DNA from: Lepidostoma basale
Lineage: Eukaryota; Arthropoda; Insecta; Trichoptera; Lepidostomatidae
Assembly: GCA_022606425.2 (NCBI GenBank)
Contig: JAHDVF020000008.1
Span: 248,001-312,000, forward strand
DNA length: 64,000 nucleotides
Direction of reading: 5' to 3'
The notes beneath the pieces were generated by a model. That model worked only from the letters and a program-made list of their open reading frames with translations. It ran no database searches and was not told the DNA's origin. Of this stretch, positions 1 to 64,000 are shown one piece after another (the first letter of the stretch is position 1; each line of letters begins with the position of its first letter). Position numbers and translations under genes: made by a program.

Positions 1-192
1 CGAATAAAGTTACTCAAAAATTAAATGACTTAATTTTCGTATAATTCAGTCAATTCTATATCCTACGTTTAACCATAAGTCATCATCTCATGCATATCTT
101 TGACACCTTTGTGGGAGAGTGTTAAAAGTTTATTATTACTTCCACACCAAAAGTCCTGGATTTAATTCTCGCCGATGACAGTGCGATTCTCA

Positions 193-437
193 CAACATCT
201 CAAAGAACTTCATTGGTTTAAAAGTCCAGAATGAATGCAATATAAACTCTGCTGGACAGTTTACAAAGCGCTACATGGAATGGCAATAAGTTATATATCC
301 GAGATTTGTATAACGGACAGCCTAAATTCAAGGAAATCCACAATTCGCTCGGCGAACTCCTCTGCAATAGGAAGATTAGTAAAGTCGAAGCGTTGCTCTA
401 GTACAAATTTCGGGGATCGAGTTTTTGTGATGTAATC
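193..437 (+). mobile_element. CR1/L2-like LINE C-terminal fragment
   Basis: Conceptual translation gives a CR1-like LINE C-terminus: a YKLCWTVYKALHGMA block, an RSANSS block and a final FGDRVF block, the usual order at the end of reverse transcriptase ORF2 proteins of this clade. There is no start or RT core, so this is a 5'-truncated relic. The same sequence lies in opposite orientation at 638-893, making an inverted pair with a loop of about 200 bp. Confidence 0.6.
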
Positions 438-637
438 ACCTCAAGGGCGCATTAAGATCTGTTTTAAATCCAAAAAATGTAAAATGAACGCTGCATCTGA
501 TATTCGCGATCAGTTAGAAAGTAAAATAAAACAAATATACAAGTTGCGTATGAAATATTAAGATATGGATTGTCAGCTTAGATCTGAAATCTGTCGGATC
601 AATAATGCATCTAAGGTATGAAGGGAGATTGTTCAGC

Positions 638-893
638 CGGCTATGGCAGAGACTCGATCCCCGAAGTTTGTACTAGGGTAACGCTTTGGCTCAACTAATC
701 TTCCTCTTACAGAGGAGTTACCGAGCGAAGTGTGGATTTCCTTAAATTTAGATAGCCCGTTATGCAGAGTTCGGATATTATAATTTGGTTCCATTCCATA
801 TAGCGCTTCGTAGACTATCCAGTAGAGTTTATAATGGAATCTTTTTGGATTTTTAAGCCAGTGAAGTTCTTCGAGATGTTGTATTAATGGGAC
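638..893 (-). mobile_element. CR1/L2-like LINE fragment, inverted copy
   Basis: Reverse complement of the 193-437 segment with scattered substitutions, roughly 80% identical by eye. It shares the block running from the CTCGATCCCCGAA end to the ATGTTGT end. It no longer has a continuous frame. Confidence 0.6.
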
Positions 894-1189
894 TTTTTTG
901 GAATACCTTTAATAAGTGTTGACGATTTAATGTGGTTTCACGTAGAGTGATAGCGTGATTCTTTCAAATGAAGTTTAGTAATCGAAACGAAATACCTGGC
1001 ACTGTGTGGTCCAACATTGAATACATAGTAAGAAGAAGCTGTGAGCGCTTCGTCCGGAATCTCCCCAGACTCCAGACCCAGAGGTGATGAGCACGTCTCT
1101 GTTGGAAAAGTTAAAGGTGTTACAATATTGTTAGAAATGCAAATTACATATTATGTACATTGAAATTAACTAGTTAAATAACCATGACA
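894..1189. other. Unassigned spacer
   Basis: No ORF, terminal repeat or family resemblance recognised. A moderately GC-rich patch (about 1040-1100) is not repeated in the window. Confidence 0.3.
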
Positions 1190-1560
1190 CCGTTTTCCGG
1201 AAGTGTAGGCAGAGAGATTAGACCATCATGCTGCTCTGTCCTGACATACCTTTCGAGATTTCTCAATATTCATACATCGTAACATGCACGCTCGTCGATT
1301 TTTCCGACTTCAGATGTGGCCGCTTTTTAGTATTTGATTAATTTGTCAATGCTTCCCTTTGTCTTCCACGACTTCTCTTTCCACTCACACTACTTGTATA
1401 TATTTTTTAACCATTCTTCTCTCATTCATTCGTTCCAAACAATCTCAAAGATCCTTTTTTAATTTTACTTATGGCGCAACCTTATATTTCATCTTTATTT
1501 TGTCGTTCGGTATTCTATCACATATCGTTTTTCTGCACATCAATTTCAGTGACTGTATGA
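1190..1560 (-). mobile_element. LINE-T 3' fragment
   Basis: Degenerate member of the commonest repeat here. On the minus strand it has the conserved C-terminal coding order (RWFGHMER-like, GRPRKTWHDQ-like, MNVEEA-like, WRSILSAY-like) with frameshifts, and ends near the GGGTAGGCAGAGAG block. It lacks the (GTTA)n tail. Confidence 0.6.
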
Positions 1561-1782
1561 ACACAATATTTACATGAAGAATATAATAAATTTATAATAT
1601 TAATAATCATAAATATAACTAGTTCTAGATAATACTTTTCTGTATTCTGAGGCTTAATTCTTTCAAAAATGTATTGGGCCACGTCAATTACCTTATTACA
1701 ATATTCTGCTAACAACGCGTTCACATAAAATATGACAAAACTTTATTAAAGAGAAGTTTTGATTCTTATTACATATTTAATG

Positions 1783-2265
1783 GAGAGGTAAGCAGGAAGA
1801 ATGGACCGCCTCATTGTTCTGTCCTGGCATACTTTTCTCGCTTCCTCTACATTCATACATCGTGTCATCGATGCACGTCGATTTCTCTGACTCTTTACGT
1901 GACCGACATTTAATATTTGATTGTTTAGATCATGCCACGTTTTCCTTGACCTTCCTCTATTTCTAGGTTCGTTCAAGTCGTTAACATACACTTTCTTCAC
2001 CATTCTGATTTCATTATTTCATCCAAACCATCTTAAATACACTTTTATAATTTTGTTGATAACACTTTAAGTCGCACTGCATTCACTCCTTATGTTCACA
2101 TTTGACAATCAGATTATTATACTAAACTATAAAATATAACACACATCTGTCTAAGAGATTTTATTATTACTGCATTTATTCTAATTTCATCCTTCTTTTG
2201 TCAGTTCCATGCTTCACTTCTATACATAAGGGTCGGCACAAGAAAACCATTGTGCACCGCCATGA
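1783..2265 (-). mobile_element. LINE-T 3' fragment
   Basis: Minus-strand LINE-T relic that retains a stretch of frame (MVKKVYVNDLNEPRNRGRSR, then a CMNVEEARKVCQDRT-like block) and reaches upstream to the YGSEAWN-like region near 2230. The terminal hairpin and tetranucleotide tail are missing. Confidence 0.7.
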
Positions 2266-2481
2266 ACTACAAGTCCTGGTAAAAAGAAGCGCTTTGGGAA
2301 TACCATGAATTTAGATTACGTATTGTACAGCTGATATTTCATAATTGGAGAAATATATAAATAACTAGTTGCAACTAGTGACATGTCCGTGTAAGTAAAC
2401 CAAATTCTACACCAAGATTCATGATTTGTTTGTTTGTATGTCATCAATCAATAATCAGAACAAAATAATCCAGAGATGGAG

Positions 2482-2935
2482 TATCTTGAAGTACGGCTAC
2501 GAGACATGGTGCCTATCCGAAAGAGATAAACGGAGGCTAGAGACTTTTGAGATGTGGTCCTATAGAAGACTATTAGGAATTTCCTGGAGAGACCAAATCA
2601 AGAATGAGGAGGTTCTTCAAATAATCGAAGGAGGAAGGCACCTGCTCAGGACCTTGTCCGAAAGGCGTGCAAGATGGATCGGCCATGTAATACGACAAGA
2701 AGGCCTCTTGCATGTCATAATGGAGGGTATGACCGAGGGGACAAACTCTAGGGGACACCACGCCGAGAGTACCTGGAGGACCTGTTGGTGGACGTGCGCT
2801 GCTCATCATATGCAAATTTCAAAAGAGCCGCACAAGACAGGGAAGAATGGAAGAGAATAATAGAAGAAATTGCTGCAAACCAATCCCAGGATTGAAACCA
2901 GAGAGAGAGAGAACAAATAAATCAATTAATGATTT
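2482..2935 (+). mobile_element. LINE-B 3' fragment
   Basis: The plus-strand translation contains YGYETWCLSERDKRRLETFE, RRLLGISWRD, a GHVIRQE block and a DREEWKR-like end broken by a frameshift. This is the C-terminus of an RTE-like endonuclease/reverse-transcriptase LINE, truncated upstream of its RT domain. A better preserved copy is at 25316-25850. Confidence 0.75.
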
Positions 2936-3189
2936 TAATTTTTGCTTGGATCTACTGACGATTAACAGCTGCCATTGAAACTGATTTGAGCGCCATCTCT
3001 TGGTGAATCACATTATATACACACACTGATATCCAGCAAGGCCAAAGTCTTCAACCAGTGCGTTTTGCCAGTCATAACAAATGGAACCGAAATATAGACG
3101 CTGAAAAGGTGTCTACTGTTCAAGTTCCAGGTCGCCCAGTGCGCCATGATAAGAACCATGGTTGGGATAACCTTGGGGGGACAGCGGAG
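2936..3189 (+). repeat. Repeat shared with 25780-26030
   Basis: The sequence from the CTGACGATTAACAGCTG region to the CCTTGGGGGGACAGCGGA block is repeated downstream of LINE-B at 25790-26034. In both places it follows LINE-B directly, so it is either the LINE-B 3' untranslated region or an adjacent repeat that moved with it. Confidence 0.5.
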
Positions 3190-3335
3190 GGTATGAACGA
3201 GGGGACAAACTCTAGGGGACACCACGCCGAGAGTAACTGGAGGACTTGTTGGTGGACGTGTGCTGCTCATCATATGCAGAAGAATAAAAGAAATTGCTGC
3301 AAACCAATCGCAGGATTAAAACCAGAGAGAGAGAA
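3190..3335 (+). mobile_element. Second partial LINE-B 3' end
   Basis: A second piece of the LINE-B end (GTNSRG region to the ATTGCTGCAAACCAATC block), with an internal deletion, joined directly to the GGGGGGACAGCGGA block. At 26030 that same junction block continues into different sequence, so this is a rearrangement or template switch. Confidence 0.5.
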
Positions 3336-3815
3336 TCCAGAAACCTTCTCGGCCATGCGCATTGTGTGCATTTCGTATTACTTTCACAGAGAATAGAAGT
3401 ATTTCTCTCTCGCTCTCTTTTATTCAAAATTCAATTCTCGTATTCTTTCTTTGACGCCAACCGCGCGGGTTTTTGCCTATTTATATTATGATATGTTTTC
3501 TCTCCGCTTTCCGTAATTAATTGACCGTACAAAATGAATATTTGAGTGACGAGTCACGTATGTTGACTCAGCGACAACAGTTAAAACACGTTTTAATTGC
3601 TTTTCAAATTACAGCATAAACAACCTTACTGAAGCTATTAGTTAATATACGTTTGTTACAATTACTTTAGCAGAAAGTATTAAAGTTTTCCAAAGTAAAG
3701 AAAATAATATCCACCAAGCAATAACAACGTTCTAACTTAAATTACTTAGTTACGATTTTTTTATCACTTGGATACGTAATATTTGTGATATTTTTAATAT
3801 AGGTTTTTTGTTTGC
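3336..3815. other. AT-rich spacer
   Basis: Nothing recognisable beyond short AT-rich tracts and a CT-rich run near 3400-3420. Confidence 0.3.
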
Positions 3816-4373
3816 GAAGACAACTTTAAGTGTACCATTCACTTTGTTGCCTATCTAAACAAAAACCTATCCAAAAAACTAGAATAGCAGTGCACAATGG
3901 TGTTCTTCTACCGACCCTTATGTATGGAAGCGAAGCATGGAACTGGCAAAAGAAGGATGAAAGTAGAATAAATGCAGTAGAAATGAGATCTCTTAGACGA
4001 ATGTGTGATCCTCTGTGTATGATAGAATGACATAAGTGAATGCGGTGAGAATGATGGTGCTATGAACAAAATAAAGAAAGAATCGTTAAGATGGTTTGGA
4101 CAGATGGAAAGAATGAATGAAGAAAGAATGGTAAAAAATATATATGTTAACGATGTAAATGGAACCAGAAATAGAGGAAGACCAAGGAAAACGTGGCACG
4201 ATCAAATAAATCAAATATTGAATGTCGGCCATCGGAAAATCGACGCGCGTGCATGACACGATGTATGAATGTTGAGGATACGAGAGAAATATGTCAGGAA
4301 AGAAAAGTGTGGTAGTCCATTCTTTCTGCCTACCCTTTCGGGGAGACGGTGTGATGGTTAGTTAGTTAGTTAG
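3816..4373 (+). mobile_element. LINE-T 3' end with (GTTA)n tail
   Basis: Starts in the HNGVLLPTLMYGSEAWNWQK region and runs through RWFGQMERMNEERM, GRPRKTWHDQINQ and the terminal CCTTTCGGGGAGACGG hairpin to (GTTA)4. Frameshifts near 4015-4035 and 4255 break the ORF. It is 5'-truncated, as is typical of target-primed reverse transcription. Confidence 0.8.
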
Positions 4374-4442
4374 TTTTTAAATATATCTCAACATTTCTTA
4401 CGAAATCAAACAACAGCAAAACCTTCGCGCATTTCCTCTGAA

Positions 4443-4780
4443 AGGGTAGGCAGAGAGAATGGGCCGCCACATTTCTCTATCCTGATTCACCTCTCTACCT
4501 TCATCCACATTAATACACTTACATTGATTATTCCGATTTCTATCATGACCGATTTTCATCACACATACGTCTGAGGTATCTCATCTCTATCGCATTTATG
4601 CTTCGCTTCCATACACAAGGATTGGGACCAGTATTCCATTGTGAACGCCCTAAATCAGAGATTTTAACTAAACTAACTAACAGTAAGCAGAGCAGGTAAG
4701 CAGAGAGGATGGACCGCCATAATATTCTGTCCTGACATGTCTCTCTAGATTCCTCTACATTCATACATCGTAACATGCAG
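4443..4780 (-). mobile_element. LINE-T fragments, rearranged
   Basis: Two overlapping minus-strand LINE-T pieces (4443-4650 and 4664-4780). Each has a GGTAGGCAGAGAG-like block at its 3' side. Internal deletions have brought the tail next to the SINAIEMRYLRRM-like region. Confidence 0.6.
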
Positions 4781-4784
4781 ACTG

Positions 4785-5060
4785 TGAATTTAAAGTATCA
4801 GAATAATTGTAGCTGCTTTGTTGACTTGAGCTTGTATTTCTTCGCGCAAATCTGCTCCTCGAACCAGGTCTATGCCTAGATACTGAAGGTTCTATAGGTT
4901 GATTCTCTGAAGACAGGTCACATTTTTTGTGTTTATGAAAATGTCATACATTTCGTCTTTTCGATAGAGATTGTCATGTTATATTTTTTCAGGCGATCAT
5001 ATTATGTAATATCATCGTCCGCATAACATACCACATTTACAATTTCTCACCCATTCAAAA
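4785..5060 (-). mobile_element. LINE reverse-transcriptase fragment
   Basis: The minus-strand translation shows a VNVVCYADDDIT-like box (the catalytic YADD motif of the RT palm) followed about 20 residues later by MTISIEKTKCMTF, and then a relic of the usual leucine-rich thumb region. It is broken by stops. This is the RT core of a non-LTR element and need not be LINE-T. Confidence 0.6.
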
Positions 5061-5155
5061 TCCTAGTCGTAGCGATTAATTTTATTAATTACTTAAAATT
5101 TTCAGAAATAATCATTTTAATGTGACACTACGCACCACAATCCTAAGCTTTTAAA

Positions 5156-5522
5156 CAGGTGAACATAAACTTTACATAAATTTCGGACGATAAGACGCAT
5201 CCCAAAATGTATATAAATTTTGGAAGAAAAAAAAAGTTTTGGACGATAAAACGCATCGCACCATACGACGTATCCCAATTTTTGGTTGAATTTTCAGATT
5301 AAAATTGCGTCTTATAGTTCAAAAAATTGCGTCTTATTGTTACTCAGAGTAAAAAGTGCGTCTTATGGTTCGAAAAATACGGTAAATAAATTTGCACTTT
5401 CAGATAATAAACCGCAGAATTTTTTGCCTGAAATTGATTGAGTGAATGTGCAATTTAAACGGGTGAACATAAACTTTCCATACATTTCAGACAACAAGAC
5501 GCATCGGACAATAAGACGCACC

Positions 5523-5593
<71 letters not shown>

Positions 5594-5667
5594 CGCATCC
5601 CAATTTTCGGTTGAATTTTCAGATTAAAAGTGCGTCGTATGGTTCGAAAAATCCGGTAATTTATTTT
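5156..5667. repeat. Duplicated MITE-like repeat around an (AT)n tract
   Basis: Two direct copies (5156-5405 and 5458-5667) begin with GTGAACATAAACTTTMCATA and end with GGTTCGAAAAATMCGGTAA. Each contains inverted AAGACGCA/TGCGTCTTAT modules that can pair internally, which suggests a non-autonomous DNA element. The second copy is expanded by the (AT)n run. No ORF. Confidence 0.5.
5525..5592. repeat. (AT)n microsatellite
   Basis: About 68 bp of uninterrupted AT dinucleotide inside the second MITE-like unit. Confidence 0.95.
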
Positions 5668-6084
5668 ACACTATCAGTAATTGATATAGTTAATGTGCAT
5701 GTATGTTTTAAAATGAGTTTTGGCGCCACCGATATTAAAAAAAAATAAAGATTCTCATTTGTTTCATTACAGACCCAACGGCGCCCGGAAGGCTTTTTAT
5801 TTTCATATTATATGTAAATTGTCGCGAACATTACACAAATGTTCCAATTTGAGTCAAATTATTAAGTTAATGAATGAAATAAGTTGCGTTGAGAGGCGAT
5901 ATGATGTAATTGAAGCAAGGCAATAATAGTGCCATCTGAATATCCACCGCTGTTGTCTTGTATTACGGGCCTTGCCAGTGGCGGGAATACATTTATATAG
6001 TATTCTGTGATAAAAAAAAAACATTTGAATTTTTTAAGTGGATTTTTTTTTATTGTTTCTTGAACAATGGGGTAAAACTTTATT
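5668..6084. other. Unassigned, AT-rich
   Basis: No recognisable gene or repeat. A polypyrimidine tract with TTTCATTACAG near 5755-5772 resembles a splice acceptor, but no convincing coding exon follows. Confidence 0.3.
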
Positions 6085-6185
6085 CTCACCATACTCTACA
6101 ATGCCAGGTCTTCCATTCCCTGGCCAAGAATAATGTAGGATTTAAGAATAAACCCTAAATCCCCCCTCGCTCTGTCTCGCCCTAA
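6085..6185 (-). repeat. Dispersed repeat R1, partial
   Basis: The reverse complement matches part of the unit at 13646-14060 and 22980-23207 (GGGCGAG, GGATTTAGGGTTTAT and GGAATGGAAGACC blocks). Class unknown. Confidence 0.5.
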
Positions 6186-6384
6186 CGTATACCATCTTAA
6201 CAATTTTTCTCACGTGTCTGAAATATTGAAGGGATAATTACCATTTCATAATTTTTTTGATAACATTTTGAAGTTCTTGCTAAAGTTGGATTGTTTTAAG
6301 TGCCTAATTACAGTTATTTAAAAAAAACGGAGGAAGCGTGTAATGTAAATTAAATAAACACAAAAGTCCGGATCGTCCAACTGA

Positions 6385-6612
6385 CATGTGCACCATAAAA
6401 AAGAACATTATGTGTTTTATTTTGTATCATTGTATTTTATATTATTTGCTTTTAGATTTATTTAGTGGACGTTGGACGATTGAAATATGCGCGGGAGATG
6501 CCTTGGTGGCGATGAGGTTCGCAACCCGCGTGCGAGTGCCGCATCGGTTAAGTTAATTATTTCTGCCTACCCCTTCGGGGAGACGGCGTTATGGTTACTT
6601 AGTTAGTTAATT
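6385..6612 (+). mobile_element. LINE-T-tailed SINE-like element
   Basis: Begins with AAAGTCCGGATCGTCCAAC and passes through GCGGGAGATGCC and GATGAGGTTCGCAACCCGC. It then joins the LINE-T 3' tail (TGCCTACCCCTTCGGGGAGA and a GTTA-type end). No coding capacity. GGTTCGCAACC resembles a pol III B box with one mismatch, but no clear A box is visible. The body is unrelated to LINE-T, which fits a parasite that borrows the LINE recognition tail. This is the only plus-strand copy. Confidence 0.7.
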
Positions 6613-6824
6613 TTTTTTTCATAACACTTTATATGCCATGCATTCTCTTCGTATAACGATTTTTAAAGTTCTACGATACAAAGATTATACCACGTTCGTT
6701 GTAATCTTATCATTTTTTGCCTGTTCGATGATTTTCTTTTATACAAAATGATCAGTACAATAATGTCATTGTGAACTGTCGTCTTAGCTTTTGGCGTAAC
6801 ATAAAACGAAATACGTTTGCATCA

Positions 6825-7185
6825 TTAATCTTCTTCTTCTTCTTCTCTTCTTTGCTAGTCTTCTTCCCTCTACTGCTGGATATAGGCCTCTTCCAATTTC
6901 TTCCACTCGTCTCTATCCTGCCCCCTTTGTATCCAAGATTTTCCAACCCTTTTGATAATATCATCGGTTCATCTCATCGGTGGTCTTCCGAAACTTCGCC
7001 TATTTTCCCATGGTCTCCAACTAAGTATCCTGGGTGCCCATCTGTTGCCACCCTGTCTAGCCAAGTGTCCAGCCCGTTGCCATTTCAATTTTGCCACTCG
7101 ATCCATGACGTCAGCAACTCTGGTGCGGCGTCTGATTTCTTCATTTCTTATGCGATCACGCAAGCTTACACCAAGTATCTGTCAT
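6825..7185 (-). mobile_element. LINE-E 3' fragment
   Basis: On the minus strand RIRNEEIRRRT, VADVMDRVAKLKWQRAGHLA and FGRPPMRWTDDIIKRV-like blocks follow in order, then a QDRDEWKKLEE-like end and a (GAA)n tail at 6828-6848. This is the C-terminal part of an RTE-like LINE, 5'-truncated, with a mostly open frame. Confidence 0.75.
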
Positions 7186-7467
7186 TCCATGGACCTCTGT
7201 GTACACTTGAGCCTGTGGACACTTTTTGCTGTAAGCTTAGTTTGAATGTGAACTGAGGTAAATAATATTTTTTTAAATCTAGCTAATTTTGTTTTATATG
7301 ACTTGGTAAATATTGCTCATTGTACTTTAAAAATCATGTCCTTTAAAAATCGACACACAAGTTTAGAAACTTCTTTATCTGAGTGTATAACTAAGTACCT
7401 ACACAGGAAAAGGTACCGGGGGAATATTATTTTAAAGGTAGAATGGGCTACGCTTTAGAATATAAGT
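7186..7467. other. AT-rich spacer
   Basis: No feature recognised. Confidence 0.3.
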
Positions 7468-7948
7468 TAACTAACTAACTAACTATCACGCCGTCTCCCA
7501 GAAGAGGTAGGCAGAAAGAATGAACTGCCACACTTTTCTTTTCTGACATATTTCTCTCGATTCCTCAACATACATACATCGTGTCATGCACGCGCGTCGA
7601 TTTCTCTGATTCCTCACGTGGCCGACATTCAATATTTGATTAATTTGATCGTGCCACGTTTTCCTCGGTTTTCCTCTATTTATATTTCCATTTACATCGC
7701 TAACATATATTTTTTTACCATTCTTTCTTCATTCATTCTTTCCATGTGCGCAAACCATCTTAATGATCCTTTCATTATTTTGTTCATAACACCGTCATTC
7801 GCACCGCATTCACTTCTGATATTTTCATTCGGCACTCTATCATACACAGAGATCACTCTATCATATTTGTCTAAGAGATCTCATTTCTGCTGCATTTATT
7901 CTACTTTCATCCTTCTTTTGCCAGTTCCATGGTTCGCTTCCATACATA
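7468..7948 (-). mobile_element. LINE-T 3' end with tail
   Basis: (AACT)n at the left, then ATCACGCCGTCTCCC and GGTAGGCAGAAAGAATGAAC, then the coding region read on the minus strand up to the EAWNWQK-like region. Frameshifts are present. Confidence 0.8.
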
Positions 7949-8550
7949 TTATTTAATATTATTATATATATTTAATTCATTTCCTTTACGAGAAGGAGAA
8001 CCTCTGATATCTCTTGATATTGAATTCATGAAACATGTTTTCTGTGAGACATTAACAAGAATTTGCTCTAGACCGATACACAGTAAAGAGCAAAGAACAG
8101 ATATCACTTAAAATAAATCCATTTTCAACTGAGGCATAACAATGTAACAAACTAGTTAAAATCTAAGCTTCAGTTAAGCACGAGTTTGTTTTTGTTTAGA
8201 CAAAAGTACTTTCATACTGGATTACAGCGTTTATTGGGGGATTATTCCCCGAAGAGGGTAAACAGTGACGATGGAAGAAAACACCCTTCAATACTTCTGA
8301 AACACATGAGATAAGATTTAAACCTTATCTTCGCCATCTTAGGGATGGTTGTAATATTTGGCGGAGAATCGCAACAGTGATTTACATTTTGTAACTTTGA
8401 ACGTGAAAAATAACATAACCTGCTAAAAAATGACAAGTGAACATGTTCCGAATGTATGGAACTTCGAACAAACATTTTTTTATATTTGTTTATTCTTCAA
8501 ATATTTATATAAATAATGTGGTTACACATTTTAAACTCATAGATATAAAA
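7949..8550. other. Unassigned, AT-rich
   Basis: No gene or known repeat recognised. A short inverted motif around 8300-8340 is not obviously an element. Confidence 0.3.
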
Positions 8551-9188
8551 TAATAAACACTTTGTATTTAACCACGGTATGGTTATTATAATTGATGCCA
8601 ACTAGTTTCGCTTGGACCCAAGCTTCACAGGTCAATATATTATAATAAGTTTACAAAGTTATTATATTGTCCTGTGAAGCATGGGTCCAAGCGAAACTAG
8701 TTGGCGTCAATTAAAATAACCATCTTCTCAAAGTGCCCTGTCAGGTCCCCCCGACGTTGGCGATCACTCTGGTAAACCCTTCCCTATCCTGCGCTGTCCG
8801 GAATAGTTCCTCCACAGTTCCGATTCCCGTCCATTCCCTCACGTTGCGCAGCCAAGAGATCTGCCTTCTCCCTGCCCCCCTGCGGCCCTCTATTTTTCCT
8901 TCAAAATTTGATGCAGCAGGCGATATTTTTCTCCTCTTAGAACATGACCCAGATATGAAATCTTGCGGACTTTGATCAATGTCAGCAGCTCTCTATTTAC
9001 TCCTGCACGATTCAGGACTTCTGTGTTCGTCACTCTGTCTGTCGATGGGATCCTGAACATTCTTCGGTGAAGCCACATTTCAAATGCCTCTAACCGGTTC
9101 ATTGTATTTACTTTTAATGTCCATGTCTCACACCCATATAACAGGACATAAAAATAACCATACCGTGGTTAAATACCAAGTGTTTTAG
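8551..9188 (-). mobile_element. Composite ribozyme-foldback element, copy 1
   Basis: The terminal inverted repeats are the CACTTTGTATTTAACCACGG and CCGTGGTTAAATACCAAGTG types. Inside lies a near-perfect hairpin (8592-8712) whose arms each hold a hammerhead-like motif, then a reversed LINE-A 3' fragment (8724-9150) between AAAATAACCAT direct repeats. Both ribozyme arms read CTGTGAA instead of CTGATGA, so the catalytic core is broken, but helix II (GCTTGG/CCAAGC) and GAAACTAGTTGGC survive. The same arrangement in reverse orientation is at 43150-44008. Confidence 0.75.
8724..9150 (-). mobile_element. LINE-A 3' fragment captured in composite
   Basis: Minus-strand translation: MNRLEAFEMWLHRRMFRIPS, TNTEVLNRAGVNRELLT, SYLGHVLRGEKYRLLHQILK, then a degraded end of the REWTGI...LF and DRDR type. 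This is the C-terminus of an RTE-like LINE. Its two ends match those of the LINE piece in the second composite at 43192-43623. Confidence 0.8.
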
Positions 9189-9857
9189 TATTTTTTTTTT
9201 ATTGACAACTTTAAATATTGTCAACAAATCTCTTTACTATTATAACCACGAACATTAAATTAAATATGTAATGTAAGAAAATTAATGAATTGTGTATATA
9301 GCAGAATCAACCATAGAATATTAAAGTATTAGCGTATAACCAAAATGGCGATGTTTATTTTTAACTCAAAGACAATTTTGAGACAAAAAAAGACAAAAAA
9401 AGAGTTGAAGGGGCGCCGCTGCTATTGTACCTATAAGAATTTTTACAATTACATTTTTTCATTCGCTGGTGCGAAAATTGGGTGCCTACATATTTGATTC
9501 TCCAGGTCTCGGTTCTCGCCTTGTTTACATTAAATATTTGAAAATGGAATATCCCGGAATGGCGCGCACTCAGTTTCCCGCCAACTGCTGATTGGAGATA
9601 CTTCTCCCTGTAAAGTGGTTGTCTTGGAAACAATTTTATCTCTATTAATATCGGTAATAATTAAACACAATCTGCTCTGAGAACACATCAAGTGGGCACT
9701 TAATAACTTAGTAATTTAATCTTCCGCAGTACCAATTTGTTTCCATTCTACTTACTCTGTTATTATTTACACACAGTTATGATGTAACCGATTTAAAACA
9801 AAGCTATTTTACTAGAACAAACAAATATTTAAAAAATCAGATTAGAACAAGTGAACA
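9189..9857. other. Unassigned
   Basis: No gene recognised. The stretch at 9470-9620 is somewhat less AT-rich and has a long minus-strand frame, but no protein resemblance. Confidence 0.3.
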
Positions 9858-10127
9858 ATAAACGTCTTAGGGACCTCATCTCTACCGCATTTATTCTGCT
9901 TTCATCCTTCGTCTGCCAGTTCCATGCTTCGCTTCCATACATTAGGGTTGGGACCATTGTGAACGGACGTTTTCGCTTTCATTGATAGATTATTGTTTCC
10001 AATAACTATTCATAATGCTCCATTTCACTTTGTTTGCATTTGAAACTATCATAAATAGATTTATCACTCATTCGTCTAAGATATCTAATTTCTTATTCTA
10101 CTTTCCTTTTATTTTGCCAGTTCCATG
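9858..10127 (-). mobile_element. LINE-T fragments interrupted by an insertion
   Basis: Two internal LINE-T pieces (9858-9962 and 10065-10127), both from the MRSLRRM to EAWNWQ-like region. The second is cut at the GTTCCATG site, and the same LINE resumes at 10759-10795 (CATGTTTCACTTCCATA). Confidence 0.6.
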
Positions 10128-10758
10128 TGTAGGTCATTGAACTCGCAGGCAAAGTACGAAATGCATGACACCACATGAGTGGAGGCAATGGACTTCGACC
10201 GCTGTACCAGCATATTGCATGATGAAATACATTGCATGGACAATCAAAACACCTGACGCTGTACCAGCATATGGCAATGATGAAATACATTACACGGACA
10301 AAAGTGATGAATCAGGGCCCGGGTTCATTCAAAATGTTACTAGAGGTTGTCCGGCAGAGCATCGTGTGCAAAGGAAGCGAAACATATTAAAGCCGTACAT
10401 CCGACCACCCGAGACACGAGTTATCATCGCGACTTCTAACAGACACGAGTCTACGTATCAAATCTACGTCACGAGAGATCTCGGACTCCTCCCCGCCGAC
10501 CTACGAAGTCAATCGACTACGTCACGTAGCTTCTGGCGAGTCTTCGCTTCAGCTGACTGACACTACCGCACAGCGTATCATCATCCTCAGGTGCTCCCCG
10601 CCCGGACTCCACCCCGCTGCTATCGACATCCTGTGAAGTTACTCCGCCATCCATCCACGCTCCATTACGAGTATATAATACTATTGATGTATAATTACTT
10701 GTGATCGAAAGTAAACGCTGAAACCTCCACTTCTTTTAACTCCCACCACATCCCCAAA
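10128..10758. mobile_element. Probable solo LTR or other 631-bp insertion in LINE-T
   Basis: The insertion splits a LINE-T fragment and is bounded by CATG on both sides (10124-10127 and 10759-10762), a 4-bp target duplication. It starts TGTAGG, has a TATATAATA motif near 10673, and ends AACTCCCACCACATCCCCAAA. It contains an internal duplication of about 65 bp (two GCTGTACCAGCATAT units). It is GC-richer than its surroundings and has no protein motif. The solo-LTR reading is an inference: the right end is not the canonical CA. Confidence 0.4.
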
Positions 10759-10795
10759 CATGTTTCACTTCCATATTTAAGAACACCGTTATTTT

Positions 10796-11085
10796 AGTAT
10801 TTCGTATCAAATATTAACTATGATGCGCAATTATTATTTTGTAGCTAGCAATAAAAAATACAAAAAATAATTTTATTACAGAGCATGTTTCTTGACGCAC
10901 ATTGATATCTATTTAATTGGTTTTATATCGACTTTTTCAAATTATTGTGTGAATATTTGATTACTCCATTTATTTTTTAACCCAATATACGACCATCAAT
11001 TTAAATGAACATTAGTGTATTATTTTGTTAAGTTATTAGTACACGATATATTGTACATTAGTATAGTCTCTGTATACATATATAT
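10796..11085. other. AT-rich spacer
   Basis: No feature recognised. Confidence 0.3.
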
Positions 11086-12391
11086 TAGGGTTGCCACAAT
11101 AGTCACTGTTATAGGTACTGACCTGGACACAAAAACTCAAGAAAAATACAGAGTGTTCCACGCTGAGTGAGAATGCTGTCTGTAGTAGTTGGTAGGTACC
11201 TACCCAATAAAAATAAACAGATTAATATATTGAATAAACATTTTTATTGCACAGGCATAGGTTTTTTTTAGCTAATAACAGAATACGACAGATTTCAATT
11301 CAACAGGATCAATATTATTTTCAACATTTTGAATGTATACAAATACTTGTAGACGAATACTGTATTTTACCCATTGCGGGTTATCATTTTAAGGATTAAG
11401 TGTATCTCAATAGAGACGAAGATGCAAATTGGAAACAGAATATGGTGGTCGAGGCTTTTACAGGACTTATGACCTGTCATTTTGGAAGGTGTATATAGGC
11501 TACAATAGTGGACTACACTTCACATTTTTTTAGTTCAATCTACACTAGCGCCATCTATTAAGTTTGGATTAAGCATTAAGCAGAAGATCTTTATTAACGC
11601 AATGTGAAAGGCCACCGCCATCAACATACATTGCTAAATAACGCCTGGAGATGTCTCTCCAATTTTTATGCTGTTTTTAACTTGGATCAGTTTTGTTAAA
11701 AATAGCATAAAAATTGGAGAGACATCTCCAGGCGTTATCTAGCAATGTATGTTAATGGCGGTAGCCTTTCACATTGCATTAATAAAGATCTTCTGCTTAA
11801 TGCTCAATCCAATCTTAGTAGATGGCGCTAGTGTAGATTGAACTAAAAAAATGTGAAGTGTAGTCCACCATTGTAGCATATATACACTATTCCAAAAATT
11901 TGTCAGACGTGGTGGTCGTAAGAAGAGCGGAATGGGGAATTTTGCATTACATAAAGGGTGCGCTTAATCCAACCAATGACAGGTCATAAGTCCTGTAAAC
12001 GCCTAGACCACCATATTCTGTTTCCAATTTGCATCTTCGTCTCTATTGAGACACAATTAATATTATTTTCATTATATTTTGCATTCAACAGTTTAACAGG
12101 ATTCAACTGATCTCATATTTTTCTGTCTTCTTGACCGGCTTCAGGTGTTCCGGGTTCCTCATAACATATGAAATTCAGAACAAGTCATGTTGAAATTAAA
12201 CTTGCATTGAATTATGTTTTCCACACATTCGATGTGAAGGCGATTGCGTTCTTTGTCCCGCGATTTTTGATAAATACCGCGGCTCATTTATTCCAATTGG
12301 GACATTTGATGGGACAAGCGGGACGACCGGAATAGAGTTTCTAAACCTGTGACATGTCCCGGTATACCGGGACGTTTGCCAACCCTAATAT
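11086..12391. mobile_element. TIR DNA element remnant enclosing a foldback
   Basis: The left end TATATTAGGGTTGCCA and right end TTTGCCAACCCTAATATA form short terminal inverted repeats flanked by TATA-rich sequence. No transposase ORF is visible. A perfect palindrome GTCCCGGTATACCGGGAC sits just inside the right end. The 11395-12060 foldback is nested inside. Confidence 0.45.
11395..12060. mobile_element. Long foldback element FB, inverted dimer
   Basis: The arms start with TATCTCAATAGAGACGAAGA and meet at a loop near 11685-11697. The inner parts of the arms (11510-11680 and 11700-11880) are almost exact reverse complements. The left arm lacks about 105 bp that the right arm has (the GGTTGGATTAAGCGCACC region at 11960-11975). 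Single half-units are found at 39012-39400, 40009-40260, 44770-45122 and 46008-46137. No ORF. Confidence 0.8.
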
Positions 12392-12649
12392 ATATGCATA
12401 CATTTTATAGTTAGTTCTTATTTTATTGTACAGTGACAGTCAACACGAAATGGAAAATACGAATTTGTAAAATGGTATAATAATAATAATTTAAAATGCG
12501 GTAGAATTAATTGTCTTGAATGAATGTGTCTTACATCTGTATATAATAGTGTCAAATGCAAATGTAAGAATAAAAATGTTATGGTCTAAACAATTAAAAT
12601 TGGATGGATAAGATTGTGTTGATACATTCTCATTCAATTTGCAAGTCTT
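12392..12649. other. AT-rich spacer
   Basis: No feature recognised. Confidence 0.3.
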
Positions 12650-13058
12650 AGTATCAAGAATATATGAATCATGCAAAAAGTGTGACCTCGTAATGATAGA
12701 ATCCCGAACGACGAAATAATGAAGCAATGTAAGGCAGATGATTGCATCATAAGTAAAATTAAAAAAGGATCCCTCAGATGGTTTGGACTTATGGAACTAA
12801 TGGACTGGTTAAAATGTTGTATACAAACAGTGTGAGTGGAAAGAGAAGTCGTGGAATACCAAGGAAAGCATGGCATGAGCAAATTAATCAAATACTGAAA
12901 GGCGGCCACATTCGAAGTCGGAAAAATCGACGAACGTGCATGTTACGATGTATGAATGTGGAGGGAGCAAGAGAGGTATGTCAGGACAGAACGGTATGGC
13001 GGTCCATCCTCTCTGCCTATCGCTCCGAGGAGACGGCGTGATGGTTAGTTAGTTAGTT
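12650..13058 (+). mobile_element. LINE-T 3' end with tail
   Basis: Begins in a degraded RVSNxxI-like region, then RWFGLMEL-like, RGIPRKAWHEQINQ, CMNVEGAREVCQDRT, WRSILSAY, and ends in the CTCCGAGGAGACGG hairpin with (GTTA)n. This subfamily reads SGKRSRG where others read NGTRNRG. Confidence 0.8.
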
Positions 13059-13059
13059 T

Positions 13060-13342
13060 TAAATAGTTTGAACGCATGGAATGAATGAATCACGGTAAAT
13101 AAAATATACGTTAAGGATGTGAACGAAACAGGAAACAGAAGAAAACCGTGGAAAATTTGTCGTGACCGAATGAATCAAATATTAAACGTAGGACACGTGA
13201 TGTGTCAGAGAAATCGACGTGCGTGCATGATCCGATATGTGAATGTTGAGGAGTTGAATGAAGCATGTCAGGAAAGAACAGCGTGGCCTTCCATTCTTTC
13301 AACGTACCCATTTGGGGCGATGACTTGATGGTTAGCTAGTTT
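13060..13342 (+). mobile_element. LINE-T 3' fragment, adjacent copy
   Basis: A second LINE-T piece directly behind the previous copy's GTTA tail, covering MNETGNRRKPWK, NQILNVGHVMCQRNRRACM and the end. Its hairpin is degraded (CATTTGGGGCGATGAC) and the tail is short. Head-to-tail copies like this suggest insertion into an existing tail. Confidence 0.7.
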
Positions 13343-13645
13343 TATTTAATGGTATAATATTACAAAAAGTAAAAAAAAAATTCTCGTAAAAAATGCGATT
13401 TGCTATTGAATAACGCAAAGTCATTTTAGAAAATTAAGATATAATAGATAACAAGAAAAGATTGTCTTATACTACAAAACTTGTTTGGAAATTTAATATT
13501 AAGGTTTTCCTCGCATGTTTCACGTTTAAAGGACATAAACTAATATTATTTGATCATGCCCTAGGGCGGCGATACATTTAACTATCAAAACATAAAAATA
13601 AAATCTAGATAACAGAATTTTCATTCATATTAAAGATTAAAGATG
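13343..13645. other. AT-rich spacer
   Basis: No feature recognised. Confidence 0.3.
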
Positions 13646-14060
13646 GACTTGGACTTAGACTTTTGGATCTTCAGGCTTACAGAGGTTCAGCTCTAATGGC
13701 TATTCCTCTTACGTCTGTAGCAAACATTGTTGGAATGTAATTTGGTAGTTGTTTTATGATGGGGCTAAATGTATGGCCCGGAGTGTCCCTCCGAAAGAGG
13801 GCGAGGGGGGATTTAGGGTTTATGATAAAGTCTTACATTATTGTCGAGGAATGGAAGACCAGTTAGGGTTGGGATTGTATTTATAAAAAAGTCTGTTCCC
13901 GAGGGGAAGATAAGAGGAGCAGTGCCTGGATGGAGTTGTGGTAGGAGATAGCATCCTGCGTGAGACTATTTTGTTTGGCGGTTGGAATTTTACGTTATTG
14001 TTCAAGAAATAATAAATAGAAAGAGTTTATTGTTAAATTTAAGAGTATATTGTTAGAATT
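13646..14060 (+). repeat. Dispersed repeat R1
   Basis: A GC-richer unit beginning GACTTGGACTTAGACTTTTG and containing GCTCTAATGGCTATTCCTCT, AAATGTATGGCCCGGAGTGT and GGAATGGAAGACC blocks. Other copies lie at 22980-23207 (closely related), 6085-6185 (partial, minus) and, for the first bases only, 27410-27435. About 45 codons from the TATGATGGGG block stay open in both long copies, but this is too short to call a gene. Confidence 0.6.
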
Positions 14061-14129
14061 TATTTTTAATCGATCCCAAGGATGCCACTTGGGCCTTCAT
14101 AATGTGGTAGTTTCCCGTTGCTTTCCACA

Positions 14130-14245
14130 TTTATATTTTGCTGCTGTATAAAACTTTTTAGCTATTGATTCTCATGACATGTGAAGGTAGCTAACCTATC
14201 GCCACTTTATTGACACGGGAATTCTACACCAGACCGAAGACTTAT
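14130..14245 (-). mobile_element. tRNA-derived SINE, 3' part
   Basis: Matches the body and tail of the SINE at 15926-16150 in reverse (CTATCGCCACTTTATTGACA, then GAATTCTACACCAGACC). The tRNA-like head is lost. Confidence 0.6.
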
Positions 14246-14272
14246 TAAAGTAAAAAAAATATTTTAGAAAAA

Positions 14273-14815
14273 CTATCTAACTAACCATCACGCCGTCTCC
14301 CCGAAGGGGTAGGCATAAAGAATGGAACGCCACACTGTTCTGTCCTGACATACTTCTCTCGATTCCTCTACATTCATACATCTTGTCATGCTCGCACGTC
14401 GATTTCTCCGACTCCTCACGTGACCGACATTTAATATTTGATTGATTTGATAGTGCCTCGTTTTCCTCGGCCTTCCTCTTTTTCTAGCTCCGTTCACGCC
14501 GTTTACATATATCTTCTTCACCATTCTGTCTTCACTCATTCTTTCCATGTGTCCAAACCATCCTAATGACCCTTTCATTATTTTATTCATAACACTTTCA
14601 TTCGCACCACATTCCCTTCTTATACTTGCATTTGACACTCTAACATATACAGATTTGCTACACATTCGTCTTAGAGATCTCATTTATACTGCATTTATTC
14701 TACTTTCATCATTCTTTTGCCAGTTCCATGCTTCACTTCCATACATTAGGGTCGGCACAAGAACACGATTATGCACTGCCATCTTAGCTTTTTTGGATAT
14801 GCTTTTGTTTGCGAT
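14273..14815 (-). mobile_element. LINE-T 3' end, well preserved
   Basis: An open frame of about 130 codons covers MRSLRRMCSKSVYVRVSNAS, RWFGHMERMSEDRM, RGRPRKTRHYQINQ and the WRSILYAYPFGETA end, followed by the CCCCTTCGGGGAGACGG hairpin and a short tail of the same type. Upstream it reaches the HNRVLVPTLMYGSEAW region. One of the best copies for a consensus. Confidence 0.85.
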
Positions 14816-15024
14816 TACAATTTTAAGTGAGAATATATAAATATTTTAGACATTTTAATATACTCATAAATATAATAATAAAAATAAAATATTAACATAA
14901 CTTCAAATTAAATTATTGAGATGTTTCCATTGTCCTACTACCTTAAAATAAATAAGAAATACCCCTATCTCTAGAATAAAATCAATCTTCGTTCTTTGCG
15001 TACAAAAGAAACGATTCTTCTTCT
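14816..15024. other. AT-rich spacer
   Basis: No feature recognised. Confidence 0.3.
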
Positions 15025-15470
15025 TCTTTCGGTGCCGTGTCATGTCCCCTCAACGTTGGATATCACTACAGCTCGTTGGCGATCTCTATCCTGCGCCACT
15101 TGGAACAGGTTCTGAACTCTTGTTATTCCTGTCCACTCTTTGATGTTCCGCAGCCAGGACAGCTGCCATCTACCAACTCCCCGACGTCCCTCCATTTTAC
15201 CCATTAATATCAGTCGAAGGAGGTGGTATTTTTCTCCCCTTAGCACATGACCTAAATATGAGACCTTCCTAATTTTCACACTCGACACCAGCTATTAGCT
15301 CTGGCTCTCTGCAGTACGTCTGCATTACTGATTCTATCGGTCCACGGTATACGGAGCATTTTGCGGTATATCCACATCTCGAACGCTTCTAACCGGTTCA
15401 TTACATTCACTTTCAGAGTCCAGGTTTCGCAGCCATATAGTAGATACAATTCTACACCATTTAATTGTTT
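15025..15470 (-). mobile_element. LINE-A 3' fragment
   Basis: Minus strand: YGCETWTLKVNVMNRLEAFE, RKMLRIPWTDRISNADVLQR, then SYLGHVLRGEKYHLLRLIL, GRRGVGRWQLSWLRNIKEWT and the end, with a GAA-rich tail at 15018-15029. One frameshift near 15285 splits the frame. Confidence 0.8.
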
Positions 15471-15925
15471 TTTTTTTACTCTGATGAAGGTCGCATACGG
15501 TTTAAAACAAAATACAACATTCTTCAAAACGAAACGTTCGTTCTTGTTACAAAATATTTTACAACGTTCTTCAAAAAATATTCGAATTAAAATTTCACCG
15601 TTGAAAAGTTTATTGGGCGCCTCTGGTATACATATGTGTGGTATAATATAATATAATATATCGATGTTCAGGAATATCTTTTACCCACCTCAATAACCAA
15701 TTTAAGGCAATTACGATGATTGTATAATTATTTATACATTTCAACGGCAACAGTATCAAGGCGATGACTGCGTTCGCTCTTAATATAGTCTTCGCTTTAT
15801 TTTGTATGAAAGGTTTTGAAGTAGCGTATTTCTTGATCGACTAAAATATTGGACCTAAAAAATCATCAAAAGAGCACTTAATGTATAACTTTTTATTCAA
15901 TTTACGGTTGTATGATAAACTAAAT
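15471..15925. other. Unassigned
   Basis: No gene recognised. Long AT tracts, and an ATAAT repeat run near 15645-15660. Confidence 0.3.
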
Positions 15926-16155
15926 GACCTTCGTGGCAGAGTGGTAAGAGCTCTGACTGCCATTCCGAAGGTTCCGGGTTCGATTCCCGGTGATTGTCAC
16001 ACTGTCTTTGGTCTGATGTAGAATTCTTGTGACAATAAAATGGCGATAGATTAGCTACCTATCACATGTCACGAAAATCAAATATATCAGCTAAAAAAAA
16101 TGTATACAGTGATTGGGAACAAGCGACCTGTTGTATATAAAAAAAAAACTGGTAC
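15926..16155 (+). mobile_element. tRNA-derived SINE
   Basis: The head GACCTTCGTGGCAGAGTGG carries a pol III A box (TGGCAGAGTGG, 15934-15944) and a B box (GGTTCGATTCC, 15977-15987) at tRNA-like spacing. An unrelated body follows (CACTGTCTTTGGTCTGATGT) and the tail ends ACCTGTTGTATA plus an A-rich run. It is not a working tRNA, because the acceptor stem does not close. Other copies: 35297-35531, 36713-36916, 37738-37960, 51510-51715 and 14130-14245. Confidence 0.85.
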
Positions 16156-16165
16156 TCATTAGGTA

Positions 16166-16450
16166 ATCCATTGTTTTGGCGGAAACACTTTGATATTTTA
16201 ACATTATTCACTGTTAAATTAAAAACACTGTTTTAATATCCAAAATAGATTTTTTTTTTTATAAAATCGTCGTGACAGCTGTTTCGGTAACCAATGTTAC
16301 CATCATTAGGTGTTACAATAAACTTATATATTGTACCACCTGACGATTGTAACATCGGTTACCGAAATAGCTGTTGCGATGATTTTATAAAAAATAACTC
16401 AATTTTTGATATTAAAACAGTGTTTTTAATTTAACAGTGAATAAATTAAA
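16166..16450. mobile_element. Ribozyme-foldback element, family B
   Basis: Inverted repeat with arms of about 100 bp (16240-16318 and 16325-16410) and an outer segment starting TCCATTGTTTTGGCGGAAAC. Each arm carries an outward-facing hammerhead-like motif with helix II GGTAAC/GTTACC in the left arm. Related copies: 22718-23222 and 38003-38263; outer ends alone at 29010-29075 and 57665-57730. Confidence 0.75.
16332..16378 (+). ncRNA. Hammerhead-like motif, right arm of family B copy 1
   Basis: CTGACGA (16340-16346) is followed by a helix II hairpin around AACATCGGTT, then GAAATAGCTGTT. The CUGANGA and GAAA core elements and a UH site are present. Helix I pairing is poor. Confidence 0.5.
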
Positions 16451-16465
16451 AACAGTGTAAGTTGA

Positions 16466-16670
16466 TTATTCTTCTTCTGGTGCCGTGTCACGTTCCTCCA
16501 ACGTTGGCGATCACTGCAGCGAAATCATCTCTATCCTGCGCTACTTGGAACAGGTTCTCAACGCTCCTCATTCGTGTACAATCCCGTATACTCTGCAGCC
16601 AGGACAGCTGCCTTCTCTTCCTTCTACGTGGTTATCAGCAGAAGGAGGTGTTTTTTTCCTCCTTATAAAT
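16466..16670 (-). mobile_element. LINE-A 3' terminal fragment
   Basis: A GAA-rich tail (TTCTTCTTC on the plus strand) then the LINE-A end (GCCGTGTCACG, ACGTTGGCGATCACTGC, TGCGCTACTTGGAACAGGTT). Truncated after about 200 bp. Confidence 0.65.
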
Positions 16671-16975
16671 GTTCACGCTCTTTCTAAGTTTATTATAACA
16701 TAATTTTTAGCATTGGTTTTGGAAAAACATGTAAAAACGGGCTACCATCACCATCTTCACCAGAAGATGACAGCGAGTTGCCGAAAAAAAAGAGTATGTT
16801 ATTAAGTATACAAACATTTGTGATTTTTTATTGAATATAATTTTTTTTAAATAACGTTTTTTATTTTCATTATTTACAATAAACTTTTTCCGTGATAACA
16901 AAACATGAATTTCTAATAACAAAACACATATTTAAAAAAATTAAATTAAATACAATTAAATTACTGGTTGAAAAA
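16671..16975. other. AT-rich spacer
   Basis: No feature recognised. Confidence 0.3.
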
Positions 16976-17445
16976 CTAACTAGCTAACTAACTAACCATC
17001 ACGCCATTTCCCCGGAGGGGTAGGCAGAGGATGGATCGCTACAATGCTCTGTCCTGGCATACCTCTCGGGATTCCTCTACATTCATACATCGTACCATGC
17101 ACGCACGTCGATTATTCCGACTTCGAATGTGGCCGTCTTTTAGTAATTGATTAATTTGGTCATGCTATGTTTTCCTCGGTTTCTTTTTCCATTCACGCTG
17201 CTTGAGTAAAACTTTTTAACCATTCTACTCTCATCCATTCGTTCCATATGTCCAAACCATCTTAGGGATCCTTTTTTAATTTTATCCATGATGCAGTCAT
17301 CTGCCTTACATTTCTTTCTTATTTCATCGTTCGGTATTCTATCATACAACGTTTTCCGGCACATTCTTCTTAGTGATCTCATTTCTACGGCGTTTATCCT
17401 GCTTTCATCCTTCTTTTGCTAGTTCCAAGCCTCACTTCCATAAAT
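16976..17445 (-). mobile_element. LINE-T 3' end with tail
   Basis: (AACT)n, ATCACGCCATTTCCCCGGAG, then the coding region on the minus strand including MRSLRRMCRKTLYDRIPNDE, RWFGHMERMDESRM and NGKRNRGKH. It belongs to the SSVNGKR subfamily also seen at 12650 and 27766. Confidence 0.8.
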
Positions 17446-17462
17446 GATTGTTTTTTTTATTA

Positions 17463-17925
17463 CTATCTAATTAACTAACTAACCATCACGCCGTCTCCCC
17501 GAAGGGCTTGGTAGAAAGAATGGACTGCCACAATTTTCTTTCCTGACATATTTCTCTCGCTTCCTCAACATTCATACATCGTATCATGCACGCGCGTCGA
17601 TTTTACTGACTCCTCACATGGCCGACATTCAATATTTGATTTATTTTATCGTGCCACGTTTTCCTCGGTCTTCCTCTATTTTTAGTTCCATTTACATCGT
17701 TAACATATAATTTTTTTACCATTATTTCTTCATTCATTCTTTCCATATGTCCAAACTATTTTAATGATCCTTTCATTATTTTGTTCATAGCTCCATCATT
17801 CGCACCGCATTCACTTATGTCATTCTATCATACACAGAATATCCACACACTCGTCTAAGAGATCTCATTTCTACGGCATTTATTCTACTTACATCCTTCT
17901 TTTGCTAGTTCCATGCTTCGAAAAT
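17463..17925 (-). mobile_element. LINE-T 3' end with tail
   Basis: A second copy in tandem with the previous one, in the same orientation. The NDVNGT subfamily is recognisable, with several frameshifts and a deletion near 17815. Confidence 0.75.
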
Positions 17926-18119
17926 TACGAAAATATATTTTGACAGCTGTCAAAACTCTTCACACAAACAATCAAAAACAGTTTAATAAATTATCAACAG
18001 AGCGTTTCGATATGAAAATCCGTTTATTTTTTTAAAAAATTAATGTATGGTATGTTAATTATTGTAGATCTAAATGGACTATGATCATCAACCATGGACA
18101 ACTTTTTGCAGCATATTGT
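17926..18119. other. Spacer
   Basis: No feature recognised. Confidence 0.3.
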
Positions 18120-18306
18120 TTAATTTTCTCTCCTCTATTTCTGGTTCCATTTACATCGTTAACATATAATTTTTTTACCATTCTTTCTTCCTTCATTCAT
18201 TCCATATGTTCAAACCAACTTAATGATCCTTTCATTATTTTGTTCATAACACCATCATTCGCACCGCATTCACTTCTTATATTTTCATTCGACACTCTAT
18301 CATATA
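18120..18306 (-). mobile_element. LINE-T internal fragment
   Basis: Covers only the NxENIRSECGANDGVMNKI to VNDVNGTRNRGE region, with no tail. Confidence 0.65.
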
Positions 18307-18309
18307 TTT

Positions 18310-18960
18310 TTTTATATACTGTATTTATTTATTGATCATTTACCAAGTACATGGTTTTAATACCTCCGAACTGGGGTAACCCGTTCTAGGGAGGCATTCC
18401 TAGTACTCTATATAATTTTAATATATAATATAATTTACAAATTTAGGGAGCAGTTAAGGGGAGCAACACATATCCTAAAGTGTATAACTTAAAATTAATT
18501 GACTTATATATTAAACAACACTATTTAAACACTATATTGTCTTATATAACACTATTTAAACTATTTACTTATTTTTATAAAATTATACTACATTCAAGCC
18601 GCCCTTTTTTTAATGTCTCCGTAGTTACATGTTTTTTTGTAATTGTGCATTGTCATTTTTTGTGGGTCGTTTATAGTTTTGTTTATTATGTTATAGAGTT
18701 TGGGTCCAAGATAGTAGAAATGTCTTTGCGCATAAGAAGTTTTAGTTTTTGGTACAAAATGGTTATGTTTGTTGCGTGTGTTGTACGTTTGTTGTCCTTT
18801 TAAGTGTCTGTCGGTGTCCTTGTGGTAGTGCACGACTAAATTTATTATTTATAGTTGTATTATGTCCGGTACTTGAAATTCATCGTATAGTTGGTGTGAG
18901 CACTAGTCACTCGGCTTCACTTTTTCAATGAAATATGCTTCCTAGTGTGACTGGACCCCT
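18310..18960 (-). mobile_element. CR1/Jockey-like LINE C-terminus
   Basis: Minus-strand translation at 18594-18833 reads QTYNTRNKHNHFVPKTKTSY, then HFYYLGPKLYNIINKTINDP and a basic end, the usual C-terminal order of CR1/Jockey-type RT proteins. 3' untranslated sequence probably extends down to about 18310. 5'-truncated. Confidence 0.6.
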
Positions 18961-19184
18961 TACGATGGTTCTGACAAATTTCACCTCAATTAGGCTATAT
19001 TGATTTTAGTACACGTGTACACCAACAGAACAGCTAGACCAGGCGAGAGTATTTATGTACATTAATAATTCCGAATTTTTCGTTATTTACACAGTTCTCA
19101 AAGGTCTATTCTAGGCCGAAAAAAATCTATAGTCGATTCCAAATTTCTAGTCAGTCTATTTTTGAATATTTATTTCGAATACTG
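18961..19184. other. Spacer
   Basis: No feature recognised. Confidence 0.3.
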
Positions 19185-19605
19185 TCACAAAAAAAACTTT
19201 TACAAAGCCACCATCAATCCATTAGTAATATATGGTTCGGAGTTTTTTTTTTTTTAAAGGAACATAGAAGTTCCCGCCACATACCCGAGGCTGTTATCGG
19301 GCGTAGCGGCGCCCTTTTATCAGCCTCGCTCGTACACTCCCTGGGCCTGTCCCCGGTCCATCCGGGACTTACATTTAAAGACGGCAACAGCAAGGGGGTG
19401 CCAGACCACATTTAATCTACTACATCCTACTTCTATGCTCCGCTGTACTTTATTGAATAAATAAACATAATATATAATACACGAACATTTTAGGTACATA
19501 AATATTTTAGGTACATGAACATTTTAGGTTCGGTCCCATGGTTCGGAGTCATGGACTTACTATCACAATGGAAGAAATAACTGTACCCTCAACTATGTTA
19601 AATTA
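19185..19605 (+). mobile_element. LINE fragment split by a poly(A) insertion
   Basis: The translation reads FYKATINPLVIYGSE before the insertion and SWTY after it. This is the end of the palm/thumb-proximal region seen in the other LINEs as YGSEAWN or YGCETWT. Split by the 19244-19537 insertion. Confidence 0.6.
19244..19537 (-). mobile_element. Poly(A)-tailed retroelement insertion with 12-bp TSD
   Basis: Flanked by ATGGTTCGGAGT at 19232-19243 and 19538-19549. A T-run at the left shows a poly(A) tail on the minus strand. The body is GC-rich (GGGCCTGTCCCCGGTCCATC) and has an AATAAA site and short TTTTAGGTACAT repeats. Class not recognised; it could be a SINE or a LINE 3' untranslated region. 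Confidence 0.7.
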
Positions 19606-19616
19606 TTCGTTTGGAT

Positions 19617-20076
19617 CAGTCTTTCTCAAAGTGGGCCATAACGCCCCCTTGTGGGCGCTGGTGGCCTAGAGGGGGCGGTAAGGAGCCCAGAAAAAATGGG
19701 GGGTGTTGAAATGGTTTAGGGGGGCTATGGCTGAATTGTAATTTCATCTACTTAATATTTTAAAATATTACCGAACGCGGCGCCTTGCGGCTGTTTTTGA
19801 GTAAATTCGAACCTGATATCAATAAACTTGTTAAAAATCGTCAGATTCATCCTTCACATCAGGTAAGTTTTAAAATTAAAATTGATTATATTTGTTTTAA
19901 TTTGAATAAAAGATACTCTTAATATTATAAAACCACTGGTAAAAAAGTCTCGTATAGAATTAAAGTAATAAATTTCATTGTGGTTTTTAAGATGTGGTAA
20001 AGTAAAAAAAACTAGGGGGCGCTGAAAAATAATTGATTTTCAAAGTTGGCGATAGACGAAATAAGTTTGAGAACCA
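19617..20076. mobile_element. hAT-like non-autonomous element
   Basis: The left end CAGTCTTTCTCAAAGTGG and right end AAGTTTGAGAACCACGG are the imperfect inverted termini typical of hAT elements. Internal GCGCCCCC-type blocks resemble the second element at 46379-46977. No transposase ORF, and the 8-bp duplication is not clear. Confidence 0.55.
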
Positions 20077-20113
20077 CGGTTGGCAGCAATATTTTTTGTG
20101 TGATTTTGGGTAA

Positions 20114-20156
20114 CACCGACGTTTCGGAGATCGTTGCAGTCTCCATCTTCAGGGTA
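20114..20156 (-). ncRNA. Hammerhead ribozyme candidate, family C left arm
   Basis: Minus strand: TACC + CTGAAGA (CUGANGA core) + helix II GGAGA/TCTCC with a 9-nt loop + GAAAC + GTC cleavage triplet + GGTG. Helix I pairs UACC with GGUG (one G-U). Helix III is only AC/GU with no loop, so activity would probably need a dimer, as known for minimal type-I hammerheads. Confidence 0.65.
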
Positions 20157-20185
20157 ATGTGGTGGTGTCATTACCACCACCACAT

Positions 20186-20228
20186 TACCCTGAAGATGGA
20201 GACTGCAACGATCTCCGAAACGTCAGTC
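20186..20228 (+). ncRNA. Hammerhead ribozyme candidate, family C right arm
   Basis: Same core on the plus strand (CTGAAGA at 20190-20196, GAAAC at 20217-20221, GTC at 20222-20224). The helix I partner has drifted to AGTC, so it is weaker than the left arm. Confidence 0.55.
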
Positions 20229-20275
20229 GAGAAGAAGAAATCACACGGTGTTACCCAAAATCACACAAAACATAT

Positions 20276-20485
20276 GTTCGTTTAGAGTCCTTAAGTCTCA
20301 AGCACAACTGACACTATAAATCGCTTGAACAGTTTAGAACTAAATATCACACATATTTTATCTCGGATAAAAGCATAGGATAGTAATTAAATAAAACATT
20401 ATTTTTAAGAACTGCTTCCTTTTTTATCTTTATTTCGACAACCACTGGTTTCGGCTTGCTGGCATTGACAATTGACATCGTGTTT
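20276..20485. other. Spacer with a hammerhead-like relic
   Basis: At 20445-20485 the minus strand reads GCCGAAACCAGTGGTTGTCG, resembling the GAAAC side of a family-E arm. The CUGANGA side is not convincing. Confidence 0.3.
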
Positions 20486-20489
20486 TTTT

Positions 20490-20980
20490 ATCAAATCAAA
20501 TCAGTTTATTAACTCAAAAGACATTACAAACAGGAAAAAGTTTAAGGCATCTACTGAGTACAGATAAAATATTAATAAAATACAATATAGTACCAGGAAC
20601 GCATTAGAGATGGTTTGACATTAGGAAGACATACTTTCTAAAGTCAAGAGTATTTGTCTCGTAACGTACCTTCACTAATATGAAAGACGTCGATCTCCAG
20701 AGAGACCGCGTTCAGCAGACTAATTACTCTTCCCACTGGTGTCACCAGAGGCAGATTGGTTTTGGTGCCCGTAGGTAGCACAATCTGTGCTGTCGCTGTC
20801 GGAGAAATCTATCAGGAACAAAATGACCAACTTCCTCTAGCACGGTCGAGTTCTCGAAATATCAACTGATTAATTTAAAGAAATGGGCAAGGAGATGCCC
20901 ATCTCTTCGAAGCTGTAATGAATGGGTTCCAAGTATTCCTAACAGAAATATCGTGGGATAGAGCCACGGATAACTAACTA
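20490..20980 (-). mobile_element. LINE-F C-terminal fragment, TTGAT-rich tail
   Basis: The minus-strand translation, with frameshifts, contains the blocks DRFLRQRQHRLCYLPTGTKT, NLPLVTPVGRVISLLNAVSL and EIDVFHISEGTLRDKYS. These resemble CR1/Jockey-type RT C-termini. The 3' end is CTGATTTGATTTGAT-like. Other copies: 57825-58210, 58285-58690, 62355-62810, and 63835-63965 on plus. Confidence 0.65.
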
Positions 20981-21092
20981 CAGATTTTATGAACTGATAC
21001 AACTGATGCATCGAAAAACAACGTTTTATTTCATTGTTATTTAATTTTATAATTCTTTTAACTTTAAAATAAAATAAAAATACACTTTTAGT

Positions 21093-21455
21093 TGTTGTAT
21101 CTAAACCACTTTATTTAGTAACACCAACCGGTTTCGATTCCACCAGAGCTTTGTTAGGGTGAGAGAAAAAACTAAACATGAAATTAGAGAATAACATATG
21201 AAGAAAAACATATAAAATGCAGGGGAGAAAAATTGGTAGGAGTGAGGAGGACGGTGATTCATGACTCACCGTTCTGAAATTCTATTCGTCCTCGCGCACA
21301 CTTTATCCTACCCCACTTTCTCCTCACTATTTTATATTTCTTTCTTCAAATGTTGTTCTCCGAATTTATGTTTAGTTTATACTCTCAACCTGACGAAGCT
21401 CCGGCGGGAGCGAAACCGAGTGGTATTACCAAATAAAGTGGTTTAAATACAAATA
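21093..21455. mobile_element. Ribozyme-foldback element, family E
   Basis: The ends TCTAAACCACTTTATTTAGT and CAAATAAAGTGGTTTAAATA are inverted repeats. The two hammerhead-like motifs lie just inside and read outward. The central 230 bp is not palindromic and has no recognisable gene. Confidence 0.7.
21386..21424 (+). ncRNA. Hammerhead-like motif, family E right arm
   Basis: CTGACGA (21390-21396) + a perfect GCTCC/GGAGC helix II + GAAAC (21412-21416) + CGAGTGG. The cleavage-site base is G here, which would prevent cleavage. The left arm (minus strand) keeps GAAACCGGTTGGTG and helix I GGTG/CACC but has CTAACAA at the core. Each arm has lost a different part. Confidence 0.55.
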
Positions 21456-21463
21456 AGTATATT

Positions 21464-21690
21464 ATAAAACTAACTAACCAACCATCACGCCGTCTCTCCG
21501 AAGGGGTAGGCAGAAAAAATGGACTGCCACACTTTTCTTCCCTGACATATTTCTCTCGATTCCTTAACATTCATATATCGTGTAAAACACTCACATGACC
21601 GACATTCAATATTTGATTTATTTGATCGTGCCACGTTTTCCTCGGTCTTCCTCTATTTCTGGTTTCATTTACATCGTTAACATATATTTT
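21464..21690 (-). mobile_element. LINE-T 3' end, left arm of inverted pair
   Basis: Tail (AACC-type), CTCTCCGAAGGGGTAGGCAG, then coding region to the NDVNET-like region. It abuts a plus-strand copy at 21692. Confidence 0.75.
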
Positions 21691-21691
21691 T

Positions 21692-22104
21692 CTATAAGAT
21701 CTCTAAGACGAATGTGTGACAAATCTGTATATGATAGAGTGACAAATGCAAGTGTAAGAAGTGAATGTGGTGCGAATGAAAGTGTCATGAACAAAATAAG
21801 GAAAGGGTCATTAAGATGGTTTGGACACATGGAAAGAATGAGTGAAGACAGAATGGTAAAGAAGGTATATGTAAACGGCGTGAACGGAGCTAGAAATAGA
21901 GGAAGGCCGAGGAAAACGTGTCACGATCAAATCAATCAAATATTAAATGTCGGTCGCGTGAGGAGTCGGAAAAATCGACGTGCGTGCATTACAATATGTA
22001 TGAGTGTAGAGGAATCGAGAGAAGCATGTCAAGACAGAACATTGTGGCGTTCCATTCTTTCTGCCTACTCCTCCGGGGAGACGGCGTGATTGTTAGTTAG
22101 TTTA
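21692..22104 (+). mobile_element. LINE-T 3' end, right arm of inverted pair
   Basis: An open frame of about 130 codons: SLRRMCDKSVYDRVTNASVR, RWFGHMERMSEDRM, RGRPRKTCHDQINQ, MSVEESREACQDRT and WRSILSAYSSGETA, then the CTCCTCCGGGGAGACGG hairpin and a short tail. Head-to-head with the previous fragment. Confidence 0.85.
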
Positions 22105-22105
22105 A

Positions 22106-22195
22106 CATATTATATAATTTTTTTTACCATTATTTCTTCATTCATTCATTCCATATCTCCAAACCATCTTAATGATCCTTTCATTATTTTGTGTT
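22106..22195 (-). mobile_element. LINE-T internal scrap
   Basis: About 90 bp of the NKIMKGSLRWFGDMER to MVKKIIY-like region in reverse, directly after the tail of the preceding copy. Confidence 0.6.
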
Positions 22196-22717
22196 AAAGT
22201 GTATTATTATTTTATTAAATAATGTCTCACCACAAACTAAGCGCTTCATACGGAAATTCTTTAAACTTTCATTAAGAGATTACTTTGAAATAATTAGATT
22301 ATCTTAAACATTAGTAGTTTACATGATTCAACCGTCCTAGGTCATTATGGTAGATTACATTTGCTATAATAATAAGGAGTTTTATTGTATTAGATAAAGC
22401 CGTATATAGGTAAATGCGGTTATTGTATGTGTGTTGTATGTAGGTGTGTGTTTTGGTTTAGGATCTAAACCATGTGGTTATTAATTCCCTCTGGACAAAG
22501 ATACTTACTCGTACATGTGTCGAACCGCATAGAGTGCCTATTAATAGAGTGCTTAGAGGATTATACAAACAAAAGTACCATCTGAGAGTAATCTGTCATG
22601 AAATATGGCAGTCTGTCGTGGAATAAAGATTTTAAATCTTTGTGCACTTATATTATATTTATAAACAGATAAATATATGGAGAAACTGTCTCATTTATGC
22701 ATTGCTTTATAAAAAAA
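22196..22717. other. Unassigned
   Basis: No gene or repeat recognised. Confidence 0.3.
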
Positions 22718-22778
22718 AACATTACTGTTAAAATGTATAACACTGTTATTATATCACAATTTATTTTTATTAACTGAG

Positions 22779-22832
22779 AATGTCGCGACAGCTGTTTCGC
22801 AAACCGATGTTGGCATCATCAGGTGTTACAAA
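22779..22832 (-). ncRNA. Hammerhead ribozyme candidate, family B copy 2 left arm
   Basis: Minus strand: CTGATGA, helix II around GCCAAC/GTTTGC (one mismatch), GAAAC, AGCT, GTC. The core residues are intact. The right arm (22840-22895, plus) has TTGATGA with helix II GTCAAC/GTTGGC and GAAACAGCTGTC. Helix I is weak in both. Confidence 0.6.
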
Positions 22833-22979
22833 AAATTGTATTTTGTAACACTTGATGATGTCAACATCGGTTGGCGAAACAGCTGTCGCGACATTCTCAG
22901 TTAACAAAAATAAATTGTGATATTATAACAGTGTTATAAATTTTAACAGTTATAATGTTGAAGTATCATAGTGTTTCGG

Positions 22980-23207
22980 ACTTGGACTTGGATCTTCTGG
23001 CTTACAGAGGTTCAGCTCTAATGGCTATTCCTCTTACGTCTGTAGGAAACATTGTTGGAAGCGATTTGGTAGTTGTTTTATGATGGGGCTAAATGTATGG
23101 CCCGGAGTGTCCCTCCGAAAGAGGGCGAGGGTGGATTTAGGGTTTATGATAAAGTCTTACATTATTGTTACGGAATGGAAGACCAGTTAGGTTTGGGAAT
23201 GTATGTC
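22980..23207 (+). repeat. Dispersed repeat R1, nested copy
   Basis: Closely matches 13650-13880 but stops earlier. It is inserted between GTGTTTCGG and AAAACAATGG, which are contiguous in other family B ends (29045-29065). No clear target-site duplication. Confidence 0.65.
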
Positions 23208-23222
23208 AAAACAATGGACTAT

Positions 23223-23660
23223 GAAAAAAATCTAATATTTCTTATAGTTCTAATTATAAGATGGATATCGTCATCGGCTGTCCCTCATATCTGAGGAAGG
23301 TTGTCCTTCCTTTTAACGCATTTTAACAAAATGCTTCGTTGTTTTTACATACTAACTTTTATTCTAAAAAGAAAATACTAAAACTCAATGTTCGTATTAC
23401 ATTTCAGACTATTCTTCGCTATCTAAATTAAAGCACAAACTGAATATAAATAGCGTCTGTATACATCGCGTAATTACATTTTACACTAGCTATTTGCATG
23501 AGATAATTACAACTGAATACTTTTGTTTTCCTTTGAAACATAAGAATTTCGTTCCATTCGATACGAATGTAATAAAATAATAGTGTCAACACTTTTAGTA
23601 GGAGAAAATGACGCATTTTTTTCTTCTATGTTTTGATAATAGTTTCCTTAGTTGTGCTAA
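23223..23660. other. Unassigned, AT-rich
   Basis: No feature recognised. Confidence 0.3.
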
Positions 23661-23667
23661 ATTAAAT

Positions 23668-23995
23668 ACTAATTAACTAACCATCACGCCGTCTCCCCTA
23701 AGGGGTAGGAAAAAAGTATGGACTTTTACCGATGCGGCACTCCATTATTTTCTTTTCGCCCTCGTGGGAGACGCGGTGTGATGGGTTCCGAACCTCATCG
23801 CCACCAATAGGCATCTCCCGCGCACACTTCCACACGTCCACAGAATAAATTTAAAACAAATGATATAAAAAAGAATGATATGCAATATAATAAAATGACA
23901 AAATAAAAATAATGTTATTTTTGATGGTGCACGTGTTGTCAGCTGGACCATCCGGATTTTTGTGTTTATTTAATTTATAATATATTCCACGTATC
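23668..23995 (-). mobile_element. LINE-T-tailed SINE-like element
   Basis: The LINE-T terminal tail (CCATCACGCCGTCTCCCCTA) passes abruptly into GATGCGGCACTCCAT, then the GGGAGACGCGGTGTGATGGG and AGGCATCTCCCGCGCACAC blocks, ending GGACCATCCGGATTTTTGTG. Near full length. Confidence 0.75.
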
Positions 23996-24665
23996 CACCG
24001 TTCTTTTAATTAACTGTAATAAGCACTTAAAACAGTCTTTCTTTTATAACAAATTTATAATGTTATAAAAGAAATAAACTATAATAAGTCTATGTTTTAT
24101 TTCTATATTTACGTTAAAAATTATTTAAATTAACATTGGAACATATTCAAAAGTGGAAAAAACAGTGTTTTAGTTGATAAAAAATGTTTTTATTTATTTA
24201 TTTGATACAATCACAATGAAGTGATACGTGTCAAACAACTAATAATACATTAAAGTTTCATATTTATATACAAACAATTAGTATATTTAAAAATAACATC
24301 ATCGACTGACATAATTGAACAGTTTAAATTAACGAATATTAAGTATAGACATAATAATTATGTGAAAAAAGTAATAGAGAGAACTAATTTATAGATTAAT
24401 TACATTTGAAAAACGTAAAATTCCTATAATTTAAAATTATTAACAGAGAGAAAATGATTTAATGATATAATTAGAAGTAATGATTTTTGTTCATCTTATT
24501 TGTGTCTAAATAATGTTCGTCTGTAGTTCTTTGTTTAAATCACAATTAATAAAATTCTGTAACAAAGTCTAAACTTTGAAACTGAAAATAGTGTTATTTT
24601 TTTAATAAATGAAAAGCACCCTATTATGAAAAGATTTGGGATTGTGAGTTTTGGAAAATTTTGCC
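23996..24665. other. AT-rich spacer with a small hairpin
   Basis: A short inverted repeat at 24030-24075 (CTTTTATAAC and GTTATAAAAG). Otherwise nothing recognised. Confidence 0.3.
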
Positions 24666-24668
24666 AGC

Positions 24669-25040
24669 TTTTTTTTTTTTTTTACCTTTTTTAGGCGGCC
24701 CAGTATACCCCTCAGCCAATCCACGCCGATTTCCCCTGGCGCCGCTTTTCCTTTCTGTTGTTCATTTCATGATTAGCATCCGGTGAAAAATCGGCCTCTT
24801 TATACAATAATTTATTATTGAAAGGAGCATAAACCCTCGTACCTACTTGGCTATTTAAAAACGCTGCCTAATAATAGTCAGATTCGTCAAAATTATACGG
24901 TGTGTTTCATATTGGGGCACCGCATGCATAATGTATTTATGTTCGTCGCAGGTTCAAGGTGCTCACAAACTTCTGCTTTTCCCTTATAAAATCGCCCGTC
25001 GCATCTACGTGAATATTGGATGGTCGATAAAATTATTAAA
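24669..25040 (-). mobile_element. Possible poly(A)-tailed retroelement
   Basis: A 15-nt T-run followed by GC-richer sequence (GGCGGCCCAGTATACCCC, GATTTCCCCTGGCGCCGC), similar in layout to the 19244-19537 insertion but unrelated in sequence. No flanking duplication found. Confidence 0.35.
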
Positions 25041-25044
25041 TTAG

Positions 25045-25172
25045 TGCGACGTGCGTACATGACACGATGTATGGATATAGAGAATGCGAGAGAAGTATGT
25101 CGGACAAAAAATGTAGGGGTCCATTCTTCCTAACTACCCCTTCACGGACACAGCGTGATGGTTAGTTAGTAT
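25045..25172 (+). mobile_element. LINE-T terminal fragment
   Basis: The last about 30 codons (RRAYMTRCMDIENAREVCRT-like), the degraded hairpin CCCCTTCACGGACACAGCG and a short tail. Confidence 0.65.
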
Positions 25173-25315
25173 TTAAATTACTAGCGGACTCGATAACACC
25201 TTTCTATTGTAATATTCGAGTGTATGGATTTAAAATATGTGAATTAAACAAAAAAACATGTAAGTTTATCAGTTGTGACTTCAATCAAACTGTTTCTCTA
25301 AATACCAAAGTGTAA

Positions 25316-25850
25316 CAATGAAATCTTGATGTACGGCTGCGAGACATGGTGCCTATCCGAAAGAGATAAACGGAGATTAGAGGCCTTTGAGATGTGGTCC
25401 TATAGAAGACTATTAGGAATTTCCTGGAGAGACCACATCACAAATGAGGAAGTTCTCCAAATAATCGAAGGAGGAAAGCACCTTCTCAGGACCTTGTCCG
25501 AAAGGCGTGCAAGATGGATCGGCCATGTAATACGACAAGAAAACCTCTTGCATGCCATAATGGAGAGTATGACCGAGGGGACAAACTCTAGGGGACGTCC
25601 ACGCCGAGAGTACCTGGAGGACATGTTGGTGGACGTGCGCTACTCATCATATGCAGATTTCAAAAGAGCCGCACAAGACAGGGAAGAATGGAAGAGAAGA
25701 ATAGAAGAAATTGCCGCAAACAAAGCCCAGGATTGTAACCAGAGAGAGAGAACAAAGAAATCAGTTAATGATTTCAATTTTTGCTTGGATCTACTGACGA
25801 TTAACAGCTGTCATTGAAACCGATTTAAGTGCCATCTCTTGGTAAATCAC
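25316..25850 (+). mobile_element. LINE-B 3' fragment, best copy
   Basis: A frame of about 160 codons: YGCETWCLSERDKRRLEAFE, RRLLGISWRDHITNEEVLQI, RARWIGHVIRQENLLHAIM, GRPRREYLEDML, AAQDREEWKRRIEEIAAN. RTE-like LINE C-terminus, truncated upstream. Same family as 2482-2935. Confidence 0.8.
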
Positions 25851-26029
25851 ATCATACACAGACGCTGATACCTAGCAATGCCTCAAGGCCAAAGTCATCA
25901 ACCAGTGCGTTTTGCCAGTCATAAGAAATAGAACCGAAACGTAGACGCTGAAGAGGTGTCTCGAGTTCAAGTTCCAGGTCGCTCAGTGCGCCATGGTAAG
26001 AACCATGCTTGGGATAACCTTGGGGGGAC

Positions 26030-26240
26030 AGCGGATCACGCTTTTAGCATCGCAGGACCGACGGCGTGGAACAGGCTGCCCTACAATATCCGCAATCAAG
26101 ACGACGAAGGAGTGTTCAGAAACTGTCTTAAAACTTTTCTTTTTAAAATAAGCTTTCCGGACGAAGTGAATCTCTCACAAAAATGGCGCTATACAAATTA
26201 TCATCATCATCATCATCATTACGTAGTTATTGTCGTTAAA
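26030..26240 (+). mobile_element. CR1/L2-like LINE 3' end with (CAT)n tail
   Basis: The translation AFSIAGPTAWNRLPYNIRNQ, then a VFRNCLKTFLFKISF-like block, is the classic CR1/L2 C-terminus. It ends in (ATC)n at 26200-26220. It is fused directly to the LINE-B-associated repeat at 26034. Confidence 0.75.
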
Positions 26241-27404
26241 ACATATTTTTATTTTTATTTTTATTAATACGATAGTCATATAGTGAGTGAGTGTTTTCAT
26301 AATAATAATTCTTTTGATATGTGCGATCACTTTGTGTTGTGGATTTATTTATTATAGTTTTTGAAATACGATGTATTTTCATATTTTTTACACTTTTCAA
26401 CATATTTGGGACTGCAAACTTATTTTCTCAATGTAAAAAAAGGATTTTTTTATAATGATAAACGACTTCTGCGCTTTGACACAAGTAAGAATCGAAACGC
26501 AAACGGCCTTCCTCGGTGTTAATTTATTATTTAAATTACACCGAGGAAGGACGTCTGCAAATTGAAAAATTTTTAAGTGTCGTGAAAATATAATATGATG
26601 TTATTCAAATAATATTTCCATTCTTGAATACAAGGAAATATTCCATTACATATTTTAACCATTCGGAAGCTATCTTTTTTATATTCTAAATATGTTTTTC
26701 TATCAATATTTCATTCTAAAAACGCACTGGTAATATTCAACTGACAAACATCGAGATTCAACTTGATTCATCATGTCACCTCACATTTGCCAGCGACAAA
26801 GTTCTATTGTCACGTCAGAGGTGACTTTACGTCTGTTAAGAGTTAACGCGTTCGACGAAAAATCGGAAATATAATCTAGTATTCTGAAGTGCAAATAACA
26901 CGTAGTGGGTTCCACTTCGATGTATTAAAATAAGCAAAAACATATTTATTTAACAGCAGTTACAATACGTAAGTTCAGTCGCCAATATTTGTCATAAATA
27001 ATTTATTTACACGCTTTACTCAGTTTGTTAATACTATGCCTCGGGTAGTTGATGTTCATTATCCTTTCAAGGTATTTTATGGGCCCGTCGCCCCACCATA
27101 ACCCGCATGTGGGACGCATGGCATACGGAGGTAATAACATCGAGTATAAATAATTATTTTATTTCATTCCATCCAAAAGAGGTTATGAAGTCTTACGCGC
27201 TCCCTTTTTAAAGCATAACTTCCAAAGAAATGAGAAGTGTTATTGACTTTTGTAGTTAATAAAATCAAATTTATAGAAGTGACTATTTCTGCTACGTCAA
27301 ATTACAAATTTAATATGTATAAAATATATTTTCCTTTTATGGGTGGAGCATTTTCATCAATGCGATATATATAAAGGATCTCTCGGAGATGAGGATTTTG
27401 GTAA
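26241..27404. other. Unassigned region with one small palindrome
   Basis: A GGCCTTCCTCGGTGTTAATT palindrome at 26505-26560 has arms of about 25 bp, but no hammerhead core. The rest is AT-rich. A GC-rich patch at 27060-27130 is not repeated in the window. Confidence 0.3.
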
Positions 27405-27765
27405 CTAACTTGGACTTGGACTTGGATCTTGTGGCTTATTGGAGTGAGACTCAGAAGTCTGTTACTCCTTCCCATTGATGAGTTAGAGGTGTTGTTTGTG
27501 TGTGGGTTTGTGTGGTGTAGTGTGTGTGACTCTATGGGCTTGAGTTTAGTTTGTGGGAGGGTTGAGTTTACAGATATTATATTATATATTAAGAGTATAC
27601 TTATATATATTTACATATATGATAAAGTAGAGCAATTTTAAGGGGGGTGGGGAAGCAATTTGTATGTTTGTTTTTTATTCTGATTTTAGTCGAGAGAGTA
27701 GGGTTTAATTTGTTTTGTATATATATGTAAGGGGGGGGAGCCCGGCTCGCGCGTTAGTCCTGAGG
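27405..27765 (+). repeat. R1-like start followed by GT-rich sequence
   Basis: ACTTGGACTTGGACTTGGAT matches the R1 start, then diverges into GT-rich DNA with a G-run at 27732-27740. Unknown class. Confidence 0.3.
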
Positions 27766-28150
27766 GTAACTAACTAACTAACTAACCATCACGCCGTTTC
27801 CCCGGAGGGGTAGGCAGAGAGGATGTATCGCCACATTGTTCTATCCTGACATAATTCTCGCGCCTCTTCTAAATTCACACATCGTGACATGCACGCTCGT
27901 TGATTGTTCCTACTTCGAACATGGTCGCCTTTCAGTAATTGATTAATTTGGTCATGCCATGTCTTCCTTGGCCTTCCTTGACTTCTTTTCCCATTCACAC
28001 TACTTGTATATATCTTTTTAACCATTCTTCCCTCATCCATTCGTTCCATATGTCCAAACCATCTTAGTGACCCGTTATCAATTTTATTTATTACGCATTC
28101 ATCCGCCTTACATTCCTTTCTTACTTCATCATCAGATATTCTATCATAGG
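27766..28150 (-). mobile_element. LINE-T 3' end with tail
   Basis: (AACT)n, GTTTCCCCGGAGGGGTAGGC, then an open minus frame RMDEGRMVKKIYTSSVNGKR, RPRKTWHDQINQLLKG, CVNLEEARELCQDRT and SAYPSGETA. Confidence 0.85.
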
Positions 28151-28734
28151 ATTTTGGTAAACGTTTTTTGTTGTTGTTGATAAATACGCCCTATAGTAGA
28201 AAGATCGCAACGTCTTATCGAAAGAGTTTGAATGAACGTTTTCGAGCGATTCTAGTAATTTCAAATGGTCTCTTGTTTACCGATATTAACCGCTTGAAAA
28301 AATATGAACTGACTTAATTTAATGTCATTCAATCGAATACGATTTTCATTTAGTAAGTATTTTCCGATTCATCCTAAACATTTTTAAGTGTATACATATT
28401 TAAAAAAACAAATTATTTCATGACTGTTGAAGTAGTTTTTTGGTCTATGTAAAAAATACACCAAAAGTTTCAAAACGAAAAATAAAATTATGGTGAATTT
28501 TAATTTCTTTCTATATGTAGGTAAAATTACTTCAAATCATTTTACTTCGTTTGGCAATACCAAGTAATAAAATAAAGCATGGATTTTATCTGTAACGAGG
28601 GGTGCGGGAAATTATTTATAACTTACAGGTAGGCGCGTTCGTACACATTTATTGAATGCATATTTAGTACGCAGGTGTTAACTGATCCTAAAATAAGCAT
28701 AGGTATAATATATGCTTATAATAAATATTATTTT
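28151..28734. other. AT-rich spacer
   Basis: No feature recognised. Confidence 0.3.
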
Positions 28735-28995
28735 CCTTGGTGTTCTTGTACCGACGCTTATGTATGGAAGCGAAGCATGGAACTGGCAAAAAAAGGATGA
28801 AAGTAAAATAAATGCAGTAGAAATGAGACTAGACGAATGTGTAGAAAATCTGTGTATGATAGAGTGACGAATGAAAATATAAGAAGTGAATAAGGTGCGA
28901 ATGATAGTGTTAAGAATAAAAAAATGAAAATATCATTAATATGGTTAAGACACATGGAAATAATGAATAAAGAAATAATGGTAATAAAAATATGT
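28735..28995 (+). mobile_element. LINE-T internal fragment
   Basis: From the PTLMYGSEAWNWQK region to an RMVIKIC-like region, with frameshifts. No tail. Confidence 0.7.
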
Positions 28996-29009
28996 TTAAT
29001 AGTTAATAG

Positions 29010-29075
29010 TTTTTTAATTTAACAGTTTATAATGTTAAAGTATCATAGTGTTTCGGCTAAAACAATGGACTATAC
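29010..29075. mobile_element. Family B foldback outer end
   Basis: AATTTAACAGTTTATAATGT to CGGCTAAAACAATGGACTA matches the right outer end of the family B foldbacks. No arm or ribozyme remains. Confidence 0.5.
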
Positions 29076-29284
29076 AAATACTTGTTACAAATTTGTTTCG
29101 TCTTGCGAAGGTATTCTCAAACTAAAAATAAAACTATTAATTTATTGTTTCTTGAATAATGCTGTAGAACTCCAAATTAAATAATTAAAACGAATGAAAA
29201 CGTCCGTTTTCTAGATGTTTTACGAATGGAAACGTTAGTTTTCTAGAATTTTTATTATATTTTATAGATTGACAATTGATAATT

Positions 29285-29822
29285 TATTATAAGTTAACCA
29301 TGTAAATGGAACTAGAAATAGTGTTTAATATTGAATGTCGGCCACAAATAAATTATGTGGCAGTGCAAAATGGTGTTCTTCTACCGACCCTTATGTATGG
29401 AAGCGAAGCATGGAACTGGCAAAAGAAGGATGAAAGTAGAATAAATGCAGTAGAAATGAGATCTCTTAGACGAATGTGCGGATACTCTGTGTATTATAGA
29501 GTGTCGAATGAAAATATAAGAAGTGAATGCGGTGCGAATGATGGTGTCATGAACAAAATAATGAAAGGATCATTAAGATGGTTTGGACATATGGAAAGAA
29601 TGAATGAAGAAAGAATGGTAAAAAAAATATATGTTAATGATGTAAATGGAACCAGAAATAGAGGAAGACCGAGGAGAACGTGGCACGATCAAATAAATCA
29701 AATGATGAATGTCGGCCATGCGAGGAGTCAGAGAAACACACGTACGTGCATTACACGATGTATTAATGTTGAGGGAAATGTGTCAGGAAAGTCTTCAAAG
29801 GTTATGGTTAGTTAGTTAGTTA
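29285..29822 (+). mobile_element. LINE-T 3' end, near-intact frame
   Basis: An open frame of about 165 codons: VQNGVLLPTLMYGSEAWNWQ, RSLRRMCGYSVYYRVSNENI, GSLRWFGHMERMNEERM, GRPRRTWHDQINQMMN. It diverges after a CINVEGNVSGK-like segment and loses the hairpin, but keeps (GTTA)3. Confidence 0.85.
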
Positions 29823-29829
29823 TAATATT

Positions 29830-31400
29830 GTATGTAGAATGTGGGTACACGTATTGGCGTGTCTCGCAAGTTGAGCGATGTGGGTGCCTGTGTAGTAAGG
29901 GAGCAGTTTAAAGTATGTAGGCCGCCGCTGGTGTAGGGGTCGGAAAGTGAAAGTAGCGGTTAGCGGAATAATTCCTCGCACTCTGGGAGGATGGCACAAA
30001 GTGTCGGGCGGGTCGAGTGGGCGCCGCGCCCGCGCCGCGCCCGCTGCACGGTATTTAGTGTCGCCAGCCAGGCATCCGCGCCCGAGTGTTTATCAGCGAC
30101 TCAAGTGCTCCCGTTCCTTTGATTACCTCGCGCGTGTATACGTGTTCTTTGTGGAGATTTCTCAAGTTCCGCACGAGCCTCGCAGCCCGGAGTATCTCGG
30201 CGCCTCTTCCATTTTCTTGTCGCTATTTAGAATTTTCGAATGTTAATACAATATAATGTAGAGCATTAAGCCCACCGCTCCCGCTCGAAAGGAGCGAGAA
30301 GCGATTCCGTCCGATTCCTCTCCGGCGCTTTTCAGCCAAGAAACAGTTTGAAAACATCCATCATTATTCATTTAAACTGTTAGAAAATGTTTTTATATCG
30401 GGTTCATTATGCAAATTTGCAAAAACGTATATTAATACTGGATCCACAGTAACCGTATCGCGTTGAAGGTACCTTCGGAAACCTTACAGCATTTCCCAAC
30501 AAAAACTGCCATATTATGCAAATTCGCCTATAGAAAAATAAATAAATACGTACCACGTGTGGCAGCGCGCGCCCTCCGAGAGGAATATTACATTAAGGAT
30601 TCAATCTCTCTCTACGATCCAATTAAACGCTTAAACAGAATGATACATTCGGTTTATTTAGGTATAGTAAATATGCTACTGGGCCTCGTGTTATGATAAA
30701 GCGTAATTGGAAATGATATCTGATACACGGAGTGGAGGCCGGTCCGAGGGGTCTCGCCCGCCCGGTTCGCTAGGCGGCCCGCGATACATCCTAGTTTCCC
30801 GCTTCACTATAATTACGAAGTTCAAGTCGACCGGTACATGCGAGGCCGTTAGGCCGGTGCCAGGAGCGCAATAATATTATAATGGGATGAATGTGTCGCG
30901 CCTCGTGCCCTGCCCGGACTCGAGCGGCCGAGTATGCGGTGGCCGAGGAAGTGCCGCCTAATTAGGGCGCCATTCGTCGACGACCTGCAGTGTTTAATGA
31001 ACGTCAAACTTCTGTTCGCCGGATTAGCCGAAGATTGAGAGCGACAACTTAAACCTGGTCCCGGATAAGTTCCGAATGTACTAGAATCACCGACTTTGAC
31101 ATCTTCCCATTAATTATTATCGGATTTCGCGCAAAGGCAGTTTTGCAAAAATTGTTTAGGTGCCTACCCACCTACATTACTCCCGAGGGAGGGGGGAGAC
31201 TGCAAAACTTTCGGGGAATCGATCATCGTCACTCCGGATCGGGGAAATTAAAAAACAATCAGTGTAGCCATCTGCGACAGCCAGCCGATATTAGTTCCAT
31301 ATCTTACCGTCCCTGGAACACTGGCGCTAGCTCAAGTTATAATCACCGCCGATAATAGCGAATCAAGCACTCCATAACCGCCGTTGCCTATAATTAATGC
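29830..31400. other. GC-richer, non-repetitive island
   Basis: The base composition departs sharply from the surroundings (for example GGGCGCCGCGCCCGCGCCGC near 30030, and the 30720-30990 stretch). No repeat family is present for about 1.5 kb, which is exceptional here. Long frames exist but show no domain. Possible promoter, untranslated exon or conserved regulatory DNA. Confidence 0.4.
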
Positions 31401-32164
31401 ATAAATCAGTTTTAAGAAAAATTAAAAAATTTTCGTGTTCCGATATCGCATTACATTTTATTTTTCGCACAGATTGGCTTTCGTTCTAAATCACGCCTCG
31501 GAACTTTTCTAACCACTCAAGGAATTGTAATATTCTGGAGGAAAGAATTGATGTGTGAACGGATGGGGTGGGTTCGTTTCCAAAAAACTATAACGATGTA
31601 TCAAAAAAAAAATTATTATTTGTGTTATTACTGAAGAGCGTAGATAGAAATAGCGCGGACCAATAATATCCATAGTCTCCTGTTCTCAGGACCTCGAGAG
31701 TCAAATCAATTTAGATTTCATAATAACCTTCACGAAATGAGAAATTCATTATATTTAATACAGTGGATAAGAAGCCCCAGAGCGCATAAACTTTAGATTA
31801 GCAAATCTCTCTTCATTGAATTTATTTAATGTAATTTAAAATTCTAGTATTTAAAGCGTTAATGAAATAAACGTTCAACTATAGGATAACTGTAAAGAGT
31901 TTTGACAGCATACAAAAACAAACACGAAAACTCTTAATCTGGATTTCGTTTTGTCTAGAATATTAAATTTTCTCAAAAACGTTAATGTATTTTAATGGAA
32001 GCTCGATCGAAAACGAAAAGTTTAATTTTTAGCTTTACCAAATACGTCCGCCCGTTATTTCAGGGCTATGGGTTCAAACATGTTTATGTATAATTTAGAT
32101 AACAATATAAAAAATGTAAGTATACACATGTGTAATCTAAATATTTTCTAAGGTCTCGAAGAAC
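31401..32164. other. AT-rich unique DNA
   Basis: No feature recognised. Confidence 0.3.
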
Positions 32165-32322
32165 AAAAATTCAACGAGCGTGCGTGTTTCGAACGAACGT
32201 GGACGAATGCAGAAGAAACTCTATACAGGATAGGATATATATATATCAGGACAGGGCCGTGTGGTGGTCCATTCTCTCTGCCTACCCATCCGGGGAAACG
32301 GTGTGATGGTTAGATAGTCAGT
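32165..32322 (+). mobile_element. LINE-T terminal fragment
   Basis: A degraded RACVSNERGRMQKKLYTG-like end, WWSILSAYPSGET, the hairpin CATCCGGGGAAACGG and a short tail. Confidence 0.65.
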
Positions 32323-32459
32323 TATATTTTCGATAATACAATTTTATTTTTCCTGTAAAATTTATTATTATCAATTGATATTAAAAAAACTTTAAGTTTT
32401 ATTTTATTTTACTGTAAAATACGCCTTTCCAAAAAGGTCTAATACAAGTTTTAGAAAAC

Positions 32460-32840
32460 AGACATTTTATTCTTCTTCTTCTTCTTCCTTATTGTAGATC
32501 TATGTGGTCTGTTCTCTAGAGTGTTGCTCCTCCTGTGAGGTAGATTCCCAGCTGTCCTTCCATATTTTAGGAGGTCTTCCACCAGGACGAGTCCCATGAG
32601 TTGATTATCCAATGTAATATAGGGGAGTTTGGTGGTGTCCATTCTCTGAACATGACCGTACCAGTCTCTTTTTCGCTGTCTGCTCCATCTATCCTCAACC
32701 TATAATATCCTCAACCTCACATATCTCTCTTATTCTGCTTCTAGTCTTGCCTGCTATCGTCGTCAGTTACTTCATTTCGGAAGTCCTCAAAACTTGTTTG
32801 GTCCTTACTGTGTCTGCCCTTGCTTCGACGCCATATGTTA
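32460..32840 (-). mobile_element. LINE-C-like 3' fragment
   Basis: A (GAA)n-type tail (TTCTTCTTCTTC at 32471), then on the minus strand a GHVQRMDTTKLPYI-like block and a KTSRNMEGQLG-like block. Upstream are TLRTSEMK-like remnants. Strongly frameshifted. Confidence 0.6.
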
Positions 32841-32859
32841 TATACGCCATATGTTAAAA

Positions 32860-33200
32860 AAAAGTTGTTTATAAAAATTATGTAGCCGAGTGGGTTAACA
32901 ACTAGGGAAAAATACGAAGCGTAAATGCATTTGATTGTCTTATATTTGTATTTGATATATGCGCTTTCGTTTTCCCAAAACGTTATAAAAATTGTCGGTT
33001 ATAAAAATCCTGCGGCCAAGAGGGTTAACAACTAGGGAAAAATACAAACAGTTTACATATTAAGTTAATGGTGAATAGGGTAAAAAATACACAAAGGGTA
33101 GGTGGTCTGACCGCGGGGTAGTCACGCCAGGCGGGGGCACGTCACGGACACTGACTCATGGCTACCACAGCCGTACGAGTCATACACCCTGTCGAGCCGG
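32860..33200. other. Unassigned region with a direct repeat
   Basis: GAGTGGGTTAACAACTAGGG (32888) and GAGGGTTAACAACTAGGG (33010) are direct repeats about 120 bp apart, each preceded by TTATAAAAAT. A GC-rich stretch (33100-33190) follows. Class not known. Confidence 0.3.
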
Positions 33201-33534
33201 ACCGATCGCGGTACCTCAGTGAATACTATCAATCTAACAATCGAAATATTGTACAACACAATTGGTGGGATAATCGAGCGAATAAACGTGAAATTTCCAT
33301 TGTCAAATTATAGATTGTTCTCTAATTCGTTCAATATAATTTATTTATTCATCATTCAAATGTATAATAGTGCCATTGTAAAAATAACAAACAATAAGTA
33401 AACTATAATTTAGCAATCATAAATTTAATATTCCATGATGTGTATTAAAAAAATATTGTCATAGCCAGCCACGAAAGGGTTACGGAGTACATTAGAATTC
33501 GCAATTACCCACATATCTAATCAATTGTCTACTA

Positions 33535-33612
33535 GTTGTATGAATGTTAAGGATAGAGAGAAGAATATATTTTTGCCTACCCCTTTGAGAGACGGCGTGA
33601 TGGTTAGTTAGA
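33535..33612 (+). mobile_element. LINE-T terminal scrap
   Basis: The last about 75 bp of LINE-T (TTTTTGCCTACCCCTTTGAG and tail), tail-to-tail with the next copy. Confidence 0.6.
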
Positions 33613-33616
33613 GAGA

Positions 33617-33895
33617 AACTAACTAACCATCACGCCGTCTCCTCCAAGGGGTAGGCAGAAATAATGGACTGCCATTCTCAACATTCATACATCGATTTCT
33701 CTGACTCCTCACATGGCCGACATTCAATATTTGATTTATTTGATGGTGCTACGTTTTCCACGATCTTCATCTATTTCTGGTTCCATTTACATCGTTAACA
33801 TATAATTTTTTTATCATTCATTCTTTCCATATGTCCAAACCATTTTAATAATCCTTTCATTATTTTGTTCATAACACCATCATTCGCACAATTTA
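33617..33895 (-). mobile_element. LINE-T 3' end, tail-to-tail partner
   Basis: CTAACTAACCATCACGCCGT, hairpin CTCCTCCAAGGGG, then coding relic in reverse with deletions. Confidence 0.7.
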
Positions 33896-34039
33896 GTTAG
33901 AGAGTAAGGAAGAAAATAAGGTTTTGTACATGGTACAAAACGCCATCACTTTCAAGACATAAAAGTCTTATTGGAAATAAAAATGGTTAATAAATTTTTC
34001 GTGATTGTTTTATATTATCTGACAACAACAACAACAACA

Positions 34040-34320
34040 AACCATCACGCCGTTTCCCCGCAGGGGTAGGCAGAGAGAATGGACCGCCACACTACTCTAT
34101 CCTGGCACACCTCTCTAGCTTCCTCCACATTCATACATCGAGTCATACACGCACGTCGATTCTTCCGGCTTCTGACATGACCAACTTTTAATATTTGATT
34201 AATTTGGTCAAGCCATGTTTTCCTCGGTCTACCTCGACTCCTTACTCCATTTACATTGTTAACGTATACTTTTTTAACCATTCTTTCTTCACCCATGCGC
34301 TCCATATGTCCGAACCAACA
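34040..34320 (-). mobile_element. LINE-T 3' end, open frame
   Basis: Open minus frame RMGEERMVKKVYVNNVNGVR, GRPRKTWLDQINQILKVGHV, CMNVEEAREVCQDRVVWRSI. Instead of (AACT)n its end is an (ACA)n run at 34023-34040. Confidence 0.8.
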
Positions 34321-34984
34321 TCTGACGAAACATATATAAATCTTAGATAATCAGGTTGTTCTAAACTTGAGAAGGTAAAGAGTTATGAGTATATTTGTAT
34401 CATCTTTATGGAAACCCTCGTTGTAGATTCAAAGGATAAAAGAAATAATCACGAAAGTAAGTATATTTTTTTGTTTGATCTAAAAAAGACATGAAATTTT
34501 TATAGCAAAGATTTCGTCGTTTCATCAGCGTACACTTGAACGCTCATCAAAGTGACTAAGTCTCTTCAAAAGTTATACAATCATCTGAAGAAAGTAAGTA
34601 AGTTTGTCGAACAAATATGTAAAAATTCATATTATATTATTATATAATAATTCATATTAAATACTGTTGAAAAATACCTTATATATTATGGAAGTGACAA
34701 CATTTACCTGGTTAGCCAATTTTATAATGCCGTAGCACGGGAGAATATGTCACTCCCATAAAATATAATAAAACTTTCGGAAAACGGTTTTATCTAACAA
34801 AATAAGTCTATTTTCTCGTCTAATATTTTCAACGTTGAATTACATACATTAGCTCTAATATTTAATATAACGGTCGGTTTGATGATTTAATACATTAAAT
34901 ATTTATTTATAAACAAGACTTCTTTGTTTCCTGAACGATGATTTAAATTTTCTCTTTTTCTTTTTTATATACTTTGTATATACA
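34321..34984. other. AT-rich DNA with a family D foldback relic
   Basis: At 34675-34800 the TGGAAGTGACAACATTTACC and ATATGTCACTCCCATAAAAT ends resemble the outer sequence of family D (see 48155-48265), with the ribozyme part degraded. Confidence 0.3.
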
Positions 34985-35006
34985 ACACTTACATTAAAAA
35001 AAAAGT

Positions 35007-35050
35007 TACATAGACATGTTTCGGACAATCAGTCCTTCATCAGTGATACA
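35007..35050 (-). ncRNA. Hammerhead ribozyme candidate, family A left arm
   Basis: Minus strand: TGTATCA + CTGATGA + helix II GGAC/GTCC (loop TGATT) + GAAAC + AT + GTC + TATGTA. Helix I can form six pairs (two G-U) if one C is bulged. Helix III is AC/GU with a two-base loop. All conserved core bases are present. Confidence 0.65.
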
Positions 35051-35094
35051 TATTATAAATATACATATTTAAAATATTATGTGTCTTTATAATA

Positions 35095-35138
35095 TGTATC
35101 ACTGAAGAAGGACTGGTTGTCCGAAACATGTCTATGTA
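35095..35138 (+). ncRNA. Hammerhead ribozyme candidate, family A right arm
   Basis: CTGAAGA (35102-35108), helix II GGAC/GTCC (loop TGGTT), GAAAC (35123-35127), GTC (35130-35132), TATGTA. The changes from the left arm fall at the free N7 base and in the helix II loop. Confidence 0.65.
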
Positions 35139-35296
35139 ATTTTAATTTTTATTAATATGTATAATATATAATAATGTTATTTTATTAATATGTATAAGAT
35201 AAATAAAGCATCTACGAGTACAATACAAAGTATGGCGAATATAGAAGAGATGATTTAAAACTTTCTATTATATAATTAATATGAAATAATGTTTTT

Positions 35297-35531
35297 GCAT
35301 ACAACAGGTAGTTTTAACCCAATTACTGTATACAATTTGTTTTCTTATTATCTATCATGTTATATTGATTCTTATGATATGTGATAGGTTGCTAATCTAT
35401 CGGGGTTTTATTGTCACATGAGTTCTACACCAGTCTAAAGACAGTAAGCAATCACACTGCCATCGCCGAGAATCGAACCCGGGAGCTTAGATGTGGCAGT
35501 CACAGTTCTTGCCACAATGCCACGAAGGTCG
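35297..35531 (-). mobile_element. tRNA-derived SINE
   Basis: Reverse copy of the 15926 SINE. The B box appears as GAATCGAACCC on plus, the head is GCCACGAAGGTC at the right end, and the tail is ATACAACAGGTAG at the left. Confidence 0.8.
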
Positions 35532-35725
35532 TCAAACGTTTTGATAATAATAAATAAATAATAATAATATGCTAACATTCAAACTGCCGTTTTCGTGATG
35601 TGATCACCTCAAAGGCGTGTTGAGAGAACATACTAAAATATGTAAATCTGAAAATCTGTAAATCTAAATTTTTGAAAATCTGTAAATTTTAAAATGTGTA
35701 AAACTAAATATGAAAATTGATATCC

Positions 35726-36238
35726 GTCTTCTTCTTCTTCTTCTTCTTTTGATAGATCTGACGATCTGTGACACAGAAATCATATCTCGTCGGATGATGA
35801 GATCCAGCTGTCCCTCCATCTCTTAGGCGGTCTTCCAGGTGGGCGGTGTCCGGAAGGGATTTCATAGGCGGCTGTATATGCGAGTCTGTCACCATCCATT
35901 CGGGCTACATGGTCCCTCCAGTATCGTCTTCTGGATCTACTCCACTGAACGATATACTCTATTTCGCAGGTTTTCCTTATGTCTGCGTTGCGGACACGAT
36001 CTCGGAGGGTTTTTCCAGTAATTGATCTTAGGACCTTCATCTCCGATGTTCTAAGTAGTCTTTTGGTTCGCACAGTGTCAGCCCGCGTCTCTACAGCGTA
36101 CGTCATGATGGGTCGCACGCATGTTTTGTAGATTCTGATCTTGCTGTCGATACGCATGTGCTTGTTTTTCCAGACCAGATTCTTCAGGCATCCTGACACG
36201 GCAGAGGCTTTACTGACTTGTTCACGTACTTCGGTATA
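35726..36238 (-). mobile_element. LINE-C 3' fragment
   Basis: An open minus frame of about 140 codons: SGCLKNLVWKNKHMRIDSKI, RIYKTCVRPIMTYAVETRAD, then TSEMKVLRSITGKTLRDRVR, RRYWRDHVARMDGDRL, GHRPPGRPPKRWRDSW. The tail is (GAA)n at 35732-35748. RTE-like LINE C-terminus; a longer copy is at 55785-56690. Confidence 0.85.
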
Positions 36239-36357
36239 TGATATCCGTAAATAATTTAAAATATTTGAATAGCCTTATATAAATTAAAGCGAATATTATA
36301 TTGTGAATATATGCAAAATATAACCGAATAGGTGTCATTTGAAGAGTAGGTACTCAC

Positions 36358-36448
36358 TGGCGTGTAGGCCGCTTGCCCGGTCCAGGGGCATAGTCAGCAA
36401 CAATAGCAGCACCAATCCGGGGGCCACCCGCCCCGCGCGCCCCGCCAT
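36358..36448 (-). CDS. First coding exon of a secreted or membrane protein (partial)
   Basis: The minus-strand ATG at 36448 (G at -3 and +4) starts 30 codons that begin MAGRAGRVAPG, continue LVLLLLLTMPL and end DRASGLHA. This is a classic signal peptide: basic start, hydrophobic core, small residues near the end. The frame runs into a consensus splice donor (CCA|GTGAGT) at 36357, leaving one base of the next codon (phase 1). Codons are very GC-rich, unlike the AT-rich surroundings. The rest of the gene must lie at lower coordinates or outside the window, and no second exon could be identified. Protein family unknown. An in-frame ORF continues upstream of the ATG, so coding could begin in an earlier exon, but the signal peptide favours this start. 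Confidence 0.65.
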
Positions 36449-36504
36449 TCCGGCCTCACCCGCGTCGTGTTGGCCCCATCTCCCCTTGCTGACTTGGCCC
36501 GACA
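36449..36504 (-). other. 5' untranslated part of the same exon
   Basis: Begins after a good splice acceptor (TTTTGTTTTCCAG, ending at 36505), implying an upstream non-coding exon at higher coordinates. Contains a short upstream ORF. Confidence 0.55.
36456..36479 (-). promoter_or_regulatory. Upstream ORF of seven codons
   Basis: ATG at 36479 followed by six codons and TGA at 36458-36456, eight bases (36455-36449 between the stop and the main ATG, plus contact) ahead of the main start region. It could lower translation of the main ORF if this exon is used as inferred. Confidence 0.45.
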
Positions 36505-36712
36505 CTGGAAAACAAAACACCCCAACTTACTTCACATTGTTTATCTTACAACTAATTTTGTAAACAAGATTTTTTAGCTATACAAGGTGTTCCACGGCTT
36601 TACCGCAAAACTTTGACAGATTCGTACTACATCGATTTTTTTTCAAAGTTAATAATTTATTACTACACATGTAATCAAATTAGTATGATATTTATTTTCA
36701 TTTTTATTTTTT

Positions 36713-36916
36713 TGTATACAACAGGTCGCTTGAATCCAATTACTGTATACAATATGTTTTTTTTAGCTGATATATTGATTCTCATGAAATTGATAAGTAC
36801 AATAGCTAATCTATCGCCATTTTATTGTCACGAGAATTCTACACCAGAACAAAGACAGTGTGACAATCACACTGCCATCGCCGGGAATCTAACTCTCTGC
36901 CACGAACGTCGTCAAA
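36713..36916 (-). mobile_element. tRNA-derived SINE, head deleted in part
   Basis: Tail ATACAACAGGTCGC at the left and body AATTCTACACCAGAACAAAG. The head between the B box and GCCACGAACGTC is shortened. Confidence 0.75.
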
Positions 36917-36939
36917 GTTAATAGTTCGAACAAAGAAAA

Positions 36940-37285
36940 AACATTTCTTGGACAAACATGGTTACCAATAACGAAGTCCTGAGGCGAGCTGGAGTTGACA
37001 GAGAGCTGTTATCAAGTATCAAGGTTCGGAAGATTTCACATCTGGGTCATGTACTGCGTGGGTAAAAGTACCAGCTTCTCCAACTGATATTGGAGGGGAA
37101 AATTGAGGGACGTCGAGGGCCCGGTAGGAGAGAGATGTCCTGGCTGCGAAACTTGAGGGAGTGGACCGGCATCCGAAGTGTGGAGGAGCTGTTCCGAGCG
37201 GCGCAGGACAGGGACAGGTTCGTCGAGGTGATCGCCAACGTTCGGGGGACCCGACAGGGCACTTGGAGAAGAAGAAGAAGATTAA
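36940..37285 (+). mobile_element. LINE-A 3' end
   Basis: NEVLRRAGVDRELLSSIKVR, SHLGHVLRG, GRRGPGRREMSWLRNLREWT, VEELFRAAQDRDRFVEVIAN, then GGGACCCGACAGGGCACTTG and (GAA)n at 37265-37278. The end is complete. Confidence 0.8.
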
Positions 37286-37289
37286 AACA

Positions 37290-37457
37290 GATAAAAAGGA
37301 TATATCTATCTTATGTTGGGCACGTGAAGTGTCAGAGAAATCGACGTGTGTGCGTGACACGATGTATGAATGTTGAGGAATCGAAAGAAGTATGTCAGGA
37401 AAATACAATGTGGCGGTCCATTCTTTCTGTATGCCTCTTTGGGGAGACGGGGTGATG
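37290..37457 (+). mobile_element. LINE-T terminal fragment behind LINE-A
   Basis: VKCQRNRRVCVTRCMNVEES, then KEVCQENTMWRSILSV and the degraded hairpin CTCTTTGGGGAGACGG. The (GTTA)n tail is missing. Confidence 0.7.
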
Positions 37458-37735
37458 ATATCTTGAAAATTTAAAAGGGCAATATGTTTATTAGTAATTC
37501 AATTAACGTAGAACTATTTATTATGTATGGTATATCAATGAAAATATTATAACAGTGTTTCATGATTCATTTAATTTTATGGGAGTGAAATGGTTCACCT
37601 TACCAAATGAAGGAAAAATTAAAGGACATTTGATAATACCCCTGAGAGATGAAATATGTCACACCCATAAAATAAAACAAAAAATTTAAGTTAACAAAAC
37701 ATTTCTTTCAAGTTTAAATAATTTTCGAAGTAATC
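37458..37735. mobile_element. Family D foldback relic
   Basis: TTTATGGGAGTGAAATGGTTCACC and AGATGAAATATGTCACACCC (37575-37675) form a degraded inverted pair resembling family D. The ribozyme core is not intact. Confidence 0.35.
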
Positions 37736-37737
37736 GT

Positions 37738-37960
37738 CGACCTTCGCGGCAGATGGTTCGTTTCCCAGCGATGCCAGTGTGATTGTCACTCGTCTTTGGT
37801 CTCGTGTATTATTCACGTGTCAACACATGCAATGGCGATAAATAAACTATCACCATTTTTTTTAGTTAATATATGAGAATCAATACAATAACTAAAAAAA
37901 TTACAACAACTAAACTAACGTAGTTGGGTTCAAACCTGTTGTATAAAAATGTAATTATGT
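37738..37960 (+). mobile_element. tRNA-derived SINE, degraded
   Basis: GACCTTCGCGGCAGATGG head with a deletion before the B box, CACTCGTCTTTGGTCTCGTG body, and a tail ending ACCTGTTGTAT. Confidence 0.7.
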
Positions 37961-38002
37961 AATGTATATATAATAAATAATACATTGTAAAAAAAAATAA
38001 AG

Positions 38003-38263
38003 ATGTTATAACTGTTAATTCAAAAACTTTGTTTTATATCACAAATTGTATTCACAGCTGTTTCATCAACCAATGTTGACATCATCAGGTGTTACAAAAA
38101 ACGTTGTTTTTTGTAACACCTGATGATGTCAACATTGGTTGATGATACAGCTGTCGTAAAGTAAAATAAATACAATTTGTGATATAAAACAGAGTTTTTG
38201 AATTAACAGTTATAAAACGTTAAAATATCATCATAGTGTTTCGGCTTAAACAATGGACTAAAA
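38003..38263. mobile_element. Ribozyme-foldback element, family B
   Basis: Arms at 38010-38100 and 38102-38215, and outer right end CATAGTGTTTCGGCTTAAAC. Left arm on minus: CTGATGA (38088-38082), helix II GTCAAC/GTTGAT, GAAAC, but the cleavage triplet is GTG. Right arm: CTGATGA (38120-38126) with GATAC in place of GAAAC. Both are probably inactive. Confidence 0.75.
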
Positions 38264-38850
38264 TTAAGATGTATTTAGTTAAATCCACCAATGTTCGTGG
38301 CTTCGACCGATTTCGGCAGCTGCTAACTTCGTTTTTTTTTTTCTGGACATTTTTTTAAAACAATTAATTAATCAAAACGTGTAAATCAAGTTTTTAAAAA
38401 ATGTTTTAAACCCGATTTTCATTAGATTTAGAATTTTCCGAATTTTAAGTAGAATTTAAAATGTATCTATTGCTGAAAAGCTTTTTGGTTTTTAATTTAG
38501 GGAAACAAAAAATAACGTATTGTTTCAAGTAAAGTGTTATTTATGATAAAAGTCAATATCGAAAAGTTCAATATATTGAATTATCGTTTAATATTATGTA
38601 GAATCACGTTTGAAGTTTCGTGGCGCGCCCGTGGGACACTTTGTATATAAAATATTACACACTGGTACATAGGTACCTAATTTAGAGTCAGTCAATTTTG
38701 TAAAATAAACATTTTTTAACGTTTTCACAAATGATTAATGATGTTATTTTGAATATTTCAGATGAATTCCGTTTCATAAAAAGTACTGAATAAAAGAGAA
38801 TTCGGATTTTTATAAATGTAGCCGCTAATGTAACGGCCAGGAATCGAACC
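38264..38850. other. AT-rich spacer
   Basis: No feature recognised. Confidence 0.3.
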
Positions 38851-38851
38851 T

Positions 38852-38960
38852 GATCATATACAGAATATCCACACACTCGTCTATGAGATCTCATTTCTAC
38901 TGCATTTATTTACTTTCATCTTTCTTTTGCCAGTTCCATGCTTCGCTTTCATGCATATAA
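38852..38960 (-). mobile_element. LINE-T internal scrap
   Basis: The EAWNWQKKDESK to MRSHRRVCGYSVYDQ region only. Confidence 0.6.
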
Positions 38961-39011
38961 TAATATATTATAATATTATATTATATATAGTGATATAATA
39001 TGTATAATGGT

Positions 39012-39400
39012 TTTAATTGTATCTAAATAGAGACGAAGACGTAAACTGGAAACTGAACATGGATGATCAAGGTGTTTACAGGACTTATGACCTGTCATTG
39101 GTTGGGTTAAGCGCACGATTTATGTAATTACAACATTCCCCATTCCACCTTTGTTATTTGTGATCATGCATGACAAATTTTTGGAAGATGTATTTATACT
39201 TCAAAATCCATATTTATCTTCACGTAGCAGTTTCAGTCAGCCATCTATGTAGATTTCGTTGCACTTGTGAATTTTTTCAAGAATTAACCTATACAACCGA
39301 CCCACTAACGCCATCTATGGAGAATGATTTTCGGCATATTAACACAATGCGAAGGCTGTCGACCAACATATTGTTAGAAGCCGCTAGGAGTATTATTCCA
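39012..39400 (+). mobile_element. Foldback FB half-unit
   Basis: TTAATTGTATCTAAATAGAG start, GGTTGGGTTAAGCGCACG middle, and an inner part with ACTAACGCCATCTATGG and TTAACACAATGCGAAGGC. Matches one arm of the dimer at 11395-12060. Confidence 0.65.
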
Positions 39401-39449
39401 TTCTATATGCCAAAGAATTTTGAATTTTGAAAGTATAATGGTTTAACAG

Positions 39450-39770
39450 AATGAACATGAACGAAAACCACTTAGAGACCGAATTATCGACGTGGAGATT
39501 AAAAGACGCACCGGGGTTACCGATATATGGGTATGCATTACGAGGATAAAGTGGCAATGGGTTTGACATGCGGACCGACGGAATGATGGAAGATGAAGCC
39601 AGAGGGTTACTGATGGAGGCCAAGATTGGGCCGGAGAAGTGTCGGGAGACAGCCTACCAGGTGGAGCGATGAAATTGTGCCGACGGCGGAAAGGCCCCGG
39701 GATGGTGTGTGGGTGGAAAGGCTTACGTCCAGCAGTGGATGGAGATAGACTGACGATAAAGTCTTAAGTC
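39450..39770 (+). mobile_element. LINE-E 3' fragment
   Basis: With frameshifts: RDRIIDVEIKRRTGVTDI, ITRIKWQWV, a RRNDGR block, then the end AKACVQQWMEID-like. Same group as 6825-7185. Confidence 0.55.
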
Positions 39771-40008
39771 TTTTTGGTTTGTTCCAATTGGGCCAGTAAT
39801 GCAGTACCTAATTTCCCACTGCTTTCCACATGTTACGAAATATATCGTGGCAAACAATTATTTTAAGCGTGGTTTAAATGTGATATAAACATTATAATAA
39901 AAAGATCAATCAATTAGTTTGGCATACGAAACTAATTTATCAAGAGGTTGATAAAGTAAATAAAAAAAAAATAAGGAGAGTACGCAATTTAAATAATTTT
40001 ATGTGAGA

Positions 40009-40260
40009 ATTAATTGTATCTCAATAGAGACGAAGATGCAACTTGGAAACAGAATATGGTGATCGAGGTGTTTACAGGACTTTTGACCTTTCATTGGTTG
40101 GGTTAAGCGCACGCTTTATGTAATACAACATTCCCCATTCCACCTTTCTTACGACCACCATGTCTGTCGATTTTTTTTAAAGTTGTATATGTGTTAATAT
40201 GTAACACGAAACTTCATATGTTAGTTTCAATCTACACACTGGCGCCAACTATTTTTTATT
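40009..40260 (+). mobile_element. Foldback FB half-unit
   Basis: TTAATTGTATCTCAATAGAG to GTTTCAATCTACACACTGGC. A single arm. Confidence 0.65.
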
Positions 40261-40269
40261 TTATGTGAC

Positions 40270-40352
40270 TCTAAATGTATGCCTAGAAGAGAGCTCCATT
40301 TTCCCTCTATGCCTTCCCACCTAGTGATACGGCGTGATAGTTAGTTTATTAT
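40270..40352 (+). mobile_element. LINE-T tail relic
   Basis: CTCTATGCCTTCCCACCTAGTGATACGGCGTGATAGTTAG resembles the LINE-T terminus with a damaged hairpin. Confidence 0.4.
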
Positions 40353-40369
40353 ACCTTTTTTCAATACCC

Positions 40370-40740
40370 TTCTTTACCTTATTATAAAACCTATTCCGTC
40401 TACTCCTTAACAATCGCATCCTCCTTCTGCTTCCTCGTCACTCTCCTTGGGCAGAATGCATCCAGATTATATCGACCTTTGCGGTCGCAATGCACTTTGC
40501 GGTCCATTGTTTCAGTCAGCATTTTTTTTGATCATATTTCTTCCGAGTCTCTGGCTACGTGACCTACCTATTTCCATTTTAGAGTCGCTACACTATGGAT
40601 GGTGTTAGCGACCTTTGTTTTTTCCTCTCACCGTTTCGTTTCTGACTGTCTCTTAGGGTTATTCCTAACGTAACTCTTTCCATCACCATTTGGGTACACT
40701 CGTAGTTTCTCGGCACCTTCATATTTGTTGGTTTTAATAT
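40370..40740 (-). mobile_element. LINE-E-like 3' fragment
   Basis: The minus-strand frame fragments TKVANTIHSVATLKWK and VGHVARDSEEI, then DRKGRYNLDAFCPRR, resemble an RTE-type LINE C-terminus. Confidence 0.5.
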
Positions 40741-41412
40741 TAAAAAGGGGTATATTATTAGTAAATCCTTTTCTAATAAAAGTCATTTAGAGTCAGGTCA
40801 AATGTGTTTTTAATGTTTTCCTACCTAAACAACCGTACCAAGTTGATTACGGGCTGTATTTTTTTTAATTAACCAACCCAAGTAATTAGCTAATTGAATC
40901 AACGGTAAGGATTTGTTTAGTTAGCGATACGGGTGTATAATAATAAATTGTATATATTGAAGTAGCATCGTACGTGCCCCTGACAAGGGGAATCTATTTT
41001 AGTATTGTTATACTATTTTATTCACTAAGACAGTGCCTCTACTTTAGTGAATCGGGCAAGGATAAAAATTAGTAACTGCGGGAGGATACATAATATATGA
41101 GTGTACGTGCGGGCAGACAGAAAACAGAAGTAGCGCTAGCGTTGATTGGAGGCACTTTCCTTTCAGGCCGAGACAATTAGCCGCGGTGGGCGGGGCCGGG
41201 CATTAGGGGTAGGGAAGGAGTATCGAATACCTTACGTCGCTGAGCACTTCGATGCCTATCGATATGTAATTGCCAAATGCTTAAAAAATATTTTTTTATT
41301 AACCCTCCCTTCCCTATGATGGGTATCTTCTACACGTTGCTTCTAAAAACCACCAATATCTCTATAAATATAATAAATACAAGGTTAAGATTTTAGGTAT
41401 TCCTCCATAATA
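40741..41412. other. Unique DNA with a GC-richer patch
   Basis: The 41100-41260 segment (GCCGCGGTGGGCGGGGCCGG) is not repeated in the window and has no ORF. Possible regulatory DNA of the minus-strand gene, whose upstream side this is. Confidence 0.3.
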
Positions 41413-42697
41413 TTAGTTCCTTACATATGAAATTGGCGTTTTGTATGGGAGGAACATAAAGTTGATTTTTTTTAAATATAATATATTTATTTAATCAAAG
41501 TATGTACCATTGCTATCTATGCACTTTTGCCATCTCATAGGTAGTTCATCGATCCCTTTACTAAAAAAAACATTCGGACGGGAATCAATAAAATCTTTGA
41601 AGTCGGTTTGGACTGCCCCATCGGAGTTGAATTTTTTCCCTTGCAAGAAGTTATCCAAATTTCGAAAAAAATAGTAATCTGTTGGGGCAAGGTCCGGAGA
41701 GTACGGTGGATGTCTTAGACATTCCAATTTAAGCTCTTCTAATTTGGTAGTCGTCTGTTGTGCAGTGTGTGGTCTAGCGTTATCATGAAGCAGCAGTGGC
41801 CTAGAGCGATCAACCAGCCTCGGTTGTTTAGCAGCTAGCTTTTCCATCATGGTTTGCAGTTGCTGACAATAGACATCTGCCGTAATCGTCTGGCCAGATT
41901 TAAGAAAGCTGTAGTGAACGACACCAGCACTAGTCCACCAAACGCTCACAAGTAACTTTTTTGGAGTCAATTTTCGCTTGGGGCATGGTTTGGCTGGTTC
42001 GGCAGGGTTCAGCCATTGCGATGAGCGCTTCCGATTATCATACAGGATCCACTTTTCATCACAGGTAATGATTCGATTCAAAATCCCTTCATTATTGTGC
42101 CGGTTGAGTAATGCAACGCAGCAGTCAACGCGCGTTTGTTGATTTGCTTCACTCAATTCGTGAGGTACCCACCTTTCAAGCTTTTTCACCTTCCCAATTT
42201 GCTTCAAGTGGATAAAAACAGTTTTATCACTAACACCGCAGCCTGCAGCTAACTCGGACGTGGTTTGCGATGGATCCGCTTCCACAATAGCCTTAAATTC
42301 TTCATTATCAACTTTGGTCTCCGGCCGTCCACGGGGCTTGTTCTGCGGGTCGAAATTTCCATAACGAAAACATTGGAACCAAAAACGCACTGTGTTTTCT
42401 TTTGCGGCACCGTCGCCATACACATCATTAATCCTTCGAGCCGTTTCTGCAGCACTGGTGCCACGGTGGAACTCGTACTTGTAAATAATGCGATATTTCA
42501 AGTTTTCCATTTTGTAAACTGAGTGACGCAAAGAAAAAAAACAATTGAGGAAAAAACAAATTAATTATAATTTTCGAGACACAAATACTTGAGTAAATAG
42601 CTGTATAAATTTGAATTTGGAATTCCTAACCAAAGAGAAGATATTTGAGATCAAAGTTGCCAGTACGACAACGCTAATTTCATATGTAAGGACCTAA
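41413..42697 (-). mobile_element. Mariner transposon, cecropia type, copy 1
   Basis: Flanked by TA dinucleotides (41411-41412 and 42698-42699). Terminal inverted repeats of about 25-30 bp: TTAGTTCCTTACATATGAAA at the left and the inverse of TTAGGTCCTTACATATGAAA at the right, with one change close to the left tip. 1285 bp, a full-length mariner size. The transposase ORF is intact. Confidence 0.9.
41491..42510 (-). CDS. Mariner transposase, intact, DD34D
   Basis: 339 codons from MENLKY (an in-frame Met seven codons earlier is less likely). The protein cuts and joins DNA at TA sites. N-terminal paired helix-turn-helix domains occupy about residues 1-110, with QNKPRGRP at the hook region (56-63). 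WVPHEL is at 114-119. The catalytic triad is D151 (TCDEKWIL), D243 (LLHDNARPH) and D278 (YSPDLAPTD), with 34 residues between the last two, the mariner hallmark. It resembles the cecropia subfamily that includes human Hsmar1/SETMAR. Compared with copy 2 it has Cys at residue 47 (Arg there) and Tyr at 50 (Ser there) in the DNA-binding region, so activity is uncertain despite the intact frame. Confidence 0.9.
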   Translation of the reverse strand: MENLKYRIIYKYEFHRGTSAAETARRINDVYGDGAAKENTVRFWFQCFRYGNFDPQNKPRGRPETKVDNEEFKAIVEADPSQTTSELAAGCGVSDKTVFIHLKQIGKVKKLERWVPHELSEANQQTRVDCCVALLNRHNNEGILNRIITCDEKWILYDNRKRSSQWLNPAEPAKPCPKRKLTPKKLLVSVWWTSAGVVHYSFLKSGQTITADVYCQQLQTMMEKLAAKQPRLVDRSRPLLLHDNARPHTAQQTTTKLEELKLECLRHPPYSPDLAPTDYYFFRNLDNFLQGKKFNSDGAVQTDFKDFIDSRPNVFFSKGIDELPMRWQKCIDSNGTYFD

Positions 42698-42699
42698 TA

Positions 42700-43149
42700 T
42701 ATTTACGCATTGATTTAAAAAATAATATTAATAATAATCAGAATTTATCGGGTACATCGGAGGTATTTTGTGAAAATCGAAAACAAATTCGCGTATAAAC
42801 AGCGCTTTGAGTGCGCGACACTATATTCGCATCTCACTCTTGCATATGTTCTAGCTCAATTTTCTCTCTCTCGCCGTCCCGCCACGCCGGCAGTGGCGGC
42901 AGTCACTTTCGGGCTTGTAACCAGAACGGGCTTATGCCCGTTCCGTGAACCTTGCCAGATGTTTTTTTAATGTTTTTATCAATTAAATCTCAATTATTAT
43001 AATTTTTGACTTCAATTATAATTATATAAGGGGATTAGCTATGAATGTTCCTATTTTTCCGATTTAAAATCGCTAATTTTTTAACGCGTACTGACTACCC
43101 TACACTGGAACGCGCGTTTTTATTTTAGCACCGTAAGGGAAAGGTTAAA
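42700..43149. other. Unassigned, with a GC-richer patch
   Basis: The 42850-42960 segment (GCCACGCCGGCAGTGGCGGC, ACGGGCTTATGCCCGTTCC) has small palindromes but no recognised family. Confidence 0.3.
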
Positions 43150-43191
43150 TAAAACACTTTGTATTTAACCATGGTATGGTTATTATGTTTG

Positions 43192-43623
43192 GTCAGTGCT
43201 GTTATACGGGGTGGAGTCATGGACCCTTAAAGTCAATATTATGAACCGATTAGAGGCCTTTGAGATGTGGATACGCCGAAGGATGTTACGCATTTCCTGG
43301 ACTGACATGGTCAGCAACACAAATGTTCTCCATAGAGCCAGAGTTGACAGAGAGTTGCTGACCAACATCAAAGTCCGTAAGGTGTCCTACTTGTGCCATG
43401 TTCTGAGAGGCGAAAGGTACGCACTGTTGCATCTGATCTTGGAGGGTAAGATTGAGGGTCGACGAGGCGTTGGGAGAAGGTAGGTTTCCTGGCTGAGGAA
43501 TATCCGAGAGTGGACAGGGCTAAGGACCGAGGAGGAGCTGTTCCGGGTGGCCCAGGACAGGGAGGCCTACTCAAGGGTGATGGTCAACGTTGAGGAGACC
43601 TGACAGGACACGGAAAGAAGAAG
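43192..43623 (+). mobile_element. LINE-A 3' fragment captured in composite
   Basis: YGVESWTLKVNIMNRLEAFE, RRMLRISWTDMVSNTNVLHR, then SYLCHVLRGERYALLHLILE, GRRGVGRR, a stop (TAG), and LRNIREWTGLRTEEELFRVA; ends with GACCTGACAGGACACG and a GAA-type tail. 432 bp between 16-bp target-site duplications. Confidence 0.85.
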
Positions 43624-43640
43624 ATGGTTATTATGTTTGA

Positions 43641-43680
43641 TGCCAACTAGTTTCGCTTGGTCCCAAGCTTCATCAGGGCA
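43641..43680 (-). ncRNA. Hammerhead ribozyme candidate, most complete
   Basis: Minus strand, 40 nt: TGCC + CTGATGA + A + GCTTGG-GA-CCAAGC + GAAAC + TA + GTT + GGCA. Helix I UGCC/GGCA is four perfect pairs, helix II six perfect pairs, helix III AC/GU with a two-base loop. Every core base of the family is present. The cleavage site is GUU, which is allowed (UH) but less common than GUC. It would cut about 50 nt inside the left end of the element. Confidence 0.75.
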
Positions 43681-43928
43681 GTATAACAAGTAAACTACAA
43701 TACAAGCTTTACACGTACATATAACAAACGGTGGTGAAATCAGAGGAAGGGGTGCGAGAGGGAAAGGGATAATCGAAAAAATGTTTACCGATGGAACAAC
43801 ATAGCAATTTTGTTCCAAAGGTAAACATTTTTTGGATTATCCCTTTCCCTTTCGCACCCCTTCCTCTGATTTCACCGCCGTTTGTTATATGTACATATAA
43901 TGTTTGTATTCTAGTTTAGTTGTTATAC

Positions 43929-43968
43929 TGCCCTGATGAAACTTGGTTCCAAGCCAAACTAGTTTGCA
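43929..43968 (+). ncRNA. Hammerhead-like motif, right arm, core mutated
   Basis: CTGATGA at 43933-43939 and helix II ACTTGG/CCAAGC-like, but CAAAC (43955-43959) replaces GAAAC. The loss of the invariant G should abolish cleavage. Confidence 0.6.
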
Positions 43969-44008
43969 TCACGTATAATAACCATACCGTGGTTAAATAC
44001 AAAGTGAT

Positions 44009-44329
44009 TAATTTATTTTCTATTTTTATAAATGTTAAAAATAACGCTCAAATGGCATCATAAGAACCAGCAGTTAATAAAACTTTGCTGTAAACCAATC
44101 CTTAGGGCTGAAACAAAAAAAAACTATCAAAAAATAGCTATTGTGAATAAATGTGGATTTTTCATTTCTTTGCTTGAAAGTCTTGATTATTATAGGATTT
44201 TTGGGGGAAAGGAGGTGCCTCCAGGTATAGTGTTACTATAACACCCGGCAACCCTGGAAACGACACGAAGTCGACCAAAAATAGGGTTAGTAATAATATT
44301 AAAATATCTGTTTTCTAGAAGTGTTAATA
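44009..44329. other. Spacer
   Basis: No feature recognised. Confidence 0.3.
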
Positions 44330-44462
44330 TATTTAATGTGAATGGCATGCTTCGCCTGTCTAAGGCATTATCAAATGTGGTATTATTAAAACATTTGATC
44401 ATGCATTAGACAGGCAAAACATATCATTCACGTAAAATATAAAATAAAACACACGTTTTCAT
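44330..44462. mobile_element. Ribozyme-foldback element, family D
   Basis: GAATGGCATGCTTCGCCTGT with inverse AGACAGGCAAAACATATCATTC. The left arm on minus reads TTGATAA, helix II GCCT/AGGC, then GAAGC, so the core is degraded. Confidence 0.5.
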
Positions 44463-44467
44463 TCGTA

Positions 44468-44645
44468 TTAACTAACTAACTAACCATCATGCCATATCCC
44501 CGACGGGGTAGGCAGAAATAATGGACTGTCACACTTTTCTTTCCTGCCATTCATGCATTGCACGCGCGTCGATCTCTGACTCTTCACGTGGCCGACATTC
44601 AATATTTGATTTATTTGATCATGGTCGGTCTTCCTCTTGTTCTAG
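44468..44645 (-). mobile_element. LINE-T 3' end with tail
   Basis: (AACT)n, CATATCCCCGACGGGGTAGG and a shortened coding relic. Confidence 0.7.
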
Positions 44646-44769
44646 AATAATATGTATATTCGTATTAATTTTATAATAATTGTGTTTGTAATGTTTGAAA
44701 AAATGGATCTTACATATTAATATTTTTAAAAATTACATATATTATTTTATTTTTAATATTATATAGATA

Positions 44770-45122
44770 GGAGTGACATCTCCAGGCGGTTTCTAACGAT
44801 GCGCTAATGGCAGTAGCCTTTCACGTTGTGTTAAAAAGATATTCTGCTTAATGCTTAATAAACACAAATCTTCATAGATGGCGTTAGTATGTAGATTGCT
44901 TAAACTACCACGTAAAGAGTAGTATTAGAGATTAACATATATACAACTTCCAAAAGTTTGTCAGACATGGTGGTCATAAGCAAAGGTGGAATGGGGAATG
45001 TTGTATTACATTAAGCGTGCGCTTAACCCAACCAATGACAGGTCATAAGTCCAGTAAACATCTTGATCAACCATATTCTGTTTCCAATTTGAATCTTCGT
45101 CTCTATTGAGATACAATTAATT
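44770..45122 (-). mobile_element. Foldback FB half-unit
   Basis: GTGACATCTCCAGGCGGTTT to TCTCTATTGAGATACAATTAA. A near-complete single arm that includes the GCGCTTAACCCAACCAATGA block missing from the left arm at 11395. Confidence 0.7.
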
Positions 45123-45606
45123 CTTGAATATTATTTTTAACCTATATTTTTAAATAAAAGATAATTGATTTGTTTTAAGTGTAATTTTTGGCTACGCATC
45201 GATAGAAATGGAAGCTTTTGTTCGATACTCAATCCTCGTGGGAGTATTTACATACCTCGTGGCCACCCATCCCTAGAGCGTGAGCGGATCTGCGCGCGTG
45301 ACCGCCCTACAGATGAGGACCAATTTATAACCCAATCCGAGTCGACGTGACGGCCAAATGGAAAAGATATGTCAAATATCGAAATACATTTTTCCTCATC
45401 TTGGATGGCGAATAAATCATTCCAGCGGTGTTTCTGGGCGGCGCGGCGTTATTGCGATCTTGGCTCCTAATATCCGGGCTGCTTTGTTTTTTCAATTATT
45501 TATGGTATTTAGACACTGCTCTCTTTAAAATTACTATTAACATAATTACGAACTTGATTTTAAACCATTTCATTAAGTTATACCTTCAGATGGTTTAAAA
45601 TATCTG
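45123..45606. other. Unique DNA
   Basis: No repeat recognised; moderately GC-rich around 45230-45340 and 45420-45480. Confidence 0.3.
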
Positions 45607-46003
45607 GAAAACTAACTAACTAACTAACCATCATGCCGTCTCCCCGAAGGGGTAGGCAGAAAGAATGGACTGCCACACTTTTCTTTCCTGACATATTTCT
45701 CTCGATTCCTCAACATTCATACATCGTGTCATGCAGGCGCGTCGATTTTTCTAACTCCTCACATGGCCGACATTCAATATTTGATTTATTTGATCGTGCC
45801 ACGTTTTCCTCGGTCTTCCTCTATTTCTGGTTCCATTTACATCATTGACATACAATTTTTTTACCATTCTTTCTTCATTCATTCTTTCCACATGTCCAAA
45901 CCATCTTAATGATCCTTTCATTATTTTGTTCATGACACCATCATTCGCACCGCATTCACTTCTTATATTTTCATTCGACACTATCATACACAGAGGACGC
46001 ATC
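45607..46003 (-). mobile_element. LINE-T 3' end, split by FB half-unit
   Basis: (AACT)n, CTCCCCGAAGGGGTAGGCAG, then open minus frame SNENIRSECGANDGVMNKIM, RWFGHVERMNEERM, RPRKTWHDQINQILNVGHVR. Interrupted at about 46003 by an FB unit; it continues at 46137-46305 to the EAWNWQK region. Confidence 0.85.
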
Positions 46004-46007
46004 GATA

Positions 46008-46137
46008 TCTCAATAGAGACGAAGATTCAAATTGGAAACAGAATATGGTTGATCAAGGTGTTTACAGGACTTATGACCTGTCATTGGTTGGGTTAAGCGC
46101 ACGCTTTATGTAATACAACATTCCCCATTCCACCTAT
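46008..46137 (+). mobile_element. Foldback FB fragment nested in LINE-T
   Basis: TATCTCAATAGAGACGAAGA to CATTCCCCATTCCACC. On both sides lies TATTTTCATTCGACACTATC (45966 and 46139), a duplication of about 24 bp created at or near insertion. Confidence 0.7.
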
Positions 46138-46305
46138 ATATTTTCATTCGACACTATCATATCCGCACATTCGTCTAAGAGATCTCATTTCTACTGCATT
46201 TATTATACTTTCATCCTTCTTTTGCCAGTTCCATGCTTCGCTTCCATACATAAGACACACACACTGCCATTCTAGCTTTTTTGGATAGGTTTTTGTTTAA
46301 ATTAC
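46137..46305 (-). mobile_element. LINE-T continuation after nested insertion
   Basis: A duplicated ATTTTCATTCGACACTATCA, then CATTCGTCTAAGAGATCTCA, up to the AMAVCVL-like region. Part of the same LINE copy as 45607-46003. Confidence 0.75.
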
Positions 46306-46378
46306 TCTTTTAAAATACAATTAACATAATTACGAATACTCGATTTTAAACTATAACATTTCTTCAGATGGTTTAAAA

Positions 46379-46977
46379 CAGTGATTCTTAACGGGGGCGC
46401 CAGCGCCCCTTTGTGGGCGTTTTAGAGGTCTGAGGGGGCGTTTATAAATTTTCAGAATTTAGGGGGCGCTGCAGGAGTTCCAGTGGGCGTTATGTCGAAA
46501 TACAAAAATAAGGTGCAGTAATGCATATATTTAAAAAATCACGAAATCGATTACAAATAAGCCAAAGAGGAGATATGAGATTGTATTTAAGTAAATTTGA
46601 ACCTAATATTACGAAATTGGCGCAATCACATGAGGCTCAAGGATCTCATTAAATTTATTATTATTATTTTTTTTAAATTTTCGTATTTCGTATTGAATCA
46701 TGTACTTTTTTATTGAAATAATATTATAATGTTGTGTTTAATGTTAATATGACAAAAAAGGCAATAAATACATAATGTTTATAAAAATAATCACCGGTTT
46801 TATTTTTGTTTCTCCTATTTTTTTATTTATGGTAGGAAATCGATTGCATCAAATACATTCGTGGAGAAAAGTGTAAATTTTGAATTTTGCATTTTGTTTG
46901 GGGGGGGGGGGGGGGGGTGTTGGATAATTTTACCCTGGTAAAAGGGGCGATTCTTTCTATACGGTTAAGAAACACTG
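46379..46977. mobile_element. hAT-like non-autonomous element with perfect 8-bp TSD
   Basis: GTTTAAAA lies immediately on both sides (46371-46378 and 46978-46985). Termini CAGTGATTCTTAACGG and GGTTAAGAAACACTG are inverted repeats. Internal GGGGGCGCC-type blocks resemble 19617-20076. Contains an 18-bp G-run. No transposase. Confidence 0.85.
46900..46917. repeat. (G)18 run
   Basis: Eighteen consecutive G inside the hAT-like element. Possible G-quadruplex-forming or sequencing-error-prone site. Confidence 0.9.
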
Positions 46978-47017
46978 GTTTAAAATATCTGGATGTGCAG
47001 ATAAACTCTTCTAAATA

Positions 47018-47370
47018 ACTAACTAACTAACTAACTAATCATCACGCCGTCTCTCCGAAAGGGTAGGCAGAAATAATGGACTGCCACACTTTAATCAATG
47101 CGGCACTCCATCCTTCTCTTTTCGCCCCTGCGAGAGACGCGGTGTGATGGGTTGCGAACCTCATCGACACCATTAGGCATCACCCGCGCACACTTGGATC
47201 GTTCAACGTATAACATAATAAATCTAAAACAAATTGAGTAAAATGCACAGATATATTATATAAAATAACAAATAAAAGTAATTTAACACATAATGTTCTT
47301 TTAGATGGTGCACTTGTCGTCAGCTGAACGATCCGGACATTCTTGTTTATTTAATTTTCATTCCACGTTA
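47018..47370 (-). mobile_element. LINE-T-tailed SINE-like element
   Basis: (AACT)4, ATCACGCCGTCTCTCCGAAA, the LINE-T tail to ACTGCCACACTTTA, then the body starting ATGCGGCACTCCATCC and ending GAACGATCCGGACATTCTTG. Full length. Confidence 0.8.
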
Positions 47371-47393
47371 TCGACTGTTTTTTTTAAATTACT

Positions 47394-47520
47394 AACTAAC
47401 TAACTAACTAACTAACCTTCACGCCGTCTCCCCGAAAGGGTAGGCAGAAAGAATGGACTGTCACACTTTTACTGATGCGGCACTTCATCCTTCTCTTTTC
47501 GCCCGCGGGAGACGCGATTT
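47394..47520 (-). mobile_element. LINE-T-tailed SINE-like element, truncated
   Basis: (AACT)5, the tail, GATGCGGCACTTCATCC and the CGCGGGAGACGCG hairpin, then cut. It sits 25 bp from the previous copy. Confidence 0.75.
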
Positions 47521-48001
47521 TTTAATTATTATACTATTAACATAATAACGAATACTAGATTTTAAACCATTACATTATTTAGTTTTTATTGAACAATGGT
47601 GTAAAACTCTATATTAAATAATAAATATTAATGAAAACGTCAGTTTTCTAGAAGTTTTAGTATATTTAATGGGAATGACATGTTTCACCCTTCTAAGGCA
47701 TCGTCAAATGTCATTACATTTGAAGTGTTCTTTCTATCTTTTTTCAGAGTATAATAAATAGCATAATTAGATTTAAAAATGGAAACGGAATTTTATATTA
47801 CCAATGACATACAAAAGAAAAAAAGCATTTCAATAAACTATTAGGTGTTCGGCAATGTCAACACACTTGATGATTACATTTTATAAATTGAGCGAAAAAA
47901 AATTAATGGTAAATAAAGATAATAAATTATAAAGATTTTATATTATAATACAACTTTATTAACAAGATTTTTTCTTGTATGTTTCCATTTACATATAAAT
48001 T
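47521..48001. mobile_element. Family D foldback half and AT-rich DNA
   Basis: At 47672-47715 the minus strand reads TTGACGA, helix II GCCTT/AAGGGT-like, GAAAC, AT, GTC, then ATTCCC: a family D arm with only C3 of the core changed. The rest is AT-rich with nothing recognised. Confidence 0.45.
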
Positions 48002-48150
48002 AAGTAAATAACCATCACGCCATCTCTCCGCCAAAGGATAGGAATAAATATGGACCACCACACTGTTCTTTCCTGCCAGATTTATCTCGTATCCTCAACA
48101 TGCATACATCATGTCATATACGCACATCGATTTCTCTGACTCTTCATTAC
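48002..48150 (-). mobile_element. LINE-T 3' fragment
   Basis: ATCACGCCATCTCTCCGCCA, then about 100 bp of the C-terminal coding region in reverse; cut by the family D foldback. Confidence 0.65.
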
Positions 48151-48154
48151 ATTG

Positions 48155-48265
48155 TCATTACATTTCGCCCTTCTAAGGCATCATCAAATGTCATTACATT
48201 TGATAATGCCTTAGAAGGGCGTAACATGTCATTCCCATAAAATATAATGAAACTTCTAGAAAACT
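48155..48265. mobile_element. Ribozyme-foldback element, family D
   Basis: Palindrome centred near 48193 (CTAAGGCATCATCAAATGTC). Left arm on minus: TTGATGA, helix II GCCTT/AAGGGC, GAAA. Right arm: TTGATAA with GTAAC. C3 is U in both, so activity is doubtful. Outer sequence CCCATAAAATATAATGAAAC recurs at 34770 and 44430. Confidence 0.6.
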
Positions 48266-48334
48266 GACGTTTTCAATCATATAAAATTAACCATTATATT
48301 AATTTGCACCTTCAGATGGTTTAAGATATCTATC

Positions 48335-48735
48335 GTGGTCAACTGTTTGCTTTATGCAGACGATGCTGCCGTAATCGTTAACAGTATGGAGAATCTGCAA
48401 GTCTGATTATCAATAATGTATGAAGCATGCAATTAGAGCGACCCAGCGATAAATGTGAAGTCTAAAGTGATGGTATTTAAGAAGGAATAATGTATGACGG
48501 GTTGTCACATAAGTGGAAACGGCGAGAAATTAGAGCAAGTTACCGAATTTATTTATTTGCGAATCATGGCGGCTGAGGAAAACATTCGAAGTCGGAAAAA
48601 TCGACGAGCGTGCATGGTTTGATGTATGAATATAGAGAAAGCTCGAGAGGTGTGTCAGGATAGAGCAGTGTGGCGGTCCATCCTCTCTGTCTACCCCCTG
48701 GAGAAATGATTAGTTAGTTAGTTAGTTAAGAATAA
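48335..48735 (+). mobile_element. LINE-T with RT motif, internally deleted
   Basis: Plus strand: NCLLYADDAAVIVNSMENLQ (RT palm YADD box), SKVMVFKKE, GEKLEQVTEFIYLRIM. It then jumps to NIRSRKNRRACMV and WRSILSVYP with (GTTA)n. This copy is the evidence that LINE-T encodes a reverse transcriptase. Confidence 0.8.
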
Positions 48736-48876
48736 ATACATGTTCAAGATAAATCATACATAAATATTACCCTAGAACAAGAATTTTGAAGAATCATTAA
48801 ACAGACGTTTCCGGCGAAATAAAAAACACGAAGATTTAGATATTGACCACGTATTGAGACTTATAAATGCAATATA

Positions 48877-50150
48877 TTAGGTCCTTACATACGAAATTGG
48901 CGTTTTGTATGGGAGGAACATAAAGTTGATTTTTTTTAAATATAATATATTTATTTAATCAAAGAATGTACCAATGCTATCTATGCACTTTTGCCATCTC
49001 ATAGGTAGTTCATCGATCCCTTTACTAAAAAAACCATTCGGACGGGAATCAATAAAATCTTTGAAGTCGGTTTGGACTGCCCCATCGGAGTTGAATTTTT
49101 TCCCTTGCAAGAAGTTATCCAAATTTCGAAAAAAATAGTAATATGTTGGGGCAAGGTCCGGAGAGTACGGTGGATGTCTTAGACATTCCAATTGAAGCTC
49201 TTCTAATTTGGTAGCCGTCTGTTGTGCGGTGTGTGGTCTAGCATTATCATGAAGCAGCAGTGGCCTAGAACGATTAACCAGCCTCGGTTGTTTAGCAGCT
49301 ATCTTTTCCATCATGGTTTGCAGTTGCTGACAATAGACATCTGCCGTAATCGTCTGGCCAGATTTAAGAAAACTGTAGTGAACGACACCAGCACTAGTCC
49401 ACCAAACGCTCACAAGTAACTTTTTTGGAGTCAATTTTCGCTTAGGGCATGGTTTGGCTGGTTCGGCAGGGTTCAGCCATTGCGATGAGCGCTTCCGATT
49501 ATTATACAGGATCCACTTTTCATCACATGATTTGATTCAAAATCCCTTCATTATTGTGCCGGTTGAGTAATGCAACGCAGCAGTCAACGCGCGTTTGTTG
49601 ATTTGCTTCACTCAATTCGTGAGGTACCCACCTTTCAAGCTTTTTCACCTTCCCAATTTGCTTCAAGTGGATTAAAACAGTTTTATCACTAACACCGCAG
49701 CCTGCAGCTAACTCGGACGTGGTTTGCGATGGATCCGCTTCCACAATAGCCTTCAATTCTTCATTATCAACTTTGGTCTCCGGCCGTCCACGGGGCTTGT
49801 TCTGCAGGTCGAAATTTCCAGAACGAAAACGTTGGAACCATAAACGCACTGTGTTTTCTTTTGCGGCACCGTCGCCATACACATCATTAATCCTTCGAGT
49901 CGTTTCTGCAGCACTGGTGCCACGGTGGAACTCGTACTCGTAAATAACGCGATATTTCAAGTTTTCCATTTTGTAAACTGAGTGACGCAAAGAAAAAAAA
50001 CAATTGAGGAAAAAACAAATGAATTATAATTTTCGAAACACAAATACTTGAGTAAATAGCTGTGTAAATTTGAATTTGGAATTCCTAACCAAAGAGAAGA
50101 TATTTGAGATCTCGTACGGCGAAACGCCAATTTCATATGTAAGGACCTAA
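48877..50150 (-). mobile_element. Mariner transposon, cecropia type, copy 2
   Basis: TA at 48875-48876 and 50151-50152. Termini TTAGGTCCTTACATACGAAA and the inverse TTAGGTCCTTACATATGAAA agree over about 30 bp. 1274 bp. Better ends than copy 1 but a dead transposase. It lies directly upstream of a LINE that starts at about 50153. Confidence 0.9.
48955..49969 (-). pseudogene. Mariner transposase, inactivated
   Basis: The N-terminal frame (to NNEGILNQIM, ending at 49523) is cut by a 5-bp deletion near 49526-49530 relative to copy 1 (CACATGATTTGATTC against CACAGGTAATGATTCGATTC). This removes the region before the first catalytic Asp block from frame. The third catalytic Asp is replaced by Tyr (PDLAPTYYYFF). 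Either change alone should prevent transposition. Confidence 0.9.
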
Positions 50151-50152
50151 TA

Positions 50153-50761
50153 TGACACGGGGAACATACCCCACGACTGTCTGAAGTCTACCTTTGTGAC
50201 TTTACCTAAAAAACAACATACTAAAAATGTGAAGACTACTGATTGATTAGTCCATTGATTCATGTCCTGGAACTATTTATTAAAATAACATATACCAGAA
50301 TACGTGGTAAATGTGAGCAAAACATAGATGATACTCAGTTTGGTTTCAGGAACGCGTTTTGAACACGCGAAGTACTATTAACTATCAACGTATTGCTACA
50401 AAAATGCCGGGACCAAAGAAAAGAGATAGTTGCACGTTTAATTTCCAACGAAAAGGCATTTAACAGGGTAAAACATACTGAAATTATAAAAATGCTTGTC
50501 GAGTGCGATATTGGTACCAAAGATTTAAATTTTATTAAAAATCTCTAATGGTTTCAAACAACCGAAGTAAAACATGGATACGATAAATAAAACGCAATTA
50601 CCATCCAGTGAGCTGTGAGACAGAGTTGTATCCTTTCTCCATTATTGTTTAGTCTCTACTCTGACTATATCTTTAAAAGAGCCTTCACCAACACCGAGAA
50701 TGGACTGAAAGTTAATGGCGTTGTGATAAATAATATTAGATATGCCGACGACGCTGTTTTC
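50153..50761 (+). mobile_element. RTE-like LINE with RT domain, 5' part
   Basis: Frameshifted frames show TRIRGKCEQNIDDTQFGFRN, LLQKCRDQRKEIVARLIS, EKAFNRVKHTEI, RQSCILSPLLFSLYSDYIFK and INNIRYADDAVFF, which are RT fingers and palm in order. Interrupted at 50762 by an opposite-strand LINE-D; it resumes at 51344. Confidence 0.75.
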
Positions 50762-51343
50762 TTCTTTCTTCGATGGCCCTACAGCCCATATCGAGCCTTA
50801 GCCTCCAGTATTCTTCGCCTCCAACTCCTCCTGTCCTCCGCTTCGACCCTCCAATCTGACACTCTTAACAATCTTGCTCCATCTCTCCCAACTTCATCCT
50901 CCCATCGCAGCCTTGGTCGTCCAATTGGTCTTCTACCACCTGGGTGCCACTCCAGCAATCTTTTTGGGGTTCGCGATGACGGCATCCTCTGCACGTGACC
51001 GGCCCATCTCAGTCTATTCAGTCTGACCTGTGTGGAGAGACTGGGAGCTTTGTAAATATTGTACAGCTCGTCATTATGCCGCACTCTCCAGCCTTCACCG
51101 TCATTCACAGGCCCCAGAATTCTGCGCAGCACCCTTCTCTCAAAAGTATCCAGTCGCTCTGCAGATTTCGCTGTCATTGTCCACGCCTCACACCCATAGG
51201 TCACTACTGTTCGGATGATTGTTTTATACAGGGTGATTTTGGTTTTCCAGTGTACGTTTCTTGATTTGAGCGCTGGTAGTAGAGAGAAGAATGTTTTGTT
51301 ACCAATCTTTAGAACCTTCTTAATCCTGTTGACGAGTTCGGTG
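50762..51343 (-). mobile_element. LINE-D 3' fragment nested in another LINE
   Basis: An open minus frame of about 140 codons: MTYGCEAWTMTAKSAERLDT, RRVLRRILGPVNDGEGWRVR, RLRWAGHVQRMPSSRTPKRL, GRPRLRWEDEVGRDGARLLR, AEDRRSWRRRILEAKARYGL. The GAA-type 3' end is at 50762-50770. Confidence 0.85.
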
Positions 51344-51485
51344 AAAGATTAGGGCTAACAATAAATGTCAGTAAAACCATATTCGGACGGCTTGATTACA
51401 GTGGGTCACTATTGCATTGAACGGCGTAACGTTGAAAGGGTGGAGAAATTTAAATAGCTCGGCAGCATTCTAACGCAATCTCTTG
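51344..51485 (+). mobile_element. RTE-like LINE, continuation
   Basis: RLGLTINVSKTIFGRLDY follows the YADD box of the 50153-50761 part after the nested LINE-D is removed. Then VERVEKFK and a degraded LGSILTQ-like segment. Confidence 0.65.
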
Positions 51486-51509
51486 ACCCAGATGTAGAGA
51501 TAAAATAAC

Positions 51510-51715
51510 GACCTTCGTGGCATGGTGGTTAGAGGTCTGACTTTCATACCGAAGTTCCCGTGATTCCCGGCGATGGCAGTGTGATTGTCACACTGTCGTT
51601 GGTCTGGCGTAAATTCACGTGACAGTAAAATGGTGATAGATTGGCTACCTGTCACACGTCATGGGAAATCAATATAATAGTTAAAATAAATTATATACAG
51701 TAATTGCACAATTGA
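51510..51715 (+). mobile_element. tRNA-derived SINE
   Basis: GACCTTCGTGGCATGGTGG (A box), a degraded B box (TTCCCGTGATTCCCG), body CACTGTCGTTGGTCTGGCGT, and a truncated tail. Confidence 0.8.
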
Positions 51716-51747
51716 GGCTACAAGAGCAGCATTTAATAAAATGAAAT

Positions 51748-51787
51748 CGGGGAGACGGCGTGATGGTAAGTTATTTAGTTAGTTAAT
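51748..51787 (+). mobile_element. LINE-T tail only
   Basis: CGGGGAGACGGCGTGATGGT with a GTTA-type run; about 40 bp. An extreme 5' truncation. Confidence 0.6.
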
Positions 51788-52842
51788 GGATACTTTTATG
51801 CCATTATAGTTATAATATGATTTTGGGCATATGAGTGCCACAGATAGCTTGAATGAAGCGCAATCGCGAAGTTTCGACAATTGTCGTCTTTGTGGATGCG
51901 CATTATCCACTAGATGTACGTGGTACGAAAACGATCCATGGTCTTCCGATGGACGATTATGTCGACCTTAAAATGGACGTTGTGCACGATAAGTTCGGCG
52001 AACCGAACCATGATTTTCAAAATACATTTTCCCAATTTGCAAGCGCTGTTCTGACGTCAGTCTATTAATGGTGAAATGGCAAAACGTACTGACTACAAAT
52101 CAACTGTTAACTGTCAAATTCACAGTCTGTAGAAACAATGTTGCTAGTTTAAAACCAAACCTCTAAAATAAAAGACTAGAATGCTTTTTAGGAAATAAAA
52201 TAATTTCACTATGAAATAATATTAGTCAATGAAAACGTATTTGGATTATACCACAGAAATGTTTATATATGAACCCCGGTATCACGCTGTTGCGAAATAA
52301 AACACTTATTTCTTTGACGTAGCTTCCCTATTCATATTGATTTATTTGTTCATCAAATGGAATTTATCAAATCGAATGAAAAACAGTCAACACTTTGTTT
52401 AGTTTAAATTATAGGCAATGTAGACTTGAATTTAAAAGACAAAAACTTTTAAAATTATTTTAGTCAGAAAACGTACAATTTATTTAATCATGTTTCTTCT
52501 ATAATATAAATCCCTTCTGCGGCTGACATTTTGGAATACAATTATGAACTTAAAAATAAAATATGTTACTATATTTGCGGAATGTCTTTGTATATATAAA
52601 ACGACACAAAGTAAAAAGGTTTGAGATAAACCCAAGCGGAGAAAAACTCTTACCGGGTTTTACAAGAACAGATTTGAAATCCATTTCACGATTCAAACGG
52701 ATGAAATCGTTTTTAAATTCCGAACTTTTAAAGTTGTTTCTTACTCGGATATTCGGTTATGAATGAGAGGAGAACTACAGACACCTCGCCTCAGTGCCGG
52801 ACCGCGACGTCAGAGAGCGGGAAATTAGTCGAAAATTAATAA
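51788..52842. other. Unique DNA
   Basis: No repeat family recognised. A 60-70 codon plus frame at 51853-52068 (MKRNREVSTIVVFVDAHYPL) has no known relative and no splice signals I trust. Confidence 0.3.
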
Positions 52843-53475
52843 AAGCCCAACATTCCAACTAACAGTAAGGTGAGAATATATAAAATCTGCGTAAGGCCTC
52901 TACTGACATTGAGGCCAGAGCGGATATCACAAGAACGAAGGCTCAAGTACAAGTGGCAGAGATGAGAACGCTGAGGATGATAGCAGGAAGGACTATTCGA
53001 GATAGGGTGAGGAACACGGCCATCCGCGAGATCTGTAAGGTGGAGGATGTCATGAGATGGGGCAGACAACGCAGAAGCCCAACATTCCAACTGACAGTAA
53101 GGTCAGAATATATAAAATCTGCATAAGGCCTCTACTGACATTGAGGCCAGAGCGGATACCACAAGAACGAAGGCTCAAGTACAAGTGGCAGAGATGAGAA
53201 CGCTGAGGATGATAGCAGGAAGGACTATTCGAGGTAGGGTGAGGAACACGGCCATCCGCGAGATCTGTAAGGTGGAGGATGTCATGAAATGGGGCAGACA
53301 ACGCAGAAGCCCAACATTCCAACTAACAGTAAGGTCAGAATATATAAAATCTGCGTAAGGCCTATACTGACATTGAGGCCAGAGCGGATACCACAAAAAC
53401 GAAGGCTCAAGTACGGGTGGCAGAGTTGAGGACGCTGAGGATGATAGCAGGAAGGACTATTCGAGATAGGGTGAG
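52843..53475 (+). repeat. 232-bp tandem repeat, 2.7 copies
   Basis: Units start AAGCCCAACATTCCAACT at 52843, 53075 and 53307, differ at few positions, and end GGGGCAGACAACGCAG. 232 is not a multiple of three, so the duplication shifts frame and arose after or during retrotransposition. Confidence 0.9.
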
Positions 53476-53705
53476 GTGATACTGAAATATATAATAGAGA
53501 GAAGATACTGGAATGGGCACTTGCAGAGGATTGATCCTCCCAGAATCCCACACGTTGTGGCGCATCAGATTCCTGCCGGCTGCCGTCCCCCCGGAAGACC
53601 GCCAAAGAGATGGAGAGATAATTGGAAGTCAACCTCCCAAGAGAGGCCAGCCTGATTTCAGGAAGAGACCAAAGGTCTATAAGGAGAAGAAGAAGAAGAA
53701 GTCTC
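52843..53705 (+). mobile_element. LINE-C-like 3' end with internal triplication
   Basis: A KVRIYKICVRPLLT-like block, then RDENAED-type relics of the KMRTLRMIAGRTIRDRVRN region, and at the end RYWNGHLQRIDPPRIPHVVA, GCRPPGRPPKRWRDNW and (GAA)n at 53684-53700. A 232-bp segment is repeated (52843, 53075, 53307). Confidence 0.8.
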
Positions 53706-53719
53706 TTATCTACATTAAA

Positions 53720-54235
53720 AAAAAAAAAACTATGGCAATGACATGTTTCGCCTTCATTATTAAATGTCATATATTTGGTAATAAGCTAACGTTTTCATTC
53801 GTATTAGTCATTAAATATGAAGTTTTACAAGAAATAATAATTAAGTTCCATTATATAATGTTGTTCTTGTTATATTGTGATTAAAACATTTTTTCATCAT
53901 TTTCAAAACATTCAAATTAAATTTTTTATTCAAATTATTCATTTTAAACACTGGACGCGTTATAAATATGTACTTTACAAACCACAATATGAAATATATG
54001 CTAAAGATCTATTATTGATCTGAAAAAAAAAACAATAAAGAAAAACATTCTTCATATTATCAATATGTAACGATAACAGATTAGTTTAAAGGGGTATTTA
54101 AATACAAATTTTGTTACCAAAAAGTGTTACCCAATAACATAAATCCGGAATCGTGGAATACGATGTTTTATTTAAAAATATTGAAACATTTGGGGGTGGT
54201 TCGAAATTTAGATACTGCTTTCAATATAAGTAACT
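53720..54235. other. AT-rich DNA with a family D relic
   Basis: ATGGCAATGACATGTTTCGC at 53731 recalls the outer family D arm. Otherwise nothing recognised. Confidence 0.3.
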
Positions 54236-54832
54236 AAATAACTAACTAACTAACCATCACGCCGTCTCCCCGAAGGGGTAGGCAGAAAAAATGGACTGCC
54301 ACACTTTTCTTTCCTGACATATTTCGCTTGCTTCCTCAACATTCATACATCGTGTCATGCACGCGCGTCGATTTCTCTGACTCCTCGCATGGCCGACATT
54401 CAATATTTGATTTATTTGATCGTGCCACGTTTTCCTCGGTCTTCCTCTATTTCTGGTTCCATTTACATCATTAACATATAATTTTTTTACCATTCTTTCT
54501 TCATTCATTCTTTCAATATGTCCAAACCATCTTGATGATCCTTTCATTATTTTGTTCATGACACCATCATTCGCACCGCATTCACTTTTTATATTTTCAT
54601 TCGGCACTCTATCATACACAGAGTATCCACACATTCTTCTAAGAGATCTCATTTCAACTGCATTTATTCTACTTTCATCCGTCTTTTGCCAGTTCCATGC
54701 TTCGCTTCCATACATAAGGGTCGGTAGAAGAACACCATTATGCACTGCCATTTTAGCTTTTTTTTTATAGGTTTTTGTTTGCGATGACAACTTAAAGAGC
54801 ACCATTCACTTTGTTGCCTGCCCCAACCCTTC
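54236..54832 (-). mobile_element. LINE-T 3' end, longest open frame
   Basis: An open minus frame of about 180 codons: KMAVHNGVLLPTLMYGSEAW, MRSLRRMCGYSVYDRVPNEN, IMKGSSRWFGHIERMNEERM, GRPRKTWHDQINQILNVGHA, CMNVEEASEICQERKVWQSI, FSAYPFGETA, then the hairpin and (AACT)n on plus. The best copy for a consensus of this end. Confidence 0.9.
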
Positions 54833-55784
54833 TTTCAATATCCCTCTCCACTCGCCCATCTCTTGTAAACATACTACCTTAATACACGAATACACAATAT
54901 AAGTATATTTTCGAAATACACTGTGATAAGCCGCACATGCCTTATTTTATGACTCTCATTGTGAATAGATTAGGTAATAAATCGGGATAAAAATATTTTT
55001 AGTCACAGGAACCGTCAACGTATTTTCATATCACAAATCGAGCACGACGTAAAAGTTTTCCGTTCGTATTTGAAATTCGTAATGAATGTGGAGTTTCTAA
55101 CAACTCCGTTTGCGTTGCGCCGCATGGCGAATGGACCAGTCACTTCTATACATTTTGATGAACCCTGAATACGAACAAACTTTGGCGCCGAACTCGGGTG
55201 CCACCTACCGTCGCAGGACTGCCGCGTGCGTTCTAATATTACTTGTAATTTCGTATTTAAATATGGAAACAAATGAACAGTGTTCTTATTTTTTTTTTAA
55301 ATAGTAAACCTTAAGAATAGGCAGGTACTCCAGAAATTAAACGGCAATGTTTTGTATTGCGTTATTGCATCCGGCACGGCCCTGCCCAAAACCCCGCCGA
55401 TATTACGGCATTTTACTTTAGTAACGTTTCATCAATTATACGGACGGGAAGCGGCGAAGTCTGCTAAGTTCAAAACTCCTTCCCCGGCATCTTCCGAGAT
55501 TCCAAACTTCATTTCTACTCTGTTCCCTATTCAGCTGGGCATATTCACTTTAACTCAATTCAGTATCAGAGGGTTGTGTTGCCGCGAATTTCCGAGAAAC
55601 AACTTAATAAGAGAACCTCCTGAACTGGTGCTGTTTACTAGCGATTCCAAGCCATGCATTGACTCGCGAGATAATGAAACAGTTTTCTTCATTCTTGATG
55701 TATACATAATAGAATAGTTAATACGAATAAAAACATCTGTATTCAAGAAGTTTTATTTTTCTTTAATAGATAATAAATAATTTT
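54833..55784. other. Unique DNA, partly GC-richer
   Basis: No repeat recognised at 55080-55560. Long frames on both strands (55015-55272 minus, 55352-55717 plus) show no domains. A CTGCGACGGTAGGTGG donor-like site on minus at about 55205-55220 makes a non-coding exon of the minus-strand gene conceivable. Confidence 0.3.
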
Positions 55785-56690
55785 TTAATAGATCTGACGA
55801 TCTGTGACACAGAAATCATGTCTCGTCGGATGATGAGATCCAGCTGTCCTTACATCTCTTAGGCGGTCTTCCAGGTGGGCGGTGTCCGGATGGGATTTCA
55901 TAAGCGGCTGTATATGCAAGTCTGTCACCATCCATTCGGGCTACATGGTCCCTCCAGTATCTTCTTCTGGATCTACTCCATTGAACGATATCCTCTATTT
56001 TGCAAGTTTTTATTATGTCTACGTTACGGACACGATCTCGGAGAGTTTTTCCAGTAATTGATCTCAGGATCTTCATCTCCGATGTTCTTAGTAGTCCCTT
56101 GGTTCGCACAGTGTCGGCCCGCGTCTCTACAGCGTACGTCATGATAGGTCGTACGCATGTTTTATAAATTCTGATCTTGCTGTCGATACGCATGTGCTTG
56201 TTCTTCCAGACCAGATTCTTCAGACATCCTGACACGGCAGAGGCTTTATTGGCTTGTTCTCGTACTTCTGTATAAAGGTCATTTTGGCTGCAGATCTCTA
56301 CTCCCAAATATCTGAAACTCACTACTTGCTCCACAGGTATATCATCAACAGTCAGCCATCTTGTAGGTTGCCTAGATATAGTGAGACTTTTTGTTTTTTT
56401 TACTAATATAGCCATCTTTAGCCTTTGTGATACTGTGTGGAATTGGTACAACATTCTTTGCAAGTCATCTTCAGACTCAGCTATTAATGCGGCATCGTCT
56501 GCATAGCAAATGACGTTCACAGTTTTACCGCCCATTTTATAACCTAGTCCCAAGCCAACTATCTCCTCTATGATTTCGTCCATAATAAGATTGAACAGAA
56601 AGGGGCTCAAACTATATCCCTATCTTATACCATTGCTTGCAGGAATTTTCCTAGACAGTTCATTGTCAACCTTAATTTTTGTTTTGTAAT
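55785..56690 (-). mobile_element. LINE-C with RT domain
   Basis: Open minus frame of 264 codons (55816-56610): MSPFLFNLIMDEIIEEIVGL, VNVICYADDAALIAESEDDL (catalytic YADD), KKTKSLTISRQPTRWLTVDD, RYLGVEIC, VRPIMTYAVETRADTVRTKG, RDHVARMDGDRL, GHRPPGRPPKRCKDSW. A frameshift or stop upstream at about 56611-56630 (a YGIR-like region) cuts off the rest of RT. Two C-terminal blocks match 35726-36238. Confidence 0.9.
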
Positions 56691-56754
56691 TGGTATAAAG
56701 ATTTTATTTTTTATTTTCATTTTTTAAAATGAATTTCTACCAAGAAATTTCAAT

Positions 56755-56905
56755 TAAAAATATTAATTATTTGAAGTTTTATTATATTTTATGTGAATGA
56801 CATGTTTCGCCAGTCTAAGGTTTTATAAAATATTTGATAATACCTTAGACACATGTCATTCGTATAAAATATAATACAACTTCTAGAAAACAGACGTTTT
56901 TATTT
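56755..56905. mobile_element. Family D foldback, degraded
   Basis: TGAATGACATGTTTCGCCAG with an inverse near 56850 (TACCTTAGACACATGTCATTC), and outer parts GAAGTTTTATTATATTTTAT and the inverse ATATAATACAACTTC. The CUGANGA side is lost in both arms. Confidence 0.55.
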
Positions 56906-57824
56906 ATTTTGCAGTTTTACATCATTGTTGAAGAAGCAATAGATAAAAGAAGAACTTAATTGTTAAGATTTTCTTCTTATTTTTGTTGCTCCTCTCCAAT
57001 CATAGATAACATCATGGCTATTTCTACCCTTGATACAAAAGCTATTAACAGTGATGTTGTGCTGCAACTGAATCACTCTCAAAGCTTTGTAGCCAAGATT
57101 TTGTACTTCTCTCGACACTTTTAGTTAATTTTGTTAAGGTCAGGGGTATTATAATGATTTTTAGACCCTTATAGCCGCGCCCTACCACCAGTACCCGAGC
57201 ACACATCCCGCACTCGAGCCGGCGACCCGCATTGCCAGTAATACATTCAGAAAAGGTAATAGTAAAATAATACGCCGATACCCAACCGTAAAACAGAGTT
57301 TACACGAAAATCGTTTCTCCACGAGGACTCCGAGAGTGCACAAACCCTTTTTATTCAAAGGACAGGCGGAACTACGGAACAGCACTAACAGTACTTAATA
57401 TCCTTTTAGTGGAATAATACGTCATCTGAATAAAATATCATGGACCACTCCCGTCAATTGTGTTTTTGGGAGAGGTTATCCCTGGCCAAATGTTATATTG
57501 TAATACGGCCGATCACGAGGGCCATAATACCACTCACTCGCCGGGAGCTACCCAAACACACAAATCCCTTTCGAAATGTTATTTTAATTTCCAACCAACA
57601 CCATGAAACTTTCACTAGGAACGATTCTAAGGAGCGCGGCAAAAGTTTAATAGATATAAAACTTTATACTCAATTTTATTATATTAACTGTTAAATTATA
57701 AAACTCTTCGGCCAAAATAATGGACTATTTAATTTTATAATAAAATAACTTTAACTGTTTTAATTTATTCCATAAAAAATTAGTCAATTGCATGTATTAT
57801 ATTCATTATTAATCCTTAGACCGC
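56906..57824. other. Unique DNA with a family B end
   Basis: 57170-57620 is GC-richer and not repeated. TTAACTGTTAAATTATAAAA to CAAAATAATGGACTA at 57683-57725 matches the family B outer end. Confidence 0.3.
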
Positions 57825-58210
57825 TAAATCAGTTTATTTCATCAATAGACATTAAAAAAATACTTTTTAAGGCATCTATTGAGAACAGATAAAATAATAT
57901 ATTGTGTATATATAGTATATACTACCAGAAACGCGTGAGAGATGGTTTGATATTAGGAAGACAGAATACTCTCCAGAATTAAGAGTATTTGCCTTCTGAA
58001 CGTACATTCACTAATATGAAAGACGTCGATCTCCGAGGAGACCGCGTTCAGTAGATTAATTGCTCTTTTCACCGGTGTCACCAGAGGCAGGTTGGTTCTG
58101 GCGGCCGGTAGGTAAAACAAACTATGCTGTCGCTATCGGAGATATCTATCAGGAAAAAAAAGCCGAACACCCTCCACCACGGTCGAGTTCTCGAAATATC
58201 GATAATATTT
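57825..58210 (-). mobile_element. LINE-F C-terminal fragment
   Basis: Minus strand, frameshifted: RQHSLFYLPAARTNLPLVTP, VKRAINLLNAVSSEIDVFHI, a QILLILESILSS-like end. Directly followed by the next copy. Confidence 0.65.
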
Positions 58211-58284
58211 ACTCTATCATTATCAATTGTCATTTTTTAATACACTTTTTTCATACACACCAAATCATTATAGCAAAAGTTGAT

Positions 58285-58690
58285 TATCAAATCAAATCAA
58301 ATCAGTTTATTTTCTCAAAAGATATTACAAACAACAATTATATTATAGTTTTAGGCATCTATTGAGAACAAGTAAAACATAAATAATATATAATACCAGG
58401 AACGCATGAGAGATGGTTCGACATTAGGAATACAAGATACTCTCCAAAGTCAAGAGTATTTGTCTTCTGAACGTACTTTCACGAATATGAAAGACATCGA
58501 TCTCCGAAGCGATCATGTTCAGCAGTTTGATTGCTCTCCCCACCGGCATCACCAGAGGCAGGTTGGTTCTGCATGCTGGGAGATAAAACAGTCTGTGCTG
58601 ACGCTGTCGAAGATAATCATCCGGAATATAAAGATTCAGTCCAAGATTTATTACAATCATGATCCTGGTGAGCACGACTTATTAATCTAA
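58285..58690 (-). mobile_element. LINE-F C-terminal fragment, open frame
   Basis: DDYLRQRQHRLFYLPACRTN, LPLVMPVGRAIKLLNMIASE, IDVFHIRESTFRRQILLTLE are open on minus (58424-58675). The 3' tail is TTTGATTTGATTTGATAATC at about 58288-58307. CR1/Jockey-like. Confidence 0.7.
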
Positions 58691-59115
58691 CTAAAATCCG
58701 TCATAGCGGGAAAAGAGTTAAGTATAAAATATGTGTTTAATCATTTGGCAGATAATACAACCCTCCAAATTTCGAGTATCAGTTCCATCTCTGAAGAAGG
58801 TCGTAAGTAATGACATTCTTCTTCGGAGGGTGTCCGGTGAAAAAATGTCATTACTTTGAGAGGTGTTTCTACTTGATATTAATTTGAAGATAAAAAGCTT
58901 GAATAAGTCTCCTGGAATCCGTAGTTTTTCTGTTTTGTGTACTTCAAGAGAACGACCCGCGCCCTGCAACACCTGCCCACGGGAAAAGCAAAGGACATTA
59001 AAATGAAAACTTTACCTCTTTTTTCATTCGTCAGGGATCGGATTCTTTCTGGAACAGCGATCTTGTAACACTGTGCAAAAATTTAACATCATATATTTTA
59101 CTTTTGATTTTTATT
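58691..59115. other. Spacer with a small hairpin
   Basis: AAGTAATGACATT (58806) and AATGTCATTACTT (58844) form an inverted repeat with a GC-rich loop. No other feature. Confidence 0.3.
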
Positions 59116-59232
59116 AACTAACGAACTTACTAAACATCACGCCGTCTCCCCGAAGGAGTAGACAGAAAAAATTGACTGCCACACTTTTCTTTCCTGACAT
59201 ATTTCTCTCGCTTCCTCAACATTCATACGCTT
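59116..59232 (-). mobile_element. LINE-T terminal fragment
   Basis: ACATCACGCCGTCTCCCCGA, AGGAGTAGACAG, about 60 bp of coding end, then cut. Confidence 0.65.
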
Positions 59233-59826
59233 GCACAATTATGCACTTTCTACATGCACACCTTAATGATATACGATATCTAAAAAGTCAACAATTAAAA
59301 TCTATGAGACTAAGTGGTAGTCTACGCGTATTTACTACATAAATTTTAAGTAAAAAAATAGTACTGTATTATATAACTCTGAACTTCTTTGCAAATTGAC
59401 ACTCAATACCCCTACATCTCGCACAAGACACACCGCAAGCCAAGTTTTCCATCTCCCTGTTTATCGCACTAACTACGCTCAAAGCGCGGCAATGTACAGT
59501 ATTTGAGACATTGATGTTTTCCATTTGAACGAAAAAACGATAGGAGCAACCTTTCGGCGTGGATGAGACCATAATTACATGATATTATAATATGTTACTT
59601 TTAATTTTGTTCTTATTTCTACTACTATAACTCTCATATGTTTAACTCTCAATCATTTTGTTTGACCATATTTTGCCTTAGCTTAAATTCAATTAACTGT
59701 TTATTGTATTTGTGGTAGCATGTAATTCACTTTATTTATTATTTTTCTTAATGTTTCTTAATTAATATATTGATATCGCTGTATGCTGCCCTTACTGAAT
59801 AAATAATAAATAAATAAATAAATATA
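59233..59826. other. AT-rich spacer
   Basis: No feature recognised; an (AAAT)n-like run at 59795-59822. Confidence 0.3.
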
Positions 59827-59985
59827 ACAGTTGGGCTGAAAAGTTCATAGGCTGACATAAAGATGGCGTCACTAGAATTAAATCCATGTGATTTTTAGTT
59901 AGTACCAACCTTCAGAAGATCTGTGTATACATTTTTCAGCTGTCGGACAATTGGTTCGTGAGATATAGCATTGTAAGTGAAATTG
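59827..59985 (+). mobile_element. Mariner end fragment, irritans type
   Basis: TA then ACAGTTGGGCTGAAAAGTTC, CATAAAGATGGCGTCACTAG, TTTTTAGTTAGTACCAACCT and TTTCAGCTGTCGGACAATTG: the terminal repeat and 5' untranslated region of irritans-group mariners as I know them. The transposase and the other end are absent. Unrelated to the two cecropia-type copies. Confidence 0.65.
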
Positions 59986-60735
59986 GGTTATGTGCCTTGC
60001 ATCAATTGATATTGACAGAATAACACGTTTTGCAATCATGTAATACACGTTCCAATTTAAATAAATTTGAAACGGGCACGATGTTATATACAATTTAATG
60101 CAACAGAAACGAATACATATCCTATTCTATCAAATATTCATTCCATATTACATATCAATGAACTGTGTAGTACCAGGGCAATTCGTTTTCACAGGTTGGA
60201 TAGAGACGCCCTTTGGTGTGTCAGGCTGTCTATTACCGCCGAGTATAGAATGCGTCTCGATCTATAGACAGACGTGCTCCATATTTTATGCAGCTTATGT
60301 CATGGAACCAATTTTATTACATTTTTGATTCGCCTTAAAAATTCAAGAGAATATCCCCTTCGACTCAATTGAATGCGGAATGGAATACAATATATGAAAT
60401 ATTTATATTGTCACTTTGAAATTTCAATAGAAACTTAGATGTAATATTGCACTCGAATGTATCATATATTAGTTTCCGTATTTCCCGTAACATATTTTAC
60501 TTTCTGTGAGAATTGTGTATCTTTCAGGTTGAATGCTTTATTGTGAAGAATCGGGGCCCTATTGATGTGCATTGTAGGAGAGATATCTTTCCATCCCTGT
60601 TATTCTCCGAAGTTAGAGATTAAGCTCTCAAAAGCATTTTTAATACGGCCCTTTGTAATTTTAGTTATCTTGAAAATTTATAAATATTTCTATCATAAAC
60701 TTATTGAAAGTTAAGGCATGAACACTGTGGAATTC
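59986..60735. other. Unique DNA
   Basis: No repeat or gene recognised. Confidence 0.3.
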
Positions 60736-60737
60736 CA

Positions 60738-61219
60738 TAGTAATCTACTTTGGGAATTAATTAAACATTGTTTAGACCACTTTTTTAATAAAAAAATATT
60801 AAAATACGCGACATGTTTCAGAGGATAATCTTCTGGTGTAAAAAATATAACAAAAACAAAACAAAGGAAGACTTGTGAAAAACGCATTTAAAATTCGATA
60901 CAAAAATAAAAAATTAAGTTTGGCTATTTGTTATAAGTAGGTACTAACAATTGTTTTTTAACAGTAAAATAATAAATGACATTAAATAATAATAATACGT
61001 GATGATAATATAATTTAGAAAAAACATACGTTTGAAAAGATATAATTTATATAGAAATTAATAAATAAATGATTAATTTGCATTTAATTGAATGATTAAT
61101 TATTAATGATAAATTGAAGATGGAAGTATCCTCTGAAACATGTCGTGTATTTAAATATTATTTTATTAAAAAAGTGGTCTAAACAATGTTTAATTAATTC
61201 CCAAAGTAGATTTCTATCA
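60738..61219. mobile_element. Foldback element, family F, with hammerhead-like relics
   Basis: Terminal inverted repeats of about 100 bp (60738-60838 and 61115-61219), starting ATCTACTTTGGGAATTAATT. Inside each, outward-facing TCCTCTGAAACATGTCG matches the GAAAC-AT-GTC half of a hammerhead. The CUGANGA side is CAGAAGA in the left arm and TTGAAGA in the right. The central 270 bp is AT-rich and non-coding. Confidence 0.7.
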
Positions 61220-61329
61220 TACTATTAGAAACTGTATCTTGTTAAAAAATAATTAGTAATAATTTTGTTTCAAACCCGAAAAATGGGTCTGGAGGGGCAC
61301 CCGAGTGATATAAGACCAATGTGACCACT

Positions 61330-61485
61330 AAAGCTACGATGGTAGGATGAAGTTGAGAGAAATGCAATTGCTACGAGTGTCAAGTTAAGGGTCGGAGCAG
61401 AGGACAGGGGGAGTCGGAGATGTGGAATAATGGAAGCTCAGGCTCGATATGGGCTGTAGGCCTATAGAAGAAGAGGAGAATAATA
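61330..61485 (+). mobile_element. LINE-D 3' end fragment
   Basis: GTCGGAGCAGAGGACAGGGG to GAAGCTCAGGCTCGATATGGGC corresponds to the RVEAEDRRSW and EAKARYGL end of LINE-D (50762-51343), followed by GAAGAAGAGGAG. Confidence 0.65.
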
Positions 61486-61678
61486 ATATTGTTTCAAGAA
61501 TTGCATCGAGAAGTGTATTAATTCGAATATAAACACATTTTGATGAAATCGTACGAAAAATCGAAAACGAAAAATCGTACTTTCACGTATAAATATGAAA
61601 TAATAATAGTTTTACGTAGTTTAGGTATATTTAGAATCACACGAATAATTATGTAATTATAAAATCTTAGTTTTTATA
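61486..61678. other. AT-rich spacer
   Basis: No feature recognised. Confidence 0.3.
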
Positions 61679-61975
61679 ACTAACTACCTAACCATCATGC
61701 CGTCTCCCCGAAGGGGTAGGCAGAAATAATGGACTGCTACACTAACCAATGCGGCACTCCATCCTTTTCTTTTCGCCCCCGCGGGAGACGCGGTGTGATG
61801 GGTTGCGAACCTCATTGCCACCAATAGGCATCTCCCGCGCACACATCGATCGTCCAACGTCCTCTAAACAAATCTAAATTTTTTTTAAATAAAATAATAC
61901 ATAATGTTCTTTTGGATGGTGCACATATTGTAGGCTGGACGATCCGGACTTTTGTTTTATTTTTAAATTTATATT
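61679..61975 (-). mobile_element. LINE-T-tailed SINE-like element
   Basis: Tail CCATCATGCCGTCTCCCCGA, body CCAATGCGGCACTCCATCC, CCCGCGGGAGACGCGGTGTG, ATAGGCATCTCCCGCGCACA, end GGACGATCCGGACTTTTG. Full length, about 300 bp. Confidence 0.8.
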
Positions 61976-62354
61976 TCACTGATCAATTGTTATATTAAAT
62001 ATAATAACTGTAATTAGGCACTTAAAATAATCCTACTCTAGCAAGAACTTCAAATAGTTATGAAATTTTGAATTTAATTTAATAAAAAAATTTACTTTAC
62101 CAATCCACCATTTAAAAAAAATACATTTAGTTTTTATAAATATTGTTAAATTTTTAATAAATCTTTCTTCTACATTCGCCATAACTTTATGTTACGATTC
62201 ATTGAACAATGTTTATTACTTTGTAAACAAAACTAACTTTATTAAAAAATATTAAAATACAATCATGTTCTAGACACAGAAGCCCTTCATCGGTGTTTTG
62301 AATATACAAGATAAATATTTAGTGTTGAATTAATCATTCTTAATAGATAATTTG
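61976..62354. other. AT-rich DNA with a hammerhead-like single arm
   Basis: At 62265-62312 the minus strand reads CCGATGAAGGGCTTCTGTGT and then CTAGAACATGATTG, similar in order to CUGAUGA, hairpin, GAAAC but degraded. No partner arm found. Confidence 0.3.
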
Positions 62355-62810
62355 AGAAATAATCAAACCAAATCAAATCAAATCAGTTTATGAACTTAAA
62401 AAAAAAATTACAAACGGCAAAATGTTTAAGGCATCTATTGAGTACAGGTAAAATAATATAAAAATACAACGTAATACCAGGAACGCATTAGACATGGCTC
62501 GACATTAGGGAGACAAGATACTTTCTAAAGTCAAGAGTATTTGTCCCCTGAACGTACCTTCACTAATATGAAAGACGTCGATCTCCGAAGAGACCGCGTT
62601 CAGCAGACTAATTGCTCTGCCCACCAGTGTCACCAGAGGCAGATTGGTTCTGGTGGCGGGTAGGTAAAACAATATGTGCTGTCGCTGTCGGAGAAATCTA
62701 TCAGAGACAAAAAGACCAACACCCTAGAGCACGGCCGAGTTCTCGAAATATCCCCTGATTAATTTAAAGAAATGGGTTATGAGATGCCCATCTCTTCGAA
62801 GCTGTAAAGA
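62355..62810 (-). mobile_element. LINE-F C-terminal fragment
   Basis: Minus strand, frameshifted: RFLRQRQHILFYLPATRTNL, VGRAISLLNAVSSEIDVFHI, then the 3' side with AAACTGATTTGATTTGATTT. The closest match to 20490-20980. Confidence 0.65.
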
Positions 62811-63623
62811 AATAATGATTGATTTACATCGATTTCTAGAGTATTATGAACATTTTATGAACCCCGTGTATGGTAATAAAAATAAGTTAAATATGTGCAA
62901 TGGTAACCATAAACATTAGTTTCCTGAATATATTTATTGTTTATTTATTATTACATTTAATATTACGGAATTTATGAAATTTCACCACGAAATAAGCCAA
63001 TGATATTGTTGGATAATAACGCACACTGAGTTGCATGAGAACATTATATTAATCTAAATACGATGGTTCGGGGTTGCGGTAATCAGATATTCATCTAACG
63101 CTGATTTTGAAAATAAATAGGATCAGAATAGTGGCGCGGAATTAAAGATAAATCTGGATTCCGGTCGACATCAATTTTCACAATGGTACATAAACTGAAT
63201 GGCGGTGTCTGGTCAGGACGGAATATTTAAATGTTATCCCGCTGTTCCATCTGCTCTATCGCTATTAGATACCTACCTGATCTGGTGGTCCATTACTCAT
63301 TACCTAAAGTGAATCAAGTTCGTATTGAAATGTGAGGTTGACTCCGCAAGAGCTCGTTAATAATGCTACTAGCATTAAAAATACGTATACACTCCCGGTA
63401 CAGAGCGAGGATAAATTGAAAATTAGGGAGTAATTTGCCAATTAATGCAAGTCGTACACGCCAATTCGGAACAGATCGCGTGATAAATTATTACGTGTTA
63501 CTGGAATACATCAAATATGAAATGCGGATTTAGTTTATTGCAGGGATTATCCGGGTGGTAGCTAGACAGGCAAAATGCTACATTTCTGATCAAGAATCAT
63601 AGATTATATTCTCAGCGTGACGA
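62811..63623. other. Unique DNA
   Basis: 63060-63600 is less AT-rich and free of the repeat families. No exon recognised. Confidence 0.3.
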
Positions 63624-63830
63624 GAGTAACTAACTAACTAACTAACCATTACGCCGTCTCCCCGAAAGGGTAGGCAGAAAGAATGGACTGTCACACTTTT
63701 ACTGATGCGGCACTCCATCCTTCTCTTTTCGCCCCGCGGGAGACGCGGTCTGATAGGTTGCGAACCTCATCGCCACCAATAGGCATCTCCCGCAGAATTT
63801 TAAATTTATTTAAACTGGTGCAATACTAAG
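63624..63830 (-). mobile_element. LINE-T-tailed SINE-like element, truncated
   Basis: (AACT)n, ATTACGCCGTCTCCCCGAAA, ACTGATGCGGCACTCCATCC, CCCGCGGGAGACGCGGTCTG, AATAGGCATCTCCCGCAG, then cut. Confidence 0.8.
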
Positions 63831-63834
63831 GCGG

Positions 63835-63965
63835 CCTTCCTGGAAGTGTAGCAACAGCTAAAACTGGTGATGCCAGTAGGAAGAGCAATTCGGACGTTGA
63901 ATATATTCGTCTCGGATTTGGACATTTTTATTGTCAGTGGGGCGGTATTCATTAAAAATATATTT
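63835..63965 (+). mobile_element. LINE-F fragment, plus strand
   Basis: GATGCCAGTAGGAAGAGCAA and CTCGGATTTGGACATTTTTA correspond to the PVGRAI and SEIDVFHI blocks of LINE-F, diverged. Confidence 0.5.
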
Positions 63966-64000
63966 CAAATTCTGGAAAGAGTGCTGCCTCACTGACGTTG

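Follow-up and report, generated by a model that had tools for sequence, protein, structure and literature searches.

Six families of inverted-repeat (foldback) elements, A to E and a composite family (M), were found in the 64-kb window, which is the whole stretch of DNA analysed here, and their positions are given in Table 1. The elements lay where the initial annotation had placed them; their arms, read outwards, showed a CTGANGA-like sequence first, then a hairpin, a GAAA-like sequence, a short stretch and finally TH. Paired motifs had been claimed for all of these families; the order held in the arms, but the core of M copy 1 was broken on both sides. The pair at 60698-61217 was absent from the earlier list. 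The two 11-bp flanks of family A, GATGATTTAAA at 34937-34947 and 35249-35259, form a candidate target duplication as judged by eye, with the L078 alignment running slightly beyond.

Table 1. Foldback elements, hammerhead-like motifs and related repeats in the window
Feature	Position	Strand	Basis
M copy 1, both arms with a broken core (CTGTGAA), approximate ends	8551..8722		sequence
Family B copy 1, left-side tail, approximate ends by eye	16160..16447		left-arm motif CTAATGA at 16309 (-)
Family C element (L044)	20075..20275		sequence, genome-copy comparison
Family C left-arm motif, core intact, extra T, palindrome ACGT	20118..20152	-	strict scan
Family C right-arm motif, core intact	20190..20224	+	strict scan
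Decayed relative of L074-type Penelope terminal repeat	20380..20470	-	78% over 95 bp
Family E element, arms 21095-21241 and 21306-21452	21095..21452		78% over 213 bp to region 3' of GIY-YIG piece L094
Family E right-arm motif, core intact, palindrome lost	21390..21421	+	strict scan
Family B copy 2 (L001), right-side tail	22721..22979		sequence, genome-copy comparison
Family B copy 2 left-arm motif, core intact, stem II mismatch	22787..22822	-	sequence
Family B copy 2 right-arm motif, C3 to T	22852..22887	+	sequence
Family A element, head-to-head Penelope terminal-repeat pair	34948..35248		right arm 69% over 203 bp to region 3' of GIY-YIG piece L078
Family A left-arm motif, core intact, extra A, palindrome ACATGT	35013..35043	-	strict scan
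Family A right-arm motif, core intact	35102..35132	+	strict scan
Family B copy 3, right-side tail, approximate ends by eye	38003..38260		sequence
Family B copy 3 left-arm motif, core intact	38053..38088	-	strict scan
Family B copy 3 right-arm motif, GATA replacing GAAA	38120..38155	+	sequence
Composite (M) copy 2, arms 43624-43802 and 43807-43985	43624..43985		inverted-repeat search
M copy 2 left-arm motif, core intact, extra A, palindrome ACTAGT	43645..43676	-	strict scan
M copy 2 right-arm motif, CAAA replacing GAAA	43933..43964	+	sequence
Family D copy 1 (span of matches)	44310..44471		84% over 70 bp and 73% over 90 bp to region 3' of GIY-YIG piece L095
Further family D arm, TTGACGA, palindrome ACATGT	47612..47723	-	86% over 100 bp to L095
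Family D copy 2 (approximate ends), left arm C3 to T (48187 -)	48146..48288		88% over 93 bp to L095
Additional head-to-head pair of Penelope origin, decayed motifs, inverted arms at 60737-60827 and 61127-61217	60698..61217		91% over 394 bp to L093

Excess and core of the hammerhead-like motif

A strict scan (CTGANGA, 0-1 nt, a stem of at least 4 pairs, GAAA) gave 7 matches in the 64-kb window, compared with a mean of 0.1 and a maximum of 1 in 60 first-order Markov control windows, an excess of about 70-fold over chance. The matches fell in both arms of families A and C, the right arm of E, and the left arms of M copy 2 and B copy 3, and the core, stem II and UH were present at all of them. Stem I, examined by eye, was 3-4 bp in the left arm of C and in M and E, including the 4-bp UGCC/GGCA in the left arm of M copy 2, and was bulged or weak in A and B. 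Among the cores originally listed as intact, those of A and C (both arms) and of M copy 2 (left arm) were recovered by the scan, whereas the left arm of B copy 2 had an intact core but a mismatch in stem II. In family D, C3 was replaced by U, giving the core TTGAYGA both at 47707 and at 48187.

One extra nucleotide, A or U, was located between A9 and stem II, a feature overlooked in the initial description of the motif. It was present at 7/7 strict sites of the window and at 14/14 in 115,920 bases of flanking genome, so that none of the 21 sites had the canonical core without insertions. The hammerhead of Chrysanthemum chlorotic mottle viroid reportedly works with one extra residue at this place, as De la Pena and Flores are said to have found in 2001; that is a single viroid case, whereas here the extra nucleotide recurred across families. 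No title in the literature surveyed dealt with a uniform extra nucleotide in hammerheads of Penelope-like elements (PLEs).

Anatomy of families B and C

Copies of families B and C were abundant in the genome, with 4690 and 1438 first-look candidates, respectively, 40 of which were scored in each family. Target duplications varied in length from 8 to 14 bp. Duplications of at least 8 bp were found in 11/37 B copies (against 2.0% of 1442 re-paired control flanks) and in 11/23 C copies (against 0.34% of 876 such flanks), and were not detected in the other 26 and 12 copies with the settings used. The insertion sites were AT-rich by eye. Exactly one arm carried a 3' tail and the other had none in 32/37 B and 18/23 C copies, a share exceeding the 50% ceiling of independent end choice (p = 3.7e-6 for B and 0.005 for C). 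The centre junctions varied from copy to copy in both families, some with copy-specific filler, and the units had a constant first base, located upstream of the motif, instead of starting at the cleavage site. The tail of family B contained ATGGACTATTTAA, and the arm of family C read open from the ATG in CTGAAGATGG.

The two arms of one B copy resembled each other more than arms of different copies. In the 32 one-tailed B copies, minor alleles were common to sister arms at a rate of 0.239 (70/293), compared with a mean of 0.090 and a maximum of 0.147 in 300 re-pairings, and a variant of the B head was concordant between arms in 26 of the 31 copies scored for it among the 37 (Fisher p = 1.7e-4). 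Copying of the element as a palindromic unit was considered and rejected, since B had no variants specific to the tail side: at every arm position, the frequencies in the tailed and the untailed arms of the one-tailed copies lay within 0.2 of each other. Sharing between sister arms of C (6/94, 0.064, against 0.029 after re-pairing) stayed inside the range of the re-pairings (maximum 0.152). Palindrome arms could also have become alike through gene conversion.

Links to Penelope-like genes

Families A, D and E matched DNA shortly 3' of GIY-YIG gene pieces of PLEs (L078, L095 and L094, respectively), and the 60.7-kb pair matched DNA 3' of a fourth GIY-YIG piece, L093. The initial annotation had suggested a search for Penelope RT and GIY-YIG genes flanked by the same arms; for A, D and E the search led to GIY-YIG pieces, and no sequence link to a Penelope gene was found for B, C and M. 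These three families presumably also belong to the PLE products, as indicated by their motif and, for B and C, by their architecture. One locus, L074, encoded RVT_1 plus GIY-YIG in a single 758-aa frame attached to terminal repeats of its own type, and this type was not among the six families of the window. The best GIY-YIG match (C102, L076) was left out of the PLE set, as its frame resembles that of bacterial UvrC; L077 resembles SLX1 and is probably a GIY-YIG gene outside the PLEs.

The 5'-truncated coding copies L097-L100 had the head-to-head anatomy of the foldbacks in all four coding pairs fetched whole. Each of them carried exactly one tail and a target duplication of 12-13 bp. The arms of L098 were perfect over 1133 nt with 1 nt between them, and in the other three pairs the arms were separated by 256, 359 or 66 nt of unpaired bases. 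All five close GIY-YIG neighbours examined were head-to-head, and such layouts are described for a rotifer in the available part of PMC3846280, so the inverted placement, which had been called unusual, is not so for PLEs.

Origin of the foldbacks

The anatomy of B and C, the gene links of A, D and E, and the four coding pairs together indicated that the foldbacks are most likely PLE insertion products, in which two copies of a 3' terminal repeat are joined head-to-head and a minimal motif of the type I hammerhead reads outward in each copy; a two-sided priming mechanism is proposed. Inverted dimers of Penelope-type terminal repeats, and not MITEs, had been proposed at the outset; the variable duplications, asymmetric tails and copy-specific centres of B and C, the same gene links, and the coding copies with the same layout bore this out. 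The reaction was probably target-primed reverse transcription from both sides. A PLE protein dimer would cut both strands at an AT-rich site, with about 8-14 bases between the cuts, and the same short RNA would be reverse transcribed from each cut end as primer. Of the two copies, one would start at an outer start site and acquire the tail, and the other at an inner start site without it; both would extend towards the 5' end of the RNA, and the heads would then be joined, sometimes with a few filler bases. On the RNAs that lack an ORF, the PLE protein would act in trans.

Long inverted arms, small size and high first-look copy numbers are also what would be expected of DNA transposons of the usual foldback or MITE kind, mobilised by a transposase, with arms that look hammerhead-like by chance. 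This origin is very improbable, given the motif excess and the matches of A, D and E to DNA 3' of GIY-YIG pieces. Equal terminal inverted repeats with a duplication of fixed length were not seen in B and C; their duplications were variable, the tail was one-sided, and the centre junctions differed between copies, some with filler of their own, so the MITE reading of these two families was rejected. Pseudo-LTRs with a tail on one side and variable-length target duplications at AT-rich sites, both features of PLEs, were found in B, C and the coding pairs. Equally remote is an origin as retrozymes, circular RNAs with hammerheads that are copied from tandem repeats. Retrozymes are small ORF-less units with type I hammerheads and are proposed, in the part of PMC7761336 consulted, to use PLE proteins; yet their units follow one another directly in tandem, with cuts at the ribozyme site, whereas neighbouring motifs no more than 900 bp apart were head-to-head in 6 cases, tail-to-tail in 2 and tandem in 1, and the units of B and C start at their fixed base instead of the cleavage site. 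The retrozyme reading was rejected on orientation.

A closer competitor, though still improbable, is that only the first arm was reverse transcribed from RNA and the cDNA then folded back to prime its own second strand, which would make the palindrome a copy of one cDNA. Self-priming of this kind has been proposed for rotifer PLEs (PMC3846280, in part), and the variants common to the sister arms of B, as well as the perfect, nearly contiguous arms of L098, are consistent with it. Such snap-back, however, predicts identical outer ends, yet most B and C copies and all of L097-L100, L098 included, had exactly one tail, and the unpaired stretches between the arms of the other three coding pairs also speak against it. 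Two-sided priming, with its two start sites, was inferred in preference.

With many copies in two well-sampled families, the PLE integration reaction becomes readable from its scars, namely two outer ends, one per side, a single template for both arms (in B), and joining at a fixed 5' end. Mirror-image products of this kind make the poorly understood integration of PLEs easier to test. Abundant MITE-like hairpin repeats, or hairpins with sub-threshold matches to microRNA precursors, may be PLE terminal-repeat pairs.

Comparison with known Penelope-like elements

Inverted repeats, tails and hammerheads are already known in Penelope elements. According to PMC3846280, PLEs of the bdelloid rotifer Adineta vaga have inverted head-to-head pLTRs, one of which may bear a tail, and the ORF start lies within the pLTR plus tail; target duplications, if there are any, measure 8-10 bp. 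These elements are of low copy number, in contrast to the thousands of first-look candidates for ORF-less pairs found here, and the word hammerhead does not occur in the main text. The Poseidon element PAc of Anolis carolinensis (PMC11167929, in part) likewise encodes RT plus GIY-YIG in one frame and has a hammerhead at the junction of pLTR and ORF. Its protein cuts and extends both target strands in vitro, and the internal RNA sites at which it starts delimit the tail. The arrangement described for PAc is tandem, whereas inverted pairs dominated among the loci fetched here. The PAc ORF reportedly opens where stem II begins (PMC11167929), a start that would fit CTGAAG-ATG-G. Among the literature surveyed by title, none dealt with high-copy ORF-less head-to-head pairs of PLE terminal repeats, which is no proof of absence.

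Helix III palindromes and candidate ribozyme activity

What had been annotated as a helix III loop was a self-complementary stretch in at least one arm of all six families. In one representative arm each, the palindrome was ACATGT in A and D, ACAGCTGT in B, ACGT in C, ACTAGT in M and ACCGGT in E, the last in the left arm and lost in the strict right arm. Helix III palindromes in six families fit the expectation for ribozymes acting as dimers. Small animal hammerheads, dispersed in thousands in animal genomes, are likewise reported, in reviews that cite Lunse et al. 2017, to be of type I with almost no helix III, and may cleave as dimers. The motifs may be active as dimers through the palindromic helix III, judging from sequence. 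When three sequences were folded as single molecules, stem II formed and none gave a hammerhead fold; in the folds of B and M, bases of the core paired with the palindrome.

A hammerhead covariance scan and an enrichment of intact cores among copies had been named as tests, and both gave the outcome listed beforehand as refuting. The Rfam scan gave no hammerhead match at E <= 10 in the window, nor any in 9 other loci; since 6 of the latter were Penelope gene loci, the blank in the window says little, and the analysis was based on motif scans with simulated controls instead. A whole-genome search with RF00008 likewise found nothing over threshold, as in the control genomes. Rfam hammerhead models thus miss such PLE terminal-repeat pairs, at least in the window and the 9 loci. 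Among copies, conservation of the core positions did not significantly exceed that of the remaining arm positions (permutation p = 0.33 for B and 0.14 for C). No motif was found in 13/20 GIY-YIG 3' regions under the filter used, and L074 and all four coding pairs carried a changed core, CTGTCGA.

It is conceivable, although we consider it rather unlikely, that the palindrome at helix III serves to bring two template RNAs together by pairing. In that case the hammerhead fold would be a dimerisation element that gives the PLE protein dimer two sister RNAs, one per cut DNA end, and a single complex would underlie both the mirror-image insert and the ribozyme dimer. The families without an ORF would then live on PLEs as SINE-like parasites, keeping little beyond the dimerising motif and the RT start sites.

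Many Rfam microRNA matches were also seen in the window, all of them below the gathering score, and were taken as a by-product of the palindromes.

Penelope genes and gene fragments linked to inverted arms

The arms of foldback families A, D and E are linked to Penelope-like elements (PLEs) through a GIY-YIG search; of its 541 candidates, 150 were scored, with 62 matches. One of these loci, L074, contained a single 758-aa frame with RVT_1 (1.4e-13) and GIY-YIG, flanked by 456-nt inverted repeats (99%), with the outward-facing motifs CTGTCGA, carrying one core change, at 3269 (+) and 292 (-). TA-rich simple repeat lay on both sides of it (1-272 and 3338-3601), so the target duplication was unreadable. 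The initial annotation had proposed to look for Penelope-like reverse-transcriptase and GIY-YIG genes between the same arms; L074, which is not one of the window's six families, has such genes between arms of its own, and families A, D and E could be connected only to GIY-YIG pieces. Family A aligned with L078 at 69% over 203 bp, ATGGYGAATATAGAAGA of the tail (the 3' extension on one arm) included, family E with L094 at 78% over 213 bp (E = 5e-40), with the same core and a mismatch in stem II, and family D with L095 at 86-88% over 93-100 bp in two arms. A further pair at 60.7 kb of the window, absent from the initial annotation, matched L093 at 91% over 394 bp. L078, L093, L094 and L095 are covered here as GIY-YIG pieces with their 3' regions. 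Family B was matched by L079 and L085 as well; the former looks like a B insertion since the match spans the B centre, and L085 terminates within its match.

Among 20 further GIY-YIG matches selected for diversity, the 3' regions of five (L082, L084, L086, L089, L093) contained an intact-core motif together with the palindrome, the self-complementary stretch at the helix III position. A one-mismatch motif was located 3' of L090 and an out-of-register two-mismatch motif at L078, and the same filter found no motif in the other 13 regions.

Read by eye among the matches listed, GIY-YIG neighbours were close five times in the (-,+) order and never in the (+,-) order. Four of these five coding pairs (L097-L100) were fetched whole, and the fifth (L075) as its right half only. 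All four whole pairs were head-to-head with 5'-truncated pieces, their longest arms being 673, 1133, 871 and 989 nt (98-100% complementary) with gaps of 256, 1, 359 and 66 nt in the same order; L097 was additionally divided into shorter pairs. In each, both arms carried the outward motif with the core changed to CTGTCGA, and a single tail of ~45 nt began an open frame (ATGAACTTCCATCAAG..., by eye). Target duplications were 12, 12, 13 and 12 bp. The tail was on the right in 4/4, for which the chance is 1 in 8 as orientation is arbitrary.

Structure of family B and family C copies

All counts refer to one genome, and the genome samples cover families B and C in the copies most similar to the window's own. 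The family B search scored 40 out of 4690 first-look candidates (80 rows) and provided 19 of 23 loci, four being repeated places, and 20 were fetched later; the listed place C291:300548 was left out. L014 and L026 were removed for flanks identical to other places, leaving 37 copies including window copy 2. For family C, 40 out of 1438 candidates were scored (80 rows), and 23 distinct copies from 30 loci were used, the window's own included.

The shorter B arm mostly stopped near consensus position 108-122, and the other extended to 155-160 with a tail that includes ATGGACTATTTAA. A single tail was present in 32/37 B copies (exceptions L002, L004, L005, L038, L039) and, with arms required to differ by at least 20 consensus positions, in 18/23 C copies, the remainder having partial tails (L044, L046, L049), none (L059) or two (L064). 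Target duplications of at least 8 bp occurred in 11/37 B copies, compared with 2.0% of 1442 mismatched flank pairs, and in 11/23 C copies, compared with 0.34% of 876. At B centres the arm heads, or inner ends, mostly joined at a fixed base with few nucleotides between, and longer, copy-specific filler was present at some (L012, L024, L037, L040).

Sister arms, the two arms of one copy, had minor alleles in common at 70/293 (0.239) in the 32 one-tailed B copies, compared with 0.090 after re-pairing, and the head variant (T or A) was concordant in 26/31 scored copies (6/37 unscored). Sharing between copies was similar for tail-tail (0.089), no-tail/no-tail (0.073) and mixed (0.085) comparisons, so the B arms do not look like tailed and untailed halves that were passed on separately. 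In family C, sister-arm sharing (6/94 vs 0.029) was within the re-pairing range for 23 copies.

The hammerhead-like motif

Seven strict hammerhead-like sites were present in the window, compared with a mean of 0.1 and a maximum of 1 in 60 Markov windows, and 14 were found in 115,920 flanking bases of other genome copies with the bait elements masked; these 14 are non-independent because some are family B, C or A members. With spacings of 0, 1 and 2 all permitted, exactly one extra nucleotide separated A9 from stem II in 14/14 (7 T, 7 A), and the palindrome was present in 9. With one mismatch allowed, over 179,920 bases of window and flanks, 34 sites had spacing 1 (T 19, A 14, G 1), nine spacing 0 and eight spacing 2, with the palindrome in 22, 3 and 2, respectively. 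Additional sites with an extra A were observed in the flanks of L010 (CTGAGGAa..GAAACCGGT), L012 and L069, the last including a close outward-facing pair at 1010 (-) and 1069 (+).

The palindrome followed 13.3% of 978 GAAA sites on both strands of the window and was found in 6/6 families, one representative arm each, giving ~5.5e-6 if independent, a somewhat flattering value because E was scored on the left arm and D on the palindrome-keeping copy. C or T, which the hammerhead cleavage site requires, came directly after it in every representative arm. In single-molecule folds of three motifs stem II formed and the hammerhead did not (z-scores -2.3, -1.3 and -0.6); from the sequences, we read helix III as one that would form between two RNAs.

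Covariance-model recognition of the motifs, expected at first, did not follow: the Rfam hammerhead scan gave zero matches in the window up to E = 10 and nothing in nine further loci, six of them PLE gene loci. Nor, contrary to what had been anticipated, was the core significantly more conserved than the rest of the arm within the families sampled (B and C). By pattern, it was intact in 49/74 B arms (both arms in 17/37 copies) and 32/46 C arms. Both scored family D sites, at window 47707 (-) and 48187 (-), had T at C3; family D may be a lineage with a dead ribozyme in which the remaining motif persists.

Origin of the paired arms

Foldbacks and coding pairs alike appear to be a single type of product, in which the extent of each arm in the 5' direction varies. 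With two different outer ends and one inner origin, snap-back is a poorer fit than two separate starts on the same RNA. In Anolis PAc, both strands are cut and extended and the start sites bound the tail, and in vitro insertion is possible without hammerhead cleavage, which requires protein (PMC11167929). The changed core in the coding pairs and L074 agrees with insertion without cleavage. A rotifer study describes inverted pseudo-LTRs, a tail and head-to-head order (PMC3846280). Read by eye, the C arm with its tail has an open frame that begins at the ATG in CTGAAGATGG and lasts for ~112 nt, up to where the tail stops; the commonest PAc reverse-transcription start is 111-118 bp into the ORF (PMC11167929), a numerical likeness that is possibly chance.

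Other repeats and genes

The window also contained several fragments and two reading frames that we take to be retrotransposon and mariner-type, respectively, and that point to a eukaryotic genome, perhaps an insect's.

Other repeats and transposase copies in the window
Feature	Position	Strand	Description
Mariner-type transposase copies (presumed)	41491-42564, 48955-50023	-	one open 357 aa, other split in two frames
Nested foldback	11395-12061		inner arms 202 nt, 93% complementary, 13 nt between; outer arms 11395-11481/11975-12061
Matches to its outer arms	39013-39101, 40006-40097, 45032-45125, 46006-46087
Inverted repeat, 130 nt	44984-45113 and 46006-46135		98% complementary, 892 nt apart

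The outer arms of the nested foldback also matched L079 downstream of its GIY-YIG fragment, and their repeat is possibly a further PLE terminal-repeat family, without a scored motif. Both copies of the composite family M continued on the untailed side into a common repeat (..CCTGTCAGGTC..CAACGTTG..-like; window 8690-8760 and 43570-43640), either part of M or a common target. The top GIY-YIG match of the assembly among the 150 scored, L076 (G000:C102:22600-24000), was a 466-aa open frame that looks like bacterial UvrC; its contig may come from a contaminant or a symbiont, or the frame may have been inserted.
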